From: an uncultured Flavobacteriaceae bacterium
GTDB taxonomy: Bacteria; Bacteroidota; Bacteroidia; Flavobacteriales; Flavobacteriaceae
Direction: 5' to 3'
Length of the DNA: 64,000 nucleotides
NCBI GenBank assembly: GCA_943789305.1
Contig: CALSTP010000001.1
Span: forward strand, 596,178 to 660,177
Shown here: positions 1 through 64,000 of the stretch, one piece after another
How the letters are laid out: each line of letters opens with the position of its first letter
How positions within the stretch are numbered: position 1 is the stretch's first letter
Notes under the pieces: generated by a model
What the model was told of the DNA's origin: nothing
The model's database searches: none
Seen by the model: the letters and a program-made list of their open reading frames with translations, nothing else
Program-made: the position numbers and the translations under genes

Positions 1-438
1 ATGGCCAAACACATTAATTGCTACAAAGTTGTAATTGTTTCGAGTGTTAAATCCAATATCGAACTCTCCTTATCCATGAAGATGTCACAAAAAACGAATG
101 CACACAAACTTTTACCTACTCAATGGATTCAAAACCTAGAAAGTTTAGCACTTTTTCTTTTTGGGAGTTCAGTAGAGCGTAAATTAGAATTGTATCAAAA
201 ATACTTATCCGAAAGAGACCCGAATTATTTGAAATGGGCAATTCATACCCTTGTAAATTGGAAGCAAAAATCTTTTGATCCTAAGCTTATTCATATCCAT
301 GGAAAAAAAGACACCGTCTTTCCTTTTAAAAATGTCATAAAAACTCCTTATCTTCATAACTTGACGGATGGGACTCATGCAATGATATTGGTGCAAAACC
401 AGTGGTTCAATTCAGAGTTACCTAAAATATTGTCCTAA
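1..438 (+). CDS. Alpha/beta hydrolase, C-terminal part (gene runs off the left edge)
   Basis: The frame is open from the first base, so the ATG at base 1 is probably an internal methionine and the N-terminal half with the nucleophile elbow lies outside the window. What remains looks like the cap and C-terminal half of a small alpha/beta hydrolase: an HGKKDTVFP stretch near residue 100 carries the usual acid (Asp) and a DGTHAMI stretch near residue 124 carries the usual catalytic His. The substrate cannot be told. It ends 11 bases before the lytic transglycosylase gene on the same strand, so the two are probably cotranscribed. Confidence 0.7.
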   Translation: MAKHINCYKVVIVSSVKSNIELSLSMKMSQKTNAHKLLPTQWIQNLESLALFLFGSSVERKLELYQKYLSERDPNYLKWAIHTLVNWKQKSFDPKLIHIHGKKDTVFPFKNVIKTPYLHNLTDGTHAMILVQNQWFNSELPKILS

Positions 439-449
439 ATTTATATCGG

Positions 450-1373
450 ATGAAAAACATAAATAAAATTACAATAAGCGTTATTTTACTGATCGGAGCA
501 GGAGTTCTTCTCAGTAATAATATTATCGGAAACAAAACAGCTTTTAAAACTTATGACTTTGGAGAGCCTTATAAAGTATATGCCCTCCAAATAGCCAAAG
601 AATATACTTTTGCTGGAGAAACGGTAACCATGGACGATGCGGATCTTCGCCAACGCATGGACAAAGAACTTTTGGTGAATACCTATTGGCAATCCAATAT
701 GATGTTGATGATCAAAAGAAGTAATCAATACTTTCCGTTGATCGAGCGTATTCTCAAAGAAGAGGGGGTACCCGACGACTTTAAGTATTTGGCAGTAATA
801 GAAAGTGGTCTAGAAAATGTGATCTCTCCTGCTGGAGCTAAAGGATTTTGGCAAATACTCAGAACTACAGGAAAAGAAATGGGGCTTGAGGTAAATTCAA
901 ATGTAGACGAACGTTATCACCTTGAACTCTCAACTCGAGTAGCTTGTACGTACTTGAAAAAGGCAAAAGAGAAACTGGGTTCTTGGACACTAGCTGCAGC
1001 CTCATACAATCGAGGGATTTCTGGGATTAAAAGACTGCTTGAAAAACAACAGGTAGATAACTATTATGATTTATTACTCAACAGAGAGACTAAAAGATAT
1101 GTTTTTAGAATTTTGGCAATGAAAGAAATTCTATCAAACCCCAGCCAATACGGGTTTGTTTATGACTCTATGGATCTTTACGGAGAACTAAAAGCAAAGA
1201 AAATTCCCGTAGATACTGGAATAACCAACATCGCAGCTTTTTCAAAATCAATGGGAATTAATTACAAGCAACTGAAAATTTTCAACCCCTGGTTGCTAGA
1301 AAATCATTTGAACAACAAGTCACGAAAGCAGTATTACATTGCCCTCCCAGATTTAAGTGAAATTGGACCTTAG
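450..1373 (+). CDS. Membrane-anchored lytic transglycosylase (SLT domain, MltD-like)
   Basis: A 307-residue protein with one N-terminal membrane segment (about residues 8-24) that acts as anchor or uncleaved signal. The SLT domain spans about residues 90-230: the catalytic Glu is E118 in AVIESGLE, followed by SPAGAKGFWQ (126-135) and AAASYNRG (182-189), all hallmarks of family 1 lytic transglycosylases, which cleave the glycan strands of peptidoglycan with formation of 1,6-anhydromuramic acid. MltD proper carries LysM repeats after the catalytic domain; here only about 70 residues follow and no clear LysM is visible, so cell-wall targeting may differ. The stop codon overlaps that of the convergent next gene by 4 bases. 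Confidence 0.85.
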   Translation: MKNINKITISVILLIGAGVLLSNNIIGNKTAFKTYDFGEPYKVYALQIAKEYTFAGETVTMDDADLRQRMDKELLVNTYWQSNMMLMIKRSNQYFPLIERILKEEGVPDDFKYLAVIESGLENVISPAGAKGFWQILRTTGKEMGLEVNSNVDERYHLELSTRVACTYLKKAKEKLGSWTLAAASYNRGISGIKRLLEKQQVDNYYDLLLNRETKRYVFRILAMKEILSNPSQYGFVYDSMDLYGELKAKKIPVDTGITNIAAFSKSMGINYKQLKIFNPWLLENHLNNKSRKQYYIALPDLSEIGP

Positions 1374-1885
1374 ATTCGTTTCATTTGTTGCTTCATTTCT
1401 TTGATTTGCCCTGTCAACATGCCTTGGCTATCCAGTTTTTTAGCTTTGTTGATTAAGAGGGTAGCCTCTCTCTTTCTTCGTTTCTGCATGTAAATTCCCG
1501 CAAGACTCAAATTAGCCATAGCCAAATCAGTGTCCATAGACATTCCCAACTCAAGCGCTTTTTTAAAATATTTCTCTGCCTTGGTTAAGTTGGTCTGCGA
1601 TAGAATAATTCCGTGTAAGTAGTTGAAATAGCCTTGTTGCTTGGTTACCAAATTTTGCTCGGGGTTTGATATCCGATTCAACCACTTAAGGGTACCTTCA
1701 AAATTTTGTTTTCTGAGTTGAAAGAAAGCCAAAAGGATAAACTCGTTTTTGTAATACAGTAAAATAAACATTCCACAAATCAGCAGCAGGAAAATCCCGT
1801 TTCCAATGGCACCCTCATAGAATTGGTAGATACTAAATGCAAGGGTAAAAAAAGCAAGAATAAGTTTTATAATCTTAGGAAACAT
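1370..1885 (-). CDS. Small membrane protein with TPR-like C-terminal half
   Basis: A 171-residue protein. Two hydrophobic segments (about residues 5-25 and 28-48) form a helical hairpin in the inner membrane, and the rest is helical with a tetratricopeptide-like signature (TKAEKYFKKALELGM near residues 100-114, then a second helix pair with NLSLAGIYMQKRR). The C-terminus is very basic. This arrangement is known from small Bacteroidota proteins whose partner is unknown; the TPR part suggests protein-protein contacts in the cytoplasm. Specific function is not recognisable. It converges on the lytic transglycosylase with overlapping stop codons. Confidence 0.7.
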   Translation of the reverse strand: MFPKIIKLILAFFTLAFSIYQFYEGAIGNGIFLLLICGMFILLYYKNEFILLAFFQLRKQNFEGTLKWLNRISNPEQNLVTKQQGYFNYLHGIILSQTNLTKAEKYFKKALELGMSMDTDLAMANLSLAGIYMQKRRKREATLLINKAKKLDSQGMLTGQIKEMKQQMKRI

Positions 1886-2596
1886 GGTTCAATATTTTCG
1901 CCAAAGTTAATAAAAACTAATCATTATGCTGAAAGAATTAAGCAGAACAGTTGTTGTTTTTGTAGTTTTTTTGTTTCCAAAAAACAAGAGTTAATCATGA
2001 ACAAAGTGTGATGCTTCTTGTAGGTTAAAACTCGGTATTTTTTTCATAACAAATTCTAAGATTTGGAAGTACAATATACTACATTAATTTGTTTATAATA
2101 AATTGATATTCAGTATTATAAATATATTAAGCAACTGTTAATAAAAAACACAAAACAACATGTATGTTTGTATGTTTTTATTTAGTTTAGTAAAACCTAA
2201 ATCTTATTGACCCCAAAATTGAAATAAAAAACTTGACCTATGAAAACCGACATTTACCCGATTCGATATGTTCTTTTAATCTGGTAATGTTCCAGAATCT
2301 GTGTTTTTAAAATAAGAATTAAATTAAGTCAATAAAACCGTGGCTTGCCCAAGTCAAACCCAATAAAAAGAAATGAACCTACAATACTTTCCAACCCAAA
2401 ATCGGCTCGCAAAACCCCTGAAATCCGAAAAATCTGAACCTCGTGTTCCAGATTCTGTGGTGGGTAATTCTTTATTCATAATTCTACAATTGTAATTGAT
2501 TTTGTAAAAGAAAGAAATGAAAAATTTGAAGTTTTACGGGGCAAAATTGACTGTCTTAAATTCTTTTGAATTATATTTTATTGTTTTTAAAAAACG
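1886..2596. other. Gene-free stretch upstream of rpmH
   Basis: About 0.7 kb without a convincing open frame on either strand and no tRNA-like fold that I could see. The flanks are extremely AT-rich; the middle (about 2330-2465) is richer in GC. A 16-base motif, TGTTCCAGAATCTGTG at 2288-2303, recurs with one mismatch at 2444-2459. It may be a dead gene or a dispersed non-coding element. Confidence 0.5.
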
Positions 2597-2627
2597 CTTG
2601 TCTAAAATAAAACTTATCGTATATTTG
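2597..2627 (+). promoter_or_regulatory. Promoter of rpmH, Bacteroidota type
   Basis: TATATTTG at 2620-2627 matches the Bacteroidota -7 consensus TAnnTTTG exactly, and CTTG at 2597-2600 lies 19 bases upstream as the -33 element. Transcription would start near 2634, about 43 bases before the rpmH start codon. Confidence 0.6.
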
Positions 2628-2676
2628 CACACACTTTGAAAAGCAAGACATAAGTCTTTATTCAAACTTATATTTT

Positions 2677-2835
2677 ATGAAAAGAACATTTCAACCCTCG
2701 AAGAGAAAGAGAAGAAACAAACACGGATTTCGTGAGCGTATGGCATCTGTAAACGGACGTAAAGTTTTAGCAAGCCGCAGAGCAAAGGGACGTAAAAAAA
2801 TATCCGTATCTTGCGAGCCAAGACATAAAAAATAA
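2677..2835 (+). CDS. rpmH: 50S ribosomal protein L34
   Basis: A 52-residue, extremely basic protein. It begins [18 protein letters not shown] and continues with the RERMAS-NGR-VLA-RR-KGRK pattern that is diagnostic of L34, a component of the large ribosomal subunit bound to 23S rRNA. The usual length is 44-53 residues, so the gene is complete. It has its own consensus promoter at 2597-2627 and is closed by a strong hairpin terminator at 2859-2891, which suggests a monocistronic transcript. Confidence 0.95.
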
Positions 2836-2858
2836 TGAATCAAAACATTAAAATTTAA

Positions 2859-2891
2859 GGTGTTACTTTTCTTAAGTAACACCTTTTTTTT
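2859..2891 (+). terminator. Rho-independent terminator after rpmH
   Basis: A perfect 10-bp stem (GGTGTTACTT at 2859-2868 with AAGTAACACC at 2874-2883), a 5-base loop and a run of eight T at 2884-2891. It separates rpmH from carB, whose start codon follows 27 bases later. Confidence 0.9.
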
Positions 2892-2918
2892 ATATACAAA
2901 ATTTAACTTTTACTGCCA

Positions 2919-5768
2919 ATGCCTAAGCAACAACAACTTAAGACAGTACTGATCATCGGATCAGGTCCAATTATTATCGGTCAAGCTTGTGAATTTGATT
3001 ATGCTGGAACACAAGCCTTGCGATCTTTAAGAGAGGATGGTATTACTACTGTATTGATCAATTCCAATCCAGCAACGATCATGACTGATCCAACAATGGC
3101 TGATCATGTTTACCTTAAACCGTTGACGACTAAATCAATTATCGAGGTTTTGAAAAAGCATGATATAGATGCTGTTCTTCCAACAATGGGAGGACAAACA
3201 GCATTGAATTTGTGTATCGAGGCTGATGGAAAAGGTATTTGGAAAGATTTTAATGTTGAACTTATTGGAGTAGACATTGATGCAATCAACATCACCGAAG
3301 ATCGAGAGCAATTTAAACAACTGTTGAGACAAATAGACATTCCTGTTGCCGAAGCCGAAACAGCGACCTCTTTTTTAAAAGGTAAAGAAATTGCTCAGAA
3401 ATTTGGCTTCCCTTTAGTAATTCGACCCTCATTTACTCTGGGAGGAACTGGGGCATCTTTTGTTCATACCGCCGAAGAATTTGACGAACTGTTGACTCGA
3501 GGTCTCGAGGCTTCTCCAATTCATGAGGTATTAATTGATAAAGCTCTGTTGGGGTGGAAAGAGTATGAGCTGGAACTATTAAGGGACAAAAATGACAATG
3601 TTGTGATCATTTGTACCATTGAAAATATGGATCCTATGGGGATTCATACCGGAGATTCTATTACAGTTGCACCGGCAATGACATTATCCGATACTACTTA
3701 CCAACGTATGCGTGACATGGCCATAAAAATGATGCGAAGCATTGGAGATTTTGCTGGAGGGTGTAATGTTCAGTTTGCGGTTAGTCCCGATGAAAACGAA
3801 GACATTGTTGCCATCGAAATTAACCCACGTGTATCTCGATCTTCTGCATTAGCATCAAAAGCAACTGGGTATCCCATTGCAAAAGTCGCTTCAAAGTTAG
3901 CAATAGGCTACTCATTAGATGAATTGGAAAATCAAATAACCAAATCAACTTCAGCTCTTTTTGAGCCCACGGTTGATTACGTGATTGTAAAAATTCCTCG
4001 TTGGAATTTCGATAAATTTGAAGGATCTGATCGTGTGTTGGGGCTTCAGATGAAATCTGTAGGTGAGGTAATGGGAATTGGTCGCTCGTTTCAGGAGGCA
4101 TTACACAAAGCAACACAATCTTTGGAAATCAAAAGAAACGGTTTAGGTGCCGATGGAAAAGGATACAACGATTACGATCAAATCATTTCAAAGCTTACCA
4201 ATGCTAGTTGGGACCGTGTTTTTGTGATTTATGATGCCATTCAAATGGGGATTCCGTTGAGTAGAATTCATGAAATCACTAAAATAGATTTATGGTTTCT
4301 TCGTCAGTACGAAGAGCTGTTTACTTTAGAAAAAGAAATTTCAAATTATTCGATTGATACCATTGAAAAAGCCCTCTTGTTAGAGGCGAAACAAAAAGGA
4401 TTTGCGGATCGACAAATTGCTCATATGCTCGATTGTATGGAAAGCGAGGTTTATAAATGTCGTTCCAAAATGGGAATTCAAAGGGTGTACAAATTGGTTG
4501 ATACTTGTGCTGCAGAATTTGCGGCTAAGACCCCTTATTATTATTCTACTTTTGAAGAGAAAATGCAACTCAATGGCGAAGAACCTTTTAGTGACAATGA
4601 AAGTGTGGTTACTGATCGAAAGAAAATAGTGGTTTTGGGTTCTGGACCTAACCGAATTGGTCAAGGAATTGAGTTTGATTATTGCTGTGTTCATGGGGTA
4701 TTAGCTGCCTCGGAATGTGGTTACGAAACCATCATGATTAACTGTAACCCAGAAACGGTATCAACTGATTTTGATGTTGCAGATAAATTGTACTTTGAAC
4801 CTGTATTTTGGGAACACATTTACGACATCATTCAACGCGAAAAACCAGAGGGTGTAATTGTTCAGCTTGGGGGTCAAACCGCTTTGAAGTTAGCCGAAAA
4901 GCTCGAACGCTATGGTATAAAAATTATTGGGACAAGCTTCCAAGCTCTCGATTTGGCCGAAGATCGCGGAAGTTTTTCTTCGCTTTTAAAGAAAAACAAC
5001 ATCCCTTATCCCGATTTTGGAGTTGCTGAAAATGCTGATGAAGCATTGGCATTGGCTGACGAATTGGATTTTCCAATTTTGGTTCGCCCTTCTTATGTAT
5101 TGGGGGGACAGGGAATGAAAATTGTAATAAATAAAGAAGAACTTGAAGCCCATGTGGTGGATTTGCTTCGGAAAATTCCAAACAATAAACTGCTTTTGGA
5201 TCACTATCTAGACGGAGCTATTGAAGCAGAAGCTGATGCGATTTGTGATGGAGAAGATGTTTACATCATAGGAATAATGGAGCATATTGAACCTTGTGGG
5301 ATTCACTCAGGAGATTCTAATGCAATCCTTCCTGTTTTCAATTTGGGAGAATATGTTTTACAACAAATCAAAGATCATACCCTTAAAATCGCAAAAGCAT
5401 TAAAAACAGTTGGACTCATCAACATTCAATTTGCAGTAAAAAACGATAAAGTTTTTATCATTGAGGCCAACCCAAGGGCGTCAAGAACAGTTCCTTTCAT
5501 TTCCAAAGCATACAAAGAACCATACGTGAATTATGCTACTAAAGTGATGTTGGGAGATAAAAAAGTAAAAGACTTTAATTTTAATCCTCAGTTAGAGGGT
5601 TATGCGATAAAACAACCTGTGTTTTCATTCAATAAATTTCCAAATGTAAACAAGCAGCTTGGGCCTGAGATGAAAAGTACTGGAGAAAGCATCCTCTTTA
5701 TTGACAGCCTAAAGGACGATGAATTTTATGATCTTTACGCTAGACGTAAAATGTACCTAACCAAATAA
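2919..5768 (+). CDS. carB: Carbamoyl-phosphate synthase large subunit, short form without the MGS-like domain
   Basis: A 949-residue large subunit of carbamoyl-phosphate synthase, which makes carbamoyl phosphate from bicarbonate, ATP and glutamine-derived ammonia for pyrimidine and arginine synthesis. Two homologous ATP-grasp halves are visible: the first starts with VLIIGSGPIIIGQACEFDYAG near residue 10, the second with VVLGSGPNRIGQGIEFDY near residue 570, each with the GGQTALNL/GGQTALKL and EINPR/EANPR metal-binding motifs. The protein ends soon after the second half (YDLYARRKMYLTK), so the roughly 130-residue methylglyoxal-synthase-like domain that binds UMP and ornithine in the 1073-residue E. 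coli enzyme is absent. The small subunit gene carA is not next to it. It lies just after the rpmH terminator. Confidence 0.95.
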   Translation: MPKQQQLKTVLIIGSGPIIIGQACEFDYAGTQALRSLREDGITTVLINSNPATIMTDPTMADHVYLKPLTTKSIIEVLKKHDIDAVLPTMGGQTALNLCIEADGKGIWKDFNVELIGVDIDAINITEDREQFKQLLRQIDIPVAEAETATSFLKGKEIAQKFGFPLVIRPSFTLGGTGASFVHTAEEFDELLTRGLEASPIHEVLIDKALLGWKEYELELLRDKNDNVVIICTIENMDPMGIHTGDSITVAPAMTLSDTTYQRMRDMAIKMMRSIGDFAGGCNVQFAVSPDENEDIVAIEINPRVSRSSALASKATGYPIAKVASKLAIGYSLDELENQITKSTSALFEPTVDYVIVKIPRWNFDKFEGSDRVLGLQMKSVGEVMGIGRSFQEALHKATQSLEIKRNGLGADGKGYNDYDQIISKLTNASWDRVFVIYDAIQMGIPLSRIHEITKIDLWFLRQYEELFTLEKEISNYSIDTIEKALLLEAKQKGFADRQIAHMLDCMESEVYKCRSKMGIQRVYKLVDTCAAEFAAKTPYYYSTFEEKMQLNGEEPFSDNESVVTDRKKIVVLGSGPNRIGQGIEFDYCCVHGVLAASECGYETIMINCNPETVSTDFDVADKLYFEPVFWEHIYDIIQREKPEGVIVQLGGQTALKLAEKLERYGIKIIGTSFQALDLAEDRGSFSSLLKKNNIPYPDFGVAENADEALALADELDFPILVRPSYVLGGQGMKIVINKEELEAHVVDLLRKIPNNKLLLDHYLDGAIEAEADAICDGEDVYIIGIMEHIEPCGIHSGDSNAILPVFNLGEYVLQQIKDHTLKIAKALKTVGLINIQFAVKNDKVFIIEANPRASRTVPFISKAYKEPYVNYATKVMLGDKKVKDFNFNPQLEGYAIKQPVFSFNKFPNVNKQLGPEMKSTGESILFIDSLKDDEFYDLYARRKMYLTK

Positions 5769-5774
5769 GTATTT

Positions 5775-6545
5775 CTAGACACAAATATTAAACTGTTTTT
5801 GTTTGGGATCAAAAAAAACGCTTTCTTTTGGGAACATACTTTGAAATACTCCTTTTTCGATCAACTCCTCAGGACTTCCGTATTCCCATTGATTATTCAA
5901 TAAAATAATAATTTGATCACAGATTTGGATTGCGGTGTTGAGGTCATGGCTTGAAAACACTACTGTTTTCTTTTCTTTTTTTACAATATGCTTGATTTCT
6001 TGAAACAATTGAGCTTTGTTGAATAGGTCGAGATGTGAACTGGGTTCATCTAAGAAAACAATTGGGGTTTTTTGAGCGAGTGCTCGCGCCAATAGTATTT
6101 TTTGAACCTCTCCGTCACTCATGGTCTTAAGCATTTGCTCAGCCAATTGTTCAATATTCAATTGTTTTAAGATTTGTAAAACTATTTCTTGATCTTCTTG
6201 GGTTTGTTTACCCCTCCAATTGGTATGGGGCTGTCTTCCCAATTGAATGAGTTCTTTTCCAATCAGATCTCCGTTGAAATTCTTTTCTGTCAATACAACA
6301 CTGAGGTATTTAGCTCGTTGTTGAGGGTTCATTTCATGTACCGTTTTTCCTTGGATTTCGACATTTCCTGATAGGGGTTTAAGAAACCCAGCAAGGGTTT
6401 TGATTAGCGTACTTTTTCCAATTCCATTACTTCCAAGGATTCCCACCAAACTTCCTTTTTTGATTTCCAGTTGCATTTGAGTTGAAATTTCTTTTGAAAT
6501 CCGATTTTTAGCATATCCAGTCGTAAGTTTATTGAGGGTAATCAT
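5775..6545 (-). CDS. btuD: ABC transporter ATP-binding protein, probable cobalamin importer subunit
   Basis: A 256-residue ATPase of the FecE/BtuD type that powers a B12/siderophore-class importer at the inner membrane. Walker A is GSNGIGKST (38-46), Walker B is VFLDEP (163-168), and the H-loop is SSHD near residue 199. The ABC signature reads SDGE (143-146) instead of the usual SGGQ/SGGE, a mild deviation. It is the last gene of a minus-strand operon btuF-btuC-btuD, 4 bases after btuC, and converges on carB. Assignment to cobalamin rests on the divergent riboswitch-controlled TonB receptor; a siderophore role cannot be excluded by the ATPase alone. Confidence 0.85.
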   Translation of the reverse strand: MITLNKLTTGYAKNRISKEISTQMQLEIKKGSLVGILGSNGIGKSTLIKTLAGFLKPLSGNVEIQGKTVHEMNPQQRAKYLSVVLTEKNFNGDLIGKELIQLGRQPHTNWRGKQTQEDQEIVLQILKQLNIEQLAEQMLKTMSDGEVQKILLARALAQKTPIVFLDEPSSHLDLFNKAQLFQEIKHIVKKEKKTVVFSSHDLNTAIQICDQIIILLNNQWEYGSPEELIEKGVFQSMFPKESVFFDPKQKQFNICV

Positions 6546-6549
6546 TGCT

Positions 6550-7578
6550 TTAGTTCTTTTGCCTTAAAATAAGAAATATGATTAAAGGAGCCCCAATTAA
6601 AGATGTAATTCCATTGATCGGAAGTACATAGGCACTTCCAGGAATTTGAGCAATAGAGTCGCAAACTAGTAATAGAAGCGCTCCCCCCAGAAATACTGCA
6701 GGTAAAATAATTTTATGATCTCGAGTCGAAGGAATTAATAAGCGAATTAGATGGGGTGCTGCTAGACCAATGAAACCAATGGGTCCAACAAAAGCTGTAG
6801 TTGCACCAGCCAGTAAGCTGCTAGATAAAATCAATAAGTAGCGGTTTTTTTTCAGCGAAACACCAAGTGATTCGGCATAGTTTTCTCCTAAAAGTAGGCT
6901 GTTTAGATTTTTAATAGAATACACAGCAATACTGAGTCCCACCAAAAGAACAAGCCCTAAAATTTTGAGTTCAGAAGCGTTTATATTCCCTAGGCTTCCA
7001 AAGGACCAGAAGACGTATTTTTGTAAGGCTTCTTTACTTCCAAAAAACATCAAGATGTTTACAATGGCTGCGGTTAAACTACCAAACATTAGTCCTAAAA
7101 TCAAAAGAGAAGTACTGTTTTTTAGTCGTATTGCGGCGATTAGAATTAAACAAAAAACCAAAATACTTCCTAGGGTTGCAGCGATCATTATTGCCCATCT
7201 CAATCCAACTTCACTAAAAAGAAACCAGCCTCCAAGCCAGCTGCTTCCCATGAGGAGCAGTGCAACTCCTAGGCTTGCACCAGAGCTAATCCCAAGGACG
7301 TAAGGTCCGGCAAGAGGATTTTTAAAGTAGGTTTGCATCACCAAACCACAAACCCCAAGACTGCCTCCGGTGAGCATAGCTGTGATGGCTTTTGGTATTC
7401 GATAATCCAAAAGAATATATTCAAAGGTAGGTTTTGTGGTAGGGTAGCCCAATACGATTTTGATTGCTTCCCAAAGCGGAATGTTTACAGAGCCTAAACT
7501 TAAATTGAATACTAAGCACAAGAATAGCATTCCGATTAGGAATGTAAAAAATCCTTTATACTGACTTAGTTTATTCAT
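6550..7578 (-). CDS. btuC: FecCD-family permease, probable cobalamin importer subunit
   Basis: A 342-residue polytopic inner-membrane protein with about nine to ten hydrophobic segments. Family hallmarks are LAGPYVLGISSGASLGVAL in the first third and GPIGFIGLAAPHLIRLL near residue 265, the loop that touches the ATPase subunit. It would carry cobalamin across the inner membrane after delivery by the binding lipoprotein. Its start overlaps the end of the binding-protein gene by 8 bases and it ends 4 bases before the ATPase gene, so the three are translationally linked. Confidence 0.88.
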   Translation of the reverse strand: MNKLSQYKGFFTFLIGMLFLCLVFNLSLGSVNIPLWEAIKIVLGYPTTKPTFEYILLDYRIPKAITAMLTGGSLGVCGLVMQTYFKNPLAGPYVLGISSGASLGVALLLMGSSWLGGWFLFSEVGLRWAIMIAATLGSILVFCLILIAAIRLKNSTSLLILGLMFGSLTAAIVNILMFFGSKEALQKYVFWSFGSLGNINASELKILGLVLLVGLSIAVYSIKNLNSLLLGENYAESLGVSLKKNRYLLILSSSLLAGATTAFVGPIGFIGLAAPHLIRLLIPSTRDHKIILPAVFLGGALLLLVCDSIAQIPGSAYVLPINGITSLIGAPLIIFLILRQKN

Positions 7579-8692
7579 CTAATGCTAAAAAATAGGTTGG
7601 TGTATATTCGGAATCTAAATTTGGGTAAAGATGATGAATAATGTCTTTTAAAACAAGGTCGGGGTTACAGGCACCGGATTCAAAAAAAGTAATCCCTCCT
7701 GAACTGCCCTTTGATCGTGCATAGGTAAATATTTTCTTTTTTTGAGCGGCCTTAAACTTTGAGTAAAGTGTATGTTCTTCTTTTAGGATAGTGTAAGAGG
7801 TATGCTGTCCCGGTGCAAACCAAAAACTTGCATCTTTTCCTTTTTCTAAAACGGATTCTATACTCAATGCTAGACTTCCCGTTTGAGTATTATCTTCCCA
7901 AAGGTAATGAGCGTTGGCATCTTCAAAAAGTTTTGCTAAATAGCTTTTCCCACCGGGAAGATACCAGGCGTCTTGATAAATGGCTCCAGCAATAACGGTA
8001 GGTTTGTGGTTTTTTTTAAAAGTACTTTTTTTGGCTTCTAGATATTTTTTTTCAATATTTTTAAAAATATCCAAAGCTTCTTTTTCTTTACCCAATAATA
8101 CTCCAAAGACTTTGATCCATTCTGTTCGACCAAGAGGGTTTTGCTCATTCCATTCTCCGATAAAGGCAGAAGGTATTCCCAAGCGATTGAATCGCTTGAG
8201 TGAATTGTCTATTTGTTCTACTCCAAAACTTAGAAGGAGGTCTGGTTTAACTCCTAGAATTCGTTCTACATTTAATTGTTGACTCATGCCTACATCAATA
8301 ACTTTTCCAGCATCAATTTGTTTTCTGATTTGTACAGAGGAGACATAATCCGTTTGAGGAAATCCGACTAAGGTTTCTGTTGCCTTTAATTTTTCGAGAA
8401 AGGCAAGGTGGGTTGTTGAAGTAGCTACGATGCGTTTGACTGGGGTTCGGATGATTTGGTCATAATCTTGGTTTGGCGGTATTTTGGCTTCTTTAGGAAG
8501 TATAAGGTATCGAAACACTTTGGATGAGCCCGGAACAGTATTTTTCAGGGATAGTAGTTTGTAGTTTTGTTTTGTTTTGATTGAGAATCCCTGAGCATAT
8601 TGGGTTAATTCTGGGGGTGTAGTTTTGGTTTTGGAAGGAGAGCAACCAATGAAAAATAAACTGAGGATTAAAAGCGTATTAATTCTTTTCAC
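7571..8692 (-). CDS. btuF: Cobalamin-type ABC transporter substrate-binding lipoprotein
   Basis: A periplasmic binding protein of the BtuF/FepB fold, anchored as a lipoprotein: after VKRINTLLILSLFF the lipobox IGC places the lipidated Cys near residue 17. I chose the GTG at 8692 because the signal peptide then begins normally; a TTG at 8725 is in frame but would add 11 residues of poor signal character. The RIVATSTTHLAFLEKL block and the RILGVKPDLLLSFG block are typical of the two lobes of this family. The gene heads the btuFCD operon, divergent from the riboswitch and TonB receptor, so it would hand over the vitamin delivered through that receptor. Confidence 0.82.
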   Translation of the reverse strand: MKRINTLLILSLFFIGCSPSKTKTTPPELTQYAQGFSIKTKQNYKLLSLKNTVPGSSKVFRYLILPKEAKIPPNQDYDQIIRTPVKRIVATSTTHLAFLEKLKATETLVGFPQTDYVSSVQIRKQIDAGKVIDVGMSQQLNVERILGVKPDLLLSFGVEQIDNSLKRFNRLGIPSAFIGEWNEQNPLGRTEWIKVFGVLLGKEKEALDIFKNIEKKYLEAKKSTFKKNHKPTVIAGAIYQDAWYLPGGKSYLAKLFEDANAHYLWEDNTQTGSLALSIESVLEKGKDASFWFAPGQHTSYTILKEEHTLYSKFKAAQKKKIFTYARSKGSSGGITFFESGACNPDLVLKDIIHHLYPNLDSEYTPTYFLALDE

Positions 8693-8779
8693 AGATTCAA
8701 AATTACAGTTAATTTTTAGTTTCAAGATTATGGATTGATTTTATTTTTTTTTAAAAAAATACCTTAATTTTACAGCGTA

Positions 8780-8943
8780 AAAAGGTTCTCGAATTTGCTT
8801 CGAGATTAAAAGGGAATTTGGTTAAAATCCAAGACTGTTCCCGCAACTGTAAACTTTCGCCTCTTTTTGAGGTTTTATTAATGCTTCGCCACTGTTCATA
8901 GAATGGGAAGGTCATTAAGTAAAGTAAGTCAGGATACCTGCCT
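8780..8943 (+). ncRNA. Cobalamin (B12) riboswitch
   Basis: The conserved boxes of the adenosylcobalamin riboswitch occur in order: AAAATCC (8824-8830), CCCGCAACTGTAA with the B12 box core (8840-8852), GCCACTG (8888-8894), GGGAAGGTC (8905-8913) and the closing GTCAGGATACCTGCC (8928-8942). It lies 78 bases before the TonB receptor start codon in sense orientation. When cobalamin is plentiful it should fold to block expression of the receptor. No second copy precedes btuFCD. Confidence 0.95.
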
Positions 8944-9020
8944 TTTTATAATGTTTTAAAACCTTCGGGATAAAGGTTTTAGCCATTTATTTTTATGATT
9001 ATCCTTTAAATCTATTTACT

Positions 9021-10877
9021 ATGCAACTTAAATTTCGTTTGTGTGGCTTTGTGTTCCTCCAAATTTTGCTTTGTTTTTCACAAGAAGAACCAACTATAAA
9101 CCCAAAATCAGCAACTGTCTCAGAAACTCTTTTAGATGAGGTCGTCGTGGTAGATTCTAGATTCGAAATTAAACGTTCTCAGTCTGGAAAAACAGTTATT
9201 AAAATTTCCGAAAAAGAACTGAAGAATTTTCTCGGGCGAAGCCTCGCTGAATTACTTCAAACTTATGGAGGAATTAATGTTACGGGAAATCGATCTGCCG
9301 CTGGTCAAAATTTAGGGTTTTCTATCCGAGGAGGACGAAATAATCAGGTTTTGATTTTAGTTGACGGGGTTCGTGTTTCGGATCCATCAAGGATCGAAAA
9401 TGACTTTGACCTTAATTTTTTGAACCTCGCCGACATTGTTTCTATTGAAATAGTAAAAGGTGCGGCAAGTACGCTGTATGGGAGTTCTGCATCAACCGGA
9501 GTAGTTAACATTAGAACCAAAAAATCCAACAAGGCACTGAAAATAGATTTGGGGTCTACGGTTGGAAACCAAAATGCTCCAAAATCTTCTTTTGATAAAT
9601 TGAGTTATTTCAGCAATTTTGTAACTTTTTCGGGATCAAAAAATAAGTTTCAATACAAATTAAACTTTGCTAATCAGAATATTAATGGCTTGAGTTCGGT
9701 TAATGTTGGAACAGAGGTTGATCATTTTTCCCGGACTAATTTAGGACTTCAATTTGGACGAGATGGTGAAAATTTTGATTGGAATGTGACCTACAACAAA
9801 GACCATATCGTATCGGACTACGATAATGTATTTCCAGTTGAAGATGCTGATTTTGTTCTTACAACAGATTTAGAGCGATTTTCTTTTAGTTCAACCTATT
9901 CCCATCAATATGGAAGCCTTCAGGCAGTAGTTGGACTTCAAAATACGGATCGAAAATTTGAGGACAATTATCCCCGTGTTTCTGAAGCTACAAACGTTGC
10001 TGTTGACGTATTTAATAAATTTACTTTCAAAGATCGTTTTTATGCAGTTTTGGGATACGCGCATCAACGTTCTTCTTTTGAGGGAGTTCCTTCCAATTCG
10101 CAAAATGATATTTATTTTAATTTAGTTTATTTATCCCCACTGGGAATTAACTTTAATGGGGGATCACGTCTTAATAATCATCAGGTTTATGGAAGTCACT
10201 TCACCTATAGCATCAATCCAAGTTTTTCTTTTCTTCTTTCCGATGAGAACCGATTAAAAATAATTTCTTCTTTGAGTTCTGCATTTATACCACCCAGTTT
10301 ATATCAACTTTATGATGTGTATTCTGGAAACAATGATTTGGAACCCGAAGAAAACACCACTTTTGAGTTTGGTTTTGAGTGGAGTAATAGCGATAATGCA
10401 AGAGCATCACTTTTGTTTTTTAAACGAATAGAAGACCCTACTTTGATTTATGATTATACTACTTATAAATATGCCAATTCAAATGAACGTATTTCGTACA
10501 GGGGACTGGAGTTTGAATATAAGAATAAGCTTTTTGATGCAATTGATATTCGATTGAATTATACATACAACGAAACAACTTCAGGGAATTTAATTTACTT
10601 ACCCAAACAGGTTTTTGGAACGGTTTTGGATTATGATCTAAATCCTTCTACTCATTTAAATACCAGTTTTCAACATGTTGGATCCCGATTAAGTTTGGGT
10701 GGTCCAAAATTAGAGGCATATACTCTGATAGATTTTAAAATCAATCACATTTTTAGGAATCAAAGATTGTCCGTTTTTTTTATTGTGGCAAACGTTCTGG
10801 ATACAGAGTTTGTTGAAATCGAAAATTACAGTACTCAAGGGCGTAGTTTTAGATTGGGATTAAATTTTAGTTTTTAA
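9021..10877 (+). CDS. btuB: TonB-dependent outer-membrane receptor for cobalamin
   Basis: A 618-residue outer-membrane receptor with a signal peptide (MQLKFRLCGFVFLQILLCFS), a plug domain (about residues 45-165; IRGGRNNQVLILVDGVRV and VKGAASTLYGSSASTGVVNI are typical) and a 22-strand barrel that ends in the aromatic C-terminus RLGLNFSF. The length matches E. coli BtuB (614 with signal) rather than the roughly 1000-residue SusC receptors. The cobalamin riboswitch directly upstream and the divergent btuFCD genes identify the substrate as vitamin B12 or a relative. Its end overlaps the convergent S41 protease gene by 11 bases. Confidence 0.92.
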   Translation: MQLKFRLCGFVFLQILLCFSQEEPTINPKSATVSETLLDEVVVVDSRFEIKRSQSGKTVIKISEKELKNFLGRSLAELLQTYGGINVTGNRSAAGQNLGFSIRGGRNNQVLILVDGVRVSDPSRIENDFDLNFLNLADIVSIEIVKGAASTLYGSSASTGVVNIRTKKSNKALKIDLGSTVGNQNAPKSSFDKLSYFSNFVTFSGSKNKFQYKLNFANQNINGLSSVNVGTEVDHFSRTNLGLQFGRDGENFDWNVTYNKDHIVSDYDNVFPVEDADFVLTTDLERFSFSSTYSHQYGSLQAVVGLQNTDRKFEDNYPRVSEATNVAVDVFNKFTFKDRFYAVLGYAHQRSSFEGVPSNSQNDIYFNLVYLSPLGINFNGGSRLNNHQVYGSHFTYSINPSFSFLLSDENRLKIISSLSSAFIPPSLYQLYDVYSGNNDLEPEENTTFEFGFEWSNSDNARASLLFFKRIEDPTLIYDYTTYKYANSNERISYRGLEFEYKNKLFDAIDIRLNYTYNETTSGNLIYLPKQVFGTVLDYDLNPSTHLNTSFQHVGSRLSLGGPKLEAYTLIDFKINHIFRNQRLSVFFIVANVLDTEFVEIENYSTQGRSFRLGLNFSF

Positions 10878-12351
10878 TCAACCCTAGAGATTTATTTTGA
10901 GGCAATTCAATGAACATGTTATTGTTTTCCTCATATTCTGGATCAAACATAGGAACTAAAACTTCCCCTTCCGGAGGGCTGTATTTACTTGATGCATTGA
11001 TTTGGCTTAATGCCGCAGCAAGTAGGGGTTCATCGGATGAACCCAAAACGCCTAAATTTGTTGTTCTTTCTTTGAGGACAAGATCAGGGATAAGCCCATT
11101 GCCATAGTCAGAAAAATCTAAGCTGTTTGCCGATTTTACAACGATGGGTTGCATGGCATAGGTGTGATTTGAATTTTTGACTCGATTATTTGTATCTACA
11201 TAATCATAAAGTGTAATTGAACCTACATTTTTCCCATAGGTGGTATCCCCAATATGGATAACATTAACATGAGGTGCAAGTCCATTTATTAATAGTTCAG
11301 AAGCCGATGCACTTCGACCGGTAGCTAGCACATAAATGTTGTTCAAATTTAAAGAGGGTAGGCTAACTCCATCTGCAGTTGCGCTTACAAAATAATTGTT
11401 CAATTCATAATCATCATTATCATTTGAATTGTTGTTTATTTCCTCGAAATAGGCTAAAAGCTTTGAGTTCCAAACTTGTTTTGAAAAAATTTCATCGGTA
11501 AATTGTCCCGTAATCATGCTAGCAAGATATACACAGGTCTGTACAGATCCACCACCATTATATCTTAAATCCAATACTAAGTCTGTCACATTTTCTGCTG
11601 CAAATTCAGAAAAGGTATCGATTAATTCTTGGTTAAATCCACTAAGAAATTTGTTGTACATGAGGTAAGCTACTTTTCGACTTCCTTCTTCCAAGATAAT
11701 TTTTTTATGAATAGGGTTTTCTTGAAAGTTTTCAACCTTATCTAAAGTTACAGTCTCACCTGTACTGTCGAAAGATTCTGAAGCAGCGTTGTATTCTGCT
11801 AAACTTACGGTGTAAGTTGGTGAATCATCATAAAGTAAACCTTTATAGTTAGCAGCACTCAAATCTTGGTCATTTACAGCGATTATAAAATCTCCACGGT
11901 CAATTCCTTTGATATCAGCATCAGAATTGGGAAGGACGTAGGTAACTACAGCTACCAATTCGTTGCATCCTGTACACTGCCGCGTAACATAGAATTTCAT
12001 TCCGTTGGAAGATGAAATTCCTGCAAGTTGATTTTGAAGATTAACATAATCTTCATCAATCCAACTGAAACGATCATCAGGATGTTTTAAACTTTCAAAA
12101 AAATCTGAGGGGTCAGTTGTTTCTTTTAAATAGCTTGCGTATTCTGCTGCATTATTATTTTTTGAATCGGCTAAGTTTTCAACCTCTTCTTGCCAAAAGT
12201 AATATTGGTTTAACCCAACCCAAATAAAATCATTTATTTCTGTATTTGGATTTGATCCCAAATCCAATTCATTATCATCTCGATCATTTGTGGAGCAATT
12301 AGTCAATAAAGCAAGAATTCCGAGGAGGCAAAACGTATTATGCTTATTCAT
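10867..12351 (-). CDS. S41-family (tail-specific/CtpA-like) protease lipoprotein
   Basis: A 494-residue lipoprotein protease: the signal ends in the lipobox LLTNC with Cys19. An N-terminal helical region (about 35-125) precedes a PDZ-like segment (about 130-210, with VVTYVLPNSDADIKGIDRGD) and the S41 catalytic domain (about 225-430). The putative nucleophile is the Ser in GRSASASE near residue 347 and the general base Lys lies in YGKN near residue 372, the normal Ser/Lys spacing. The LVLDLRYNGGGSV motif near 260 is also typical. It would cleave C-terminal regions of envelope proteins. It converges on btuB. Confidence 0.88.
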   Translation of the reverse strand: MNKHNTFCLLGILALLTNCSTNDRDDNELDLGSNPNTEINDFIWVGLNQYYFWQEEVENLADSKNNNAAEYASYLKETTDPSDFFESLKHPDDRFSWIDEDYVNLQNQLAGISSSNGMKFYVTRQCTGCNELVAVVTYVLPNSDADIKGIDRGDFIIAVNDQDLSAANYKGLLYDDSPTYTVSLAEYNAASESFDSTGETVTLDKVENFQENPIHKKIILEEGSRKVAYLMYNKFLSGFNQELIDTFSEFAAENVTDLVLDLRYNGGGSVQTCVYLASMITGQFTDEIFSKQVWNSKLLAYFEEINNNSNDNDDYELNNYFVSATADGVSLPSLNLNNIYVLATGRSASASELLINGLAPHVNVIHIGDTTYGKNVGSITLYDYVDTNNRVKNSNHTYAMQPIVVKSANSLDFSDYGNGLIPDLVLKERTTNLGVLGSSDEPLLAAALSQINASSKYSPPEGEVLVPMFDPEYEENNNMFIELPQNKSLGLIKN

Positions 12352-12453
12352 ATATTACAATTTATTAAACGTATTCAAATTTAAGGAACTCATTCAAATA
12401 AAGGAGCATTTTAAAATATATTCCTATACTTGCAAATACAAAAACTATTCCAA

Positions 12454-13002
12454 ATGAAAAATACATCCCTTTTACTGTCATTCTTATTGTGTTCTTGTCT
12501 TCTTTCAGCGCAAGATATTTTTGAGGAGTTCCAAAAAGATCCAGAAGTATCTTACATAAGTGTAAGTCCAAAAATGTTTGAAATGCTTGGAAAACTCAGT
12601 ATCAATACTGATGATCCAAAAATGAATGGTTTTATTGAAATGGTTCAAAGCATGAAGCATTTTAAGGTTTTGAGTACTAAAAACCCATCAATTGCAGAAA
12701 AAATGGATGTTTGGTTGACAAACCAATTAGTCGAGACTGATTTGGAAACCGTATTGAATTTAACAGAACAAGAGGTTGAAGTTCAATTTTGTGTGGTTTA
12801 TGGGGAGGAGGAATCCAAAGTAGATCAGTTGGTTATGTTTGCTAAAGGAGCACAAAAATTTGCAGATCAAGAAGGACTTGATGTTTCTAATCTGGATTTT
12901 ATTCTTTTGTCTATTGAGGGGAAAATTGACTTGAATCAAGTTGCTACTCTTACTGAAATTGTAGATATCCCTGGAGGAAATTTTCTTAAAAAAATCAATT
13001 AA
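12454..13002 (+). CDS. DUF4252-domain secreted protein
   Basis: A 182-residue protein starting MKNTSLLLSFLLCSCLLSAQ, a signal peptide. I chose the ATG at 12454 over an in-frame TTG at 12430 because the signal peptide then starts correctly. The mature part (IFEEFQKDPEVSYISVSPKMFEML, then MKHFKVLSTKN and the EVQFCVVYGEE-type strand) matches DUF4252, a family almost confined to Bacteroidota with no known activity. TATACTTG at 12425-12432 is one base off a Bacteroidota -7 box and would give a short leader. It converges on purB with a 4-base overlap. Confidence 0.8.
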   Translation: MKNTSLLLSFLLCSCLLSAQDIFEEFQKDPEVSYISVSPKMFEMLGKLSINTDDPKMNGFIEMVQSMKHFKVLSTKNPSIAEKMDVWLTNQLVETDLETVLNLTEQEVEVQFCVVYGEEESKVDQLVMFAKGAQKFADQEGLDVSNLDFILLSIEGKIDLNQVATLTEIVDIPGGNFLKKIN

Positions 13003-14342
13003 ATTCCAGTGTAATTGAATGGAGATATCTTTTTTAACTCCACCTTAACTTTAGTGTCTATTTCAAGATTATTGATGAAGGTGTGAAAGGATTCTTGATT
13101 GATTTCTTGATTCGTTCGTGTTAATCCTTTAAGCACTTCGTATGGATTAGGGTAACCTTCACGCCTCAAGATGGTCTGAATTGCTTCTGCAACTACAGCC
13201 CAGTTTGAACTTAAGTCTTCTTCAATTTTTTGAGAATTTAATAAAAGTTTATTAAGGCCTTTCTGAGTCGATTGGAAAGCAATCAAGGCATGACCAAAGG
13301 GTACTCCAATATTTCTTAAAACAGTGCTGTCTGTAAGGTCTCTTTGAAGTCTCGAAACAGGTAGCTTGCTAGCGAAATACTCAAAAAGTGCATTGGAAAT
13401 TCCCAGATTTCCTTCTGAATTTTCAAAGTCAATAGGATTTACTTTGTGCGGCATTGCAGAGGAACCGACTTCTCCTTCAAGAATTTTTTGTTTGAAATAA
13501 TCCATTGAAATATAGGTCCAAAAGTCTCGATCCAAATCTATAATAATGGTGTTGATTCTTTTGAGTGCATCACATAATGCTGCAAAATAATCGTAGTGTT
13601 CTATTTGCGTGGTAGGGTAGGAATGGTGAAGTCCTAAACTGTCTTCAACAAAATGAGTTCCAAAATTTTTCCAATTTGTTTCGGGGAATGCAATATGGTG
13701 AGCATTGAAATTTCCTGTTGCACCTCCAAATTTTGCTGCGTGTGGTATGGCAAGTAAACTTTTTGTTTGATGTTCTAGACGATTTACAAATACATCAATC
13801 TCTTTTCCCAATCGAGTAGGGGAAGCAGGTTGCCCATGTGTTCGAGCCAAAAGAGAAACTTCTTTATATTCTTGTGCCAGTGTTCTTAGTACTTCAATTA
13901 AACTCTCTAATTCTGGTAAATAAACTTTTTCCAGGGCTTCCTTTATTGATAGAGGGATTGCAGTATTGTTGATGTCCTGAGAAGTTAAACCAAAATGGAT
14001 AAACTCTTTGTAATCTTGTAATTGAAGTTTATCAAATTCTTTTTTTATGAAATACTCAACAGCTTTAACGTCGTGATTGGTTGTTTTTTCAATTTCTTTA
14101 ATTTCAAGGGCATCATCTGCTGAAAAATGCTGATAAATAGAGCGTAATTCTTCGAATAGTGAAGGATTGAATGATTTTAGCTGAGGTAAGGGAAGTTCGC
14201 AGAGTGCAATAAAGTATTCTATTTCAACCCGAACTCGGTATTTAATCAGCGCTTCCTCTGAAAAAAAAGGGGAAAGGTTTTTGGTCTTTCCTCTGTAGCG
14301 ACCATCCACAGGAGAAATTGCATTTAGCGTATTGAGTTTCAT
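12999..14342 (-). CDS. purB: Adenylosuccinate lyase
   Basis: A 447-residue enzyme that removes fumarate from SAICAR and adenylosuccinate in purine synthesis. The frame stays open further upstream, but the protein starts at 14342: MKLNTLNAISPVDGRYRGK is the standard PurB N-terminus. The family signature loop GSSAMPHKVNPIDFEN sits near residues 290-305, the TSQDINNTA motif near 120 and ARTHGQPASPT near 170. It lies in the usual flavobacterial position next to a HEAT/ARM-like gene, but that neighbour is decayed here. Confidence 0.96.
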   Translation of the reverse strand: MKLNTLNAISPVDGRYRGKTKNLSPFFSEEALIKYRVRVEIEYFIALCELPLPQLKSFNPSLFEELRSIYQHFSADDALEIKEIEKTTNHDVKAVEYFIKKEFDKLQLQDYKEFIHFGLTSQDINNTAIPLSIKEALEKVYLPELESLIEVLRTLAQEYKEVSLLARTHGQPASPTRLGKEIDVFVNRLEHQTKSLLAIPHAAKFGGATGNFNAHHIAFPETNWKNFGTHFVEDSLGLHHSYPTTQIEHYDYFAALCDALKRINTIIIDLDRDFWTYISMDYFKQKILEGEVGSSAMPHKVNPIDFENSEGNLGISNALFEYFASKLPVSRLQRDLTDSTVLRNIGVPFGHALIAFQSTQKGLNKLLLNSQKIEEDLSSNWAVVAEAIQTILRREGYPNPYEVLKGLTRTNQEINQESFHTFINNLEIDTKVKVELKKISPFNYTGI

Positions 14343-14391
14343 AAGTTGAAAATTAAAATTCAAAGATACGGTTCTTAGGTTAAAATAGAAA

Positions 14392-14950
14392 TCAAATAGG
14401 CATGATTCGTCTAAGAACAGATTTAAATGCTGCGGAGCTCTTGTAAAGCTCTTTTTGGATGTATGCATTTAGTTCTCCCGACACCCACTCATGGTGATCT
14501 TTGAAATAAACCAGTGTTTTGATTACAAAAACTTTGGGTGCTACTTTTTTAGCCCCAAGTAGGGTATCGAAACAATTCTCGATAATTTGGTCTTTTGTTT
14601 TTGAGTCCATCTGTTCTCTTTTTGGGGAATCTTGCATTTGGGGAATCTAGCAGTGATGATAAAAAAGTTTTGCGAATGGGCGTCATTTACTTTCGTGGGT
14701 TTGATGTTTATAAGCTTTTAAATATTTTATAAAATAGGACACAAAATTAATGTGCTTTTCCTTTAGCACCAAACGTTCCAGTACCCGAGAGGCAACAACA
14801 TTCTCTCTGTTTTGTTTTTTGAAAAAGCAAGTTCAATGAGTTCATCTATTAATTTTGGATGCTTCTTAATTAGTTGAACCCTTTGTTATCTCGATCCTCT
14901 ATTGAGGCATAATACGAAAGCAAATCATTTTTAAGATTTGGTGTTCTCAT
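14392..14950 (-). pseudogene. Decayed ARM/HEAT-like purB-neighbour gene with several frame breaks
   Basis: Reading the minus strand from an ATG at 14950, pieces of one protein appear in successive frames: MRTPNLKNDLLSYYASIED up to a stop at 14870-14872; then LIKKHPKLIDELIELAFS in another frame; then NVVASRVLERLVLKEKHIN continuing to a stop near 14690; then RPFAKLFY near 14680; and finally an open piece of about 75 residues (KTKDQIIENCFDTLLGAKKV to LRRIMPI) ending at 14392. Together they reproduce the order of a roughly 190-residue helical-repeat protein usually found beside purB in Flavobacteriia. At least three indels separate the pieces, so the gene is dead unless the sequence is wrong. The last piece alone could be miscalled as an 81-residue gene. 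Confidence 0.75.
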
Positions 14951-14954
14951 TGAA

Positions 14955-15731
14955 CTAGAGTTGAAGGACTTTAAATTCTTCGTAACATCCGCTAATTGCC
15001 TCCAAAATTTGTAAATCGTTAGCTTCTAGGATGAATGCTTTTGAATAATTGCAATTTCGCAAAATCTCTTCGAGATTTACCCGATTGATTCCGAGCAACT
15101 GTATCAATACTTCTCGGTCAAATTTTGAGGCTAGCAAGTTTTTAATCTCATCGTCTGCCCTCATTTTTTTTAGTTTCCTCATTTGTGCTGGATTTTTACC
15201 AAAGAGGTTGTATAAAAAATCTGCTGGATTGAAAAGCGCGCCAACTGCTTTTGCAATGGAAGATCTATTTCTATTTCCAGCCTCATATCCTCCTGAGGGA
15301 AGTCCCTGTATGTTGTACCTACCGGCTGGGTTTAGAGGAACATTTTTTACATCAATGTCCAAATAACCTGTAAGTTGATAAGGTCGTAAGACAACTTCCT
15401 CTAGGGCAAAAGCTAAAACGGTTAGTTTGAATTTTGGATTTTCAAATTTTAGCATGTCTGCGGTTACAGCAACTTTGAATGGTTTGAAACCCAGATAAGA
15501 AAAGTATAGAGTGTCATTGGCTTTTGCTTCAATTTCGAAAACCCCCTTTTGGTCAGAAGTGGTTCCTACAATTGTATTGAGGTTGAGTACATGAACCCCA
15601 TTCATTGTATTTTCGGTGATTTCGTTTTCTACAATTCCTTTGAGAATTTTACGTTCATTTTCTTGGGAAACAGCAATACTTGAGTAGAGTGTTAATAGGG
15701 TAAGGATTAGTCTGTAAAATTTGATACTCAT
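14955..15731 (-). CDS. Secreted carboxypeptidase-like regulatory-domain protein
   Basis: A 258-residue protein with a signal peptide ending near IAVSQ (residue 22). Residues about 27-110 form a CarboxypepD_reg-like beta-sandwich (ILKGIVENEITENTMNGVHV, then GVFEIEAKANDTLYFSYLGF), the domain that also opens SusC-type receptors. The rest contains ALEEVVLRPYQLTGYLDID and a helical C-terminal part rich in charged residues. The family is common in Flavobacteriia, located in the periplasm or outer membrane, and without a proven role. It lies 4 bases downstream of the decayed gene's start, on the same strand, so that gene was formerly its downstream neighbour. Confidence 0.75.
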   Translation of the reverse strand: MSIKFYRLILTLLTLYSSIAVSQENERKILKGIVENEITENTMNGVHVLNLNTIVGTTSDQKGVFEIEAKANDTLYFSYLGFKPFKVAVTADMLKFENPKFKLTVLAFALEEVVLRPYQLTGYLDIDVKNVPLNPAGRYNIQGLPSGGYEAGNRNRSSIAKAVGALFNPADFLYNLFGKNPAQMRKLKKMRADDEIKNLLASKFDREVLIQLLGINRVNLEEILRNCNYSKAFILEANDLQILEAISGCYEEFKVLQL

Positions 15732-15803
15732 ACTACAAAAATAGGAAGAAAAAGTTTTTACCTCTGGTAAAAACTTTATTTTGTTAGAAAATTAACAAAG
15801 TCA

Positions 15804-17681
15804 TTAAGATCTTGATCTACGACCAAATCCTCCCGGTTTATTAGCTTTTGGGCCATAGGATGATTTAGCCCCCGAATGAGATCTTCTTGATGAGGATGTA
15901 TTACGCTCTTTTTTTTTGGAATCAGGATTGTTGTCAAAACTTCTGCGTTTGTTTTTGTCATAACTTCCTACTGAATCTCTAGATCCTTTAAATTTCTTTT
16001 TATAACCACCAGAACCTCCATCTTTATTGTAGCTTCTTCTTTTACTTCCGCTGTTGCCTCTTCCACCTCTACCTCTTGGTCCTTTTTCTGAAACTTCTAC
16101 ATTAATGTAACGTCCATTTAGCTGAAAATCAGTAAACTTTTCAAGAACTTTTTCACGAAAACTGTTGTGAGTATTAAAAAAAGAAAAACTTTCCATTACA
16201 TCAACATGAAAGACATCATCTTTACCGATTTCTAGGGTTTCTTTGAGGAAGTCCTTGAGCTTTGTCCAGTTGTAGTCATCGCGTTCTCCTACATTAATAA
16301 AGTAGCGAGTTGTGTCTTTTTTGTTGTGTTTTACTCCTTCCGAAGGATTGTCTTCAAACTTACTGTTAAGATCTTTTGCTTTTTTGTAATAATTATGAAA
16401 GCGAGCAAATTCAACAGATACTAGTCGTTGAATAAGCTCTTCCTTGGTTAGTTCGTTTAATTCAGATTCTACCTTTGGGAGGTAATTAAAAATTTCCTTG
16501 TTTACTTCTGTGTTTTTTATTTTTTGAGCTAAGGAGTATAATTGAGTTTCACAAATTTCTATTCCTGTAGGAATTTTTTTTAACTCAATTTTTGCTTGAA
16601 TAATCTTTTCAATCGTACGGATTTTTCGTGATTCACTTTGAGTAACTATTATCATGGAAACCCCTTGATTTCCAGCGCGACCGGTTCGACCACTCCTATG
16701 CGTGTAGGTTTCTATTTCGTCGGGTAATTGATAATTGATTACATGAGTAACATTATCAACGTCAATTCCACGGGCGGCTACATCTGTTGCAACCAACATC
16801 TGAATTTGTTTGTTTCGGAAAGACTTCATTACCATGTCTCTTTGATTCTGACTCAAGTCACCATGCAAAGCCCCTGCACTGTATCCGTCTTCAATAAGTT
16901 TTTCGGCTACGTTTTGAGTATCACGTTTAGTTCTACAAAATATTACAGAAAAAATATCAGGGTGAGCATCTGCAAGGCGTCTGAGTGCGGGATATCGATC
17001 TCTACCACTTACTTTGTAATATTCATGGCTTACGTTTTTGGTTCCTGCATTTTTTGAACCTACCGTAATTTCTTCTGGATTATACATGAATTTTTTTGCA
17101 ATCACAGAAACTTCTTTTGGCATTGTTGCTGAAAAAAGCCAGGTACTTTTATCGTCAGGGGTATGCGAAAGAATTTCAGTGATGTCTTCAAAGAAACCCA
17201 TGTTGAGCATTTCATCTGCTTCGTCTAAAACACAGTATTCAATTTTAGATACATTAACAAGTTTTCTGCGAATCATGTCTTGCATTCGACCTGGAGTAGC
17301 AACTAATATTTGCGCCCCTTTTTTTACTGCTTTAGCTTGATCGGTAATACTTGCGCCGCCATAAATAGCGACTACATTTATTCCTTTCATGTGCTTAGAA
17401 TAGTTTTTGAGCTCTTGGGTTATTTGCAAACAGAGTTCTCGGGTAGGAGAGAGGATCAATCCTTGAGTGGTTCTGCTTTTAAGATCTATTTTTTGAAGCA
17501 TTGGGAAACCAAACGCTGCGGTTTTCCCTGTCCCTGTTTGTGCTAAAGAAACTACATCTGTTTCTTTTTCAAGGAGGATGGGAATTGTTTTTTCTTGAAC
17601 TTCGGATGGGTGTTCAAATCCCATGTCTTTTACAGCCTCTAACAAGGCTTCGTTTAGACCAAGGTCGTGGAATGTTGTCAT
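15804..17681 (-). CDS. DEAD-box ATP-dependent RNA helicase (DeaD/DbpA type)
   Basis: A 625-residue RNA helicase. All core motifs are present: Q motif region (FEHPSEVQEKTIP), Walker A AQTGTGKT (47-54), PTRELC (79-84), DEAD (153-156), SAT (184-186) and HRSGRTGRAG near residue 330. Residues about 455-540 form a DbpA-type RNA-binding domain (FINVGERDDYNWTKLKDFL), and the tail is a long Gly/Arg/Ser-rich, RGG-like region. Such proteins help ribosome assembly and mRNA turnover, especially in the cold. The combination of RNA-binding domain and basic tail fits DeaD/CsdA or DbpA; I cannot choose between them. Confidence 0.9.
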   Translation of the reverse strand: MTTFHDLGLNEALLEAVKDMGFEHPSEVQEKTIPILLEKETDVVSLAQTGTGKTAAFGFPMLQKIDLKSRTTQGLILSPTRELCLQITQELKNYSKHMKGINVVAIYGGASITDQAKAVKKGAQILVATPGRMQDMIRRKLVNVSKIEYCVLDEADEMLNMGFFEDITEILSHTPDDKSTWLFSATMPKEVSVIAKKFMYNPEEITVGSKNAGTKNVSHEYYKVSGRDRYPALRRLADAHPDIFSVIFCRTKRDTQNVAEKLIEDGYSAGALHGDLSQNQRDMVMKSFRNKQIQMLVATDVAARGIDVDNVTHVINYQLPDEIETYTHRSGRTGRAGNQGVSMIIVTQSESRKIRTIEKIIQAKIELKKIPTGIEICETQLYSLAQKIKNTEVNKEIFNYLPKVESELNELTKEELIQRLVSVEFARFHNYYKKAKDLNSKFEDNPSEGVKHNKKDTTRYFINVGERDDYNWTKLKDFLKETLEIGKDDVFHVDVMESFSFFNTHNSFREKVLEKFTDFQLNGRYINVEVSEKGPRGRGGRGNSGSKRRSYNKDGGSGGYKKKFKGSRDSVGSYDKNKRRSFDNNPDSKKKERNTSSSRRSHSGAKSSYGPKANKPGGFGRRSRS

Positions 17682-17731
17682 TGCCGCAAAGGTACTGTTA
17701 ATTATCGAGTATATGTTTTTTTATTTATTCT

Positions 17732-18328
17732 TTAATTTTTTGTCTTAACAACCGTATTTAATTTGTCTAAAAATGTGGTGAATGCTTTTGCCCGATGACT
17801 AATTCTGTTTTTAATTTCTTTACCTAACTCTGCAAAAGTTTTTGAATGACCTTCTGGTATAAAAATAGGGTCATAACCAAATCCACCTTCCCCTTTTTTT
17901 TCTTGAATAATAGTACCTCTTATTTTGCCTTCACATAGAAACTCTTTTCCTTCAATATTAGCTGCAATTATGGTTCTGAATTGTGCAGTTTGATTTTTCT
18001 TATTTAAAAGATTTTCCCAAACTTTTTGAATGTTTTTTTCATTGTTTTTTTCTGATCCAGCATAACGAGCTGAGTACACTCCTGGTGCTCCGTCAAGAGC
18101 GTCAACTTCTAATCCTGAATCGTCAGCAAAGCAATCAAATCCGTATTTGTTTTTTATGTAGTCTACTTTTATTTTGGCATTTTCTTCTAGAGTGGTTCCT
18201 GTTTCTTCTATGTCATCCATACAATTAATATCCTTTAAGCTAAGCAGCTCAATCTGAGGAGGAACCAATTCTTGAATCTCTTTTATTTTATTTGGGTTGT
18301 GTGTGGCGAAGACGAGTTTTTGTTTCAT
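17732..18328 (-). CDS. rdgB: XTP/dITP (non-canonical purine NTP) pyrophosphatase
   Basis: A 198-residue Ham1/RdgB enzyme that hydrolyses dITP, XTP and related deaminated nucleotides to monophosphates and so keeps them out of nucleic acids. The N-terminal VFATHNPNK (residues 6-14) binds the nucleotide phosphate, and the DDSGLEVDALDG segment (69-80) contains the catalytic and metal-binding acidic residues; SGVxSARY-type residues follow. GGFGYDPIF near residue 148 is also diagnostic. It lies 2 bases downstream of rlmH on the same strand. Confidence 0.93.
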   Translation of the reverse strand: MKQKLVFATHNPNKIKEIQELVPPQIELLSLKDINCMDDIEETGTTLEENAKIKVDYIKNKYGFDCFADDSGLEVDALDGAPGVYSARYAGSEKNNEKNIQKVWENLLNKKNQTAQFRTIIAANIEGKEFLCEGKIRGTIIQEKKGEGGFGYDPIFIPEGHSKTFAELGKEIKNRISHRAKAFTTFLDKLNTVVKTKN

Positions 18329-18330
18329 TT

Positions 18331-18804
18331 TTAGCGATGATGATAAGGTTCGTTTCTTAATATGGTATTGGCTCGATACAATTGTTCAATAAAGAATAAG
18401 CGGATCATTTGATGAGAAAATGTCATCTTGGAGAGCGAAATTTTGGCAGTGTATTTGTTAAGAACGGTTTTGTCAAAACCATAGGGACCTCCTATGATAA
18501 AAACCAAACGCTTACATCCTGAACTCATTTTTTTATTCAAAAATTCTGAAAAGTTTACCGAAGAGAATTGTTTTCCGTTTTCATCTAACAAAACAACAAT
18601 ATCAGAAGGCTTGAGCTGTTTTTCGATTAAAAGAGCTTCTTTTCTTTTTTGTTGGTCTTGAGAAAGATTTTTGGCATCCTTTATGTCTGGGATGTACAGA
18701 AAGCTAAATTTGATGTAGTGTTTTAACCTGTTTTCATAATTAGAAATTATTTTTCGCAATTCAAAATCATCTGTTTTTCCGATACATATTAGCTGTATTT
18801 CCAT
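18331..18804 (-). CDS. rlmH: 23S rRNA (pseudouridine-1915 N3) methyltransferase
   Basis: A 157-residue SPOUT methyltransferase that methylates pseudouridine 1915 in helix 69 of 23S rRNA. The length matches the family (about 155). Diagnostic are the SAM-binding FIIGGPYGF (102-110) and the C-terminal stretch LSKMTFSHQMIRLFFIEQLYRA followed by a YHHR tail, the knot region. It is cotranscribed with rdgB, 2 bases apart. Confidence 0.94.
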   Translation of the reverse strand: MEIQLICIGKTDDFELRKIISNYENRLKHYIKFSFLYIPDIKDAKNLSQDQQKRKEALLIEKQLKPSDIVVLLDENGKQFSSVNFSEFLNKKMSSGCKRLVFIIGGPYGFDKTVLNKYTAKISLSKMTFSHQMIRLFFIEQLYRANTILRNEPYHHR

Positions 18805-18912
18805 AGCTCAAAATTACAAAAACTCCTTTTGAGTTTATATTCGGATTCTCTCAAAATAGATTACTTTTTTAAAAAATAGACAGAAGCTGTTTAAAAGTTG
18901 ATTGTGTATTAG

Positions 18913-18920
18913 TATTTTTG
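18913..18920 (+). promoter_or_regulatory. Possible -7 box upstream of the YihY-type gene
   Basis: TATTTTTG at 18913-18920 fits TAnnTTTG. Transcription from it would start about 4-5 bases before the start codon at 18931, giving an almost leaderless mRNA. No clear -33 TTTG at the ideal distance, so this is tentative. Confidence 0.3.
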
Positions 18921-18930
18921 ATGTATTCAC

Positions 18931-19854
18931 ATGAAAGAAAAATTAAAAAAAATCCCAGTAGTAGGAGAACTTGTCCAGGCACTTGAGCTTGTTAAGTTGC
19001 CAGGCACAAATGATTTTTCTTTTTACAGTCTTATTGAAATGTATATCCTTGGGATTATTCGAGGGGCATTTTCAGCCCGGGCTGGGAGTATTTCGTTTAG
19101 TTTTTTTATGGCATTATTTCCATTTCTACTTTTTGTTTTAAACTTAATACCTTTTGTTCCCTTTATTAATTTTGATGGGGTTTTGTTGGAATTTATTGAA
19201 GCTTTACTTCCAAAAGAAACTCATGTGTTTTTTTCATCAATTTTTGAAGATATTCAAGGCAAACCCAGAGGAGGGTTACTTTCATCTGTATTTATTTTAT
19301 CAATTTTTCTTACCGCTAATGGTGTAAATGCAATTTTTGCAAGTTTTGAAGAATCCTATCATGTTGATCTTACCCGCAATTTTTTTAAGCAATACTTAAT
19401 ATCTGTTGGGGTAGGAATTTTATTGGCTTTTCTTTTGCTGATTGCGGTTGCGGTTTTTATTTTGTTTGAACTTTATTTTTTAAGGAATTTACAAGACTTG
19501 ATACCCAATACAGTAAACTGGATTCGAGTTGGTCAAATTTTCTTCTTTATTCTATTGGCCTATTTTTCTATTGCAGTTTTGTACTTTTTTGGAACTGTCG
19601 AAGGAAAAAAAACACGATTTTTTTCACCCGGAGCATTTATGACTACTTTTTTGCTCATTACAAGCACCTATCTTTTTGGAATATATGTTGATCGTTTTTC
19701 TAATTACAATCAATTGTACGGTTCAATTGGAGCCTTACTTTTATTAATGTTGTACATTTGGATCAATTCAACCTTGTTACTCTTGGGCTTTGAGCTCAAT
19801 GCGACCTTGAACAAATTGAAGAAACAACCCAAAGCTAATTCATCAGATACTTAA
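18931..19854 (+). CDS. YihY/BrkB-family inner-membrane protein
   Basis: A 307-residue membrane protein with about six hydrophobic segments and the family motifs ARAGSISFSFFMALFPFLLF (around residue 50) and a C-terminal block YNQLYGSIGALLLLMLYIWI (around 268) followed by LLLGFELNA. The N-terminal 30 residues and the tail are hydrophilic and basic. Despite the old names (ribonuclease BN, BrkB), members are membrane proteins of unproven function; ribonuclease activity was wrongly assigned to this family. It precedes priA by 10 bases on the same strand. Confidence 0.85.
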   Translation: MKEKLKKIPVVGELVQALELVKLPGTNDFSFYSLIEMYILGIIRGAFSARAGSISFSFFMALFPFLLFVLNLIPFVPFINFDGVLLEFIEALLPKETHVFFSSIFEDIQGKPRGGLLSSVFILSIFLTANGVNAIFASFEESYHVDLTRNFFKQYLISVGVGILLAFLLLIAVAVFILFELYFLRNLQDLIPNTVNWIRVGQIFFFILLAYFSIAVLYFFGTVEGKKTRFFSPGAFMTTFLLITSTYLFGIYVDRFSNYNQLYGSIGALLLLMLYIWINSTLLLLGFELNATLNKLKKQPKANSSDT

Positions 19855-19864
19855 GATTCAACTC

Positions 19865-22318
19865 ATGCAATTTTTTATTGATGTATTGATTCCTTTGCCT
19901 TTACCAAAGCCTTTTACCTATTGGGTAAGTAAAGAAGAGTTTGAATTTCTGAGTCCTGGTTTTCGAGTTGGAGTTCCTTTTGGTAAAAGTAAAATGTATA
20001 CGGCTATTGTTTTTGGTAAGCATCAAGTTGCTCCCAAGACCTATGAACCCAAAACAATTGAAGTTATTTTAGATGATCATCCTGTAGTTACACAACAGCA
20101 ATTAAAATTATGGGAGTGGATGTCTTCATATTATTTGTGCTCAATGGGTTCGATACTCAAAGCAGCGCTCCCTTCTGCCTTATTGTTGACCTGTGAAACC
20201 TTGGTTCGTAAAGATACAGATGTTGAAATTGCATCAGACTTACTCTCGGATGAAGAGTATCTGGTTTTTGAAGCTTTAGAGAATAATAATATTCTGACAG
20301 TTGATGAAATTCGTAAAATAGTTGAACGTCAAAATATTTTTCCATTGATTCAATCTTTGATTGAAAAAGAGGTAGTTCATTCATATCAAGAATTAAAAGA
20401 AAAATTCAAGCCCAAACGGGTTCGTTATGTTCAGATAGCCGAAAAATATCGATCAGATTCTGCTTCTTCACTTTTATTTGAAAGTTTAAAGAGGGCTCCA
20501 AAACAAAGTGCATTGGTTTTGGGCATATTCAGTATGATGTCCAATTTAGAAAAATGGACTCGAGTAAGTTCTTTGTTGAAAGTTACAGGATCTTCAAGTT
20601 CTAACCTAAAAGCTCTTTTGGATAAAGGGATTTTGATGGAGTCTTTTTTTGAAGAAGACAGGGTTCCTTATGCAGCTTCAAAAAACAAAAATGATTACAA
20701 ATTGACTTCAAAACAAGCAGAGGTCTTTGAAACCCTAAATTCTGAGTTTGGTAAACACGATGTCGTTCTTTTAGAGGGAGTGACCTCTTCTGGGAAAACA
20801 CAGGTTTACTTTGAGATAATGGAAAATACGCTGAATGAAGGAAAACAAGTTTTGTATTTGTTGCCCGAAATATCGTTAACATCTCAAATGATTCATCGAT
20901 TACAGGATCGATTTGGTTCCAAGGTAGTGGTTTATCATTCTAAGTTTTCTGTTCATGAACGTGTTGAGGTTTGGAATAATATTTTGAAGAAAGAAGAAAA
21001 GGCTCAAATCATTCTGGGAGCTCGATCATCAGTTTTCCTTCCTTTTCAAGATTTGGGACTTATTATTGTAGATGAAGAACACGAAGGTTCTTTTAAACAA
21101 TTTGATCCTGCACCACGATATCATGCACGTGATTCTGCAATAGTTTTAGGGAAATTTCAAAAAGCTAGGGTGCTATTGGGTTCAGCCACACCAGCAATTG
21201 AGACACGCTACAACGTTGCTCGAAAGAAGTATGGTTATGCACAACTCACAGAACGCTTTGGGGGAATTCAAATGCCTAAGATTAATTGTATTGATTTGAA
21301 GGAGGCACATCGAAAAAAACAAATGAAGGGGTTCTTTTCTCTGGAGTTAATAAGTTCGATTCAAGAGGTTTTAGACAATAAAAAGCAAGTTATTTTATTT
21401 CAGAATAGAAGGGGATATGCTCCAGTGATGGAATGTTTTAGTTGCGGTCACATTCCTCAGTGTACAAATTGTGACGTAACCTTGACTTATCATCAATATA
21501 ATCAGCAATTGCGTTGCCATTATTGTGGATATAATATTGCAAAACCTAAATCATGTAGTGCTTGTGGAAGTCAAAGTTTGGATGTAAAAGGTATGGGTAC
21601 TCAACAAATTGAGGAACAGGCCAATGAATTATTTCCAGAAGTTCAAGTTGCTCGAATGGATTGGGATAGTACAAGAGGGAAGCGTTCTTTTGACAATATT
21701 ATTGAATCTTTCACTCAAGGAGAAGTTCAGATTCTGGTTGGGACTCAAATGTTGACCAAGGGATTAGATTTCAAGAATGTGGCTTTGGTTGGGGTTTTAA
21801 ATGCAGATTCACTTCTCAATTTTCCTGAATTCCGAGCCCATGAGAGGAGTTTCCAAATGCTTTCTCAGGTAGCGGGTAGATCAGGGCGCTCAAAAGATCA
21901 AGGAAAGGTTTTGATTCAAACTTTTACCCCTGATCATCCAGTTTTGAATCAGGTTGTTCATAATGATTATGAGGCTTTTTTTAATACTCAAATCAGAGAG
22001 CGAAAAGAATATTTATATCCGCCATTTTATAGATTGATCCGTATCACATTAAAATCAAAAGATTATCATCAAGTTGATCAAGCTTCCCAATGGTTGGTAA
22101 ATGCTTTGAATATAAACATACAAGGCTCTGTTTTGGGTCCTGTTGACCCACCCATTGCAAAAGTTCGCAATTTATTTCACAAGCAATTATTGATTAAGCT
22201 TTTGGACAATTCGAATCGCAACAAAATAAAAGATGTCGTGGTGTCTTCTTTAAAGAGCTTTTCGGCTATTGGAGCTTTCCGAAGTGTTCGTGTTTCTGTG
22301 GATGTTGATCCACATTAG
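19865..22318 (+). CDS. priA: Primosomal protein N' (replication restart helicase)
   Basis: An 817-residue superfamily 2 helicase that recognises stalled forks and reloads the replisome. The N-terminal DNA-binding domain has the PLPKPFTYWV motif (residues about 12-21). Walker A GVTSSGKT lies near residue 305, the DEEH box near 402, and between about 523 and 572 are the eight paired cysteines of the zinc-binding module (CFSCGHIPQCTNC, then CHYCG and CSACG). GRSGRSKDQG and the typical C-terminal PPFYRLIRI follow. The length is at the upper end of the family (E. coli 732). Its stop overlaps that of the convergent regulator by 4 bases. Confidence 0.95.
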   Translation: MQFFIDVLIPLPLPKPFTYWVSKEEFEFLSPGFRVGVPFGKSKMYTAIVFGKHQVAPKTYEPKTIEVILDDHPVVTQQQLKLWEWMSSYYLCSMGSILKAALPSALLLTCETLVRKDTDVEIASDLLSDEEYLVFEALENNNILTVDEIRKIVERQNIFPLIQSLIEKEVVHSYQELKEKFKPKRVRYVQIAEKYRSDSASSLLFESLKRAPKQSALVLGIFSMMSNLEKWTRVSSLLKVTGSSSSNLKALLDKGILMESFFEEDRVPYAASKNKNDYKLTSKQAEVFETLNSEFGKHDVVLLEGVTSSGKTQVYFEIMENTLNEGKQVLYLLPEISLTSQMIHRLQDRFGSKVVVYHSKFSVHERVEVWNNILKKEEKAQIILGARSSVFLPFQDLGLIIVDEEHEGSFKQFDPAPRYHARDSAIVLGKFQKARVLLGSATPAIETRYNVARKKYGYAQLTERFGGIQMPKINCIDLKEAHRKKQMKGFFSLELISSIQEVLDNKKQVILFQNRRGYAPVMECFSCGHIPQCTNCDVTLTYHQYNQQLRCHYCGYNIAKPKSCSACGSQSLDVKGMGTQQIEEQANELFPEVQVARMDWDSTRGKRSFDNIIESFTQGEVQILVGTQMLTKGLDFKNVALVGVLNADSLLNFPEFRAHERSFQMLSQVAGRSGRSKDQGKVLIQTFTPDHPVLNQVVHNDYEAFFNTQIRERKEYLYPPFYRLIRITLKSKDYHQVDQASQWLVNALNINIQGSVLGPVDPPIAKVRNLFHKQLLIKLLDNSNRNKIKDVVVSSLKSFSAIGAFRSVRVSVDVDPH

Positions 22319-23010
22319 TTTTTTGTCCATAAGTTTTGAAATATCTTTTTCTTTGAGCGACTCAGAGGAATGGCCGTTTTGTCTAAGAAAATCATAGTTT
22401 GTGAAAAACTTTTTACCCCATCAATGTTGATGATGTATGATTTATGACATCTAAAAAAGAGCTTTTTGGGAATACGTTCTTGTATTTTTTTCATTGATGA
22501 TAAAACGATGTATTTTTTTTTGGGGGTAACAATTTTGACATAATCCCCCATAGCTTCTATCCATTGGATTGAGGAAAGGATTATTTTTTCAGTTTTAAGG
22601 TTGTGTTTTACTTCAATGCTTTGTATCGATTCTTGATTTATGTTTGTGAAGGGTAATTTTTCTTTTTTCATTCGATCCAATGCGATGTTAAATCGATTTA
22701 AGCTTAGTGGCTTGGGAATAAAATCCAATATTCCTATTTCATATCCTTTGACTGCATGTTTTGATTTTTTTGAAGTAAAAATTATTTTTTTTTGCAGTTT
22801 TTGACGCTCAATACAATTGATGATTTTTTCAATATCTAATGAAGGGTCAATAAGAATTAAATCTGCATTCTCATATTGTAAGAAATTTTTTAATTCATTG
22901 TAATTAGAGAACTCTCCGACAAGGTTTAACAACTCCAGTTCATTTAAGTGTTGTCTTGTCCGAATACGTTCGGATTCATAAGGGTCTACAATGACATAAT
23001 TCAGTTTCAT
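22315..23010 (-). CDS. LytTR-family response regulator
   Basis: A 231-residue two-domain regulator. The receiver domain (about 1-115) retains the phospho-acceptor Asp55 in LILIDPSLD and the conserved Lys in FIPKP near residue 99; the acidic pocket has Asp9 but Pro10 where a second acid is usual. Residues about 128-231 form a LytTR DNA-binding domain (IQWIEAMGDYVKIVT, FFRCHKSYIINI, IPLSRSKKKIF). No histidine kinase is adjacent, so it is an orphan in this window; many Bacteroidota LytTR regulators pair with a distant LytS-type kinase. Confidence 0.88.
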   Translation of the reverse strand: MKLNYVIVDPYESERIRTRQHLNELELLNLVGEFSNYNELKNFLQYENADLILIDPSLDIEKIINCIERQKLQKKIIFTSKKSKHAVKGYEIGILDFIPKPLSLNRFNIALDRMKKEKLPFTNINQESIQSIEVKHNLKTEKIILSSIQWIEAMGDYVKIVTPKKKYIVLSSMKKIQERIPKKLFFRCHKSYIINIDGVKSFSQTMIFLDKTAIPLSRSKKKIFQNLWTKN

Positions 23011-23084
23011 GGAGTCTAATAAGTTTGAAGTTAATTCAAATTAATGATTCTATCTTGATTAAGATTAAAAAAGAGTGATAAATG

Positions 23085-23115
23085 TTTGGTTTACCTACCT
23101 AATTGCTTATTTTTG
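23085..23115 (+). promoter_or_regulatory. Promoter of the rpsF-rpsR-rplI operon
   Basis: TTTG at 23085-23088 and TATTTTTG at 23108-23115 are spaced by 19 bases, matching the Bacteroidota -33/-7 consensus. Transcription should start near 23121, about 16 bases before the rpsF start codon. Confidence 0.6.
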
Positions 23116-23136
23116 CACACTTAAAATTATATAAAT

Positions 23137-23475
23137 ATGAACCATTACGAAACTGTTTTCATTTTGAATCCCGTTTTATCTGATCAACAGATAAAGGAAA
23201 CAGTTAAGAAATTTGAAGATCTTTTGAAAGCAAAAGGTGCCAAATTTGTTAACAAAGAAGATTGGGGGCTAAAGAAGTTAGCTTACCCCATTCAAAACAA
23301 AAAAAGTGGCTTTTACCACCTTTTTGAATTCACTGCTCCGGGAGACGCGATTGCGCCTTTAGAAGTAGAATTTAGAAGAGATGAGCGCATCATGAGATAC
23401 CTCACTGTAAGTCTTGACAAGCATGCTATTGCTTGGGCAGAGAAAAGAGTAAAAAAATCTAAAGTAAAAGCCTAG
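23137..23475 (+). CDS. rpsF: 30S ribosomal protein S6
   Basis: A 112-residue small-subunit protein that binds 16S rRNA together with S18. The sequence opens [19 protein letters not shown] and carries the typical [23 protein letters not shown] block (about residues 47-69) and the [17 protein letters not shown] strand. The usual length is 95-135. It is the first gene of an rpsF-rpsR-rplI operon, 5 bases before rpsR, behind a consensus promoter. Confidence 0.95.
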
Positions 23476-23480
23476 TAATT

Positions 23481-23777
23481 ATGTCAAAAATAGAAGAACA
23501 ATCTAAAGGGAGAAAAGAAGGAGAAATCCGTTATTTAACTCCTCTAAATATAGAAACTAACAACAAAAAGAAATATTGTCGTTTCAAAAGGTCTGGTATT
23601 AAATACATAGACTACAAAGACGGTGATTTTCTACTCAATTTTGTAAACGAGCAAGGGAAATTACTTCCACGCCGTTTAACAGGAACATCTTTGAAGTATC
23701 AAAGAAAAGTTTCTGTAGCTGTTAAACGCGCTCGTCATTTAGCTTTAATGCCTTATGTAGGCGATTTATTAAAATAA
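23481..23777 (+). CDS. rpsR: 30S ribosomal protein S18
   Basis: A 98-residue basic protein of the small subunit, partner of S6 on the platform. The [16 protein letters not shown] segment (about 32-47) and the C-terminal [20 protein letters not shown] are family hallmarks. The first 25 residues are a charged extension typical of Bacteroidota S18. It sits between rpsF (5 bases) and rplI (12 bases). Confidence 0.95.
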
Positions 23778-23789
23778 AAACTTAGATCA

Positions 23790-24236
23790 ATGGAACTGAT
23801 ACTCAGAGAAGATGTACAAAACCTTGGATTTAAGGACGACATCGTAAAAGTAAAAAATGGATATGGGCGTAACTTCTTAATCCCGAATGGGAAAGCAGTT
23901 ATTGCAACTTCTTCTGCGCGAAAAGTACTTGCAGAGAATTTAAAACAACGTGCATTCAAAGAGCAAAAGCTAGTTGATGACTCAAATAAACTTGCTAAAA
24001 AACTTCAGGCACTTGAAATTAAAATCAAGTCAAAAGTAGGGAGTGGTGACAAATTATTTGGTTCAATCGGAAGCCAAGACCTTTCTACCGCTTTTGAGCA
24101 AAATGGTCATGAAATTGAGAAGAAGTTTATTACCCTTCCAGGAAAAACAATCAAGCGCCTTGGGGCTTATGAAGCAACTATTCGTTTACATAGAGCGGTG
24201 GTTGTCCAAGTTGCTTTTGAAATTATTGCAGAATAA
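23790..24236 (+). CDS. rplI: 50S ribosomal protein L9
   Basis: A 148-residue large-subunit protein binding 23S rRNA at the base of the L1 stalk. The N-terminal domain has the PROSITE-like pattern GFKDDIVKVKNGYGRNFLIPNGKA (about residues 13-36), followed by the long connecting helix (about 40-75) and the C-terminal domain with LFGSIGSQDLSTAF. It is the last gene of the S6 operon and is followed by a strong terminator at 24268-24296. Confidence 0.95.
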   Translation: MELILREDVQNLGFKDDIVKVKNGYGRNFLIPNGKAVIATSSARKVLAENLKQRAFKEQKLVDDSNKLAKKLQALEIKIKSKVGSGDKLFGSIGSQDLSTAFEQNGHEIEKKFITLPGKTIKRLGAYEATIRLHRAVVVQVAFEIIAE

Positions 24237-24267
24237 TCATCAAAATCTTCAACGCAAAACAAATCAG

Positions 24268-24296
24268 CCCCACTTTATCAAGGTGGGGTTTTTTTT
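24268..24296 (+). terminator. Rho-independent terminator after rplI
   Basis: Stem CCCCAC (24268-24273) with GTGGGG (24283-24288), extended by wobble and A-T pairs, short loop, then eight T at 24289-24296. The ATG of the next gene begins at 24297, immediately after the T run. Confidence 0.9.
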
Positions 24297-24773
24297 ATGG
24301 AATATAAACGATTATCTAAAGAACAATTCGAAGCTTTACACCAAGAGTTTACTACTTTTTTAGCTGCTTATTCTATTGATAAAAAAGAATGGGATCAACT
24401 TAAAGTTCAACATGTAGACCAGGCTGAATCTCTCTTGAATGAATTTAGTGATTTGGTGTGGAATGACGTTCTTACTAAAAATCTATTTGTAGAACACCAT
24501 AATCCTAATCATTTATTTTTGTTTGAGTGTTTAGAAGAAAAAATGAATTTGATTTTAGTAAAAACAGAACAAAATTTAATTGATTTTACTACTCAAGATG
24601 GGATTAAATGGATGGAAGCTAATATGCATTCAGATTCAGTTTCTATATTTCGATCTCAAAAAAAATACAACAATCGAAAACAGGATATTTTTGATCTAAT
24701 TATGAAAGGAGGGCGTTTGTCAGAGGGTGCCTTCTATAAAAGTATTTACTCTTTTCTTTCAAAGACTAGTTAA
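24297..24773 (+). CDS. DUF6495-like conserved flavobacterial protein
   Basis: A 158-residue soluble protein without signal or membrane segment. The opening MEYKRLSKEQFEALHQEF, the FSDLVWNDVLTK block near residue 53 and the C-terminal IFDLIMKGGRLSEGAFYKSI resemble a short family (named DUF6495 as I recall it) found in Flavobacteriia near ribosomal genes. It is acidic and mostly helical; no catalytic motif is visible. Its start codon directly follows the T run of the rplI terminator, so its expression depends on read-through of that terminator or on a promoter inside rplI. hisS follows 39 bases downstream. Confidence 0.7.
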   Translation: MEYKRLSKEQFEALHQEFTTFLAAYSIDKKEWDQLKVQHVDQAESLLNEFSDLVWNDVLTKNLFVEHHNPNHLFLFECLEEKMNLILVKTEQNLIDFTTQDGIKWMEANMHSDSVSIFRSQKKYNNRKQDIFDLIMKGGRLSEGAFYKSIYSFLSKTS

Positions 24774-24812
24774 AAATAGGATATTTGTTTAAAGATAAAT
24801 TGATACAACAGC

Positions 24813-26192
24813 ATGAAGCCATCCATACCTAAGGGTACAAGAGATTTTTCGCCCAAAGAAGTTGCCCAAAGGAGTTATTTAAAAAACATTCTTTCTTCTT
24901 CTTTTGAAAATTACGGTTTCGAGCCTATCGAAACGCCTTCCTTTGAAAAAACAACTACACTTCTTGGTAAATATGGAGAAGAAGGGGATCGTTTGATTTT
25001 TAAAATCTTAAACTCTGGTGATAAACTCAAAAAGGCTGATTTGGATGCATTAGCGAATCAAAAACTCGCTGCCTTTTCAAATTCTCTTTCTGAGAAAGCT
25101 TTACGTTATGATTTAACAGTTCCTTTTGCTCGTTATGTCGTACAACACCAAAATGACATTAGCTTTCCATTTAAACGTTATCAGATTCAACCTGTTTGGA
25201 GGGCAGATCGCCCACAGCATGGACGATTTCAAGAATTTTTTCAGTGTGATGCTGATATTGTTGGTAGTAAATCACTCTGGCAAGAGGTTGAGTTGTGTGG
25301 TTTATATGACGATGTGTTTCATCGTTTGCATTTAAATGGAGCTGTTTTGAAAATTAACAACCGTAAGATTTTGGCAGGAATAGCTGAGGTTTTGGGAGCT
25401 TCAGAACGGATCATTGATTTTACAGTTGCTCTAGACAAATTGGATAAAATTGGTCAAGAGGGTGTGATTGATCAACTTTTGTCCAAAGGCTTTACAATTG
25501 ATTCTGTAAATAGCGTATTACCCTTGATGGGATTGACCGGAGATTTTAATTCAAAACTGGATCTTTTAACTGATTTTTTAGAAAGTTCGGAACAAGGGAT
25601 CAAAGGAGTTGAAGAACTTCGTTTTGTAGTCGACACGGTTAGTCAGTTGGGTTTAAAATCCATTAAATTAGATGTTGATGTTACTCTAGCCCGAGGATTA
25701 AATTATTATACAGGATGTATCTTTGAAGTAGTGGCTCCTCAAGAGATTAAGATGGGATCTATTGGTGGAGGAGGGCGTTATGATGATCTGACTGCAGGTT
25801 TTGGACTGAAAGACACCAGTGGAGTTGGTATTTCTTTTGGTTTTGATCGTATTTATTTGGTAATGGAAGAACTTAATTTATTTCCAAAATCTGCTCAAAA
25901 AAGGACTCAAGTTCTCTTTGCAAATTTCGGAACAGATATGGCTGTAAGCTGCCTTAGAATGATTGAAAAGTTACGTTCTCACAAGATCAGATGTGAATAC
26001 TATCCCGATTCAATAAAAATAAAAAAACAGTTTTCTTATGCAAATGCAAAAGAAATACCATTTATGGTTGTTTTGGGTTCTGAAGAATTTGAAAACAAAA
26101 CTTTTATTTTGAAGGATATGAATTCGGGCAATCAAACATTACATTCATTAGCTGATTTTGAAGAAATAATTTTGAAGGCTATTTCTCAGTAG
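24813..26192 (+). CDS. hisS: Histidyl-tRNA synthetase
   Basis: A 459-residue class II aminoacyl-tRNA synthetase. Motif 1 region (GFEPIETPSFEK), the LRYDLTVPFARYV segment (about 96-108), motif 2 region (FKRYQIQPVWRADRPQHGRFQEFFQCD), the histidine-binding LARGLNYYTGCIFE (about 291-304) and motif 3 GGGGRYDDL and GVGISFGFDRI are all present. The C-terminal anticodon-binding domain begins near residue 370 (VLFANFG). Length fits the bacterial range (420-460). The stop codon abuts the end of the convergent lipoprotein gene. GATATTTG at 24780-24787 could be a near-consensus -7 box. Confidence 0.96.
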   Translation: MKPSIPKGTRDFSPKEVAQRSYLKNILSSSFENYGFEPIETPSFEKTTTLLGKYGEEGDRLIFKILNSGDKLKKADLDALANQKLAAFSNSLSEKALRYDLTVPFARYVVQHQNDISFPFKRYQIQPVWRADRPQHGRFQEFFQCDADIVGSKSLWQEVELCGLYDDVFHRLHLNGAVLKINNRKILAGIAEVLGASERIIDFTVALDKLDKIGQEGVIDQLLSKGFTIDSVNSVLPLMGLTGDFNSKLDLLTDFLESSEQGIKGVEELRFVVDTVSQLGLKSIKLDVDVTLARGLNYYTGCIFEVVAPQEIKMGSIGGGGRYDDLTAGFGLKDTSGVGISFGFDRIYLVMEELNLFPKSAQKRTQVLFANFGTDMAVSCLRMIEKLRSHKIRCEYYPDSIKIKKQFSYANAKEIPFMVVLGSEEFENKTFILKDMNSGNQTLHSLADFEEIILKAISQ

Positions 26193-26894
26193 CTAATCCG
26201 TTCGGAAGGTGTAAATTCCAGAATTACTTTTGTTACCATTACTGTCAACGGCTATTATTTTCCAACTATAAGCAGTTTCACTTTGAACTTCAATACTGGT
26301 TTCTGAAGATGTTGAAATTGCATCGATTTGCTTTATAAAGGTAGAGGCATCTGTTTCGTCCAAGTAAAGCTCGAAATAATCTAAATCTCCATCTACATCA
26401 GATCCAGCCCAGTTTAAGATAATCTCTCCATTCAAAGGAGTTACTGTTGTTCCTGATCTTGGTGCTAATAATTCTGTAGGAAAAGGGGCATAGTTTGTAA
26501 TACCTGAACTTGCCAAATAAAACTTCCATGAAACACTACTTGCATCCGTACTACCTTCCTCTCCTTTGGCTGTAATAATCCAAGAATAAGGGTTACCATT
26601 AAGAAGTGTTACCGAAAGCGAGGTTCCACTTGTTTCAAAACTTTGATTTTGATTGTTATCTAAATTTGTTAATGACAACACGTATTTCTCAGCATTTTGA
26701 GAACTATTCCACCTAAATTCAAGACTGCTTTGCGAGTCATTTATGGACACCCCTTCTTGACAGGTTTCATTGTTCACTGGAAAACTTAATGTTGGGATAG
26801 TTGGATCTAGAGGTGCTGGTGAACTGGAACAACTCCATAAGATTAAGATAAATCCGATCAATGCAATAAATGATTGTATCTTTTTCATTTTCAT
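26193..26894 (-). CDS. Lipoprotein with fibronectin type III-like domains
   Basis: A 233-residue lipoprotein: signal followed by the lipobox LILWSC with Cys22. Two beta-sandwich domains follow, about residues 38-130 (LSFPVNNETC, LEFRWNSSQNAEKYVLSLTNL) and 140-233 (LLAPRSGTTVTPLNGEIILNW, YFELYLDETD, AYSWKIIAVDSNGNKS), with the W-x-x-D-x-D-G-D pattern seen in FN3-like modules. It would sit on the outer membrane, perhaps at the surface. Its ATG overlaps the stop of the giant T9SS protein by one base (TAATG), so it is translationally coupled and may help anchor or present that protein. Confidence 0.75.
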   Translation of the reverse strand: MKMKKIQSFIALIGFILILWSCSSSPAPLDPTIPTLSFPVNNETCQEGVSINDSQSSLEFRWNSSQNAEKYVLSLTNLDNNQNQSFETSGTSLSVTLLNGNPYSWIITAKGEEGSTDASSVSWKFYLASSGITNYAPFPTELLAPRSGTTVTPLNGEIILNWAGSDVDGDLDYFELYLDETDASTFIKQIDAISTSSETSIEVQSETAYSWKIIAVDSNGNKSNSGIYTFRTD

Positions 26895-29662
26895 TACTCT
26901 TTAATCACAATTTGAGATTGGTTAACGGAAGCATTAATTACTTTCACTACATAACTCCCACTTGTTAAACTTGAGGTGTTAATATAGATGGTACGATTGT
27001 TCGTAGTTAAAGAATATTCTTCTGAAAGAACTTTCTTTCCATCACTAGTGAAAAGTTCAATATTAGCATTCAATTCTTTTCCTCCGATGTAAATTCCTAG
27101 GGTTTCCTTAAAGGGATTCGGAGCAAATACAACAGTTTCCGAATTGAAGTAAGATTGTTCAAATATTCCTTGACAGGCAAGGCCTGTACTTATGGATACA
27201 TTATTAGCTCCTTTTTCTAAGTAAAGTGTATATTCGCTTTCTGTGGTTTGTTTGGTAATCCCATTGTGTGTAATTGAATAACTTTTCCCTCCGTTTAGTT
27301 GGTAACTTACACTTTCTAGGCTCTTGCTAGCCATACTGTAGACTGAAAGTGGTTGAGGCTCGTTTATAGTCACATCAAAACAACGTTCAAATTCATTTGA
27401 ATCAATTCCCTCTACAGTTACACAAATAGAATAGTTTCCTTGAGAAAGATTGTTAATGTTCCAAGAGCCATTGCTTATGGTTTCATTGGTGGTAATTTCA
27501 CCACTAACATTAATGTTGTAGGTTAGTGATGTGTCTTCCACAATTAAACTAATGCTGTTGGTGTCTTTACATTTTTCAGTTTTGGAGAGTGAAAAATTCG
27601 TTGGCGGTAAATAGAATATGACACATCCACTGTTATCTACCAGAGACCCGTAGGGTGTTTCGGCACATTTATCAAAAGGATTCCAAACTCCGTCATGATC
27701 TGCGTCATCTGTGACATCACCAACTCCATCTCCGTCGGTATCGCTTTGGTCTGGGTTGCTTTTTAGTGGACTATTGTCAAATATATCTGCGATTCCGTCG
27801 CCGTCTGTATCATCTAATGGAGATGCTGCGACAGTTTGTAACTGAATAGCAGTTGCATTTCCTTCAGGAACAACAAGCTGTGTTTGAGTTACCACAACTG
27901 GAACATTAGTGTCTCCATCTTCAGTATTTATGTTGATTACTTCAACTTCGTAAATATTGTCTTTATTGTGATCTTTTGGGTCTTCAAAATCTGGAGGATA
28001 AATAAATTCTAAGAAATCCTCAGATTCACTATTTCCTCCTTTGTTCATGTCACCACTGGTTCCTATCTTAAATAAAGCTGCATCTTTTCCACCACTAATT
28101 TTCTTTTTGATTTTCCATTTACCAACTCCTTTATTTACGTTAGGATAGTAATACCTCTTGTGACCAACCTTGGAACCACTTGTTTCAGTTTCAACATCAA
28201 AAACACTTAAAGAATAGCTTGCAAACGCATAGGTATTTGGAATATCTAATACCTTAAGTCTAAATACTGCACTGGAAGAAACTCCCCTACTGTTTGTTGC
28301 CTCAATCTCAACTTTTAATTTGTTCTTTTCCTCGAAATCTGTTGGCCTAGTGAGATACAAGATATCGCCTTTTACATCGAAGAAGCTTGAGTCTGCACCG
28401 CTTTTAACAGAAAAAGAAATACTGTTGTCTCCAGAGTCTAGAGGAGGATTATTATCAAAACTAATAATCTTACCTAAAACTATTTCTTCAAACTCTTGAG
28501 GGCTGTTATCAAATGAAGTAATATTACTAAATTCTTTTGTTTCAAATTCATTTCCAAATATAGTTGGTGGCTTGTAGGGACAACCTTTTGGATCCACGGG
28601 GGCTCCTTCTTCTGTGTTTGGACAAAAATCATCTTCATTCAAAACTCCATCGTTATCACTGTCCTGATCTAATTGTTCTATGGAACAGCCATCTTCATTT
28701 ACCTCTGTGTTTAAGGGAGTTTCTGGACAGCGATCTAGTTCATTAGAAACTCCATCCTGATCATCGTCTAACTGACTTTCATTACATCCAAATTCATCAA
28801 CTTCTAAACCGGGTTTAGTATCCAAACATTTGTCATTGATATCGAGTACACCATCGAGATCAGTATCTAAATCAATTTGTGATTTTGTACAACCGTTTTC
28901 ATCTACCTCTTCTCCATAAGGTGTGTTGTCACAAAGATCATCTTCATTTAACACTCCGTCAAGATCCAAATCATTTTCTAACTGATTGATGGAGCAACCA
29001 GATTCATTTACTATTTCTCCTATAGGTGTATTTGGACAAAGGTCTTTGTCATCCATAACCTTATCCTTATCACTATCTATTTGACTTATGGAACAACCAA
29101 ATTCATTTACTTCTTCTCCTTTATTTGTTTCGGGACAAGAATCTATCGTGTCGGGTATACCATCAAAATCTTTGTCTACCTCTGCAATTATGACGAGCTC
29201 GCTTTGGGTACACCCTGTTTGATCAACGATCGCTCCAGGTAAAGTATTTTTACATAAATCTAATTTGTTAGGCACTCTGTCTCCATCATCATCTTTTAAA
29301 TCTTCGATTTCACTCAATTCTTTTTCAGAACATCCCGTTTCAGGATCAACAATTGCACCAAGTGGAGATTCTGGACACTGGTCAAATTCGTCTTTAACAC
29401 CATCCAAATCAGAGTCGTCACTCGTTTCTTTTTGTAAAATAGAACATCCAAACTCATCAACACTTTCTGGTCCACCTTCTGTTCCAGGACAAAGATCATC
29501 TTCATTTATTACTCCATCTAAGTCTTCATCGTTTTGCTTTTTATCACAGCCAAATTCATCAACATTCAGTTCCTGGTCTTGAGTTTTTGCATTTATCAAC
29601 AGTATCTGGAACTCCGTCAAGGTCTTCATCAAGTTGAATTCTAGCACAACCATTTTCATCAA
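26894..29662 (-). CDS. Giant T9SS surface protein, C-terminal fragment (TSP3 repeats, cadherin-like domain, sorting domain)
   Basis: A 922-residue open frame that is really the 3' part of a longer gene. Its first 35 residues are out of frame nonsense; meaningful sequence begins at VDEFGCDKKQNDEDLDGV, in the middle of a thrombospondin type 3 calcium-binding repeat array that continues to about residue 360. A cadherin-like domain follows (about 380-480), then more TSP3 repeats (about 605-685), Ig-like material and a type IX secretion type A sorting domain (last about 75 residues, VFAPNPFKETLGIYI to SQIVIKE). The sorting domain directs export and attachment to the surface. One extra base near 29564 separates it from the preceding fragment. 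Confidence 0.85.
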   Translation of the reverse strand: MMKMVVLEFNLMKTLTEFQILLINAKTQDQELNVDEFGCDKKQNDEDLDGVINEDDLCPGTEGGPESVDEFGCSILQKETSDDSDLDGVKDEFDQCPESPLGAIVDPETGCSEKELSEIEDLKDDDGDRVPNKLDLCKNTLPGAIVDQTGCTQSELVIIAEVDKDFDGIPDTIDSCPETNKGEEVNEFGCSISQIDSDKDKVMDDKDLCPNTPIGEIVNESGCSINQLENDLDLDGVLNEDDLCDNTPYGEEVDENGCTKSQIDLDTDLDGVLDINDKCLDTKPGLEVDEFGCNESQLDDDQDGVSNELDRCPETPLNTEVNEDGCSIEQLDQDSDNDGVLNEDDFCPNTEEGAPVDPKGCPYKPPTIFGNEFETKEFSNITSFDNSPQEFEEIVLGKIISFDNNPPLDSGDNSISFSVKSGADSSFFDVKGDILYLTRPTDFEEKNKLKVEIEATNSRGVSSSAVFRLKVLDIPNTYAFASYSLSVFDVETETSGSKVGHKRYYYPNVNKGVGKWKIKKKISGGKDAALFKIGTSGDMNKGGNSESEDFLEFIYPPDFEDPKDHNKDNIYEVEVININTEDGDTNVPVVVTQTQLVVPEGNATAIQLQTVAASPLDDTDGDGIADIFDNSPLKSNPDQSDTDGDGVGDVTDDADHDGVWNPFDKCAETPYGSLVDNSGCVIFYLPPTNFSLSKTEKCKDTNSISLIVEDTSLTYNINVSGEITTNETISNGSWNINNLSQGNYSICVTVEGIDSNEFERCFDVTINEPQPLSVYSMASKSLESVSYQLNGGKSYSITHNGITKQTTESEYTLYLEKGANNVSISTGLACQGIFEQSYFNSETVVFAPNPFKETLGIYIGGKELNANIELFTSDGKKVLSEEYSLTTNNRTIYINTSSLTSGSYVVKVINASVNQSQIVIKE

Positions 29663-32600
29663 CCTCTAATCCTTCATCAGTTCCAGGACACTGATCTTCA
29701 TCATTAATTATTCCATCTTGATCTAAGTCGTTTTGTAATTCTGAACATCCAAATTCATTTACCTCCTCACCTGATGGAGTTCCTGGGCATTTGTCAGTTC
29801 CATTGTTAATTCCGTCTTCATCATCGTCCTTTTGACTAATTGAACATCCCTCTGAGTCTGCTATTTCTTCTGAAGGGGTATTAGGACAGATATCTAAATC
29901 ATCGGGAATACCATCGTTATCGGAGTCAGCAATCATTGAGATTACATTATTTATACTGAAGGTACTGGTAGCGTTGTTGCTTGCATCTTTGATAGTTTCT
30001 GCTAAATCGATTGTGATAGTTTGACTTTCATCTGGAATACCCGTAACCTCAAAGAATATGGTGTAATTAGTATTATCATTTTGTACTATTCTTTCGGGGG
30101 TATTATTTTGCATTGTCGCTGAGCCAGTGCTGAGCGTGAGGCTGAAACTTGTATTCAATAACAATTCATTGTTAGATCTCAAAGCAGGTTCGTTTAGAGT
30201 TAAACTCAATGAACTTGAATTCAGTACCCGAGCTTTTTTAATGAATGGTGCATAAATATCATTTAAGTAAACAGTTGTTGTAACTTGATTTGATGCCATG
30301 GGGTTTCCTGCGGAATCAAATATTGAATTTGAATTAATATTTATTTTTAGAGAATTTTCTGTGGTTGCTGCTCCTATGATTTTAAGAGATAATCTTAATT
30401 CATTAAGATTTGAAGATTGAATAAAATTCCTCGAAAATGTATTGTCTATACTTAGTTCATCACTCGATAGGTCTAACTCAATATCCGATTCAATAAGAGT
30501 ACCACTTGCAACCCCATTAGAATACTCAGTGTAAACAGCTTCATTAAAAGTAACATAAACGATTTCATTATCATTTGCTATTCTAATTTCTGTGATTACA
30601 GGGGCATCATTGTCAATTGTTAAAGTAAGGGTTCCAGGTTGACTCGATGGATTTCCTGCTCTGTCAGTTGCTGTTACATTTGCAGATATGTTTCCACTGA
30701 TGTTAGCTGGAACTGTCCATTCATATGTCCAAACAGTATTAGAATTTGTTTGGCTCATTTCGACTGTTTGAAATCCTCCAATTGAAATTACTGGGGCTTT
30801 ATTTATTGGTTCGTTTATTATAGCAGTAAAGACGACATTACTGTTTGAACGAATAGCATTGTTGGTTGTATTAGAAGTCAACTGAACTATTGGTGGAGTG
30901 GTATCGCATGCTCCCCATTGAGGATAGTTATTTGCACTTAAATTAGATGAATTTGCAAATCCGCTTGGAAGACTAGTAATATTAGTTGTACACCAATAAG
31001 ATAGATTTTGATTAAAGTTTGATGCCCCATTAAACATATCATCCATATTTGTTACATTACTGGTATTCCATGTCCTGATGTCTTGATTAAAGTTTTGAGC
31101 ACTCATGAACATTTGTCCCATAGTAGTAACAGAGGAAACATCCCAATCACTGATGTCTTGATTAAATACTCGTGCAACCTTAAACATGTCAAACATGTCA
31201 GTTACTGAGGATACATTCCAATCACCAATATCTTGATTAAATGCAAAGTTTTCATAAAATAAGGCCCTCATGTTGGTTACATTTGCCGTATTCCAATTTG
31301 ATATATTTCCGTTAAATGCATAGGCTCCAATGAACATGGAACGGATATTAGTAACATTAGATAGATCCCAATCATTGAGGTTTTGGTTGAATACAATAGC
31401 CATTCTAAACATATGATCCATGGCAGTAACACTCGATGTATCCCAAGAATTTAATGGTTGATTAAATACACTTGCCCCATTAAACATATATTGCATATTG
31501 GTCACATTACTTGTATCCCACGAATCAATATTTTGATTAAAAGCAATAGCAGTACCAAACATATGGCTCATGTCTGTAACACTTGAGGTGTTCCAGTTTC
31601 CAATCGCTTGGTTAAAAGATGAAGCGCTACTAAACATGTATTTCATGGTAGTCACACTTGAGGTATCCCAAGATCCAATATCCTGATTGAACCCTGAATT
31701 TCCACCAAACATTTCATACATATTGCTAACATTGCTTGTATTCCAATTGTTGAGTGTTGAAGAAACATTAGCATTTTTAAACATTGCTCGCATATTTGTT
31801 ACACTCGAGGTATCCCAAGAAGAGATATCTTGATTTGTTGTTTTATTCTCAAACAGGCGATTCATATCTGTAACTAATGAGGTACATATACAATCTAGAT
31901 CAGCATCTCCACTTGTGATTTTTGATCTAAGTGTAGTTTCATTTACTGCAGTGATTGTTTTACCATTAACCAAACCAGTATCTCCGTTAGTTGCTGTTGA
32001 ACAGACTATGGTTTCTCCATTAGATGCCAAAGTAAAAACAGAATCTATTTGTAGCGTCAAACTAGCATTTCCGGTGTATGGTTTACTTGTTGTATCTGTT
32101 GCAGCTACACTTACTGTAAAAGAGCCTGTAGTCACTGAAGAAGGAACTTGCCAGTAATACGTCCAGATCGTTGAAGTAGATCCTTGAGTCATGGCAGTAT
32201 CGCTTACCACTCCAGCTAAAGAAATTAGTGGCGAAGCAGTCATATTCTCTGAGAAAGTTACAGTCAAGGTTACTACCCCAGAAGTAATTACATTGTCGGA
32301 ATCAGTAGTTGTGATTGTTGCAGTGGCTGCTGAATTACATGTTCCCCAATTAGGTAAATTATTTGATTGTAATGCAGACCCAGTGGCAAAGGCAGTCGGC
32401 TGAGAACTAAAATTCACAGAACACCAACCTGATATGTCTTGATTAAAATTTGCAGCACCGTTAAACATGTAATTCATCATAGTTACATTCGAAACATCCC
32501 AACTGCTTATATCCTGGTTAAATACATCTGCACCTCTAAATAAATTTTCCATTTTAGCAACAGAAGAAACATCCCATGAACCAATGTCTTGATTAAAACT

Positions 32601-33128
32601 ATCTGCTTCATAGAACATTTGATTCATGTTCACAACATTTCGGGTATCCCATGTACTGATATCCCCATTGAAATTTGTTGCTTCTCTAAATAAGAATTCC
32701 ATATTGGTCACAGATGATACATCCCAAGATCCAATATTTTGGTTGAATGCTGAAGCACCGTTAAACATGTAGCGCATGTTGGTCACAGATGATACGTCCC
32801 AAGATCCAATGCCTTGATTAAAAATTATAGCACCATCAAACATTTCATTCATATAGATAACATTTGAAACATCCCATTCACCAATGTCTTTATTGAATAC
32901 TCGAGCACCTTCAAACATTTGTATCATATTAGTGACACTCGAAACATCCCATGCACCAATATCTTGATTGAATACTCGAGTACCAAAAAACATGAGCTTC
33001 ATATTAGTAGCTGAAGAAACATCCCAAGACCCAATGTCTTGATTAAAGACATGGGCCCTATCAAACATTCGCATCATGTTGGTTACTTTGGAAACATTCC
33101 AGGAACCTGATATCTTGATTAAAATCAC
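29559..33128 (-). CDS. Giant T9SS surface protein, middle fragment (BspA/DUF285 repeats, Ig-like domains, TSP3 repeats)
   Basis: A 1189-residue open frame without a genuine start: the GTG at 33128 lies inside the preceding fragment and true sequence begins at GSWNVSKVTNM. It holds nine 25-residue DUF285 repeats of the type W-D-V-S-S-V-T-N-M-x-x-M-F-x-x-A-x-x-F-N-Q-D-I-G (to about residue 245), an Ig-like domain (about 265-370), eleven more DUF285 repeats (about 405-720), Ig-like domains (about 745-1050) and the first TSP3 repeats (from about 1065, DSDNDGIPDDLDICP). It ends at a premature stop in GTEC where GTEVDEFGC is expected. DUF285/BspA repeats mediate adhesion in other bacteria. Confidence 0.82.
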   Translation of the reverse strand: MILIKISGSWNVSKVTNMMRMFDRAHVFNQDIGSWDVSSATNMKLMFFGTRVFNQDIGAWDVSSVTNMIQMFEGARVFNKDIGEWDVSNVIYMNEMFDGAIIFNQGIGSWDVSSVTNMRYMFNGASAFNQNIGSWDVSSVTNMEFLFREATNFNGDISTWDTRNVVNMNQMFYEADSFNQDIGSWDVSSVAKMENLFRGADVFNQDISSWDVSNVTMMNYMFNGAANFNQDISGWCSVNFSSQPTAFATGSALQSNNLPNWGTCNSAATATITTTDSDNVITSGVVTLTVTFSENMTASPLISLAGVVSDTAMTQGSTSTIWTYYWQVPSSVTTGSFTVSVAATDTTSKPYTGNASLTLQIDSVFTLASNGETIVCSTATNGDTGLVNGKTITAVNETTLRSKITSGDADLDCICTSLVTDMNRLFENKTTNQDISSWDTSSVTNMRAMFKNANVSSTLNNWNTSNVSNMYEMFGGNSGFNQDIGSWDTSSVTTMKYMFSSASSFNQAIGNWNTSSVTDMSHMFGTAIAFNQNIDSWDTSNVTNMQYMFNGASVFNQPLNSWDTSSVTAMDHMFRMAIVFNQNLNDWDLSNVTNIRSMFIGAYAFNGNISNWNTANVTNMRALFYENFAFNQDIGDWNVSSVTDMFDMFKVARVFNQDISDWDVSSVTTMGQMFMSAQNFNQDIRTWNTSNVTNMDDMFNGASNFNQNLSYWCTTNITSLPSGFANSSNLSANNYPQWGACDTTPPIVQLTSNTTNNAIRSNSNVVFTAIINEPINKAPVISIGGFQTVEMSQTNSNTVWTYEWTVPANISGNISANVTATDRAGNPSSQPGTLTLTIDNDAPVITEIRIANDNEIVYVTFNEAVYTEYSNGVASGTLIESDIELDLSSDELSIDNTFSRNFIQSSNLNELRLSLKIIGAATTENSLKININSNSIFDSAGNPMASNQVTTTVYLNDIYAPFIKKARVLNSSSLSLTLNEPALRSNNELLLNTSFSLTLSTGSATMQNNTPERIVQNDNTNYTIFFEVTGIPDESQTITIDLAETIKDASNNATSTFSINNVISMIADSDNDGIPDDLDICPNTPSEEIADSEGCSISQKDDDEDGINNGTDKCPGTPSGEEVNEFGCSELQNDLDQDGIINDEDQCPGTDEGLEVDENGCARIQLDEDLDGVPDTVDKCKNSRPGTEC

Positions 33129-36100
33129 TAACCCCCCAGAACATATCCTGCATATTGGTTACATTGGAAGTATCCCATGAAGAAATATTTTGATTAAATG
33201 AATATGTTCCAGAACCGCCGAATAGTGAATACATTGACGTGACTAAAGTCGTTACAACACGATCCCAATCGGTATCACTTTTATCTTTTGCTGCAATAGA
33301 AGTATTGTCGTGTGCTGTGTATAAAACATTCCCTATGTATCCTGTGTCTCCAGCGCTACAATCTCTACATTTGACCGTAACACTGTTAGTATCCATATAG
33401 AACATGGGTTCTATCTGAAGTGTCAAACTAGCATTTCCAGAATATGGATTGCTTGTTGAATCTGTTGCACCAACACTTACTGCAAAAGAACCTGTTGTAA
33501 CAGAGGATGGTACTTGCCAGAAGTATGTCCACTCAGCGGCTGAACTTCCCTGTGTCATAACGGTATCTGTTACCATTCCAGATATTGTGATCAGTGGTGA
33601 AGCAGCCATGATCTCTGAGAAACTAACTGTAAGAGTTACTACTCCAGAAGTAATTACATTGTCTGAATCATTACTGGTAATTGTTGCGGTTGTGGAAGTT
33701 ATGTTATAGAGCTGTGAAATCTCTGTTGAGCTTAAACTACGATTCCATATCCCAACATCATCTATTTTACCATCAAAATAATACCAATGACCATTACTCT
33801 GTCGATGTAAACCAATTGCTAAGCAGCCCAATATTTGATATGAAGCAGAGGCTGAGGAAGCAATTTCCTCCCCGTTTCGATAGATTTTCGCATTGGAACC
33901 ATCTGAAACAACTGAGATCATTTGCCATTGATTTAAATCTGCCTGATCAGAGACACTGCCTTGGAATCCGAAACCATTTGTTCCCGAGGATGTTACTCGT
34001 CCGATTTCACCATCAAGGTTGATTCTAAAATTATTGTCGTTACAGTCTGCGTTATTCGCCAAAATGACAGAAGATCGTGAATTGTTACCTGTCCAATAAT
34101 AGGTTTCAGGATTTATCCATACATTAAATGTGAAGGTTGAACCTAAATTAAAATCATGATCAAGGTCAATCCTTTTCCAATCTGATCCGTAACCTGTAAT
34201 TCCATCCCAGTCAAAATCATAGGCGCTTTGTGCATTTCCATTTCTGTCTGTAGTAAGTTGTGGTCCGTTCAATACCGTACCGTGTTTCGAATTTCCACTC
34301 TCATCATTGGCATTCCCATTAAATGGATACCATGCAACTAGACCGTTTGAGGGGAGGTAATCGGGTAGATCTAAAACATTAAAGGTGAGGCTATCAGTTC
34401 CAGAATAAGCATTTCCAGATTTATCTTCTGCTTCGATAGTAACAGATACCTGATCTGAATCAAGAGTTGGTGTTACTTGCCATACATATTCCCATTTATT
34501 GAAAGCATCATCATTTTTCCATTTCCATCCACCAGATGGTTCTGAGTATTCGCTGCTATTAGTGTCTTGATAAAGACCTATAAAAAATGGTTCTTGAGAT
34601 CTGACAGTAGAGTTATTTCTGCATAATAAGGTTAAATAGTCATATTCTTCCTGAGTTTCAATACTCACTAATTCGACATTTAGTCTATTTAACACCAAAT
34701 CCATTTGACTTGTATAATTGTACTTATTGGAAGATATAAAGTAGTTTGATCCATTAAAACTTCCAACTTTTATCATGCCAATCAATTCATGAACCTGTTC
34801 AGTTGTTTCGATAAAAAGTTGTAATTGATCTTGACCCTCTCCGTAATCAGTGAAAACTAATTGATTATAATTGGGATGAGAATTTGAATTTACGATGCCC
34901 ATGTAAGCTAAATTTTCCCCACTACCAGAATTATTTGGTTCTTGAGTGTTTCCACCTGTACTCAACAACCAATGATCAGAAAAATTAAAGTCAATGGATG
35001 GAATCATATTGTATGATTCTACATTTGATCCTTTTCTGATTTTAATTATTGTTTTGGTTACTGATTCTGAAAAACTAGCTGTAATAGTTACATTTCCTGA
35101 GTCAGATATTTGAGTCGCGCCCAGAGTTGAAGTTGAAGTTAATAAAAGTGTGGGCTTAGAGAGGTCACTTGTTATGCCAAAGTTTAGTGTTAAACTATTA
35201 GTTTCTGAATATGAGTTATTTGAAAGGTCTGTTCCAGATACAGTTGCTGAAACTGAAAGATCAGTGGTACTTGAAATTACACCAGTGTATGTCCAGTTTT
35301 CTGATCCATTTGAAAAAGGACGTACAAATGTCTTAAAAACATAGTCCCAATCAGAATCATTACTTCCACGACCACCAGAATAAGAATTCTGAGAACTTAG
35401 ATCTAAAAATCCAACATTTTGACTTCCGTCAGTCAAGGTTAGTCTTATTGTATATTTTGAACCTGAAGCAACAGAAATATTAGCACTTGTAATATCAAAA
35501 TATACATATTCTCCACTGATGTAATTTCCGTTTGAATCATTGTAAGATGGGGTATACAAGTTTGAGCTAGAGGCAAGGAGTGTTCCGGACATACCTTCTC
35601 CTTGATAAATCTTGAAGGAAATAGGCTGAGGAGCTCCATTAATCACTGGACACGCCATTTTCCAAGCAATCTCAGTTAGTTGTCCCGTTTTACTAGCAGT
35701 GAAAGATTGCCATTGATCTGTTCCACCCGCTCCTGCATTAGTATTTGAATTATTAGCATCCAAAGCTTCTACTCCAAAAGAGGATGGTGACATCATAAGG
35801 GCGGTCTGTGAATTTGTGCTAAGTTGAATAGTAGGAGTAGCACTCATTGATTCATTGAAATTTGCTGTAATAATTACAGTATCTCCAGAGTTGATTTTAT
35901 TGTCTGTGTAATTACTGCTTAATGATATTAATTGGGGTGCAGCATTGTCATTTGTTAAATAGTAACTCAAATATATATCATCATCAACATTACTTCCAGA
36001 GCTATCATAAATAGATGTTGATCCTGATGGAGCTAACCTAAATTCCTCATTACCAGTTAAATTACCTGTAATTGATGCTGAAAAAGAAAAAGCTTTCGAG

Positions 36101-38304
36101 TTAGATGAAACTTGGAAATTTAACGGATTACTACTGGTTGTTGATACAGCATTTTCAGGATCATAAATTGATATCAAAACATCAGATGCTTGAAGCGAAG
36201 AACTTGACGAACTGTCAGAGTATAAAGGCTCTAAAAAGGTAAGTGTTCCAGACAAAGATTGTTCATTAAATTTAAAATCAACCAAACCAATTTCATTATT
36301 ACCTTTTAATGCAGGCAATCCATTATTTAGATTCCCTGTAATAATCCAAGTATTATTAAAATCCCATCCCTCATCAGTGAATGTTGATTTAGTTTTTAAT
36401 TGCTGGGTAGTTTTAGGAAAATCAATACTTCCACCAGCACTTGTTAAGTTTGTTAAATCAGAATTCCAAAAGTTATCAGCACCTTCATAGGTAGAGATTT
36501 GACTTCCTACCACAGGTCCAACAAAAGATGAGTTACTTAGGATTGTTATAACTGATGAGGTGAAATTGTGAACCCTACCAGTATCATTGTTGGCATAGCC
36601 CGAATTTCCTGAGATTCCCCCAATGATAGAATCCTCTGCAGTGATTGTTCCAATAGAATAGGAATCAGAGATTTCAGAACCGGAATTAACCCCAACTATT
36701 CCTCCAACAAAACGAAAGCCAAAAACATAGCCTTCAAAAAAACTTGTTCTTATAACACTACTCGGTTTCATTTTACCTACAATTCCTCCGATATTTCTGG
36801 GATCGCCCCCACCAGTAAAGTTTTGACTAGAGGGATAACCTGTAGCAGTTCCAGTGTAAGAAGAGGCATGAATATGTGAATTATTCCCAAGTCTTCCAAC
36901 TAGTCCTCCTGTTGTAGTATTTCCTTTTACAAATCCTTCGTATACGTGGTTTCCAGTAAATTGGCCAGAGCTATTGATTAGTTCTCCAGCAATGGAACCA
37001 ACTCTAATATCTCCAGTTATATTTGGTTGAAAAAGGTTAATGTTTTTGACAGTAGCAAAATTCGCATATCCGAATAATCCAATCTCAGTTCCTTGTGGTC
37101 TGGATATGTGTAAATTGTCAATATAATAACTTTGACCATCATACGAGCCTGTAAACTTTGTTGTTGTATTTCCAATTGGATTGAATCCCTTACCATAATC
37201 TAGGTTTACGGAAGTTGAAGCATCAATGTCGGCAGTTTGAATGTAGTGATAGGCCCACCTACTGCTGTCTTGTGAAATCCACCACAGATCTGAGAAGGAA
37301 TCAATTTGAAATGGACTTGATGAGCTTCCATCACCTAGTGATGGTGTTGATGTACCAGAGTAATTTACCACAGTAATTAGTGTATCATCAATTCCATTGG
37401 CTTGATATCCACTAGGATCCTTGAATCCCCATGACTCTTTCTGCAATTGAATAATTACCAGAGGGCACAGAGGATGAATCAAGTGTAAAAGAATTGACTC
37501 GTAAACTCCATTATAACGGTCACCACTAACAAGGGTCCAAGTTGAACCATTATAATAGTTAGAGTTGAAGTACAAGGTAAGGACTATACTAGTAGGAGTG
37601 ACTACTCCAGAAGCATCAGAGGCTGTAATATTAAGAGTAAGGGTCTGTGTTCCCGAGGAAATATCCACACTTGATGGTGAAACAGTATAATTGGATAAGA
37701 TTGGTTTATCAAAATCAGCATTGCTGCTATTTACCACAGTAATTAGTGTATCATCAATTCCATTGGCTTGATATCCACTAGGATCCTTGAATCCCCATGA
37801 CTCTTTCTGCAATTGAATAATTACCAGAGGGCACAGAGGATGAATCAAGTGTAAAAGAATTGACTCGTAAACTCCATTATAACGGTCACCACTAACAAGG
37901 GTCCAAGTTGAACCATTATAATAGTTAGAGTTGAAGTACAAGGTAAGGACTATACTAGTAGGAGTGACTACTCCAGAAGCATCAGAGGCTGTAATATTAA
38001 GAGTAAGGGTCTGTGTTCCCGAGGAAATATCCACACTTGATGGTGAAACAGTATAATTGGATAAGATTGGTTTATCAAAATCAGCATTGCTGCTATTTAC
38101 CACAGTAATTAGTGTATCATCAATTCCATTGGCTTCATATCCGCTAGGATCCTTGAATCCCCATGATCTTTCTGCAATTGAATAATTACCAGAGGGCACA
38201 GAGGATGAATCAAGTAAAAGAATTGACTCGTAAACTCCATTATAACGGTCACCACTAACAAGGGTCCAGGTTGAACCATTGTGGTAGTTAGAGTTGAAGT
38301 ACAA
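33061..38304 (-). CDS. Giant T9SS surface protein, N-terminal fragment (Ig-like repeats, GLUG, lectin-like, LamG, DUF285)
   Basis: A 1747-residue open frame without a signal peptide or convincing start. Order: three copies of a 122-residue Ig-like unit (residues 1 to about 310); a GLUG-type beta-helix region (about 330-600, IGLFGYAN, VGSIAGELIN, TTGGLVGRL, VGGIVGVN); Ig-like modules; C-type-lectin-like pieces near 1121-1260; a LamG-type lectin domain (about 1315-1535, NGLVAWYPFNGNANDESGN to IDDVGIWNRSLS); another Ig-like domain; and the first DUF285 repeats. Near 33108 one extra base shifts the frame inside a DUF285 repeat (DI|GSW), ending this fragment. A glycan-binding surface adhesin is the likely original role. 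Confidence 0.8.
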   Translation of the reverse strand: MYFNSNYHNGSTWTLVSGDRYNGVYESILLLDSSSVPSGNYSIAERSWGFKDPSGYEANGIDDTLITVVNSSNADFDKPILSNYTVSPSSVDISSGTQTLTLNITASDASGVVTPTSIVLTLYFNSNYYNGSTWTLVSGDRYNGVYESILLHLIHPLCPLVIIQLQKESWGFKDPSGYQANGIDDTLITVVNSSNADFDKPILSNYTVSPSSVDISSGTQTLTLNITASDASGVVTPTSIVLTLYFNSNYYNGSTWTLVSGDRYNGVYESILLHLIHPLCPLVIIQLQKESWGFKDPSGYQANGIDDTLITVVNYSGTSTPSLGDGSSSSPFQIDSFSDLWWISQDSSRWAYHYIQTADIDASTSVNLDYGKGFNPIGNTTTKFTGSYDGQSYYIDNLHISRPQGTEIGLFGYANFATVKNINLFQPNITGDIRVGSIAGELINSSGQFTGNHVYEGFVKGNTTTGGLVGRLGNNSHIHASSYTGTATGYPSSQNFTGGGDPRNIGGIVGKMKPSSVIRTSFFEGYVFGFRFVGGIVGVNSGSEISDSYSIGTITAEDSIIGGISGNSGYANNDTGRVHNFTSSVITILSNSSFVGPVVGSQISTYEGADNFWNSDLTNLTSAGGSIDFPKTTQQLKTKSTFTDEGWDFNNTWIITGNLNNGLPALKGNNEIGLVDFKFNEQSLSGTLTFLEPLYSDSSSSSSLQASDVLISIYDPENAVSTTSSNPLNFQVSSNSKAFSFSASITGNLTGNEEFRLAPSGSTSIYDSSGSNVDDDIYLSYYLTNDNAAPQLISLSSNYTDNKINSGDTVIITANFNESMSATPTIQLSTNSQTALMMSPSSFGVEALDANNSNTNAGAGGTDQWQSFTASKTGQLTEIAWKMACPVINGAPQPISFKIYQGEGMSGTLLASSSNLYTPSYNDSNGNYISGEYVYFDITSANISVASGSKYTIRLTLTDGSQNVGFLDLSSQNSYSGGRGSNDSDWDYVFKTFVRPFSNGSENWTYTGVISSTTDLSVSATVSGTDLSNNSYSETNSLTLNFGITSDLSKPTLLLTSTSTLGATQISDSGNVTITASFSESVTKTIIKIRKGSNVESYNMIPSIDFNFSDHWLLSTGGNTQEPNNSGSGENLAYMGIVNSNSHPNYNQLVFTDYGEGQDQLQLFIETTEQVHELIGMIKVGSFNGSNYFISSNKYNYTSQMDLVLNRLNVELVSIETQEEYDYLTLLCRNNSTVRSQEPFFIGLYQDTNSSEYSEPSGGWKWKNDDAFNKWEYVWQVTPTLDSDQVSVTIEAEDKSGNAYSGTDSLTFNVLDLPDYLPSNGLVAWYPFNGNANDESGNSKHGTVLNGPQLTTDRNGNAQSAYDFDWDGITGYGSDWKRIDLDHDFNLGSTFTFNVWINPETYYWTGNNSRSSVILANNADCNDNNFRINLDGEIGRVTSSGTNGFGFQGSVSDQADLNQWQMISVVSDGSNAKIYRNGEEIASSASASYQILGCLAIGLHRQSNGHWYYFDGKIDDVGIWNRSLSSTEISQLYNITSTTATITSNDSDNVITSGVVTLTVSFSEIMAASPLITISGMVTDTVMTQGSSAAEWTYFWQVPSSVTTGSFAVSVGATDSTSNPYSGNASLTLQIEPMFYMDTNSVTVKCRDCSAGDTGYIGNVLYTAHDNTSIAAKDKSDTDWDRVVTTLVTSMYSLFGGSGTYSFNQNISSWDTSNVTNMQDMFWGVSDFNQDIRFLECFQSNQHDANV

Positions 38305-38444
38305 GGTAAGGACTAACTAGTAGGAGTGACTACTCCAGAAGCATCAGAGGCTGTAATATTAAGAGTAAGGGTCTGTGTTCCCGAGGAAATATCCACACTT
38401 GATGGTGAAACAGTATAATTGGATAAGATTGGTTTATCAAAATC
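37365..38444 (-). repeat. Three tandem copies of a 366-bp unit encoding an Ig-like domain
   Basis: Copies lie at 37365-37730, 37731-38096 and 38097-38444. The first two appear identical base for base; the third differs by scattered substitutions and small indels and lacks its last bases. In copies 1 and 2 a short segment (about 37433-37486 and 37799-37852) is read out of frame between compensating indels, whereas copy 3 keeps the sensible frame (SSVPSGNYSIAE). Copy 3 in turn lacks one base at 38315/38316, which creates a stop when read from upstream. From 38445 to the amidohydrolase start at 38682 there is no recognisable gene. Confidence 0.9.
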
Positions 38445-38681
38445 GTTCTGTGAATACCCTTCTAGGCACCCTATTGCAAGTACAGGACACTACAGATAAA
38501 AAACGATTTAAAAACGATAATTTTAACATAATTAAATTTAGGCTATTAACTCATCAACAAAAATACAAAAATAAATAAACACAAATCATGCCAAAACATT
38601 TAAATCAAGTTAGTTAGTATTCTCAATTTATTTTGTTGTTAATTTATTAGATTGAAATATTCATTACACAAATTAATTATT

Positions 38682-40241
38682 ATGAAAAATAATTTTTCAC
38701 TACTGTTAACTTTAATTTTAAGCCAATCTCTTTTTGCACAAGAAATAAGCGCAGAAGGACCTTTTGATCAGCTTATAATTAGGGGAGTTACTCTTATTAA
38801 CGGAAATGGTGCACCACCCATGGGTCCGGTTGATGTTGTGGTTAAAAAAAATATAATTTCTAAGATATCTGTAGTTGGCTATCCAGGGGTTAAAATCAAT
38901 GAAGAAAGTAGACCAGAATTACTGGAGGGAGGAAGGGAAATCGATGCTCATGGAATGTATTTACTACCAGGGTTTATTGATATGCACGGGCATATTGGAG
39001 GAGTTTCTCAGGGCGCTGATTGGGATTATGTTTTTAAATTATGGTTAGCGCATGGCGTAACAACGGTTAGAGAGCCTAGTGGCCGAAGTAGAGCATGGGC
39101 GCTGGATTTAAAAAAGAAAAGCGCTGACAATGAAATTATTGCACCACGTATTGTACAATACACTGGTTTTGGATCAGGTTCAAAAACACCTATTATAACA
39201 GAGGAGCAAGCACGAGAATGGGTGCGTAAAAATGCGAAATCTGGCTCAGATGGGATCAAGTTTTTTGGAGCAGCTCCAAAAATTATGGAAGCAGCTTTGG
39301 ATGAAAACAACAAACTTGGATTAGGTTCAGCCTGCCATCATGCACAACTCAGTGTAGCGCGATGGAATGTTTTGCATTCCGCACGAGCTGGACTTACAAC
39401 CATGGAGCATTGGTATGGACTTCCCGAAGCACTTTTTGAAGACCGAACTGTACAAGATTATCCCCTAGACTACAACTATCAAAATGAACAACACCGTTTC
39501 GAAGAGGCTGGAAAATTATGGGAACAAGCAGCAGCGCCTTATTCCAACCATTGGAATTTGGTTATGGAAGAGTTATTGGCACTCGATTTCACTTTAGACC
39601 CAACGTTCAATATTTATGAGGCTAGCCGCGATTTACATCGTGCTCGAAGAGCAGAATGGCACGAGGATTATACCTTACCAAGCTTATGGCGTTTTTATCA
39701 ACCCAGTAAAATTTCTCATGGATCTTATTGGCATTTCTGGGGTACAGAACAAGAAATCAATTGGAAAAAGAATTTTGATTTATGGATGGCTTTTGTAAAT
39801 GAATACAAAAACCGTGGAGGAAGAGTCACAACAGGTTCTGACTCTGGATTTATTTTCCAACTCTATGGTTTTGCTTATGTAAGAGAGCTGGAGTTGCTTC
39901 GAGAAGCTGGATTCCACCCTCTTGAGGTAATTCGCTCCGCAACACTCAATGGAGCAGAGGCTCTCAAAATGGACAATCAAATAGGTTCTATTGAAGTTGG
40001 TAAATTAGCTGATATGATTTTGGTTGATTCGAACCCCTTAGAAAACCTTAAAGTCCTTTACGGTACAGGAGCTATTAAACTAACTGAAGACAATGAGGTC
40101 GTTAGGGTAGGAGGTGTGAAGTACACCATTAGTGATGGAGTGATTTACAATTCTAAAGTACTTTTAAAAGAAGTTAAAGCCATGGTGGACGAGGCTAAGA
40201 AAAAAGAAAATTTCACTATCAAACAGCCCGGAGTTGATTAA
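38682..40241 (+). CDS. Secreted amidohydrolase-superfamily metal-dependent hydrolase
   Basis: A 519-residue enzyme starting MKNNFSLLLTLILSQSLFAQ, a signal peptide; I chose the ATG at 38682 over an in-frame TTG at 38652 for this reason. The metal-binding HxH lies in GFIDMHGHIGG (about residues 96-106); other ligands are likely the His residues in SACHHAQ and TTMEHWYG and the Asp in TTGSDSGF. The NGAEALKMDNQIGSIEVGKLADMILVD tail is the usual closing beta-sandwich. Relatives include imidazolonepropionase-like and prolidase-like hydrolases of cyclic amides; the substrate is unknown. It stands alone on the plus strand and shares 4 bases with the end of the catabolic operon. Confidence 0.8.
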   Translation: MKNNFSLLLTLILSQSLFAQEISAEGPFDQLIIRGVTLINGNGAPPMGPVDVVVKKNIISKISVVGYPGVKINEESRPELLEGGREIDAHGMYLLPGFIDMHGHIGGVSQGADWDYVFKLWLAHGVTTVREPSGRSRAWALDLKKKSADNEIIAPRIVQYTGFGSGSKTPIITEEQAREWVRKNAKSGSDGIKFFGAAPKIMEAALDENNKLGLGSACHHAQLSVARWNVLHSARAGLTTMEHWYGLPEALFEDRTVQDYPLDYNYQNEQHRFEEAGKLWEQAAAPYSNHWNLVMEELLALDFTLDPTFNIYEASRDLHRARRAEWHEDYTLPSLWRFYQPSKISHGSYWHFWGTEQEINWKKNFDLWMAFVNEYKNRGGRVTTGSDSGFIFQLYGFAYVRELELLREAGFHPLEVIRSATLNGAEALKMDNQIGSIEVGKLADMILVDSNPLENLKVLYGTGAIKLTEDNEVVRVGGVKYTISDGVIYNSKVLLKEVKAMVDEAKKKENFTIKQPGVD

Positions 40242-41359
40242 TACTTGTGGTATCGAGCATAACGATCCAAATGGAAATTATAATCTCCGAACAAGCGCTG
40301 TAATACTCGAGCACGTTTAAAGTAAAACCCAATATTAACATCATCGGTAACTCCAATTCCGCCGTGCATTTGCATGGCTTCATTGGTTACTAATTTGATG
40401 GTTTTCCCTAATTTTGCTTTAGCTAAACTTGCTAGCTCATCCAAATTATCGGCTCCATTATCTAGAGCTTGAAGTGCAGTAATGACTATACTTTTGCAAA
40501 GCTCTATTTCAGAAAACATAATTGCGGCTCTGTGCTGGAGAGCTTGATAGGATCCAATTCGTTTCCCAAATTGTTCTCGTTCTTTAAGGTATTCAACAGT
40601 CTGACCAAAGGCCTCTTTTACTATTCCCAGCATTTCGGAAGCTAGACAAATTGATGCAGTGTTCAGGATTTGGTTCAACAATACAGTTCCATTTCCAACA
40701 TCACTGATACGATCATTTGCTGTTACTTCAACGTTGTCAAAAGTCACGGAAGCATAGGTTCCGGCATCCAGAAGAATTTCTGAAGTCAGTGAAACTCCCT
40801 TGGCAGATGAGTTGACCATAAATAAAGCAGGCTCTCCGTCATTGGTGCGAGCGACAACAATAAATGCATCTGCTCCAGCTCCATCAATTATCATGGTTTT
40901 TTTTCCAGAAATAAGGAAACCATCAGATGATTTTTTTGCTGAAGTTACAATTGCAGTCGGATCAAAATAGTTGTGTTCATCTTGTGCAAAAGCAATCCTT
41001 TTGAAACCATCCATGAGCATAGGAAGCCAAGTTTCTTTCAATTTTTGATTTGAAGAGTTATTCAGAGCTGTTGCTCCAAGAACAATTGATGAAAATAGAG
41101 GAGCTTTGGTTAATGTTTTTCCCATTTCTTCCAAGACCTGTCCCAAACCAACAAAACCAAAATCTAATCCGTCAAATTCCTCGGATATGGTTAGTGAGGT
41201 CCAACCCATATCAACAATTTGCTTCCAAAGGTTTTCATTAAAAGGTTCGTAATTACTATCTCTCAAATCTCTGAATTGCTCAACGGGAGCATTCATAGCT
41301 AAAAATTCTGCCGCAGAATCTTTAAGCAATTTTTGTTCTTCTGTTATTGTTAGTGCCAT
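40238..41359 (-). CDS. Acyl-CoA dehydrogenase subunit lacking the catalytic Glu (beta-type)
   Basis: A 373-residue member of the acyl-CoA dehydrogenase family. The C-terminal half has the FAD-contacting EREQFGKRIGSYQALQHR (about 260-277) and QMHGGIGVTDDVNIGFYFKRA near 335-355. Where catalytic dehydrogenases have the E-G-T motif, this protein reads RLFGDYNFHLD and has no Glu; its N-terminal half also lacks the usual T-E-P-x-x-G-S-D FAD motif (AQDEHNYFDPTAI instead). Those missing elements are present in the next upstream gene (9 bases apart), so the two very likely form an alpha2-beta2 enzyme, as known for steroid side-chain FadE pairs. Last gene of the operon. Confidence 0.85.
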   Translation of the reverse strand: MALTITEEQKLLKDSAAEFLAMNAPVEQFRDLRDSNYEPFNENLWKQIVDMGWTSLTISEEFDGLDFGFVGLGQVLEEMGKTLTKAPLFSSIVLGATALNNSSNQKLKETWLPMLMDGFKRIAFAQDEHNYFDPTAIVTSAKKSSDGFLISGKKTMIIDGAGADAFIVVARTNDGEPALFMVNSSAKGVSLTSEILLDAGTYASVTFDNVEVTANDRISDVGNGTVLLNQILNTASICLASEMLGIVKEAFGQTVEYLKEREQFGKRIGSYQALQHRAAIMFSEIELCKSIVITALQALDNGADNLDELASLAKAKLGKTIKLVTNEAMQMHGGIGVTDDVNIGFYFKRARVLQRLFGDYNFHLDRYARYHKY

Positions 41360-41368
41360 AAAATAGAA

Positions 41369-42562
41369 TTAAGATGGTAAGTTTAAAATACGTTTTGAAA
41401 TAATACCAAGTTGAACCTCAGAGGTTCCTCCTTCAATGGTGTTTCCTTTTGATCGGCAAAACATTCTTGTCTCAGAAGCAGCTTTTTTATTTTCACTTTC
41501 CCAAACAAGACCGTCTTTTCCTCTAATTGCAGTGAGTAATTCCATTCGTGCAACATTTTGTTCGGTTCCATAGTATTTGAAGAATGAGGACAAGGCTCCA
41601 GCATTTACACCCGTTTTAGCTTCATCTGTAATGCGTTGTATTGTCATTTCAAAAATTGCATCATTCATTTCTAATTCTGCAATTTCTGGCCTTAAAACTC
41701 CATCTGTAAGGATACCATCTTTTGTGGGAAGGTTCTCCAATGCAATTTGATGAACAGCTTTTCGGACATCCGTTTCACCGACACCTCCAATCATTTGACG
41801 CTCATGAGTAAGGAGGTACTTTGCAATTGTCCAACCATCATTCAAGGCACCAATTAGATTTTCTTTAGGTACTCTTACATTATCAAAAAATGTTTCACAA
41901 AAAGGAGATTTCCCACTGATTAGCTTAATCGGTCGGGTACTTACTCCTTCAGATGCCATATCAATTAGTAAAAAGCTAATCCCTGAGTGTTTTGGAGCGT
42001 CAAAATCTGTTCGAACTAAACAAAAAATCCAATCAGCCTTATCGGCATAAGAGGTCCAAACCTTAGAGCCACTAACCAAGTAGTGATCGCCTTTATCTTC
42101 GGCTTTAGTTTGTAATCCTGCTAGGTCACTTCCAGCATTGGGTTCGCTATAACCTTGACACCACCAAGTTTTCCCGGCCGTAATGTCGGGTAAGAAACTC
42201 ATTTTTTGTTCCTCAGTTGCAAACTTATGTAGCGCAGGTCCTAACATAGAAATCCCAAAACTGAAAATGGGTTTTCTGCATCCAATCCGAAACATTTCTT
42301 GAGTTAAAATATTATTCTCTTCAGGGCTTAAACCTCCCCCTCCATATTTGATATCCCAATAGGGAACAATCCATTTTTTTTCAAGCATTTTTTCAAACCA
42401 GATCTTTTGATCTTCATTGGAAAAAGATGCATTTCGCCCTCCCCAATAATAATCTGTAGAATCTTTTAATGGTAAGCGCATACTTTTTGGACAGTTTTCT
42501 TCAAGCCATTGTCGTGTTTCAAGTCTAAATTCTTTTAGATCTTTTGTAGTTGTGGTTTCCAT
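41369..42562 (-). CDS. Acyl-CoA dehydrogenase subunit with the catalytic Glu (alpha-type)
   Basis: A 397-residue acyl-CoA dehydrogenase. It carries the FAD-binding QGYSEPNAGSDLAGLQTKA (about 135-153) and ends with TIEGGTSEVQLGIISKRIL, in which Glu377 is the expected catalytic base that abstracts the alpha proton of the acyl-CoA. It lacks the R-x-Q-F-G and M-H-G-G-x-G elements that complete the FAD site; those are in the downstream partner gene. The pair thus looks like an obligate heteromer with one FAD site per alpha-beta dimer. Located 13 bases after the phosphotransferase gene, in the middle of the operon. Confidence 0.88.
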   Translation of the reverse strand: METTTTKDLKEFRLETRQWLEENCPKSMRLPLKDSTDYYWGGRNASFSNEDQKIWFEKMLEKKWIVPYWDIKYGGGGLSPEENNILTQEMFRIGCRKPIFSFGISMLGPALHKFATEEQKMSFLPDITAGKTWWCQGYSEPNAGSDLAGLQTKAEDKGDHYLVSGSKVWTSYADKADWIFCLVRTDFDAPKHSGISFLLIDMASEGVSTRPIKLISGKSPFCETFFDNVRVPKENLIGALNDGWTIAKYLLTHERQMIGGVGETDVRKAVHQIALENLPTKDGILTDGVLRPEIAELEMNDAIFEMTIQRITDEAKTGVNAGALSSFFKYYGTEQNVARMELLTAIRGKDGLVWESENKKAASETRMFCRSKGNTIEGGTSEVQLGIISKRILNLPS

Positions 42563-42575
42563 AATGTCTTATTAA

Positions 42576-43655
42576 TTAAAATAAATGATCTATTCTTTTC
42601 TTTTGAATGGCTTGTTGAGATAGCATGCCATAAAGTTCTACTATTTTGTCTAGATTTTTAAATCTTGGATCTTGTGTATGTCCCAAACTGTATCTATAAA
42701 ATATTTGTTGAACAATCACAGCAATTTTAAACACACCGAAAACAAAATAGAACTCAATATTGTCAACAGTTTTACCACTCTTTTGTTCGTAAAAACTTAC
42801 AATCTCACCTCGACTTGGATTTCCAGGTTTGGCTGTTAAACTCAATTGATTTTGAGCAATAAAATCAGGATCAGTTTCGTGAACCCAATACCCAAGGCTT
42901 GTCCCCAGATCCATTAGAGGGTCTCCCAGGGTGGTCATTTCCCAATCCAAAACTGCTTTTATATTCAATTCTTCATCTGGTGTTAATACCAGATTATCGT
43001 ATTTAAAATCGTTGTGAATCAAACTTGCACCTGAACTTGTTGGTATATTTTTGGAAAGCCAAAGGGCTGTTTTTTCCATAGATTTTACCTCGGATGTTTT
43101 TGATTTTTGATACCGTTTGCCCCAACCCTCAACTTGTCGAGTTGCATAGCCTTTTGGACTCCCTAAAGATTCCAGACCAATAGCTTTGTAATCGAGCTTA
43201 TGCAATTCTACAAGGGTGCTAACAAAATTTTCTGAAAGTGATTTGAACTGTTCTTTTGAGGGTAATTCCTCAGCTGGGGTTCCACCTCTTAAAATAGTTC
43301 CCTCAACCCGTTCCATTAAATAAAATGGAGCATCCAAAACACCTGCTTTTCTTTCAAATAGTATAGGTTTAGGAGCTTTGTCGTATGAACCGTTTAGCGC
43401 ACTTAGAATGGTATATTCTCGAGACATATCATGTCCAGATTTAATATTGACTCCAAATGGAGGCCGCCTTAATACATAATCTTTATTTGCAAAATTGATC
43501 AAGTAAGTTAAGTTTGAAAAACCAGAAGGGAATTGTTTTACGCTTAATTTCCCATTGGGTTCACTAAGTGCTTTACCTAAAAATTCCGATAAGGTTTCTT
43601 CATCTAAATTTTCTCCTTTTCGAACTTCTTTAGCTTTGTCCAGAGCTACACTCAT
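42576..43655 (-). CDS. APH-type phosphotransferase (ACAD10/11 N-domain or LvaA-like)
   Basis: A 359-residue protein with the aminoglycoside-phosphotransferase kinase fold: a glycine-poor ATP lobe with YVLRRPPFG (about 77-85), the catalytic loop HNDFKYDNLVL (about 214-224) with Asp and Asn, and the metal-binding DWEMTTLGDPLMDLG (about 239-253). In animal ACAD10/ACAD11 such a domain is fused to an acyl-CoA dehydrogenase and phosphorylates 4-hydroxyacyl-CoAs so that the dehydrogenase domain can eliminate phosphate; LvaA of the Pseudomonas levulinate pathway is comparable. Here it lies directly before the two dehydrogenase genes, which supports the same chemistry. Antibiotic resistance is unlikely. 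Confidence 0.82.
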   Translation of the reverse strand: MSVALDKAKEVRKGENLDEETLSEFLGKALSEPNGKLSVKQFPSGFSNLTYLINFANKDYVLRRPPFGVNIKSGHDMSREYTILSALNGSYDKAPKPILFERKAGVLDAPFYLMERVEGTILRGGTPAEELPSKEQFKSLSENFVSTLVELHKLDYKAIGLESLGSPKGYATRQVEGWGKRYQKSKTSEVKSMEKTALWLSKNIPTSSGASLIHNDFKYDNLVLTPDEELNIKAVLDWEMTTLGDPLMDLGTSLGYWVHETDPDFIAQNQLSLTAKPGNPSRGEIVSFYEQKSGKTVDNIEFYFVFGVFKIAVIVQQIFYRYSLGHTQDPRFKNLDKIVELYGMLSQQAIQKKRIDHLF

Positions 43656-43694
43656 TAATTTATGTTTAGATTATTTCAAAAATTTATTTTATCG

Positions 43695-44198
43695 CTACTT
43701 TTCTTTTTTTCCAGGTCCAGAATAAGCAATTGCAATAAATTCGGCAATACATGCGGGTTTTTCTTCTCCTTTCAATTCAAAAACAATTCCCATTTTATAT
43801 TTTGCTCCACCAGGGATGTCGTTACTTTCAATTAGTGAAACTCTTCCGCGAAAATAAGCACCAGACTTGGTAGCATTAGGGAAACGAACTTTATCTAAAC
43901 CATAATTAACCCCCATGGCGACATTCTCAATAGAAAAAGTATCATAACTGATTTTTGAGGCCATTGATAATACAAGGAAACCGTGTGCTATTGTTTTTTT
44001 ATACGGAGACAAGGTAGCACTTCGTTTTGGATCAGTATGAATCCACTGAAAGTCCTCAGTAGCATCAGCAAAGGTATTGATCCTTTCCTGAGTCATTTGC
44101 ATCCACTGGGTTAAACCAAGTTCTTTTCCTACATAGTTTTTTAATTCGCTTACTTCTTTTAAACGAGTAGCATATGCTTTATCAGTTTTTTGATCCAT
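43695..44198 (-). CDS. MaoC-like (R)-specific enoyl-CoA hydratase/dehydratase
   Basis: A 167-residue single hot-dog-fold protein. The hydratase-2 motif is visible as ADATEDFQWIHTDPKRS (about 44-60), where Asp and His form the catalytic pair, followed by IAHGFLVLSM (about 70-79). Such enzymes add water to trans-2-enoyl-CoA to give (R)-3-hydroxyacyl-CoA. It is the only intact hydratase in the cluster, which may explain why the crotonase relic near 54300 could be lost. It lies 10 bases after the SDR gene and 39 bases before the phosphotransferase gene. Confidence 0.85.
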   Translation of the reverse strand: MDQKTDKAYATRLKEVSELKNYVGKELGLTQWMQMTQERINTFADATEDFQWIHTDPKRSATLSPYKKTIAHGFLVLSMASKISYDTFSIENVAMGVNYGLDKVRFPNATKSGAYFRGRVSLIESNDIPGGAKYKMGIVFELKGEEKPACIAEFIAIAYSGPGKKEK

Positions 44199-44208
44199 TT
44201 CGTTTATT

Positions 44209-44979
44209 TTAGGTTAACATGTGACCACCATCTGCATTCAAAATTGCACCTGTTGTGTATGAGGAAGCATCTGAAGCTAGATATACAGCTAGACCTGCCA
44301 TTTCTATAGGTTCTGCAGCTCTTCTGAGTGGTAAATGATGTTCTACTTGTTTCATTAATTGTTCATTGCTCCAAAGCGCTTGACTGAATTTTGTTTTGAT
44401 TAAACCCGGACAAATAGCATTGGTTCGAATTCCATATTTTCCCCACTCGCTGGCTTGAGATTTTGTCAGCATAATTAATGCTGCCTTGCTTACCCCATAG
44501 AGGCCAAGTCCCATATTGGGTTTTAGACCCTCTACCGAAGCAATATTGATAATACTTCCTTTTTTCTTTTCTTTCATGTATGGGAAACATAGTTTTGCAA
44601 ATGAAAAACACGCCTTTACATTAACATCCATAATTTTATCAAAAACAGGATCATCAACGCCTTCAAGAGGTGCGTAAACAGGATTTGTAGCTGCATTATT
44701 GATTAGAATATCTACTCCTCCATAATGATTAACTGTTTTATCAATCAATGCTTTGCGTTGTTCTTCATCTCCTACATGACAAGCAATTCCAATTGTTTCT
44801 AGTCTTTTAGCTTTAAATTCATCAGCTACAGCATCTACAGCTTCTTGAGAACGACTGCTTACCACTACATGCGCCCCGTATTCGGCAAGTGCTTCAGCAA
44901 TTGCTTTTCCAATTCCTTTACTTGAGCCAGTAACTATGGCTACTTTTCCTTTTAAATCAAATAATTCTTTTACACTCAT
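44209..44979 (-). CDS. Short-chain dehydrogenase/reductase (SDR), DHRS4-like
   Basis: A 256-residue classical SDR. The NAD(P)-binding TGSSKGIGKAIA (about 17-28), NNAATNP (about 92-98), catalytic Ser in IINIASVEG near 145 and the YGVSKAAL motif near 160 (Tyr and Lys of the catalytic tetrad) are intact. It would oxidise or reduce a hydroxy/keto group; in this operon a 3-hydroxyacyl-CoA or an alcohol intermediate is likely. It follows the FabG-like SDR gene with 2 bases between and precedes the MaoC gene by 10. Confidence 0.83.
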   Translation of the reverse strand: MSVKELFDLKGKVAIVTGSSKGIGKAIAEALAEYGAHVVVSSRSQEAVDAVADEFKAKRLETIGIACHVGDEEQRKALIDKTVNHYGGVDILINNAATNPVYAPLEGVDDPVFDKIMDVNVKACFSFAKLCFPYMKEKKKGSIINIASVEGLKPNMGLGLYGVSKAALIMLTKSQASEWGKYGIRTNAICPGLIKTKFSQALWSNEQLMKQVEHHLPLRRAAEPIEMAGLAVYLASDASSYTTGAILNADGGHMLT

Positions 44980-44981
44980 AA

Positions 44982-45725
44982 TTACATTGGCATTGCTCCA
45001 CCATTTGCGTGGAGGGTTATTCCGTTAATAAATCCAGCTTGTTTTGAGGCAAGGTAGAGGTAGGCATACCCCATGTCTTCTGGGGTTCCAATCCGTGCAA
45101 CAGGAATCATTGCAATTCCAGCTTTTACAACTTCGTCAGGCATTGAGGCAGTCATCTCTGACTCTACAAATCCCGGAGCGACAGCATTTGCAGTTATTCC
45201 ATAACGTCCAACTTCTCTACAAAGTGCCCGAGTAAATCCTGCCACCCCTGCTTTGGTTGCTGAATAATTGGTTTGCCCAAAAGCACCTGTAAATCCATTG
45301 ATTGATGATGCTGAAATGATTCGTCCATAACGTGCTTCACGCATATGAGGAAGAACGGCTTGGGTAGTTGTGAACAAAGAGCTTAAATTTACATTCATTA
45401 CGGTATCCCACTCTTCTTGTGTCATTTTTAAGAAAGATTTGTCCCGCAATACTCCTGCATTGTTTATAAGAACATCTATTTTGCTGTGTTGTTGTATAAT
45501 TTCTTCTACTGCTGCATCAACTAATTTGCGATTTGTAACGTCAACTTTTTGAAAGAAAATTTTTCCGCCTTCAGCTTTTATTTTTGAGGCAGTTTCTGCT
45601 CCAGAGTCTCTGACATCCCACAAAGCTACGGTTGCCCCAGCTTCACAGAATACCTTACAAATCCCTTCCCCAATTCCTTGGGCTCCACCAGTGATGATGG
45701 CTACTTGTCCTTCTAAACTAATCAT
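44982..45725 (-). CDS. Short-chain dehydrogenase/reductase, FabG/PhaB-like
   Basis: A 247-residue classical SDR with TGGAQGIGEGIC (about 12-23), NNAGVLRDKSF (about 89-99), a catalytic Ser in SASSINGF near 141 and YSATKAGVAGF near 154. The NAGVLRDKSFLKMTQEEWDTVMNVNL segment resembles 3-oxoacyl reductases and the hydroxyacyl-CoA dehydrogenase domain of multifunctional enzymes, which act on (R)-3-hydroxyacyl-CoA, the product expected from the MaoC hydratase two genes downstream. One base separates it from the SMP-30-like gene. Confidence 0.85.
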   Translation of the reverse strand: MISLEGQVAIITGGAQGIGEGICKVFCEAGATVALWDVRDSGAETASKIKAEGGKIFFQKVDVTNRKLVDAAVEEIIQQHSKIDVLINNAGVLRDKSFLKMTQEEWDTVMNVNLSSLFTTTQAVLPHMREARYGRIISASSINGFTGAFGQTNYSATKAGVAGFTRALCREVGRYGITANAVAPGFVESEMTASMPDEVVKAGIAMIPVARIGTPEDMGYAYLYLASKQAGFINGITLHANGGAMPM

Positions 45726-45726
45726 T

Positions 45727-46794
45727 TTATTCTTGTTTTAATGTATAAATTCCAATTCCAGTTTCTTTTAAACTCCCAAGATAAAGCTTATTATCAACTT
45801 GTAAAACACTGGTTATGTAATAAAAATTTCCTTTGGGGTCTTGTAAATTGTATTTTAAATTTCCATTGAGATCAAAGCCTAAGACCATGGCGTAGGGTTC
45901 GGGAATTGCTCCCTGTATTACAGCGTTTGGTAAACGTAAAAGAATTGTTCTTAAAAAGGGCTTAGTGGTCAGTGGTTCAACGGTTACTGCTCTTTGACTT
46001 GGGATAGCAACCCAAAAAGTTCCATTAGAATAAGTTATGTTGTCAGGGTATCCGGGCAATTCATTATTAAAGATTTCAACACTTCCTTTTTTGGGTCCTT
46101 GAAGCCAATATTTTTTGATTTCAATTCCAAAAGTCTCGCTAAAAATAAAGTAATCTTCTTGTTCACTCAAGGCAATACCGTTTGGAAAAAAGAGGTCTTT
46201 TAAAATGATTTTGCTTTTTTTTGTTTTTAAATCATATGTTATTATTCTGCCAGAAGGTCGTTGTTCCCAGAATTCATTTTCAATTTCGATTGGATGTCTT
46301 TGTGTGGCGTCTGAAAAATAAATAAGTCCTTCTTTGTTTATAGCAAGATCGTCTGCAAATTGAATGGGAGTGCCCTCAATTTCATTTAAAAGAGTATTGA
46401 AATTTCCTAGACTATCCATTGCTATTAGTCCCATTTTTTGATCTGCAATAATAAGCCAACCATTGGGAGCAAACTTCATTCCTAGAGGTCGCCCTCCCGT
46501 ATTCCCAAGTACCTTTTGATTGTTTCCGTTTGCATCGAATTGGATGATTTCTCCATTTTCGAGTCCGGTATAAAATTTATTGAGACTGTCACGAACTATT
46601 GCCTCTGGTCCGAGTCCTGCATTTGTTTTTATGATTTGAGTTTGAGCTAACATTTCATTGACCTTAAAAGCTCCATCCATTCCAGGATGCGCGGGTGATT
46701 CTCGAGCGAGAGGTTCTAGAGATATAGGATAAAAACCAAGATAAAGTATCCCAATCGCTAGTAAAATTCGGATTGTTTTAAATATTTTTTTCAT
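45727..46794 (-). CDS. SMP-30/paraoxonase-like beta-propeller lactonase-type protein
   Basis: A 355-residue protein with an N-terminal membrane anchor or signal (RILLAIGILYLGFYPI) and a six-bladed beta-propeller typical of the SMP-30/strictosidine synthase/APMAP group: GPEAIVRDSLNKFYTGLENGEII (about 63-85), FADDLAINKEGLIYFSDA (about 146-163), FPNGIALSEQEDYFIFSE and PGYPDNITYSNGTFWVA (about 245-261). The Asp/Asn residues at the blade tips are the usual calcium ligands. Enzymes of this fold include gluconolactonases and paraoxonases, which open lactones. I infer a lactonase at the periplasmic face for the cluster's substrate; an esterase is also possible. Confidence 0.75.
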   Translation of the reverse strand: MKKIFKTIRILLAIGILYLGFYPISLEPLARESPAHPGMDGAFKVNEMLAQTQIIKTNAGLGPEAIVRDSLNKFYTGLENGEIIQFDANGNNQKVLGNTGGRPLGMKFAPNGWLIIADQKMGLIAMDSLGNFNTLLNEIEGTPIQFADDLAINKEGLIYFSDATQRHPIEIENEFWEQRPSGRIITYDLKTKKSKIILKDLFFPNGIALSEQEDYFIFSETFGIEIKKYWLQGPKKGSVEIFNNELPGYPDNITYSNGTFWVAIPSQRAVTVEPLTTKPFLRTILLRLPNAVIQGAIPEPYAMVLGFDLNGNLKYNLQDPKGNFYYITSVLQVDNKLYLGSLKETGIGIYTLKQE

Positions 46795-46813
46795 TAGAAG
46801 ATTATTTATTAAT

Positions 46814-46972
46814 TTATTGAGCTTTGGTCGTTTTATAGTAGCCTATATCTATACTTTCTTTTGAAATTACTTCTTCTTTATTTAATGATTTAATGTATTG
46901 AGTAACCTTACAATCAGTGAATCCCTTAAAACTGGATCCAATCAATTTTTGATCCTCTGTAAAAAAACTCAT
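46814..46972 (-). CDS. Small hypothetical protein (52 residues)
   Basis: An ATG-started frame, MSFFTEDQKLIGSSFKGFTD and 32 more residues ending YYKTTKAQ, that fits neatly between the upstream SDR (13 bases) and the downstream SMP-30-like gene (19 bases) on the operon strand. It is soluble, with no cysteine motif, signal or membrane segment, and I do not recognise it. It may be a real small protein or the remnant of a shortened gene; the close packing speaks for the former. Confidence 0.4.
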   Translation of the reverse strand: MSFFTEDQKLIGSSFKGFTDCKVTQYIKSLNKEEVISKESIDIGYYKTTKAQ

Positions 46973-46985
46973 TATCGATTTGAAC

Positions 46986-47792
46986 TTAGTTTGTAAACGA
47001 CATAATCTTATTGTATAATTCCATTCGATCTCCAGCTAAGTGTTCTAAACCATCTACAGGAATTGTAACTCCACTGATGTAATTTGCTAAAGGGCTGGAT
47101 AGAAATAATACAGTATTGGAAACATCTTCAGCTGTGCCAAAGCGTTTCATTAAATTTTTTTGTTCACTATCTTTCAGAAATTCTTGCATTTGGCTGGGGT
47201 AATTTTCCAGTCCCGAAGTTGCAATAATTCCTGGTGCAACTGCATTGACACGGATATGATATCTTGCCCATTCTTGTCCTAAGCTTTTGGTTAAGTTTTC
47301 AACACCGGCACGCGCTGCACCTGTATGTGCCATTCCGGGGAAACCTCTCGAAACATTGGCTGTGATGTTGACAATATTTCCACTTTTTTGGGGAATAAAA
47401 AATTTATTTGAAATTAATTGACTCATGTAAAAAGTCCCGTTTAGGTTGTTGTTGATTACCGCAGCCCAACCTTTTTGTGCTATGATATTTGCAGGAGCGG
47501 GGAATTGCCCTCCCGCGTTGTTTATTAATATATCTAATCCACCTTGAGTCTCTTGAATCATTTTCGCCAATTCCTCTATGGCTTCTGGCTCACGAATATC
47601 ACAAGACTTTGCATGGCAATTACCGTATTTACTCAATTTTTTTGCAGCTACTTGAAGCGCTTCTTCTTTTCTAGAGGCAATAACAACCTCTGCACCATGA
47701 CTTAAAAAAGATTTTGAAATTTCATAGCCAATACCACTTCTACCTCCTGTTACAAGTACTTTTTTGTTTTTGAATAAATCTGATTTGAACAT
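46986..47792 (-). CDS. SDR of the trans-2-enoyl-CoA reductase (PECR) type with non-classical active site
   Basis: A 268-residue SDR with a normal nucleotide site TGGRSGIGYEIS (about 15-26) and NNAGGQFPAP (about 90-99). In place of the catalytic Y-x-x-x-K it has HTGAARAGVENLTKSLGQEW near residue 155, so Tyr and Lys are replaced by Thr and Arg. Exactly this HTGAARAGV-NLTKSL signature is characteristic of peroxisomal trans-2-enoyl-CoA reductase and its bacterial relatives (also 2,4-dienoyl-CoA-reductase-like SDRs), which reduce a C=C bond rather than a ketone. It may saturate or remove a double bond that blocks beta-oxidation. Confidence 0.85.
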   Translation of the reverse strand: MFKSDLFKNKKVLVTGGRSGIGYEISKSFLSHGAEVVIASRKEEALQVAAKKLSKYGNCHAKSCDIREPEAIEELAKMIQETQGGLDILINNAGGQFPAPANIIAQKGWAAVINNNLNGTFYMSQLISNKFFIPQKSGNIVNITANVSRGFPGMAHTGAARAGVENLTKSLGQEWARYHIRVNAVAPGIIATSGLENYPSQMQEFLKDSEQKNLMKRFGTAEDVSNTVLFLSSPLANYISGVTIPVDGLEHLAGDRMELYNKIMSFTN

Positions 47793-47922
47793 TAGAATAA
47801 ATATAAATTTTGTCTTTGTTTATTTTATTTTTGAATGTACTTAATCTGTCTTTCTTGCTTTTTTGAAAGACTGTGTTGCTTTGTGGTTTTTAGAAAAAGA
47901 AATGTTTAAGACATGATATAAT

Positions 47923-48666
47923 TTATCCAGCCTCCATTCCACCATCCATTACCAGTGAATGTCCATTTACAAATGAAGCTTTGTCCGAAAGTAACCAAAC
48001 AATCGTGTTTGCGGCTTCTTCTGGCTTTCCTAGTCTTTTTAGTGGAGTTCGATTATTTTTAACAAAGTCCAATACCTTATCCGGTATGGGCTGAATAATG
48101 TCGGTTTCTAGAAATGACGGACAAATTCCATTAACTCTGATGTTATGACGTCCATATTCTAAAGCTGCAGTTTTGGTTAAACCCAAAACTCCATGTTTTG
48201 CTGCAGAATAGTGACCTCCGTAGCTTACTCCTTTGATACCTGCAATAGACGATACATTAACAATGCTTCCTCCACCTTGTGGTAATAATATTTTTATTTG
48301 TGCTTGTAAACAATAAAAGACACTTTCTAGGTCTACAGCAAGGACTTTTTTCCAGTCTTCGGTAGTCATCAGGTGTAGAGGGGTTAATGTACCACCAATA
48401 CCTGCGTTATTGACAAAATAATCAATTTGTTTGTGATCTTTTAGGGCTTCTTCATGAACTACATTTACTTGTTTTTGATCAGAAACATCAAGCATGTAGC
48501 TGGTAACTTTGCCTCCTTTTTTTTCAATGTATTCTTTTGTTTGATCGAGAGCTTCTGGATCGATATCCGTTATAACTACATAGCAACCAGAGGATGAAAG
48601 AGCAACTGCTGTTGCTCTTCCGATTCCTTTGGCAGCTCCAGTAATGAATGCTGTTTTATTGTCCAT
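47923..48666 (-). CDS. Short-chain dehydrogenase/reductase (SDR)
   Basis: A 247-residue classical SDR. It has TGAAKGIGRATA (about 10-21), the Asp of VVITDID near 39 that favours NAD over NADP, NNAGIGGTLTPL (about 89-100), Ser in VNVSSIAGIKG near 140 and YSAAKHGVLGL near 155. The closest look is to glucose/cyclohexanol-type and 2,5-dichlorohydroquinone-type alcohol dehydrogenases, but substrate cannot be told. It follows the TonB receptor gene by 27 bases; 130 bases with no gene separate it from the PECR-like SDR. Confidence 0.83.
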   Translation of the reverse strand: MDNKTAFITGAAKGIGRATAVALSSSGCYVVITDIDPEALDQTKEYIEKKGGKVTSYMLDVSDQKQVNVVHEEALKDHKQIDYFVNNAGIGGTLTPLHLMTTEDWKKVLAVDLESVFYCLQAQIKILLPQGGGSIVNVSSIAGIKGVSYGGHYSAAKHGVLGLTKTAALEYGRHNIRVNGICPSFLETDIIQPIPDKVLDFVKNNRTPLKRLGKPEEAANTIVWLLSDKASFVNGHSLVMDGGMEAG

Positions 48667-48693
48667 ACCAGATCAATCTGTAATAAGAGTATG

Positions 48694-51666
48694 TTACAGA
48701 TCAAATGTGATTTTCCCAATGATACGTCTACCAATTACGGGCATCCCTGGGAATGCACTGTATTTAAAGTCTAAAATATTTGATCCAGTAAGATCTATAC
48801 GCATACCATTTTCAAAACGGTAACCAATATTAGCATCCCATAGGTTTTTTTCGTCGGTTATACCTCCCCAAACACCTTGGTTAGATTGAAATGCTTCGTC
48901 GTATTGGTATGAAACACTTCCATAGACACCACCTTTGCTATATCTAGCTCCAGCTCTCATTTTCTTTTGTGGAGAGTTAAGAAAAGAAGGAAATGGCAAA
49001 TCATCGTCATCACTTTCTCCTGGTATCCAAGTATTTTGACTAACATATGAACCATTTGCCCATAATGTAATTTCATCCGTAGCAAAATATTCAAATGCAA
49101 CATCAATACCGTAGTGGCTTCGCGTAGCATCAGCAAATTTTCTATAACCAGCAGGAATATGGGTTACTCCATCCCCTTGTGGTACTCGTTGAGATTCAAT
49201 AGTTCCAAATAGTGGGAATAATTGGCCAGCTAAATCTTCAAATCCTTCAGCTCCAGCTTGGAAAGTTCCCCCAGCCAACAGGCCAAGACCTCCGGCTGCT
49301 GAGGCAATTGTTGGTGCAAGAGCCGGAACCCCTGGGACACCTCCACCAGCAACAGTAGCAAATGGTAAACCAGCTCCAGTTGCAATAGCCTGATAAGCTG
49401 CAGTCAATTGAGTTGTAATAGTAGGAGCTACTGCAGCTCCTAATTCAGTACCAACAGTATTTGCAAATGCGGAAGCACTATATCCACCAATGCCATACGT
49501 TGGACCAAGGCCAGTAAAGGACGTAAATCCTTTTCTTTCATAGGTGTAAACATCAACCATTACTTTTAATTTATTAGCAATGATACCGTTATATCCTATT
49601 TCAAAAGAATTCAAAGTTCCCAATTGAGCTTTTGGAGTATCTATTCCACCTCCTGTGAATGTTTGAGCGGGATTAAAAATATTGTACCCTGGTGACAATG
49701 CAGCTAACGTTCCTGAAGGGCTAAATCCAGCAAGTTGTCCTGTCAAGATTGATAAAAAATCAACACCTGTAGCAGCTCCTAAAGCTCTTAAGTCAGCAAA
49801 GCGAGGATCCAGATTGTAAGCTTGAGTCATTCCAGGAATTGTTAATGGATTTGATAGTAATACAGGATACAACATTGCGTTAGGGACAGAAGTAGATCCC
49901 TGAGGCAGGGTTTGTCCTCCTAGAAGTGGAAATTCAATAGGAGCATTGGCATCAAAGTTTTGTGCCTCTATCTCTCCTGCTAACCAAACGTCATATACGC
50001 CTGGTACAATTGTGTTTACAGGGAAATCAATAAATGCGTTCAATGCGGATGGCGGAATAGTAGCCGAGTTGTAGGAAGCCCTTATGGAGTTGTTTTCATT
50101 CAGTTTATAAACTAAAGCCACACGTGGAGAGAACCCGTTCTCATCCAGTATGTTAAAGGTGTCATATCGAGCTGCATAAGTTAATTCTAATTTTTCTGAA
50201 AGTATTGAAGTACCCTGAACATATGCACCCATAATTTTGTAATCATCGTCATCATCATTACGACCATATAGAGTATAGTCTGAATCTCCACGAATATCTC
50301 TAAGATCTGTCCCAACAGTAAAGTTTGTATTTAAAAATCCAGGAACATCAAAGTTGTACTGAACTTGAGCTTCAAAAGAATCACGTTGAGCAACTTGTCG
50401 AAAACCAGAGTCATACAAGAAAGTTGGGTTGTTTTCATCACCTCCATCGTTGTAATTATAAAAGACTTGTGCAAATAGGCCACCAGTTTGAACACGTGCT
50501 TGTGCCCAATAATCTTTACCATTTTGGTATCCGGACCCCTGGGAGTTAAAAAACAATGCTCCTCCTTCTGACATCCCTCCAGAAACAAAAGCACTAGTAT
50601 TATCGTTTGGCCTTAATTCTAAGTGCGCGTTTACAGAAAAGTTTTCGTATTTAGTTGCAAGTGGGTTTCCATCATTGTTGTCATCTAAGTCTTGAAAACT
50701 TAATAGTACATCACCTCTTTGAGTTGGGTCAACCATTTTATTTCTAACTACAGGCTGAGCTATATCATTAGCGAACCCGCTTATGATTGATGCACTTTTA
50801 ATAGGATCCATCTCGAAGTCATTTCCTGCTGACCACTTTGCATTTACTTTAAATCCAATTTTTTTATTTTCTGAAGCAAAAGCGTGGCGTAAAGCTGCTC
50901 CTCGAGTATTAAGTGTACCAGACAACAATTCAATAGTTGTTCCAGGATGATCAATCGCACTTTTTGAAATCCAATGAACTACCCCTGAAGCTACACCAGG
51001 TCCATAAAGAGCAGAAGCTGCTCCACGAACTACCTCTATTCTTTCAATATCAATATTGGATAATCCGGACTGTTGTGTGAAAAATGTACCTGCTGCTGGT
51101 GTTGCTAAGAATCGATAATCTAACATAGGTAAAGTACTAGTTCCAAATACACCAGAACCTGCTCTCATCTCAATATTAATACTATTCGCTGATTGTTGTT
51201 GAATTTGGACACCTGGAATATACTGTAAATGACGAACAGGGTCAACTGCAACTGCAGAGTTTTCGATGTCTTTCGCCGATATAAGACTAACAGACGAAGG
51301 CGCATCTTGCACTTTTTGAGGTTTTCTTGAAGCTGTTACGACAATCTCATCTAAATTTTGTCCAGCATCTAAAAGAACTGTGATCTGCTGATCATTTTCA
51401 GTAACTTCCACAGATTTAGTCTCAAATCCAATTGAACTGATTTCAATAGTGAAAGGAGTTTGCATACTGGTCTTCAATTCAAAATTTCCATCAAAGTCGG
51501 AAACAGTACCCTCAGAAGTCCCCTGTATAACAACGTTAACCCCAGGGATTACCTCGTTGGTTTCACTGTCAGAAACAACTCCACTGAAGGAGGTTTGCCC
51601 TTGAAGAAAATTCACAAATAACAGCAAAGTAATCGCCAGTGCTTGTGTAAATAATTTTGTTTTCAT
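48694..51666 (-). CDS. TonB-dependent receptor with carboxypeptidase-like domain and hydrophobic loops
   Basis: A 990-residue outer-membrane receptor. After the signal peptide (ending about LQGQ) come a CarboxypepD_reg domain (about 27-105, FSGVVSDSETNEVIPGVNVV), a plug (about 110-235; VRGAASALYGPGVASGVV) and a barrel ending SNILDFKYSAFPGMPVIGRR and KITFDL. Two inserts in the barrel are unusual: near residues 620-665 (LSILTGQLAGFSPSGTLAAL) and 739-806, a stretch made mostly of Ala, Gly, Pro, Val, Leu and Thr. No SusD partner is adjacent. Its place in the catabolic operon suggests uptake of the operon's hydrophobic substrate. Confidence 0.9.
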   Translation of the reverse strand: MKTKLFTQALAITLLLFVNFLQGQTSFSGVVSDSETNEVIPGVNVVIQGTSEGTVSDFDGNFELKTSMQTPFTIEISSIGFETKSVEVTENDQQITVLLDAGQNLDEIVVTASRKPQKVQDAPSSVSLISAKDIENSAVAVDPVRHLQYIPGVQIQQQSANSINIEMRAGSGVFGTSTLPMLDYRFLATPAAGTFFTQQSGLSNIDIERIEVVRGAASALYGPGVASGVVHWISKSAIDHPGTTIELLSGTLNTRGAALRHAFASENKKIGFKVNAKWSAGNDFEMDPIKSASIISGFANDIAQPVVRNKMVDPTQRGDVLLSFQDLDDNNDGNPLATKYENFSVNAHLELRPNDNTSAFVSGGMSEGGALFFNSQGSGYQNGKDYWAQARVQTGGLFAQVFYNYNDGGDENNPTFLYDSGFRQVAQRDSFEAQVQYNFDVPGFLNTNFTVGTDLRDIRGDSDYTLYGRNDDDDDYKIMGAYVQGTSILSEKLELTYAARYDTFNILDENGFSPRVALVYKLNENNSIRASYNSATIPPSALNAFIDFPVNTIVPGVYDVWLAGEIEAQNFDANAPIEFPLLGGQTLPQGSTSVPNAMLYPVLLSNPLTIPGMTQAYNLDPRFADLRALGAATGVDFLSILTGQLAGFSPSGTLAALSPGYNIFNPAQTFTGGGIDTPKAQLGTLNSFEIGYNGIIANKLKVMVDVYTYERKGFTSFTGLGPTYGIGGYSASAFANTVGTELGAAVAPTITTQLTAAYQAIATGAGLPFATVAGGGVPGVPALAPTIASAAGGLGLLAGGTFQAGAEGFEDLAGQLFPLFGTIESQRVPQGDGVTHIPAGYRKFADATRSHYGIDVAFEYFATDEITLWANGSYVSQNTWIPGESDDDDLPFPSFLNSPQKKMRAGARYSKGGVYGSVSYQYDEAFQSNQGVWGGITDEKNLWDANIGYRFENGMRIDLTGSNILDFKYSAFPGMPVIGRRIIGKITFDL

Positions 51667-51723
51667 AGTGTTTGTTTTTAATTATTATTGGTTTTCATTA
51701 CATAAAAAAATTAATGGTATGGA

Positions 51724-52419
51724 TTAAGATTCAAGGGTTATGTTTATTTGTAGATGCCTATCTAAAAAATAATCTAATTTATTTGTAAATGTTGTATGCT
51801 TTAAAAAAAAGTTTGGGTCTGGGCCGTTTCTGAATTTAATTTCATGGGTTAAGAGTTCAATATTCTGAATATAGTTGAGCCTAGTAGGATCATTTGACCC
51901 AAAGAAATGACTGAAAAACAGATTATTATTCATGAAATTTAATAAATAATTTCCAACAATTTTATTTTTACATAAAACACCAACAAAGTGTTTTTTCATA
52001 GACGAACTAAAAGCTGTTATCTGCGGGAAATAATGATACCCCGACAACATTATAGAAGTTAAAGATAAAGGAACTTTTGGAAACTTAAGCAAAAAACGCT
52101 CAGCAATCATACCTTGTATTAGTGTTCTTATGTAATGAGGTTGGTTTATTTTTAAGAATTTTGACCCCTCCAGGGTATCATAAAAGATGTTTTCAAGGGC
52201 ATAACATATTTTTTTTACGCAGTTGATTATCCAACCAAAAAATTTATTAGTCAATTTTACATTACTGTTGAAGGCATATCTGCTTTTTGGAGGAATGTTT
52301 GATTTGATGCAATTAAATTTTGCTTTGCAAATAAAATCTTCAATCATTAATTCAAATTCATCAGATTTAAACAACATTAATAATAGTGTGATTTGTGTAA
52401 TTAAGCAAATTGTTAGCAT
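51724..52419 (-). CDS. Unrecognised basic protein between ligase and receptor genes
   Basis: A 231-residue protein, rich in Lys, Phe, Asn and Ile, that I cannot assign. The N-terminus MLTICLITQITLLLMLF is hydrophobic; an internal Met15 would remove most of that. The middle (about 110-165, LIQGMIAERFLLKF to HFVGVLCKNKIVGNY) faintly recalls the layout of an AraC-type helix-turn-helix C-terminal domain, but the fit is too weak to call. It starts 9 bases after the acyl-CoA ligase gene and ends 57 bases before the TonB receptor, so it is an operon member; a regulator or an accessory uptake factor are both possible. Confidence 0.55.
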   Translation of the reverse strand: MLTICLITQITLLLMLFKSDEFELMIEDFICKAKFNCIKSNIPPKSRYAFNSNVKLTNKFFGWIINCVKKICYALENIFYDTLEGSKFLKINQPHYIRTLIQGMIAERFLLKFPKVPLSLTSIMLSGYHYFPQITAFSSSMKKHFVGVLCKNKIVGNYLLNFMNNNLFFSHFFGSNDPTRLNYIQNIELLTHEIKFRNGPDPNFFLKHTTFTNKLDYFLDRHLQINITLES

Positions 52420-52428
52420 TGTGTATGT

Positions 52429-54105
52429 TTATGATTCCCACAAAACTGATTCATTTGCTTTATGCCATTTTTCAAAATTGCTTTGATATTTTTGATCAAC
52501 TTTATTTCTTTTAATTTTAAGAGTTGGGGTGACCAGCTCATTTTCAACAGACCACTCATCTTTTACAACGATTAAGGTAGATATTTTTTTGTAATTATCA
52601 AGTTTTGCATTGATGTCTTCTAATTTTTTTTCGAGGTTTTGAGTTAATTTTCTTGGATCAATTGTCTTTCCAACCTCTGAAAGTACAGCTAAACAAATTG
52701 GTTGTGGGATTCCCATTCCTGTAACACATATTTGTTCAAATTCTATGATGTCTGCAAAATAATTTTCAATAGTTAGGGGTTCTATGTATTTTCCTTTTGT
52801 GGTTTTAAAATTATCTTTTACTCGTCCAGTTATGAATAAATACCCCTCCTCGTCAATGTGTCCTTGGTCTCCTGTATGCAGCCAACCGTTTTTGAACACT
52901 TCAGCAGTTATTTTGGGGGCTTTGAAATAGCCTTTCATCAAGAATTCTCCTCGCATCAATATTTCATTGTTTTCTTGGTCAATCGAAATTTCAACACCAT
53001 CTTGAGCACGACCAACAGAGCCGGGTTTCCTAGTTTCTCTTGCATCCAATTGGGTACAAATAGCTAAATTTTCGGTCATTCCGTAGCCGTTGGTGATGTG
53101 GATGTCTATATCTCTAAACCACACCCTTTGACTTTCCATCATCGGAGCTGCTCCAGAAACAATTGCTCTTGCTTTACTTAGACCCAAACTTTTTTTGAAT
53201 TTCTTTTTTAAAAACCCTGAAATAAGGGGGATACTCAAAAGTTTGTTTAGTTTTTTTTGTGGGATTTTTCCAAGAATTCCCATTTGAAATTTAGTCCATA
53301 TTCTGGGAACTGCAAAAAACACAGTAGGTTGGGTATCGCTGAGGTTTTTTGCAAAAGTATCTAGAGATTCCACAAAAGACATGGTTCCTCCATATCGAAA
53401 ACACGTATGTTCTACTACGATTCTCTCTGCAATATGGTTTAGAGGTAAATAGCTAAAAAAGTCGTTGTTCCCATCCAGATTTATTTTAAGTACATTAGAT
53501 CCCTCGATCAATATTTTTGTAGCATCGTATGCTCTGTAATCAATTACAACACCTTTAGGGGTTCCTGTTGTTCCAGAAGTAAAAATAATTGTCCAGATAT
53601 CATCCAGTTTAGGAACATTTGGTTTTTCAATTGGTTGAAAATTATTGATGAAATCATTCCATTGATGGGCGTTGCTTATTTTTGAATGTTCTTTGTAGTG
53701 GGGAAATGCTATTACAGGCATATCATCACGCACTCCACTTTTCATTTCCTCCCAATTTTCAAGTTTTCCAGCAAAAAGGGCATCGACCTCACCGAATTCA
53801 AGAAGGTTTTTTATTTCATTTGATTTAAGTGTAGGAAAAAAGGGCACACTTACATAGCCCGCCATCATTATTGCAAGATCTGCAATTATCCATTCTCTAC
53901 AGTTTTTAGATACTAAACCGATATGAGCTTGATCTCTTAAGCCAAGGGATTTTAATCCTGCCGCTAATTTTCGAGCTAAATGTCCAACTTCTCCCCAAGT
54001 GTAAATTTCCCATTGATCTCCAAAGGGTTGCTTTAGAAAAGGTCTGTTGTGTAGTTTTTTTTCACACTCATAAAATTTAAGTTCTAAAGTATCAGCATTA
54101 TTCAT
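52429..54105 (-). CDS. AMP-forming long-chain-type acyl-CoA synthetase
   Basis: A 558-residue adenylate-forming enzyme. The P-loop FTSGTTGTPKGVV lies near residues 172-184, the GYGMTE motif near 343-348, the hinge-region HTGDQGHIDEEGYLFITGR near 425-443 with the Asp that binds ribose, and a Lys-containing TPTLKIKRN near 530 that would supply the catalytic Lys. The long FAA1-like pattern (YEKLH-type start, IAERIVVEH, FFAVPRIWTK) points to fatty-acid or other hydrophobic carboxylate substrates. It is the first gene of the operon and so activates the imported acid to its CoA thioester. Confidence 0.88.
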   Translation of the reverse strand: MNNADTLELKFYECEKKLHNRPFLKQPFGDQWEIYTWGEVGHLARKLAAGLKSLGLRDQAHIGLVSKNCREWIIADLAIMMAGYVSVPFFPTLKSNEIKNLLEFGEVDALFAGKLENWEEMKSGVRDDMPVIAFPHYKEHSKISNAHQWNDFINNFQPIEKPNVPKLDDIWTIIFTSGTTGTPKGVVIDYRAYDATKILIEGSNVLKINLDGNNDFFSYLPLNHIAERIVVEHTCFRYGGTMSFVESLDTFAKNLSDTQPTVFFAVPRIWTKFQMGILGKIPQKKLNKLLSIPLISGFLKKKFKKSLGLSKARAIVSGAAPMMESQRVWFRDIDIHITNGYGMTENLAICTQLDARETRKPGSVGRAQDGVEISIDQENNEILMRGEFLMKGYFKAPKITAEVFKNGWLHTGDQGHIDEEGYLFITGRVKDNFKTTKGKYIEPLTIENYFADIIEFEQICVTGMGIPQPICLAVLSEVGKTIDPRKLTQNLEKKLEDINAKLDNYKKISTLIVVKDEWSVENELVTPTLKIKRNKVDQKYQSNFEKWHKANESVLWES

Positions 54106-54161
54106 TCGTAAAATAGTTTTTTATTTGTTCAATTTCATTAGTTTGTTTTCTTCTTGTGGCG

Positions 54162-54195
54162 CAAAAAGATAGTCTTTTTTTAGATGCCAGTCAAA
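54162..54195 (-). promoter_or_regulatory. Probable promoter of the catabolic operon
   Basis: On the minus strand, TTTG (54195-54192) is followed after 20 bases by TATCTTTTTG (54171-54162), close to the Bacteroidota -33/-7 pattern. Transcription would start near 54155, about 50 bases before the acyl-CoA ligase start codon. Confidence 0.4.
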
Positions 54196-54292
54196 CAAAA
54201 ATTTGTGGATTGGTTTATGAAGTAGTAACTTCGAAAGCTTTTGAGGAGTGAACCTCAAAATGAATAAGTGAAATTGTTTCAAAGCCTCCTAG

Positions 54293-54406
54293 AATAATCC
54301 GTTTGGAAATGAAATTTATCAAGAACTTTTGGACTGCAAAAAAACCCTAGCAGCAATGCTAGAAAAAATAATCGCATCTCAGGATGCAAAAGAGGGAATA
54401 GCCTAG
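54293..54406 (+). pseudogene. Relic of an enoyl-CoA hydratase (crotonase) C-terminus
   Basis: In the 349-base gap between the ligase and thiolase genes the plus strand reads, in one frame, NNPFGNEIYQELLDCKKTLA, then AMLEKIIASQDAKEGIA before a TAG at 54404. S-x-D-A-K-E-G-I is the conserved C-terminal motif of crotonase-family hydratases, normally followed by A-F-L-E-K-R-K-P. Upstream, a TAG at 54290 closes the frame and no further homologous sequence is evident. So only about 37 residues of a former gene remain, in the orientation of the thiolase. The match is short, hence the modest confidence. Confidence 0.5.
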
Positions 54407-54454
54407 ATAAAAAAAAGCGCTATGAAAATTGAAATAAATAATAAATATTAAAAA

Positions 54455-55636
54455 ATGAGAGAAGCTTTAATTGTATCAACTGCCAGAACCCCTATAGGGA
54501 AAGCCTACCGAGGTGCCTACAACAATACCAATGCACCAACTTTAGGAGCAATGGCAATAGAGGAAGCAGTTGAGCGCTCAGGTGCTTCAAAAGATCAGAT
54601 TGGAGACGTTCTTATGGGTGCTGCCCTACAACAAGGAACTACAGGAGGTAATATTGGTCGGATGGCTGCTATGGCAGCAGGACTACCTTCATCGGTTAGT
54701 GGGATGTCTATTGATCGACAATGTTCCTCAGGAATGATGGCTATTGCTACTGCTGCAAAACAAATTATCTGTGACGGAATGGATATTGCTGTAGGTGGTG
54801 GAATTGAATCGATTAGTTTGGTTCAAAACGACAAAATGAACGTGAGTCGTATGGTCGATAAAGCATTGGTTGCAAAACAACCCCATATTTATATGCCCAT
54901 GTTACAAACTGCTGAGGTGGTGGCAAATCGTTACAAAATCAGTAGAGAAATGCAGGATGCTTATGCTTTACAAAGTCAACAAAGAACAGCTGCAGCTCAG
55001 GAAGCTGGTAAGTTTGACGATGAAATTATTGAAACCACAACCTCTATGGGTGTTATGGATAAAGAAACCAAAGAAATCAGCTTTCATGATATTACCCTAA
55101 ATAAAGATCAAGGGAATCGTCCTGATACTGTAATCGAAGGGCTTTCTGCATTAAACCCAGTTATAGAAAACGGATTCATTACTGCTGGAAATGCTAGTCA
55201 ATTATCGGATGGGGCTTCAGCTTGTGTATTGATGGAAGCTGCTATAGCTGCAAAGCATTCGGTTGCTCCCCTTGGGATTTACAGAGGAATGGCTGTTGCC
55301 GGATGTGAACCCGACGAGATGGGTATTGGACCGATTTATGCGATTCCAAAATTATTAAAACAACACGGGCTTAAGATGTCCGATATCGGACTTTGGGAAT
55401 TGAATGAGGCTTTTGCAGTTCAAGTATTGTATTGCCAAAAGCATTTGGGAATCCCCAATGAGCTTCTTAATGTAAATGGAGGTGCTATATCCATTGGGCA
55501 TCCCTACGGAATGTCCGGTTCTAGAATGGTAGCTCATGCGCTTATCGAAGGAAAACGAAGAAATGCTAAATACGTTGTTTCTACCATGTGTGTAGGTGGT
55601 GGAATGGGAGCAGCAGGGTTGTTTGAAGTAATTTAA
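54455..55636 (+). CDS. Acetyl-CoA acyltransferase (thiolase)
   Basis: A 393-residue thiolase that cleaves 3-oxoacyl-CoA with CoA to acetyl-CoA and a shortened acyl-CoA. The nucleophile is Cys90 in [11 protein letters not shown]; the C-terminal motifs [14 protein letters not shown] (about 343-356, His) and [13 protein letters not shown] (Cys near 379) complete the active site. The length fits degradative thiolases (about 390). It is transcribed divergently from the catabolic operon, which otherwise has no thiolase, and converges on the cyclase gene. It is the final beta-oxidation step for that operon by inference. Confidence 0.92.
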
Positions 55637-55694
55637 AACTTAATGGATTTTATAAGAAGAAGAGTTAAGCAATTTTAATTTGTTGCAAAATTCA

Positions 55695-56453
55695 TTAAAT
55701 TATCGCAACAACTCTGGCAGGTGCTGCAGAAGCACCGACTATTTTTAAAGGAAAAACAGCAACTTTAAATCCTTTTGTTGGAAGTTCATCTAAGTTTACG
55801 AGTTGTTCGATATGACAGTACTCTTTTCTTTGTCCAACTAAGTGGGCTTCCCAAAACAATTCAGAATTATTGGTTTCTTTTGCTTTTTTGATGAGGTATT
55901 TTAAAGGTAAATCCCAGCCCCAAGAGTCAATCCCCATAACTTTAATTCCTTGGTCAATAAGCCATTCAGTAGCCGCAGCACTCATTCCTGTTCCTTTGTC
56001 TGGAAAGTCTTTGGTTCCATTGTAGATATCTCGCCCCGTTTTGATTAAAACAATCATGTCTTTTTTTAGGGATAATTTTTCCTTTTCCAAAAACCCTTGG
56101 ATGTCTTGAATTGTGATTGGATCAAAATCTTCTTTATGTTTCATGTCGATTACAAGACCGTCTGCGTAGCACCATTCCAAGGGTATTTCATCTATGGTTT
56201 TGGAACGAGCTCCATTTACAGTGGGTGAGTAGTGCCAGGGCGCATCCAAATGAGTTGTAGCGTGAACCCCCATTTGTTTTATGGTATCGTCTGCCCAGCC
56301 CATAAAACCTTCTGGGAATAATTTTTTTGGCAAACCCAAAAAACGCAGCAATAACCCCGTTTTTTTATGAGATTTATGCTTAATTCTTACTTTCATAAAC
56401 CAGGGGTCAGATTTATTGTATTGAATGGGTTTTGATAAATCTATAATTTTCAT
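55695..56453 (-). CDS. Cyclase-family (kynurenine-formamidase-like) metal hydrolase
   Basis: A 252-residue member of the cyclase/kynurenine formamidase family. The metal-binding H-x-x-T-H-x-D-x-P-x-H signature is present as HATTHLDAPWH (about residues 83-93), and GIDSWGWD near 177 and EAHLVG near 209 supply the usual further residues. Family members hydrolyse N-formylkynurenine, isatin or other small amides and lactones. No signal peptide, so cytoplasmic. The neighbours do not show tryptophan genes, so a ring-opening role connected with the adjacent catabolic cluster is more likely than kynurenine metabolism. Confidence 0.8.
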   Translation of the reverse strand: MKIIDLSKPIQYNKSDPWFMKVRIKHKSHKKTGLLLRFLGLPKKLFPEGFMGWADDTIKQMGVHATTHLDAPWHYSPTVNGARSKTIDEIPLEWCYADGLVIDMKHKEDFDPITIQDIQGFLEKEKLSLKKDMIVLIKTGRDIYNGTKDFPDKGTGMSAAATEWLIDQGIKVMGIDSWGWDLPLKYLIKKAKETNNSELFWEAHLVGQRKEYCHIEQLVNLDELPTKGFKVAVFPLKIVGASAAPARVVAII

Positions 56454-56516
56454 TGCAATTCTTTATTGATGCCAAAGTTTCTATCTAGCAGCTAGTTTAA
56501 AATCTATTTTGAATTC

Positions 56517-59500
56517 TTACTCAATGCTTAAATAATCTCGCTTCTGTTTTTTAAAAGCCTTGTTAAATTCTATGATATCTTCATCAATTATTTTTTTATA
56601 GGCTTGCATTGTTATATCAACTTGTGCAGTCAATTCTAACCGTACTGCATTATCTTGAGCAGTGGGAGGAAAATCATCAATGGTTATTAGTCGGTTGAGG
56701 TGTCCCAGCTTATTGGTCAATCGAATTGGGAAATTTAGGGGATCTTGATTGGATCTATTCTGCGTTTGATAGAGTGTTTCTTCAATTTGTGTTAGACTTT
56801 TTTGAATTTTTTTAGCTTGCTCAATAAGAGCAGTTGCAGTAGAGTCAGTTTTGTTTTGTTGAACAAAGTCTTTAAGTTTTTTATTGACTGCTCGAATGTT
56901 CTTAATCGCTTTGTGAGCCCCATCTACTGTTTGATTTACTTTATTTACAAAGTCAAATTGTTTTTGCATATCGGATACTGAGGACTCTGATCTTGGGTCT
57001 GGAAGTATTGTAAAGGGTTGTTCTTGTTCTTTTCCATTTACAATTAAACTCACTTTATAATCTCCAGGGACAGCTTTAGCACCAGAAAATGAAGCACTCC
57101 AAAAGATCATTTCTTTTAGCTTTTCAGCTCCTTCATAACGTGTGTTCCATAGAAATTGATTCCCTCCTTTTTTAACATCCAATTTATTTTTATCATCCTG
57201 AGTAGAATAGGATTTTATTAGGGTTCCATCTTGTTGTTTTAATTGAAGTTCTACCAAATCTTTTTCAACATCATAGTTTTTGAGATAGTAATGAATTATA
57301 ACTCCATTGGGAAGATTGGTTCCTTCGGTTAATGAGGTTTTTCCTCCTCTTCCTCTGGTTCGGTAACTGTATTTAGGTTCAAATAAAATTGCTTTTGCTT
57401 CAGTAGAAATTGATTTTAATTGATGAAGTACTGTTAAATCATCAATCATCCAAAGACTTCTTCCTTGAGTAGCAACAATAAGGCTGTTGTCTTTTACAGT
57501 TAAATCTGTAATTGGGACTATGGGTAAATTCTTTTGAAAAGATTTCCAGGAAGCACCATCATCATAAGAAATATACATTCCGTTTTCGGTTCCAGCATAG
57601 AGTAGTCCTTTTTGACTGAGATCTGAACGGACAACTCTTGTAAAGTCTTCTTGAGCAATTCCATTGGTAATGGTTTTCCAAGTAACTCCATAGTCAGTTG
57701 TTTTGTAAAGATAAGGCGAGTAGTCTCCTAGTTTGTAACGAGTACCCGCAACATAACAGGTTCCTGGATCAAAAGGGGAGGGTTCTATACTGTTTATCAT
57801 CGTCCATTCTGGGAGTTGTTTGGGTGTAATGTTGTCCCATGTTTTACCTCCGTTTTGGGTAATGTGGATCAGTCCATCATCACTTCCAACCCAAAGTAAA
57901 CCTTCTTTTAATGGAGATTCATTTGCAGCAAAAATAGTGCAGTAATACTCAACACTGGTATTGTCTTGAGTAATTGGTCCTCCTGAAGATTTTAATTTTG
58001 TGGGGTCGTTTCGGGTTAGATCTGGACTGATGATTTTCCACTCTTGGCCTTCGTTTTCGGTAAGATGTACTTGGTTCGAAAAAGTATAAAGTCGCTTAGG
58101 GTTGTGCTTGCTAAAAATTATAGGAAAGTTCCATTGGAAGCGATATTTCATTCCTTCTGCCCCATGTCCCATAGGATTATCGGGCCATACATTGATTCCG
58201 CGAATGGATTTTTTTTCATGATTTACTCGAGTAAGGAAACCATCATAGCTTCCGCCATAAACAATTTCATTATTCAGGGGATCAATTGCTATATGAGCGG
58301 ATTCTCCACCAGCGGTAGACTCCCAATCTTTTTCTCCTATGGAACTTCCTGAACTGCGGTGTCTAATTCGTATTGTAGAATTGTCTTGTTGTGCTACATA
58401 GATTCTGTAAGGGAAGGCATTGTCAGTTGTAACTCGATAAAATTGTGCAGTCGGTTGGTTGAAATATGTACTCCAAGTTGAACCACCATCATATGAAACT
58501 TGAGCGCCCCCGTCATCAGCAATAATCATTCGTTGGTTATCTTCTGGTGCAATCCAGAGATCATGATGATCTCCATGGGGGGCGTTATGACTTTCGAACG
58601 TAGCTCCACCGTCGGTTGATTTATGGTAAGATACATTCATAACATAGACCATATCTTCATCTTGAGTGTCAGCGTAAATTTTGGAATAATACCAAGCTCT
58701 TTGCCTTAGGGATCTACTATCATTAACGTGTTCCCAAGTTGTCCCACCATCATCAGAACGGTAAACCCCTCCTTTTTCTTTATTTTCGACGATTGACCAA
58801 ATACGGTTCGAGTTTAAAGGAGAAACAGTTATTCCCATAATCCCCAGAGTTCCTTGAGCAAAGCCTTTGTTTTTACTAATTTCTTTCCAACTAGCACCGC
58901 TGTCGGTACTTTTCCAAAGTGCAGATCCTTTTCCTCCACTACTTAAACTGTAAGGGGTTCTTTGAACACGCCAGGAAGCTGCATATAAATGCCTTGGGTT
59001 AGCAGGATCCATTACCAATTCTACAGCTCCTGCTTGAGGGTTTGAGAATAAAACTTTTTTCCAGCTTTTTCCACCATTAATACTTTTATAGACTCCTCGA
59101 TCTTTGTTTGGTTTGTATAGGTCTCCCATTACAGCGGCATAAACAATATCTGGATTTTTTGGATGTACAACAATTCGTGGAATATGTCGTGAATTTGGTA
59201 ATCCCGAATAAGTCCAAGTAGTACCCGCATCTACACTTTTCCAAATTCCCTTCCCAGAAGATACATTTCCGCGAACAGTAACCTCCCCACCGCCAACATA
59301 AAGAACATTTGGGTCACTTGGAGCAATAGCAACAGAACCGATACTCCCTCCAAAATATCCATCAGAAATGTTCTCATAAGTAATTCCACCATCAACTGTT
59401 TTCCAAACACCACCACCTGTTGCTCCAAAGTAAAATAATTTGGGTTGACTGGCAACTCCTACCACTGCTGCAGAACGTCCGCCTCTAAATGGGCCTATGG

Positions 59501-59651
59501 AACGGTATTGAACCGATTCATGAAGCTTGGAAGAATAGTTGGTTGTTTTTAGTTTTTTTGATTTTCTTGATTGGGCATTTGTGTTTTGAATTGAGAAAAA
59601 AAGAACGCTTAAAAAAAAGAGTATTGCATGGGGAAGTGTTGAATATTTCAT
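56517..59651 (-). CDS. Secreted VPS10/sortilin-like Asp-box beta-propeller protein
   Basis: A 1044-residue exported protein with a signal peptide ending about NTNAQ (residue 27). The region about 45-740 contains at least ten Asp boxes of the type S-x-D-x-G-x-T-W (for example KSVDAGTTW, KSTDSGASW, RSDDGGTTW, KTTDYGVTW, ISYDDGASW), forming two beta-propellers of the VPS10/sortilin type. An Ig-like part and a helical C-terminal section (about 900-1040) follow. Such proteins are often labelled glycosyl hydrolase, but no glycosidase catalytic set is evident; most are of unknown function in Bacteroidota. Divergent from the M20 hydrolase gene. Confidence 0.85.
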   Translation of the reverse strand: MKYSTLPHAILFFLSVLFFSIQNTNAQSRKSKKLKTTNYSSKLHESVQYRSIGPFRGGRSAAVVGVASQPKLFYFGATGGGVWKTVDGGITYENISDGYFGGSIGSVAIAPSDPNVLYVGGGEVTVRGNVSSGKGIWKSVDAGTTWTYSGLPNSRHIPRIVVHPKNPDIVYAAVMGDLYKPNKDRGVYKSINGGKSWKKVLFSNPQAGAVELVMDPANPRHLYAASWRVQRTPYSLSSGGKGSALWKSTDSGASWKEISKNKGFAQGTLGIMGITVSPLNSNRIWSIVENKEKGGVYRSDDGGTTWEHVNDSRSLRQRAWYYSKIYADTQDEDMVYVMNVSYHKSTDGGATFESHNAPHGDHHDLWIAPEDNQRMIIADDGGAQVSYDGGSTWSTYFNQPTAQFYRVTTDNAFPYRIYVAQQDNSTIRIRHRSSGSSIGEKDWESTAGGESAHIAIDPLNNEIVYGGSYDGFLTRVNHEKKSIRGINVWPDNPMGHGAEGMKYRFQWNFPIIFSKHNPKRLYTFSNQVHLTENEGQEWKIISPDLTRNDPTKLKSSGGPITQDNTSVEYYCTIFAANESPLKEGLLWVGSDDGLIHITQNGGKTWDNITPKQLPEWTMINSIEPSPFDPGTCYVAGTRYKLGDYSPYLYKTTDYGVTWKTITNGIAQEDFTRVVRSDLSQKGLLYAGTENGMYISYDDGASWKSFQKNLPIVPITDLTVKDNSLIVATQGRSLWMIDDLTVLHQLKSISTEAKAILFEPKYSYRTRGRGGKTSLTEGTNLPNGVIIHYYLKNYDVEKDLVELQLKQQDGTLIKSYSTQDDKNKLDVKKGGNQFLWNTRYEGAEKLKEMIFWSASFSGAKAVPGDYKVSLIVNGKEQEQPFTILPDPRSESSVSDMQKQFDFVNKVNQTVDGAHKAIKNIRAVNKKLKDFVQQNKTDSTATALIEQAKKIQKSLTQIEETLYQTQNRSNQDPLNFPIRLTNKLGHLNRLITIDDFPPTAQDNAVRLELTAQVDITMQAYKKIIDEDIIEFNKAFKKQKRDYLSIE

Positions 59652-59735
59652 AACGGTTTTTTGAAATTGTTATTGAATATACGAAAACTCGGTCAAATAA
59701 AAATTGTATCTTGAAACACCTTTAATTAAATTATA

Positions 59736-61166
59736 ATGAAACAGTTCAATCGATTATTTTGTTTGAGTGCTTTTATTTTTGGAATACTAGGAGCTCAGGC
59801 ACAAAGCAAAGTAAAAATTAAAAAAGAAATCATAGAATCTGTCGAAAATCATAAAGAGTCGATGATCGAAGTTAGCGATGGGATTTGGGAAGCGGCTGAG
59901 ACTTCACTTGAAGAGTTTAAATCTTCTGAATATTTGATAAATTATGCAAAGAAAAATGGCTTTGAAGTTGAAAAAGGGGTTGCAGGAATAGCTACTGCTT
60001 TTACGGCTACTTATGGAAAGGGCAAACCCGTAATAGGAATTTTAGGAGAATTTGATGCCAATGCCGGAATTTCTCAAAAAAGACAACCATCACGTGAAGC
60101 CAGAGTTGTTGGAGGAGCTGGACATGGTTGTGGCCATAATTTATTTGGAACAGCAAGCCTTGGAGCTGCGCTAGCAATAAAAGAACAAATAGAAAAAGGA
60201 ACCCTTCAAGGAACCGTTGTTTTTTTCGGAACTCCAGCAGAGGAAACCATTTTTGCAAAAGTATGGATGGCTCGTGAAGGCCTTTTTGATCAACTTGATG
60301 TTTGTATGGATTGGCATCCTGGAGATGAAATTGAAGCCATTACCCAGAGCAGTAAAGCTTTGGTTGATTTTAGAGTTAAGTTTTATGGGAGTTCCTCACA
60401 TGCTTCATCTGATCCTTGGAACGGTCGAAGCGCTGTGGATGCAATGGAATTGTATACTACGGGATTGAATTATTACCGAGAACACATCAAACCTACTGCT
60501 CGAATTCATTACGATATCGAAAAAGCAGGTGATGTAGTAAATGTAGTTCCTGATTATGCTCAAATCTGGACTCGCTTGAGAGAAAACGACCGTCCCAATG
60601 TAGACGTACTTTATGAACGCGCTAAAGAAATAGCAAAAGGTGCAGCACTTATGGCTGGCGTAAGTCATGAAATTCAATTGATTTCTGGAATTTATGAAAT
60701 TCAAGTGAATCGAACAGGAGCCAAAGTAATGCAAAAAAATATTGAAAGCCTTGGTGGTATTTCTTATACCAAGGATGAAGTTCAATATGCCAATACAATT
60801 TTAAAAGAAACTAAAAAACCTTTGAAAGGCTTAGACGGCAAAATTTATCCTTTGCGACCTTCTTTGCCCGCTCAAGGAGGATCAACAGACGTTGGAGATG
60901 TAAGTCAACTGGTACCGACTATTCGAATGAGTGCAACGGTTGCATCCAAAGGAGGGCCATGGCATTCTTGGGCAGTGGTTGCTTGTACTGGAATGTCAAT
61001 AGGACATAAGGGAATGGTATATGCCTCGAAAGCCTTAGGAATGACTATGGTTGATTTGTTTAAAGATCCTGAATTAGTTAATCAGATCAAAAAAGATTTT
61101 AAGGACAACAGAACAAATCCATCCTATGAGCCTAGAATCCCAGCAGGTCCACCAAAACTAAATTAA
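59736..61166 (+). CDS. Secreted M20-family amidohydrolase (AbgB-like)
   Basis: A 476-residue metallohydrolase with a signal peptide ending about LGAQAQ (residue 22). GAGHGCGHNLFGTASLGAAL (about 125-144) and TPAEETIFAKVWM (about 166-178) carry metal-binding His and Glu residues, DWHPGDE near 192 another His, and the lid domain begins with HASSDPWNGRSAVDAME (about 218-234). The sequence pattern is that of AbgB-type p-aminobenzoyl-glutamate/aminoacyl-amide hydrolases rather than peptidases of the carboxypeptidase G2 type. Export to the periplasm is unusual for AbgB. It precedes the M24 hydrolase gene by 7 bases, so the two are probably one transcript. Confidence 0.85.
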   Translation: MKQFNRLFCLSAFIFGILGAQAQSKVKIKKEIIESVENHKESMIEVSDGIWEAAETSLEEFKSSEYLINYAKKNGFEVEKGVAGIATAFTATYGKGKPVIGILGEFDANAGISQKRQPSREARVVGGAGHGCGHNLFGTASLGAALAIKEQIEKGTLQGTVVFFGTPAEETIFAKVWMAREGLFDQLDVCMDWHPGDEIEAITQSSKALVDFRVKFYGSSSHASSDPWNGRSAVDAMELYTTGLNYYREHIKPTARIHYDIEKAGDVVNVVPDYAQIWTRLRENDRPNVDVLYERAKEIAKGAALMAGVSHEIQLISGIYEIQVNRTGAKVMQKNIESLGGISYTKDEVQYANTILKETKKPLKGLDGKIYPLRPSLPAQGGSTDVGDVSQLVPTIRMSATVASKGGPWHSWAVVACTGMSIGHKGMVYASKALGMTMVDLFKDPELVNQIKKDFKDNRTNPSYEPRIPAGPPKLN

Positions 61167-61173
61167 TTTGAAA

Positions 61174-62487
61174 ATGAATAAAATCATTTATTTTGTACTC
61201 TTGTTGTTTGTTTCCAATGTTGGGATTGGACAAGAAATTCTTTCGCTTAAAGCTCGAGCAAAAGTTATTGATGAAATCCAAAAAGATCGATTGGATAATT
61301 TGCTTCCAAAGTTGATGGAAGACACGGGTATTGATCTTTGGGTTTTGATTACTAGAGAGTATAATGAAGATCCAATTGTTAAAACCATGTTGCCTCCTAC
61401 TTGGCTCAATGCTCGAAGGCAAACAATTTTGGTTTTTTCTAAAAACAAAGATGATGATGGGATTAGCTCTGCAGCAATAACTCGTTACCCCTTTGGAAAG
61501 TTAATACCTTCAATTTGGAATAAAGAAAAACAACCAAATCAGTGGCAGGCCTTGGCTAATTATATTGTTTCGAAAGATCCCAAGAATATAGGAATCAATA
61601 TTTCAAAGGATTTTGCTTTAGCAGATGGTTTAGTAAAAACAGATTACGATGCTTTGATGAAAGTATTGCCCATGTCTTATCAAGATCGAGTTGTCTCCTC
61701 TGAAAAACTTGCCGTGGGATGGATTGAAACTCGAACGGCTAAAGAAATGGAGCTTTATGAAGATTTGGCGGAAATTACCCATCAAATTATTGAAGAGGCT
61801 TTTTCTACAAAAGTAATTACCCCAGGGAAAACAACAACTGAAGATGTTGTGTGGTGGATGCGTGAAAAAGTAATAAGTTTGGGACTAACAACATGGTTTC
61901 ATCCCACAGTAGATGTCCAAAGAGCAAGTTCTAGTGATCTTTATGCTTTCGATAGTAAGTCTAAGTTTGACATTATCCAGCCAGGAGATTTGGTTCATTG
62001 TGATTTTGGAATCAGTTATTTAAAACTCAATACGGATTGTCAAGAACTTGCCTATGTCTTGAAACCTGGTGAACAAAATGCGCCAGCTTTTTTAGTTGAT
62101 GCATTGGCAAAAGGCAATAGGGTTCAGGATATTTTTACAGACAATTTTAAAAAGGGAGTATCTGGAAACGAAGTTCTTAAAAAATCCCTTGAAGAGGGCT
62201 TTAGAGAAGGTTTAAGACCACAAATTTACACCCATCCTCTAGGAACGTATGGTCACTCTGCTGGAACAACTTTGGGGATGTGGGATTCACAAGAAGGGGT
62301 TCCAGGAAATGGTGATTACCCACTACATTTCAATACATCATATGCCATTGAATTAAACACAACTGTTTTTATTGAAGAATGGAACAAAGATATCAGAATT
62401 ATGCTCGAGGAAGCTGGATTTTTTGGAGAAGAAGGTTTTCGATACATCAACAAAAGACAAGAGCAACTGATACTCATAGGGGAATAA
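61174..62487 (+). CDS. Secreted M24-family metallopeptidase (Xaa-Pro aminopeptidase-like)
   Basis: A 437-residue pita-bread-fold enzyme with a signal peptide (MNKIIYFVLLLFVSNVGIGQ); the ATG at 61174 is preferred to an in-frame TTG six bases upstream. Candidate metal ligands appear in order: Asp in VHCDFGISY, Asp in LNTDCQEL, His in YGHSAG, Glu in YAIELNT and Glu in FGEEGF. This set matches the D-D-H-E-E pattern of M24 peptidases and creatinase relatives. The N-terminal domain (about 20-170) is degenerate creatinase-like. With the upstream M20 hydrolase it suggests periplasmic breakdown of an amide- or proline-containing compound. Confidence 0.83.
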   Translation: MNKIIYFVLLLFVSNVGIGQEILSLKARAKVIDEIQKDRLDNLLPKLMEDTGIDLWVLITREYNEDPIVKTMLPPTWLNARRQTILVFSKNKDDDGISSAAITRYPFGKLIPSIWNKEKQPNQWQALANYIVSKDPKNIGINISKDFALADGLVKTDYDALMKVLPMSYQDRVVSSEKLAVGWIETRTAKEMELYEDLAEITHQIIEEAFSTKVITPGKTTTEDVVWWMREKVISLGLTTWFHPTVDVQRASSSDLYAFDSKSKFDIIQPGDLVHCDFGISYLKLNTDCQELAYVLKPGEQNAPAFLVDALAKGNRVQDIFTDNFKKGVSGNEVLKKSLEEGFREGLRPQIYTHPLGTYGHSAGTTLGMWDSQEGVPGNGDYPLHFNTSYAIELNTTVFIEEWNKDIRIMLEEAGFFGEEGFRYINKRQEQLILIGE

Positions 62488-62539
62488 AAAGAAATTAGAC
62501 TTTATGTTAAATCCAGTCTCTTAGTTCAGAATTATTATC

Positions 62540-62547
62540 TATTTTTG
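62540..62547 (+). promoter_or_regulatory. -7 promoter element of the 62.6-63.4 kb transcript
   Basis: TATTTTTG matches TAnnTTTG exactly. The -33 region is weak. A transcript from it would begin near 62553, at the first leader hairpin. Confidence 0.45.
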
Positions 62548-62551
62548 CACC

Positions 62552-62622
62552 GCAGGGCCTCACACCCTGGTATTATTAAAAGGGTAGTTGGGCTATGGTT
62601 GGCTTTTTCTATCCTTTTTTTT
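62552..62622 (+). ncRNA. Candidate leader RNA/attenuator with two hairpins
   Basis: Between the -7 box and the next start codon the sequence can form a 5' hairpin, CAGGG (62553-62557) with CCCTG (62565-62569), and a second, terminator-like hairpin at 62578-62622. The transcript would be about 70 bases if it stops there. I do not recognise it as a named riboswitch or tRNA. It is either a regulated leader for the downstream genes or a short independent RNA. Confidence 0.4.
62578..62622 (+). terminator. Terminator-like hairpin 14 bases before a start codon
   Basis: AAAAGGGTAG (62578-62587) pairs with CTATCCTTTT (62609-62618), ten pairs with one G-U, around a 21-base loop, and T continues to 62622. 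The start codon of the next gene is at 62637. Confidence 0.55.
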
Positions 62623-62636
62623 AATTCGATTAAATT

Positions 62637-63062
62637 ATGGTAAAAAATAAACTACACGAACGTATTGCTAGACTTTTTGAAGTTCAAAAACAAGGGAAGC
62701 AATTGAATTTGGACCAAGAATTTTTGATAACTGCCGTACTTGAAAACCAAGATGATAAATTTGCCGAAATTAGTGAAAAGGCATATGCTTTGGGAGAAGG
62801 ATTTACATTCAAAATGCTGAGCTATACCTGGGATTATATGCGAAATTCATTTGGTAAAGGATATGAAACTGCTTTTTCAATCCAAGTGGAAGATATGATT
62901 ATTGATCGTTTTGAGGGAGATTATGAGTATGCTTACGCAGCTGAGGAAGAAATAGAAGATTTGATGGATATTCAGATCAAAAATAGATCTGGAGTTTTAT
63001 ACGATGCTTACAAGAAAGAATTGGTTAAAATTTTAACTTATTACTTCAATCAACCAAAATAG
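62637..63062 (+). CDS. Hypothetical acidic helical protein
   Basis: A 141-residue soluble protein with no signal, membrane segment or cysteine. It is predicted helical, with a very acidic part near residues 100-120 (EGDYEYAYAAEEEIEDLMD). No family recognised. It lies directly behind the terminator-like leader, so its expression may be controlled by attenuation, and 18 bases before the next gene, with which it is probably cotranscribed. The pairing of an acidic protein with the very basic protein downstream could mean that they bind each other or RNA; this is only a guess from charge. Confidence 0.65.
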   Translation: MVKNKLHERIARLFEVQKQGKQLNLDQEFLITAVLENQDDKFAEISEKAYALGEGFTFKMLSYTWDYMRNSFGKGYETAFSIQVEDMIIDRFEGDYEYAYAAEEEIEDLMDIQIKNRSGVLYDAYKKELVKILTYYFNQPK

Positions 63063-63080
63063 TATGAAGAAGGATTTTTT

Positions 63081-63452
63081 ATGGGTAATCAAAATTTAAT
63101 TAATGGGAAAGCGCTCAAGCGTATTTTAAAACAAGATGAGTTTACGATCAATGAAATTCCCATTGCTGTTTTTGAACGAGATGATTACGGTTCCGTTCTA
63201 AGAGGAATTGACATTAAAAATAAGGAACGAACCCATGCTTTTTTGGAGTTACCTGCATCTGAGGATGATGTTTTTCATTTTTTAAGAGCACATTATCGCA
63301 GTCAAAAAACGAAGGTTTTCAATAAAGCACAAAAAAAATCTCCTAAGCCTAAACAAAAACTCCAAGAGCGAAAAGCTAAAGAAGCCCTGCGATTGAAAGA
63401 AGAGAGACACAAAAATAAACACCACAGTAAAAAGCTCAGAAGAAAAAACTGA
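63081..63452 (+). CDS. Hypothetical protein with basic Lys/Arg-rich tail
   Basis: A 123-residue protein. Residues 1-80 look like a small folded domain (KRILKQDEFTINEIPIAVFE, then FLELPASEDDVFHFLRAHY); residues about 82-123 are almost entirely Lys, Arg, Gln and Glu, ending KNKHHSKKLRRKN, a tail typical of nucleic-acid-binding or ribosome-associated proteins. No known domain is recognised. It is the second gene after the candidate attenuator and converges on the GreA/GreB-type gene with 6 bases between stops. Confidence 0.65.
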   Translation: MGNQNLINGKALKRILKQDEFTINEIPIAVFERDDYGSVLRGIDIKNKERTHAFLELPASEDDVFHFLRAHYRSQKTKVFNKAQKKSPKPKQKLQERKAKEALRLKEERHKNKHHSKKLRRKN

Positions 63453-63458
63453 GATCAA

Positions 63459-63905
63459 TTAAATAAGTTCTTCTATGCGAATCATTTGATTGTTGAACTG
63501 AATACTGTCTCCCACTTTTTTTCCTAAGAGTGAACTTCCAATTGGGCTTTGTGCAGAAATACAATAATACGTTTTGGAATTTAGGATACAACTCTCCACA
63601 GGTATGGAGATGTAATAATTGGCTTTGTTGGTTAAAACAACAGATCCTAGTCTAACCGATTGAGATTTTTCAACTTTTTGAATGCTGTTAAGAATTTGCT
63701 GATGTATTTCTATGCTTTTTATCTGTTCACCAAGTTTTTCTTGTTCGAGCTGCACCATAGCCCTTTCCGTTTCGTGCTTATCTCCCGCACTGCTTTTGTG
63801 ATTGTTAAACAAGGTTTGATTAAGGTCTCTTTTTCTACCTTCGACTACTTTTAATTTTTTTGTCAACTCGTTTTTACAATGATTGAAAAGATCCTGAGGA
63901 AGCAT
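63459..63905 (-). CDS. GreA/GreB-family transcription elongation factor-like protein
   Basis: A 148-residue protein. The C-terminal domain (about 80-148) has the GreA/GreB FKBP-like pattern: GSVVLTNKANYYISI, then ISAQSPIGSSLLGKKVGDSIQF (about 116-137). The N-terminal part (about 5-75) is a charged helical hairpin, in which GreA proper bears the acidic tip that stimulates RNA cleavage by RNA polymerase; here the tip region reads around SSAGDKHETERAM, with Asp and Glu residues. The protein is slightly shorter than GreA (158). It could be a true cleavage factor or an Rnk-like polymerase-binding protein. Confidence 0.78.
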   Translation of the reverse strand: MLPQDLFNHCKNELTKKLKVVEGRKRDLNQTLFNNHKSSAGDKHETERAMVQLEQEKLGEQIKSIEIHQQILNSIQKVEKSQSVRLGSVVLTNKANYYISIPVESCILNSKTYYCISAQSPIGSSLLGKKVGDSIQFNNQMIRIEELI

Positions 63906-63924
63906 GAAGAGTGTAAAACTTGAT

Positions 63925-64000
63925 TTAAGTCATTTTGCCTTGCCCATCTAAAATCCACATAACTTTTATTTCAGGAAAGACTTTGTTGATTTTGTATGCC
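63925..64000 (-). CDS. C-terminal end of an unidentified protein (gene runs off the right edge)
   Basis: The minus strand is open from the window edge to a TAA at 63925-63927, giving 24 residues, AYKINKVFPEIKVMWILDGQ followed by GKMT. The gap to the GreA/GreB-type gene is 19 bases, which suggests an operon. Too little is visible to assign a family. Confidence 0.45.
   Translation of the reverse strand, partial: AYKINKVFPEIKVMWILDGQGKMT

Follow-up and report, generated by a model that had tools for sequence, protein, structure and literature searches.

What does a tightly packed minus-strand gene run in an uncultured marine Flavobacteriaceae bacterium break down, and which flavoenzyme acts with the APH-fold kinase encoded within it? 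The features of the locus are given below, with domains assigned by Pfam and NCBIfam models. Coordinates refer to the window, the whole 64,000-nucleotide stretch of DNA that was analyzed.

54455-55636, plus strand: divergent thiolase, acetyl-CoA C-acyltransferase (Pfam/NCBIfam)
52429-54105, minus strand: AMP-ligase, long-chain-type acyl-CoA ligase (Pfam/NCBIfam)
51724-52419, minus strand: ORF, probably a decayed alpha/beta-hydrolase gene (comparison with relatives)
48694-51666, minus strand: TonB-dependent receptor (Pfam/NCBIfam)
47923-48666, minus strand: SDR, 42% identical to the SDR adjoining the remote ACAD11-type gene (Pfam/NCBIfam and comparison)
46986-47792, minus strand: SDR; the second-best NCBIfam model is 2,4-dienoyl-CoA reductase, scoring below the model cut-off
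45727-46794, minus strand: six-bladed propeller (Str_synth/SGL), a candidate esterase or lactonase; hydrophobic helix at the N terminus
44982-45725, minus strand: FabG-like SDR, predicted by inference to be a 3-hydroxyacyl-CoA dehydrogenase
44209-44979, minus strand: SDR, PRK07035-like (score below the model cut-off), recurring in relatives' clusters
43695-44198, minus strand: MaoC-type hydratase (Pfam/NCBIfam)
43656-43694, minus strand: 39-bp MaoC/APH junction; in many relatives this site holds ECH, ACAD11-type dehydrogenase and/or 4-hydroxybutyryl-CoA dehydratase genes
42576-43655, minus strand: APH-fold kinase, predicted 4-hydroxyacyl-CoA kinase of the LvaA / ACAD10-11 N-domain type
41369-42562, minus strand: acyl-CoA dehydrogenase P0002, larger-subunit type (PimC/Tcur3483-like), not ACAD11/LvaC type
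40238-41359, minus strand: acyl-CoA dehydrogenase P0001, smaller-subunit type (PimD/Tcur3481-like), not ACAD11/LvaC type
65599-66816, minus strand, outside the window (G000:C1:661776-662993): ACAD11/LvaC-type dehydrogenase (remote ACAD), predicted kinase partner

A sequence-only reading had described this gene run and its divergent thiolase, and both were borne out: every ORF it named was recovered in the window with the same ends, and Pfam/NCBIfam models returned the same families. Intergenic gaps are 1-39 bp from the propeller gene to position 40238; the SDR gene at 46986-47792 is flanked by gaps of 191 and 130 bp. The divergent thiolase/ligase arrangement is also found in three relatives (G005, G013 and G016), and in several relatives a crotonase (ECH) gene, missing here, comes after the MaoC gene or is fused with it. 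Relatives share much of the gene order, indicating that the arrangement goes beyond chance. As a good part of it is present in other Flavobacteriaceae, the set is not unique. Promoter and terminator scans remained at chance level (50 versus 49.0 expected and 14 versus 11.8, respectively), the single Rfam match lies outside the locus, and a tRNA scan was empty.

The APH protein has its best match in 9o56 (E 6e-85), which is labelled only aminoglycoside phosphotransferase. ACAD11 comes next (8v3v, E 6e-48, 167 bits to the kinase domain), and among solved proteins of known activity its kinase domain is the closest. D216 and N221 align with the catalytic D220 and N225 of ACAD11, and R173 aligns with R176 (the chain index is the published number minus one); R79, the arginine preceding the alphaC glutamate, is a candidate counterpart of the published R86. 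No second such kinase was matched in the genome (E up to 0.001). Family match and the retained catalytic Asp/Asn uphold the proposed grouping with the ACAD11 kinase; by homology the APH protein is an ACAD10/11-type kinase, for which phosphorylation of 4-hydroxyacyl-CoA is predicted.

The sequence-only reading paired this kinase with the two dehydrogenases encoded beside it, which would then eliminate the phosphate. Their genes follow in the same operon (gaps of 9-13 bp across APH/P0002/P0001), and a larger-subunit gene lies near the kinase in 29 of 80 related loci, yet we regard this pairing as highly improbable. The larger subunit, P0002, best matches 6wy9_A/6wy8_B (Tcur3483) in the PDB and then 4x28_A, while P0001 best matches 6wy8_A (Tcur3481), with 4x28_D only tenth, so that these unlike adjacent subunits each pair with the corresponding chain of one solved complex and not with ACAD11. 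Two-subunit acyl-CoA dehydrogenases of the Tcur3481-3483 and 4x28 kind, the latter presumably ChsE4-ChsE5, have a role in steroid catabolism. The two also resemble the PimC/PimD pimeloyl-CoA dehydrogenase, at scores (270 and 236 bits) far under the equivalog cut-offs of 624 and 653. P0002 carries an EGGTSEV motif that probably contains its catalytic glutamate; in P0001, the only acidic residue in the region corresponding to ACAD11's catalytic Asp is that in GDYN. Both proteins lack the ACAD11/LvaC residues R626, H634 and R637, and a coding pattern for RIHHCMR had no matches in the window with up to two mismatches. According to section 7 of PMC12440821, these residues are needed for activity: their replacement by Ala or Leu ablates it, while R637K impairs it only partially. 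Moreover, 23 of the 80 loci have both a larger-subunit gene and an ACAD11-type one near a single kinase, which makes their roles look separate, and two relatives (G009 and G007) retain the kinase with no two-subunit pair between it and an amidohydrolase gene. We rejected P0001 and P0002 as phosphate eliminators on the missing active-site residues and the Tcur3481/3483 matches; neither of the cluster dehydrogenases is likely to be the phosphate-removing enzyme.

Where, then, is the expected partner? We defined its signature as an ACAD with RLGPGR(I/V)HHCMR and an Asp base. The only match to the Ile/Val pattern in the genome is the remote ACAD, 22 kb from the kinase and 1.6 kb past the window edge. 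An Ile-only pattern gave zero matches and the Ile/Val pattern one, and a protein search was also positive; a genome devoid of any ACAD11-type enzyme was thereby rejected. The remote ACAD matches 8v3u (E 1.2e-136, 459 bits to the dehydrogenase domain) and has equivalents of R626, R631, H634, R637 and D753. Its neighbors include ECH, MFS and SDR genes of its own, and it may serve another substrate; as the genome is approximately 90% complete, an additional ACAD may have escaped detection.

The pairing of this kinase with an ACAD11-type enzyme extends across the family. In 249 Flavobacteriaceae genomes, the kinase (called at E up to 1e-40) is present in 29, the ACAD signature in 30, both in 29 and neither in 219; the signature thus occurs in 29/29 kinase genomes versus 1/220 others, and the two genes lie within 2 kb of each other in 28 of the 29. 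A set of 60 relatives, whose genomes partly overlap this sample, gave 20, 19 and 19 for kinase, signature and both. Among the 80 related loci, a signature ACAD is near the kinase in 55, and in the remaining 25 no exact signature was seen up to 4.5 kb from it; 16 of these 25 fall outside the genus, and 15 of the 16 are without any such ACAD at that locus. At 8 of the 80 loci the kinase also adjoins a 4-hydroxybutyryl-CoA dehydratase gene (6vjr, E 1.6e-227), a type that was not found in the window's genome. This enzyme (1u8v and 6vjr, which we take to be AbfD) carries out the same net reaction on 4-hydroxyacyl-CoA by unrelated radical chemistry. With the kinase linked to an ACAD11-type dehydrogenase and adjoined by dehydratase genes in some relatives, the phosphate route is strongly supported, and its central idea, predicted phosphorylation of 4-hydroxyacyl-CoA followed by phosphate loss, is well supported. 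The kinase could instead act on some other hydroxylated CoA ester or small molecule, the ACAD11-type linkage reflecting a different two-step reaction, but the adjoining dehydratase genes and the conserved phosphate-binding residues of the ACAD make this quite improbable.

Within the genus, the 17 genomes with the kinase divide into seven with the in-cluster ACAD, nine with the remote type, one with neither and none with both. In one relative, G012, the cluster lacks kinase and ACAD, and a complete kinase-ACAD pair resides at its second locus; that locus has its own kinase in G012 and none in the window's genome. A cultured relative, Arcticimaribacter forsetii AHE01FL (G009), carries the kinase together with the remote-type ACAD. 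These distributions point to a probable exchange of partners between loci in the LvaA/LvaC-ACAD10/11 pathway, but just two independent pairs bear on it where branches of the kinase tree are well supported (sign test p 0.5).

Does the kinase of this cluster still function? Steroid, terpenoid or other ring or branched side-chain beta-oxidation, with the kinase a dying leftover after loss of the in-cluster ACAD, would suit the steroid-type two-subunit dehydrogenases, the absence of that ACAD, and kinase dN/dS values (0.23 and 0.14) that rank near the top among intact genes of the cluster. Selection on the kinase is possibly relaxed. However, these values are well below 1, the gene is intact with its catalytic residues kept, and the ACAD signature is found in 29/29 kinase genomes of one sample and 19/20 of the other; we consider a leftover kinase unlikely. 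A steroid may nonetheless be the substrate, whatever the fate of the kinase. Apart from ORF 51724-52419, the comparable cluster genes, the kinase included, gave dN/dS of 0.02-0.23 when set against one or two close relatives (thiolase left out). ORF 51724-52419 has no Pfam match, and its counterpart is intact in relative L023; here it has failed to retain the GASMGG motif and a stretch of 49 residues. It is probably a decayed alpha/beta-hydrolase gene, and we doubt that it is a working one, despite a dN/dS (0.34-0.37) that remains under 1.

Lactone opening by the propeller, also proposed from sequence alone, is plausible for the modeled fold and less so for its distribution. The six-bladed model (pLDDT 82) matches strictosidine synthase (E 1e-21), TGW6 (3e-20), PON1 (5e-13) and the lactonase RPA3624 (8djf, 2e-12), and E64, D148, N205, D251 and N252 are invariant in a comparison of 10 sequences. 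These are candidate Ca-site positions of the paraoxonase/SMP-30 family. Strictosidine-synthase-like, paraoxonase, DFPase and gluconolactonase propellers share the fold and perhaps the Ca-ligand-like residues, but the family is named for other reactions and the window protein is a candidate only. The propeller is nearly genus-specific, found in 13/19 genomes of the genus versus 1/41 other relatives. It is present at 10 of the 80 kinase loci, and since it and the two-subunit dehydrogenase are absent from many, the full pathway is not conserved.

The best explanation builds on observed homology, key residues, genome-wide linkage and gene presence by locus; from these we infer catalysis, the pairing across loci, gene loss and replacement as the direction of change, and the substrate. 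The cluster very probably serves to degrade 4-hydroxy fatty-acid-like compounds, phosphorylating them first as mammalian ACAD10/11 do. It is likely that a lipophilic acid with a 4-hydroxyl enters beta-oxidation through the APH kinase and the remote ACAD of the second locus. The substrate, bearing its 4-hydroxyl from the start or gaining it during beta-oxidation, would be taken up by the TonB receptor and converted to a CoA ester by the ligase. The two-subunit dehydrogenase (40238-42562) would desaturate in some rounds, with MaoC hydrating, the FabG-like SDR oxidizing and the thiolase cleaving. Once a 4-hydroxyacyl-CoA arises, the kinase would phosphorylate its 4-hydroxyl and an ACAD11/LvaC-type flavoenzyme would eliminate phosphate to yield 2-enoyl-CoA; that flavoenzyme is missing from the MaoC/APH site it occupies in relatives, and the remote paralogue would substitute.

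LvaA and LvaC, from the levulinic-acid (lva) operon of Pseudomonas putida and likened here by description (PMC11342911, PMC12440821), are likewise an APH-type kinase and an ACAD11-type flavoenzyme on separate proteins; both pairs are predicted to convert 4-hydroxyacyl-CoA to enoyl-CoA. Here, by contrast with that description, the two partners sit at different loci, and the surroundings (TonB receptor, two-subunit dehydrogenase, propeller) differ. Mammalian ACAD10/ACAD11 share the kinase domain and a dehydrogenase domain whose published active-site set is found in the remote ACAD, but fuse what are two unlinked genes here. No such cluster in Bacteroidota was described among the literature matches listed, mostly titles and abstract openings, and neither "phosphotransferase" nor "kinase" occurs in the examined passages of PMC12543098.

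More tentatively, and perhaps doubtfully, marine Flavobacteriaceae may possess a 4-hydroxyacyl-CoA dehydration module with parts exchangeable across loci (a kinase with another locus' flavoenzyme) and chemistries (sister species retain, within that operon, a 4-hydroxybutyryl-CoA dehydratase of the radical [4Fe-4S] kind); a widespread algal lipid, lactone or polyester would then be broken down by the operon via short and longer 4-hydroxyacyl-CoAs. Our findings correct the choice of dehydrogenase to assay, from the adjacent pair to the remote ACAD. In Flavobacteriaceae, genes for the kinase and the flavoenzyme go together almost without exception, a coupling that predicts function. A route only recently explained in mammals is tied to widespread ocean bacteria, and partner exchange together with an alternative dehydratase offers a natural experiment on which 4-hydroxy acids these bacteria eat.

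All ORFs and families that the sequence-only reading had listed for the cluster were found, with matching ends and confirmed family assignments. The following minus-strand features are discussed below.

40238-41359, minus: dehydrogenase P0001
41369-42562, minus: dehydrogenase P0002
42576-43655, minus: APH-type kinase P0003
45727-46794, minus: propeller protein P0007
51724-52419, minus: probable hydrolase remnant

The genome holding the window comprises 2.08 Mb on two contigs and is 89.98% complete; among the matches listed from the contig collection, Candidatus Arcticimaribacter and further assemblies of Flavobacteriaceae or Flavobacteriales stand closest to it. According to an excerpt of PMC9122927, Arcticimaribacter corresponds to NS5_F within the NS5 marine group. 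Measured against two close relatives (L023 and L037, some genes being present in one only), dN/dS was 0.02-0.23 for the compared cluster genes other than the ORF at 51724-52419, for which it was 0.34-0.37. This ORF has no Pfam match, aligns to an intact 340-residue alpha/beta hydrolase of L023 (913-1932) at 44% across 276 residues, lacks the GASMGG motif and a 49-residue stretch of that hydrolase, and further matches a 304-residue stretch in L141 of genome G013 (51% identity). These alignments suggest that it is probably a decayed alpha/beta-hydrolase gene inside the cluster. The cluster is flanked by an amidohydrolase gene (38652-40241, plus), found next to it at 11 of the 16 loci from the genus (five end before reaching that point), and by a PF04199 cyclase-family hydrolase gene (55695-56453, minus), present in one (G016) of four other 14-kb stretches checked. 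Elsewhere, the window contains a cobalamin riboswitch (8766-8959, plus; Rfam RF00174, 105 bits) upstream of the ORF at 9021-10877, and three very large adjoining surface-protein-like ORFs (26894-38304, minus) carrying DUF285 repeats, Laminin_G_3, TSP_3 and a Por secretion tail. The frames of these ORFs overlap, a possible sign of a frameshift or a split gene.

The kinase P0003, assigned to Pfam APH, is the sole kinase of its type found in the genome. Its PDB matches include 9o56, named an aminoglycoside phosphotransferase (E 5.9e-85), mouse ACAD11 (8v3v, E 6.3e-48) and 3dxp (E 1e-42). Its HNDFKYDN aligns with HGDFKLDN of ACAD11, and D216, N221 and R173 with ACAD11 D220, N225 and R176 (numbering from section 7 of PMC12440821). 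The adjacent dehydrogenases are of another kind: P0002 best matches Tcur3483, followed by 4x28_A, and P0001 best matches Tcur3481, with 4x28_D ranking tenth. These solved enzymes are alpha2beta2 assemblies acting on steroid-CoA substrates.

For ACAD11, section 7 of PMC12440821 describes the 4-phospho group as held by R626, H634 and R637 beside the catalytic D753, with Ala or Leu at the three positions most disruptive and R637K partly so. Neither P0001 nor P0002 has this set, and a pattern coding for RIHHCMR had no match in the window with two mismatches allowed; the two proteins are not of the kinase's expected partner type. The sequence-only reading had the kinase and this pair process 4-hydroxyacyl-CoA through a phosphate. 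The phosphate route itself remains likely, but it would use a different dehydrogenase.

Many relatives encode a third dehydrogenase, with RLGPGRIHHCMR and an Asp base, between MaoC and the kinase; the copy in L025 best matches human ACAD11 (2wbi, E 4.8e-81). This in-cluster ACAD is absent from the window, where MaoC and the kinase are 39 bp apart. The same genome encodes a remote paralogue, with RLGPGRVHHCMR and Asp and matching ACAD11 8v3u (E 1.2e-136), 22 kb away from the kinase gene and ~1.6 kb outside the window:

Contig C1, 661776-662993, minus: remote ACAD, flanked on one side by SDR and histidine phosphatase genes and on the opposite side by genes for an MFS carrier and enoyl-CoA hydratase

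The corresponding second locus of the relative G012 reads ACAD, SDR, kinase and phosphatase in order, whereas the kinase is missing from this row in the window's genome.

The association of kinase and ACAD extends across genomes. We searched for the ACAD signature, G-R-(I/V)-H-H-C-M-R, with a degenerate pattern of its coding sequence and with the reversed pattern as control. Among 60 relatives, 19 matched (control, 0) and 20 had the kinase (E < 1e-100, leaving out a weak match in G025 at E 4e-4): both occurred in 19, the kinase alone in one (G003, its gene truncated at a contig end) and neither in 40. In a partly overlapping sample of 249 Flavobacteriaceae (kinase E up to 1e-40; control again 0), the kinase was found in 29 genomes, the signature in 30, both in 29 and neither in 219; the one signature without a kinase is in G242, which is 68% complete. 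Fisher tests, uncorrected for relatedness, gave 5e-37 (249 genomes) and 1e-14 (60 genomes). The two genes lie 418-1960 bp apart in 28 of 29 pairs and 22,359 bp apart in the window's genome.

Among the best 80 of 455 relatives in the genome collection, which by title include Acidobacteriota, KSB1, Chloroflexota and Rhodothermales assemblies, 55 loci place the kinase no more than 4.5 kb from an ACAD bearing the signature. A nearby contig end explains some of the other 25. Nine belong to the window's genus (L023, L027-L029, L031 and L035-L038, paired with genomes via coordinates), the ACAD near the kinase of another (L078) is of the same type but lacks the exact motif, and for the remaining 15 the result covers the kinase surroundings only.

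Within the genus, whose genomes are drafts (65-95% complete), 17 of 19 have the kinase, the window's included. Seven of these 17 carry the in-cluster ACAD (G002, G004, G008, G011, G013, G014 and G018; two pieces as read in G004, truncated at a contig end in G014) and nine the remote type (the window's genome G000, G001, G005, G007, G009, G010, G015, G016 and G017). None has both, and one has neither (G003, 85% complete). G001 has a second kinase with a second remote-type ACAD alongside; G006 (65% complete) has no kinase and no signature; G012 keeps the cluster otherwise, without kinase and in-cluster ACAD, and has a full kinase-ACAD pair at the second locus. In a tree built from the 17 kinases and five outgroups, the two states need four changes, of which only two independent pairs rest on well-supported branches, too few for a statistical test of exchange. 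Because the in-cluster ACAD occurs more widely, we infer that it was lost, rather than never gained, where absent.

A histidine-phosphatase-like gene lies near the kinase or ACAD11-type gene repeatedly (L133 8258-8971, L046, L048, L051, L057, L066 and L073; 30-41% identity outside the genus), and its product is a candidate remover of dead-end phospho-intermediates. An acyl-CoA carboxylase carboxyltransferase-type gene (L133 13536-15116), divergent from the remote ACAD locus, could process propionyl-CoA of odd-chain products. Several relatives seem to have a MaoC-crotonase fusion, encoded by a single ORF of ~440 aa (L025 7493-8806, L064 7367-8683, L068 7392-8726); in others the two are separate or missing.

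In some related clusters, a protein beside the kinase matches vinylacetyl-CoA Delta-isomerase (6vjr, E 1.6e-227) and a dehydratase/isomerase of gamma-aminobutyrate metabolism (1u8v, E 2.8e-170), and we read it as a putative 4-hydroxybutyryl-CoA dehydratase. Its gene occurs in 8 of 80 loci and at full length in 5 of 60 relatives, adjoining the kinase in four genus genomes (G008, G010, G011 and G013) and located elsewhere in G036. G005 retains an internally deleted remnant, of which two short ends are left between MaoC and kinase (L028 9806-9994); the window's genome has no such gene. Its position beside the kinase is a second pointer to 4-hydroxyacyl-CoA.

The lactone opening earlier ascribed to P0007 is possible. 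Its model, built from a 10-sequence alignment (pLDDT 82.4), shows a propeller preceded by an N-terminal helix. Foldseek ranked strictosidine synthases first (E 1e-21), rice TGW6 among them, followed by paraoxonase-1 (5e-13), DFPase, a putative gluconolactonase and a propeller lactonase. E64, D148, N205, D251 and N252, invariant across the 10 sequences, are candidate Ca ligands by analogy with known families. The kinase-less cluster of G012 still has the propeller. Because P0007 occurs in 13 of 19 genus genomes and in 1 of 41 others (at 28% identity), lactone opening would be an addition specific to this lineage.
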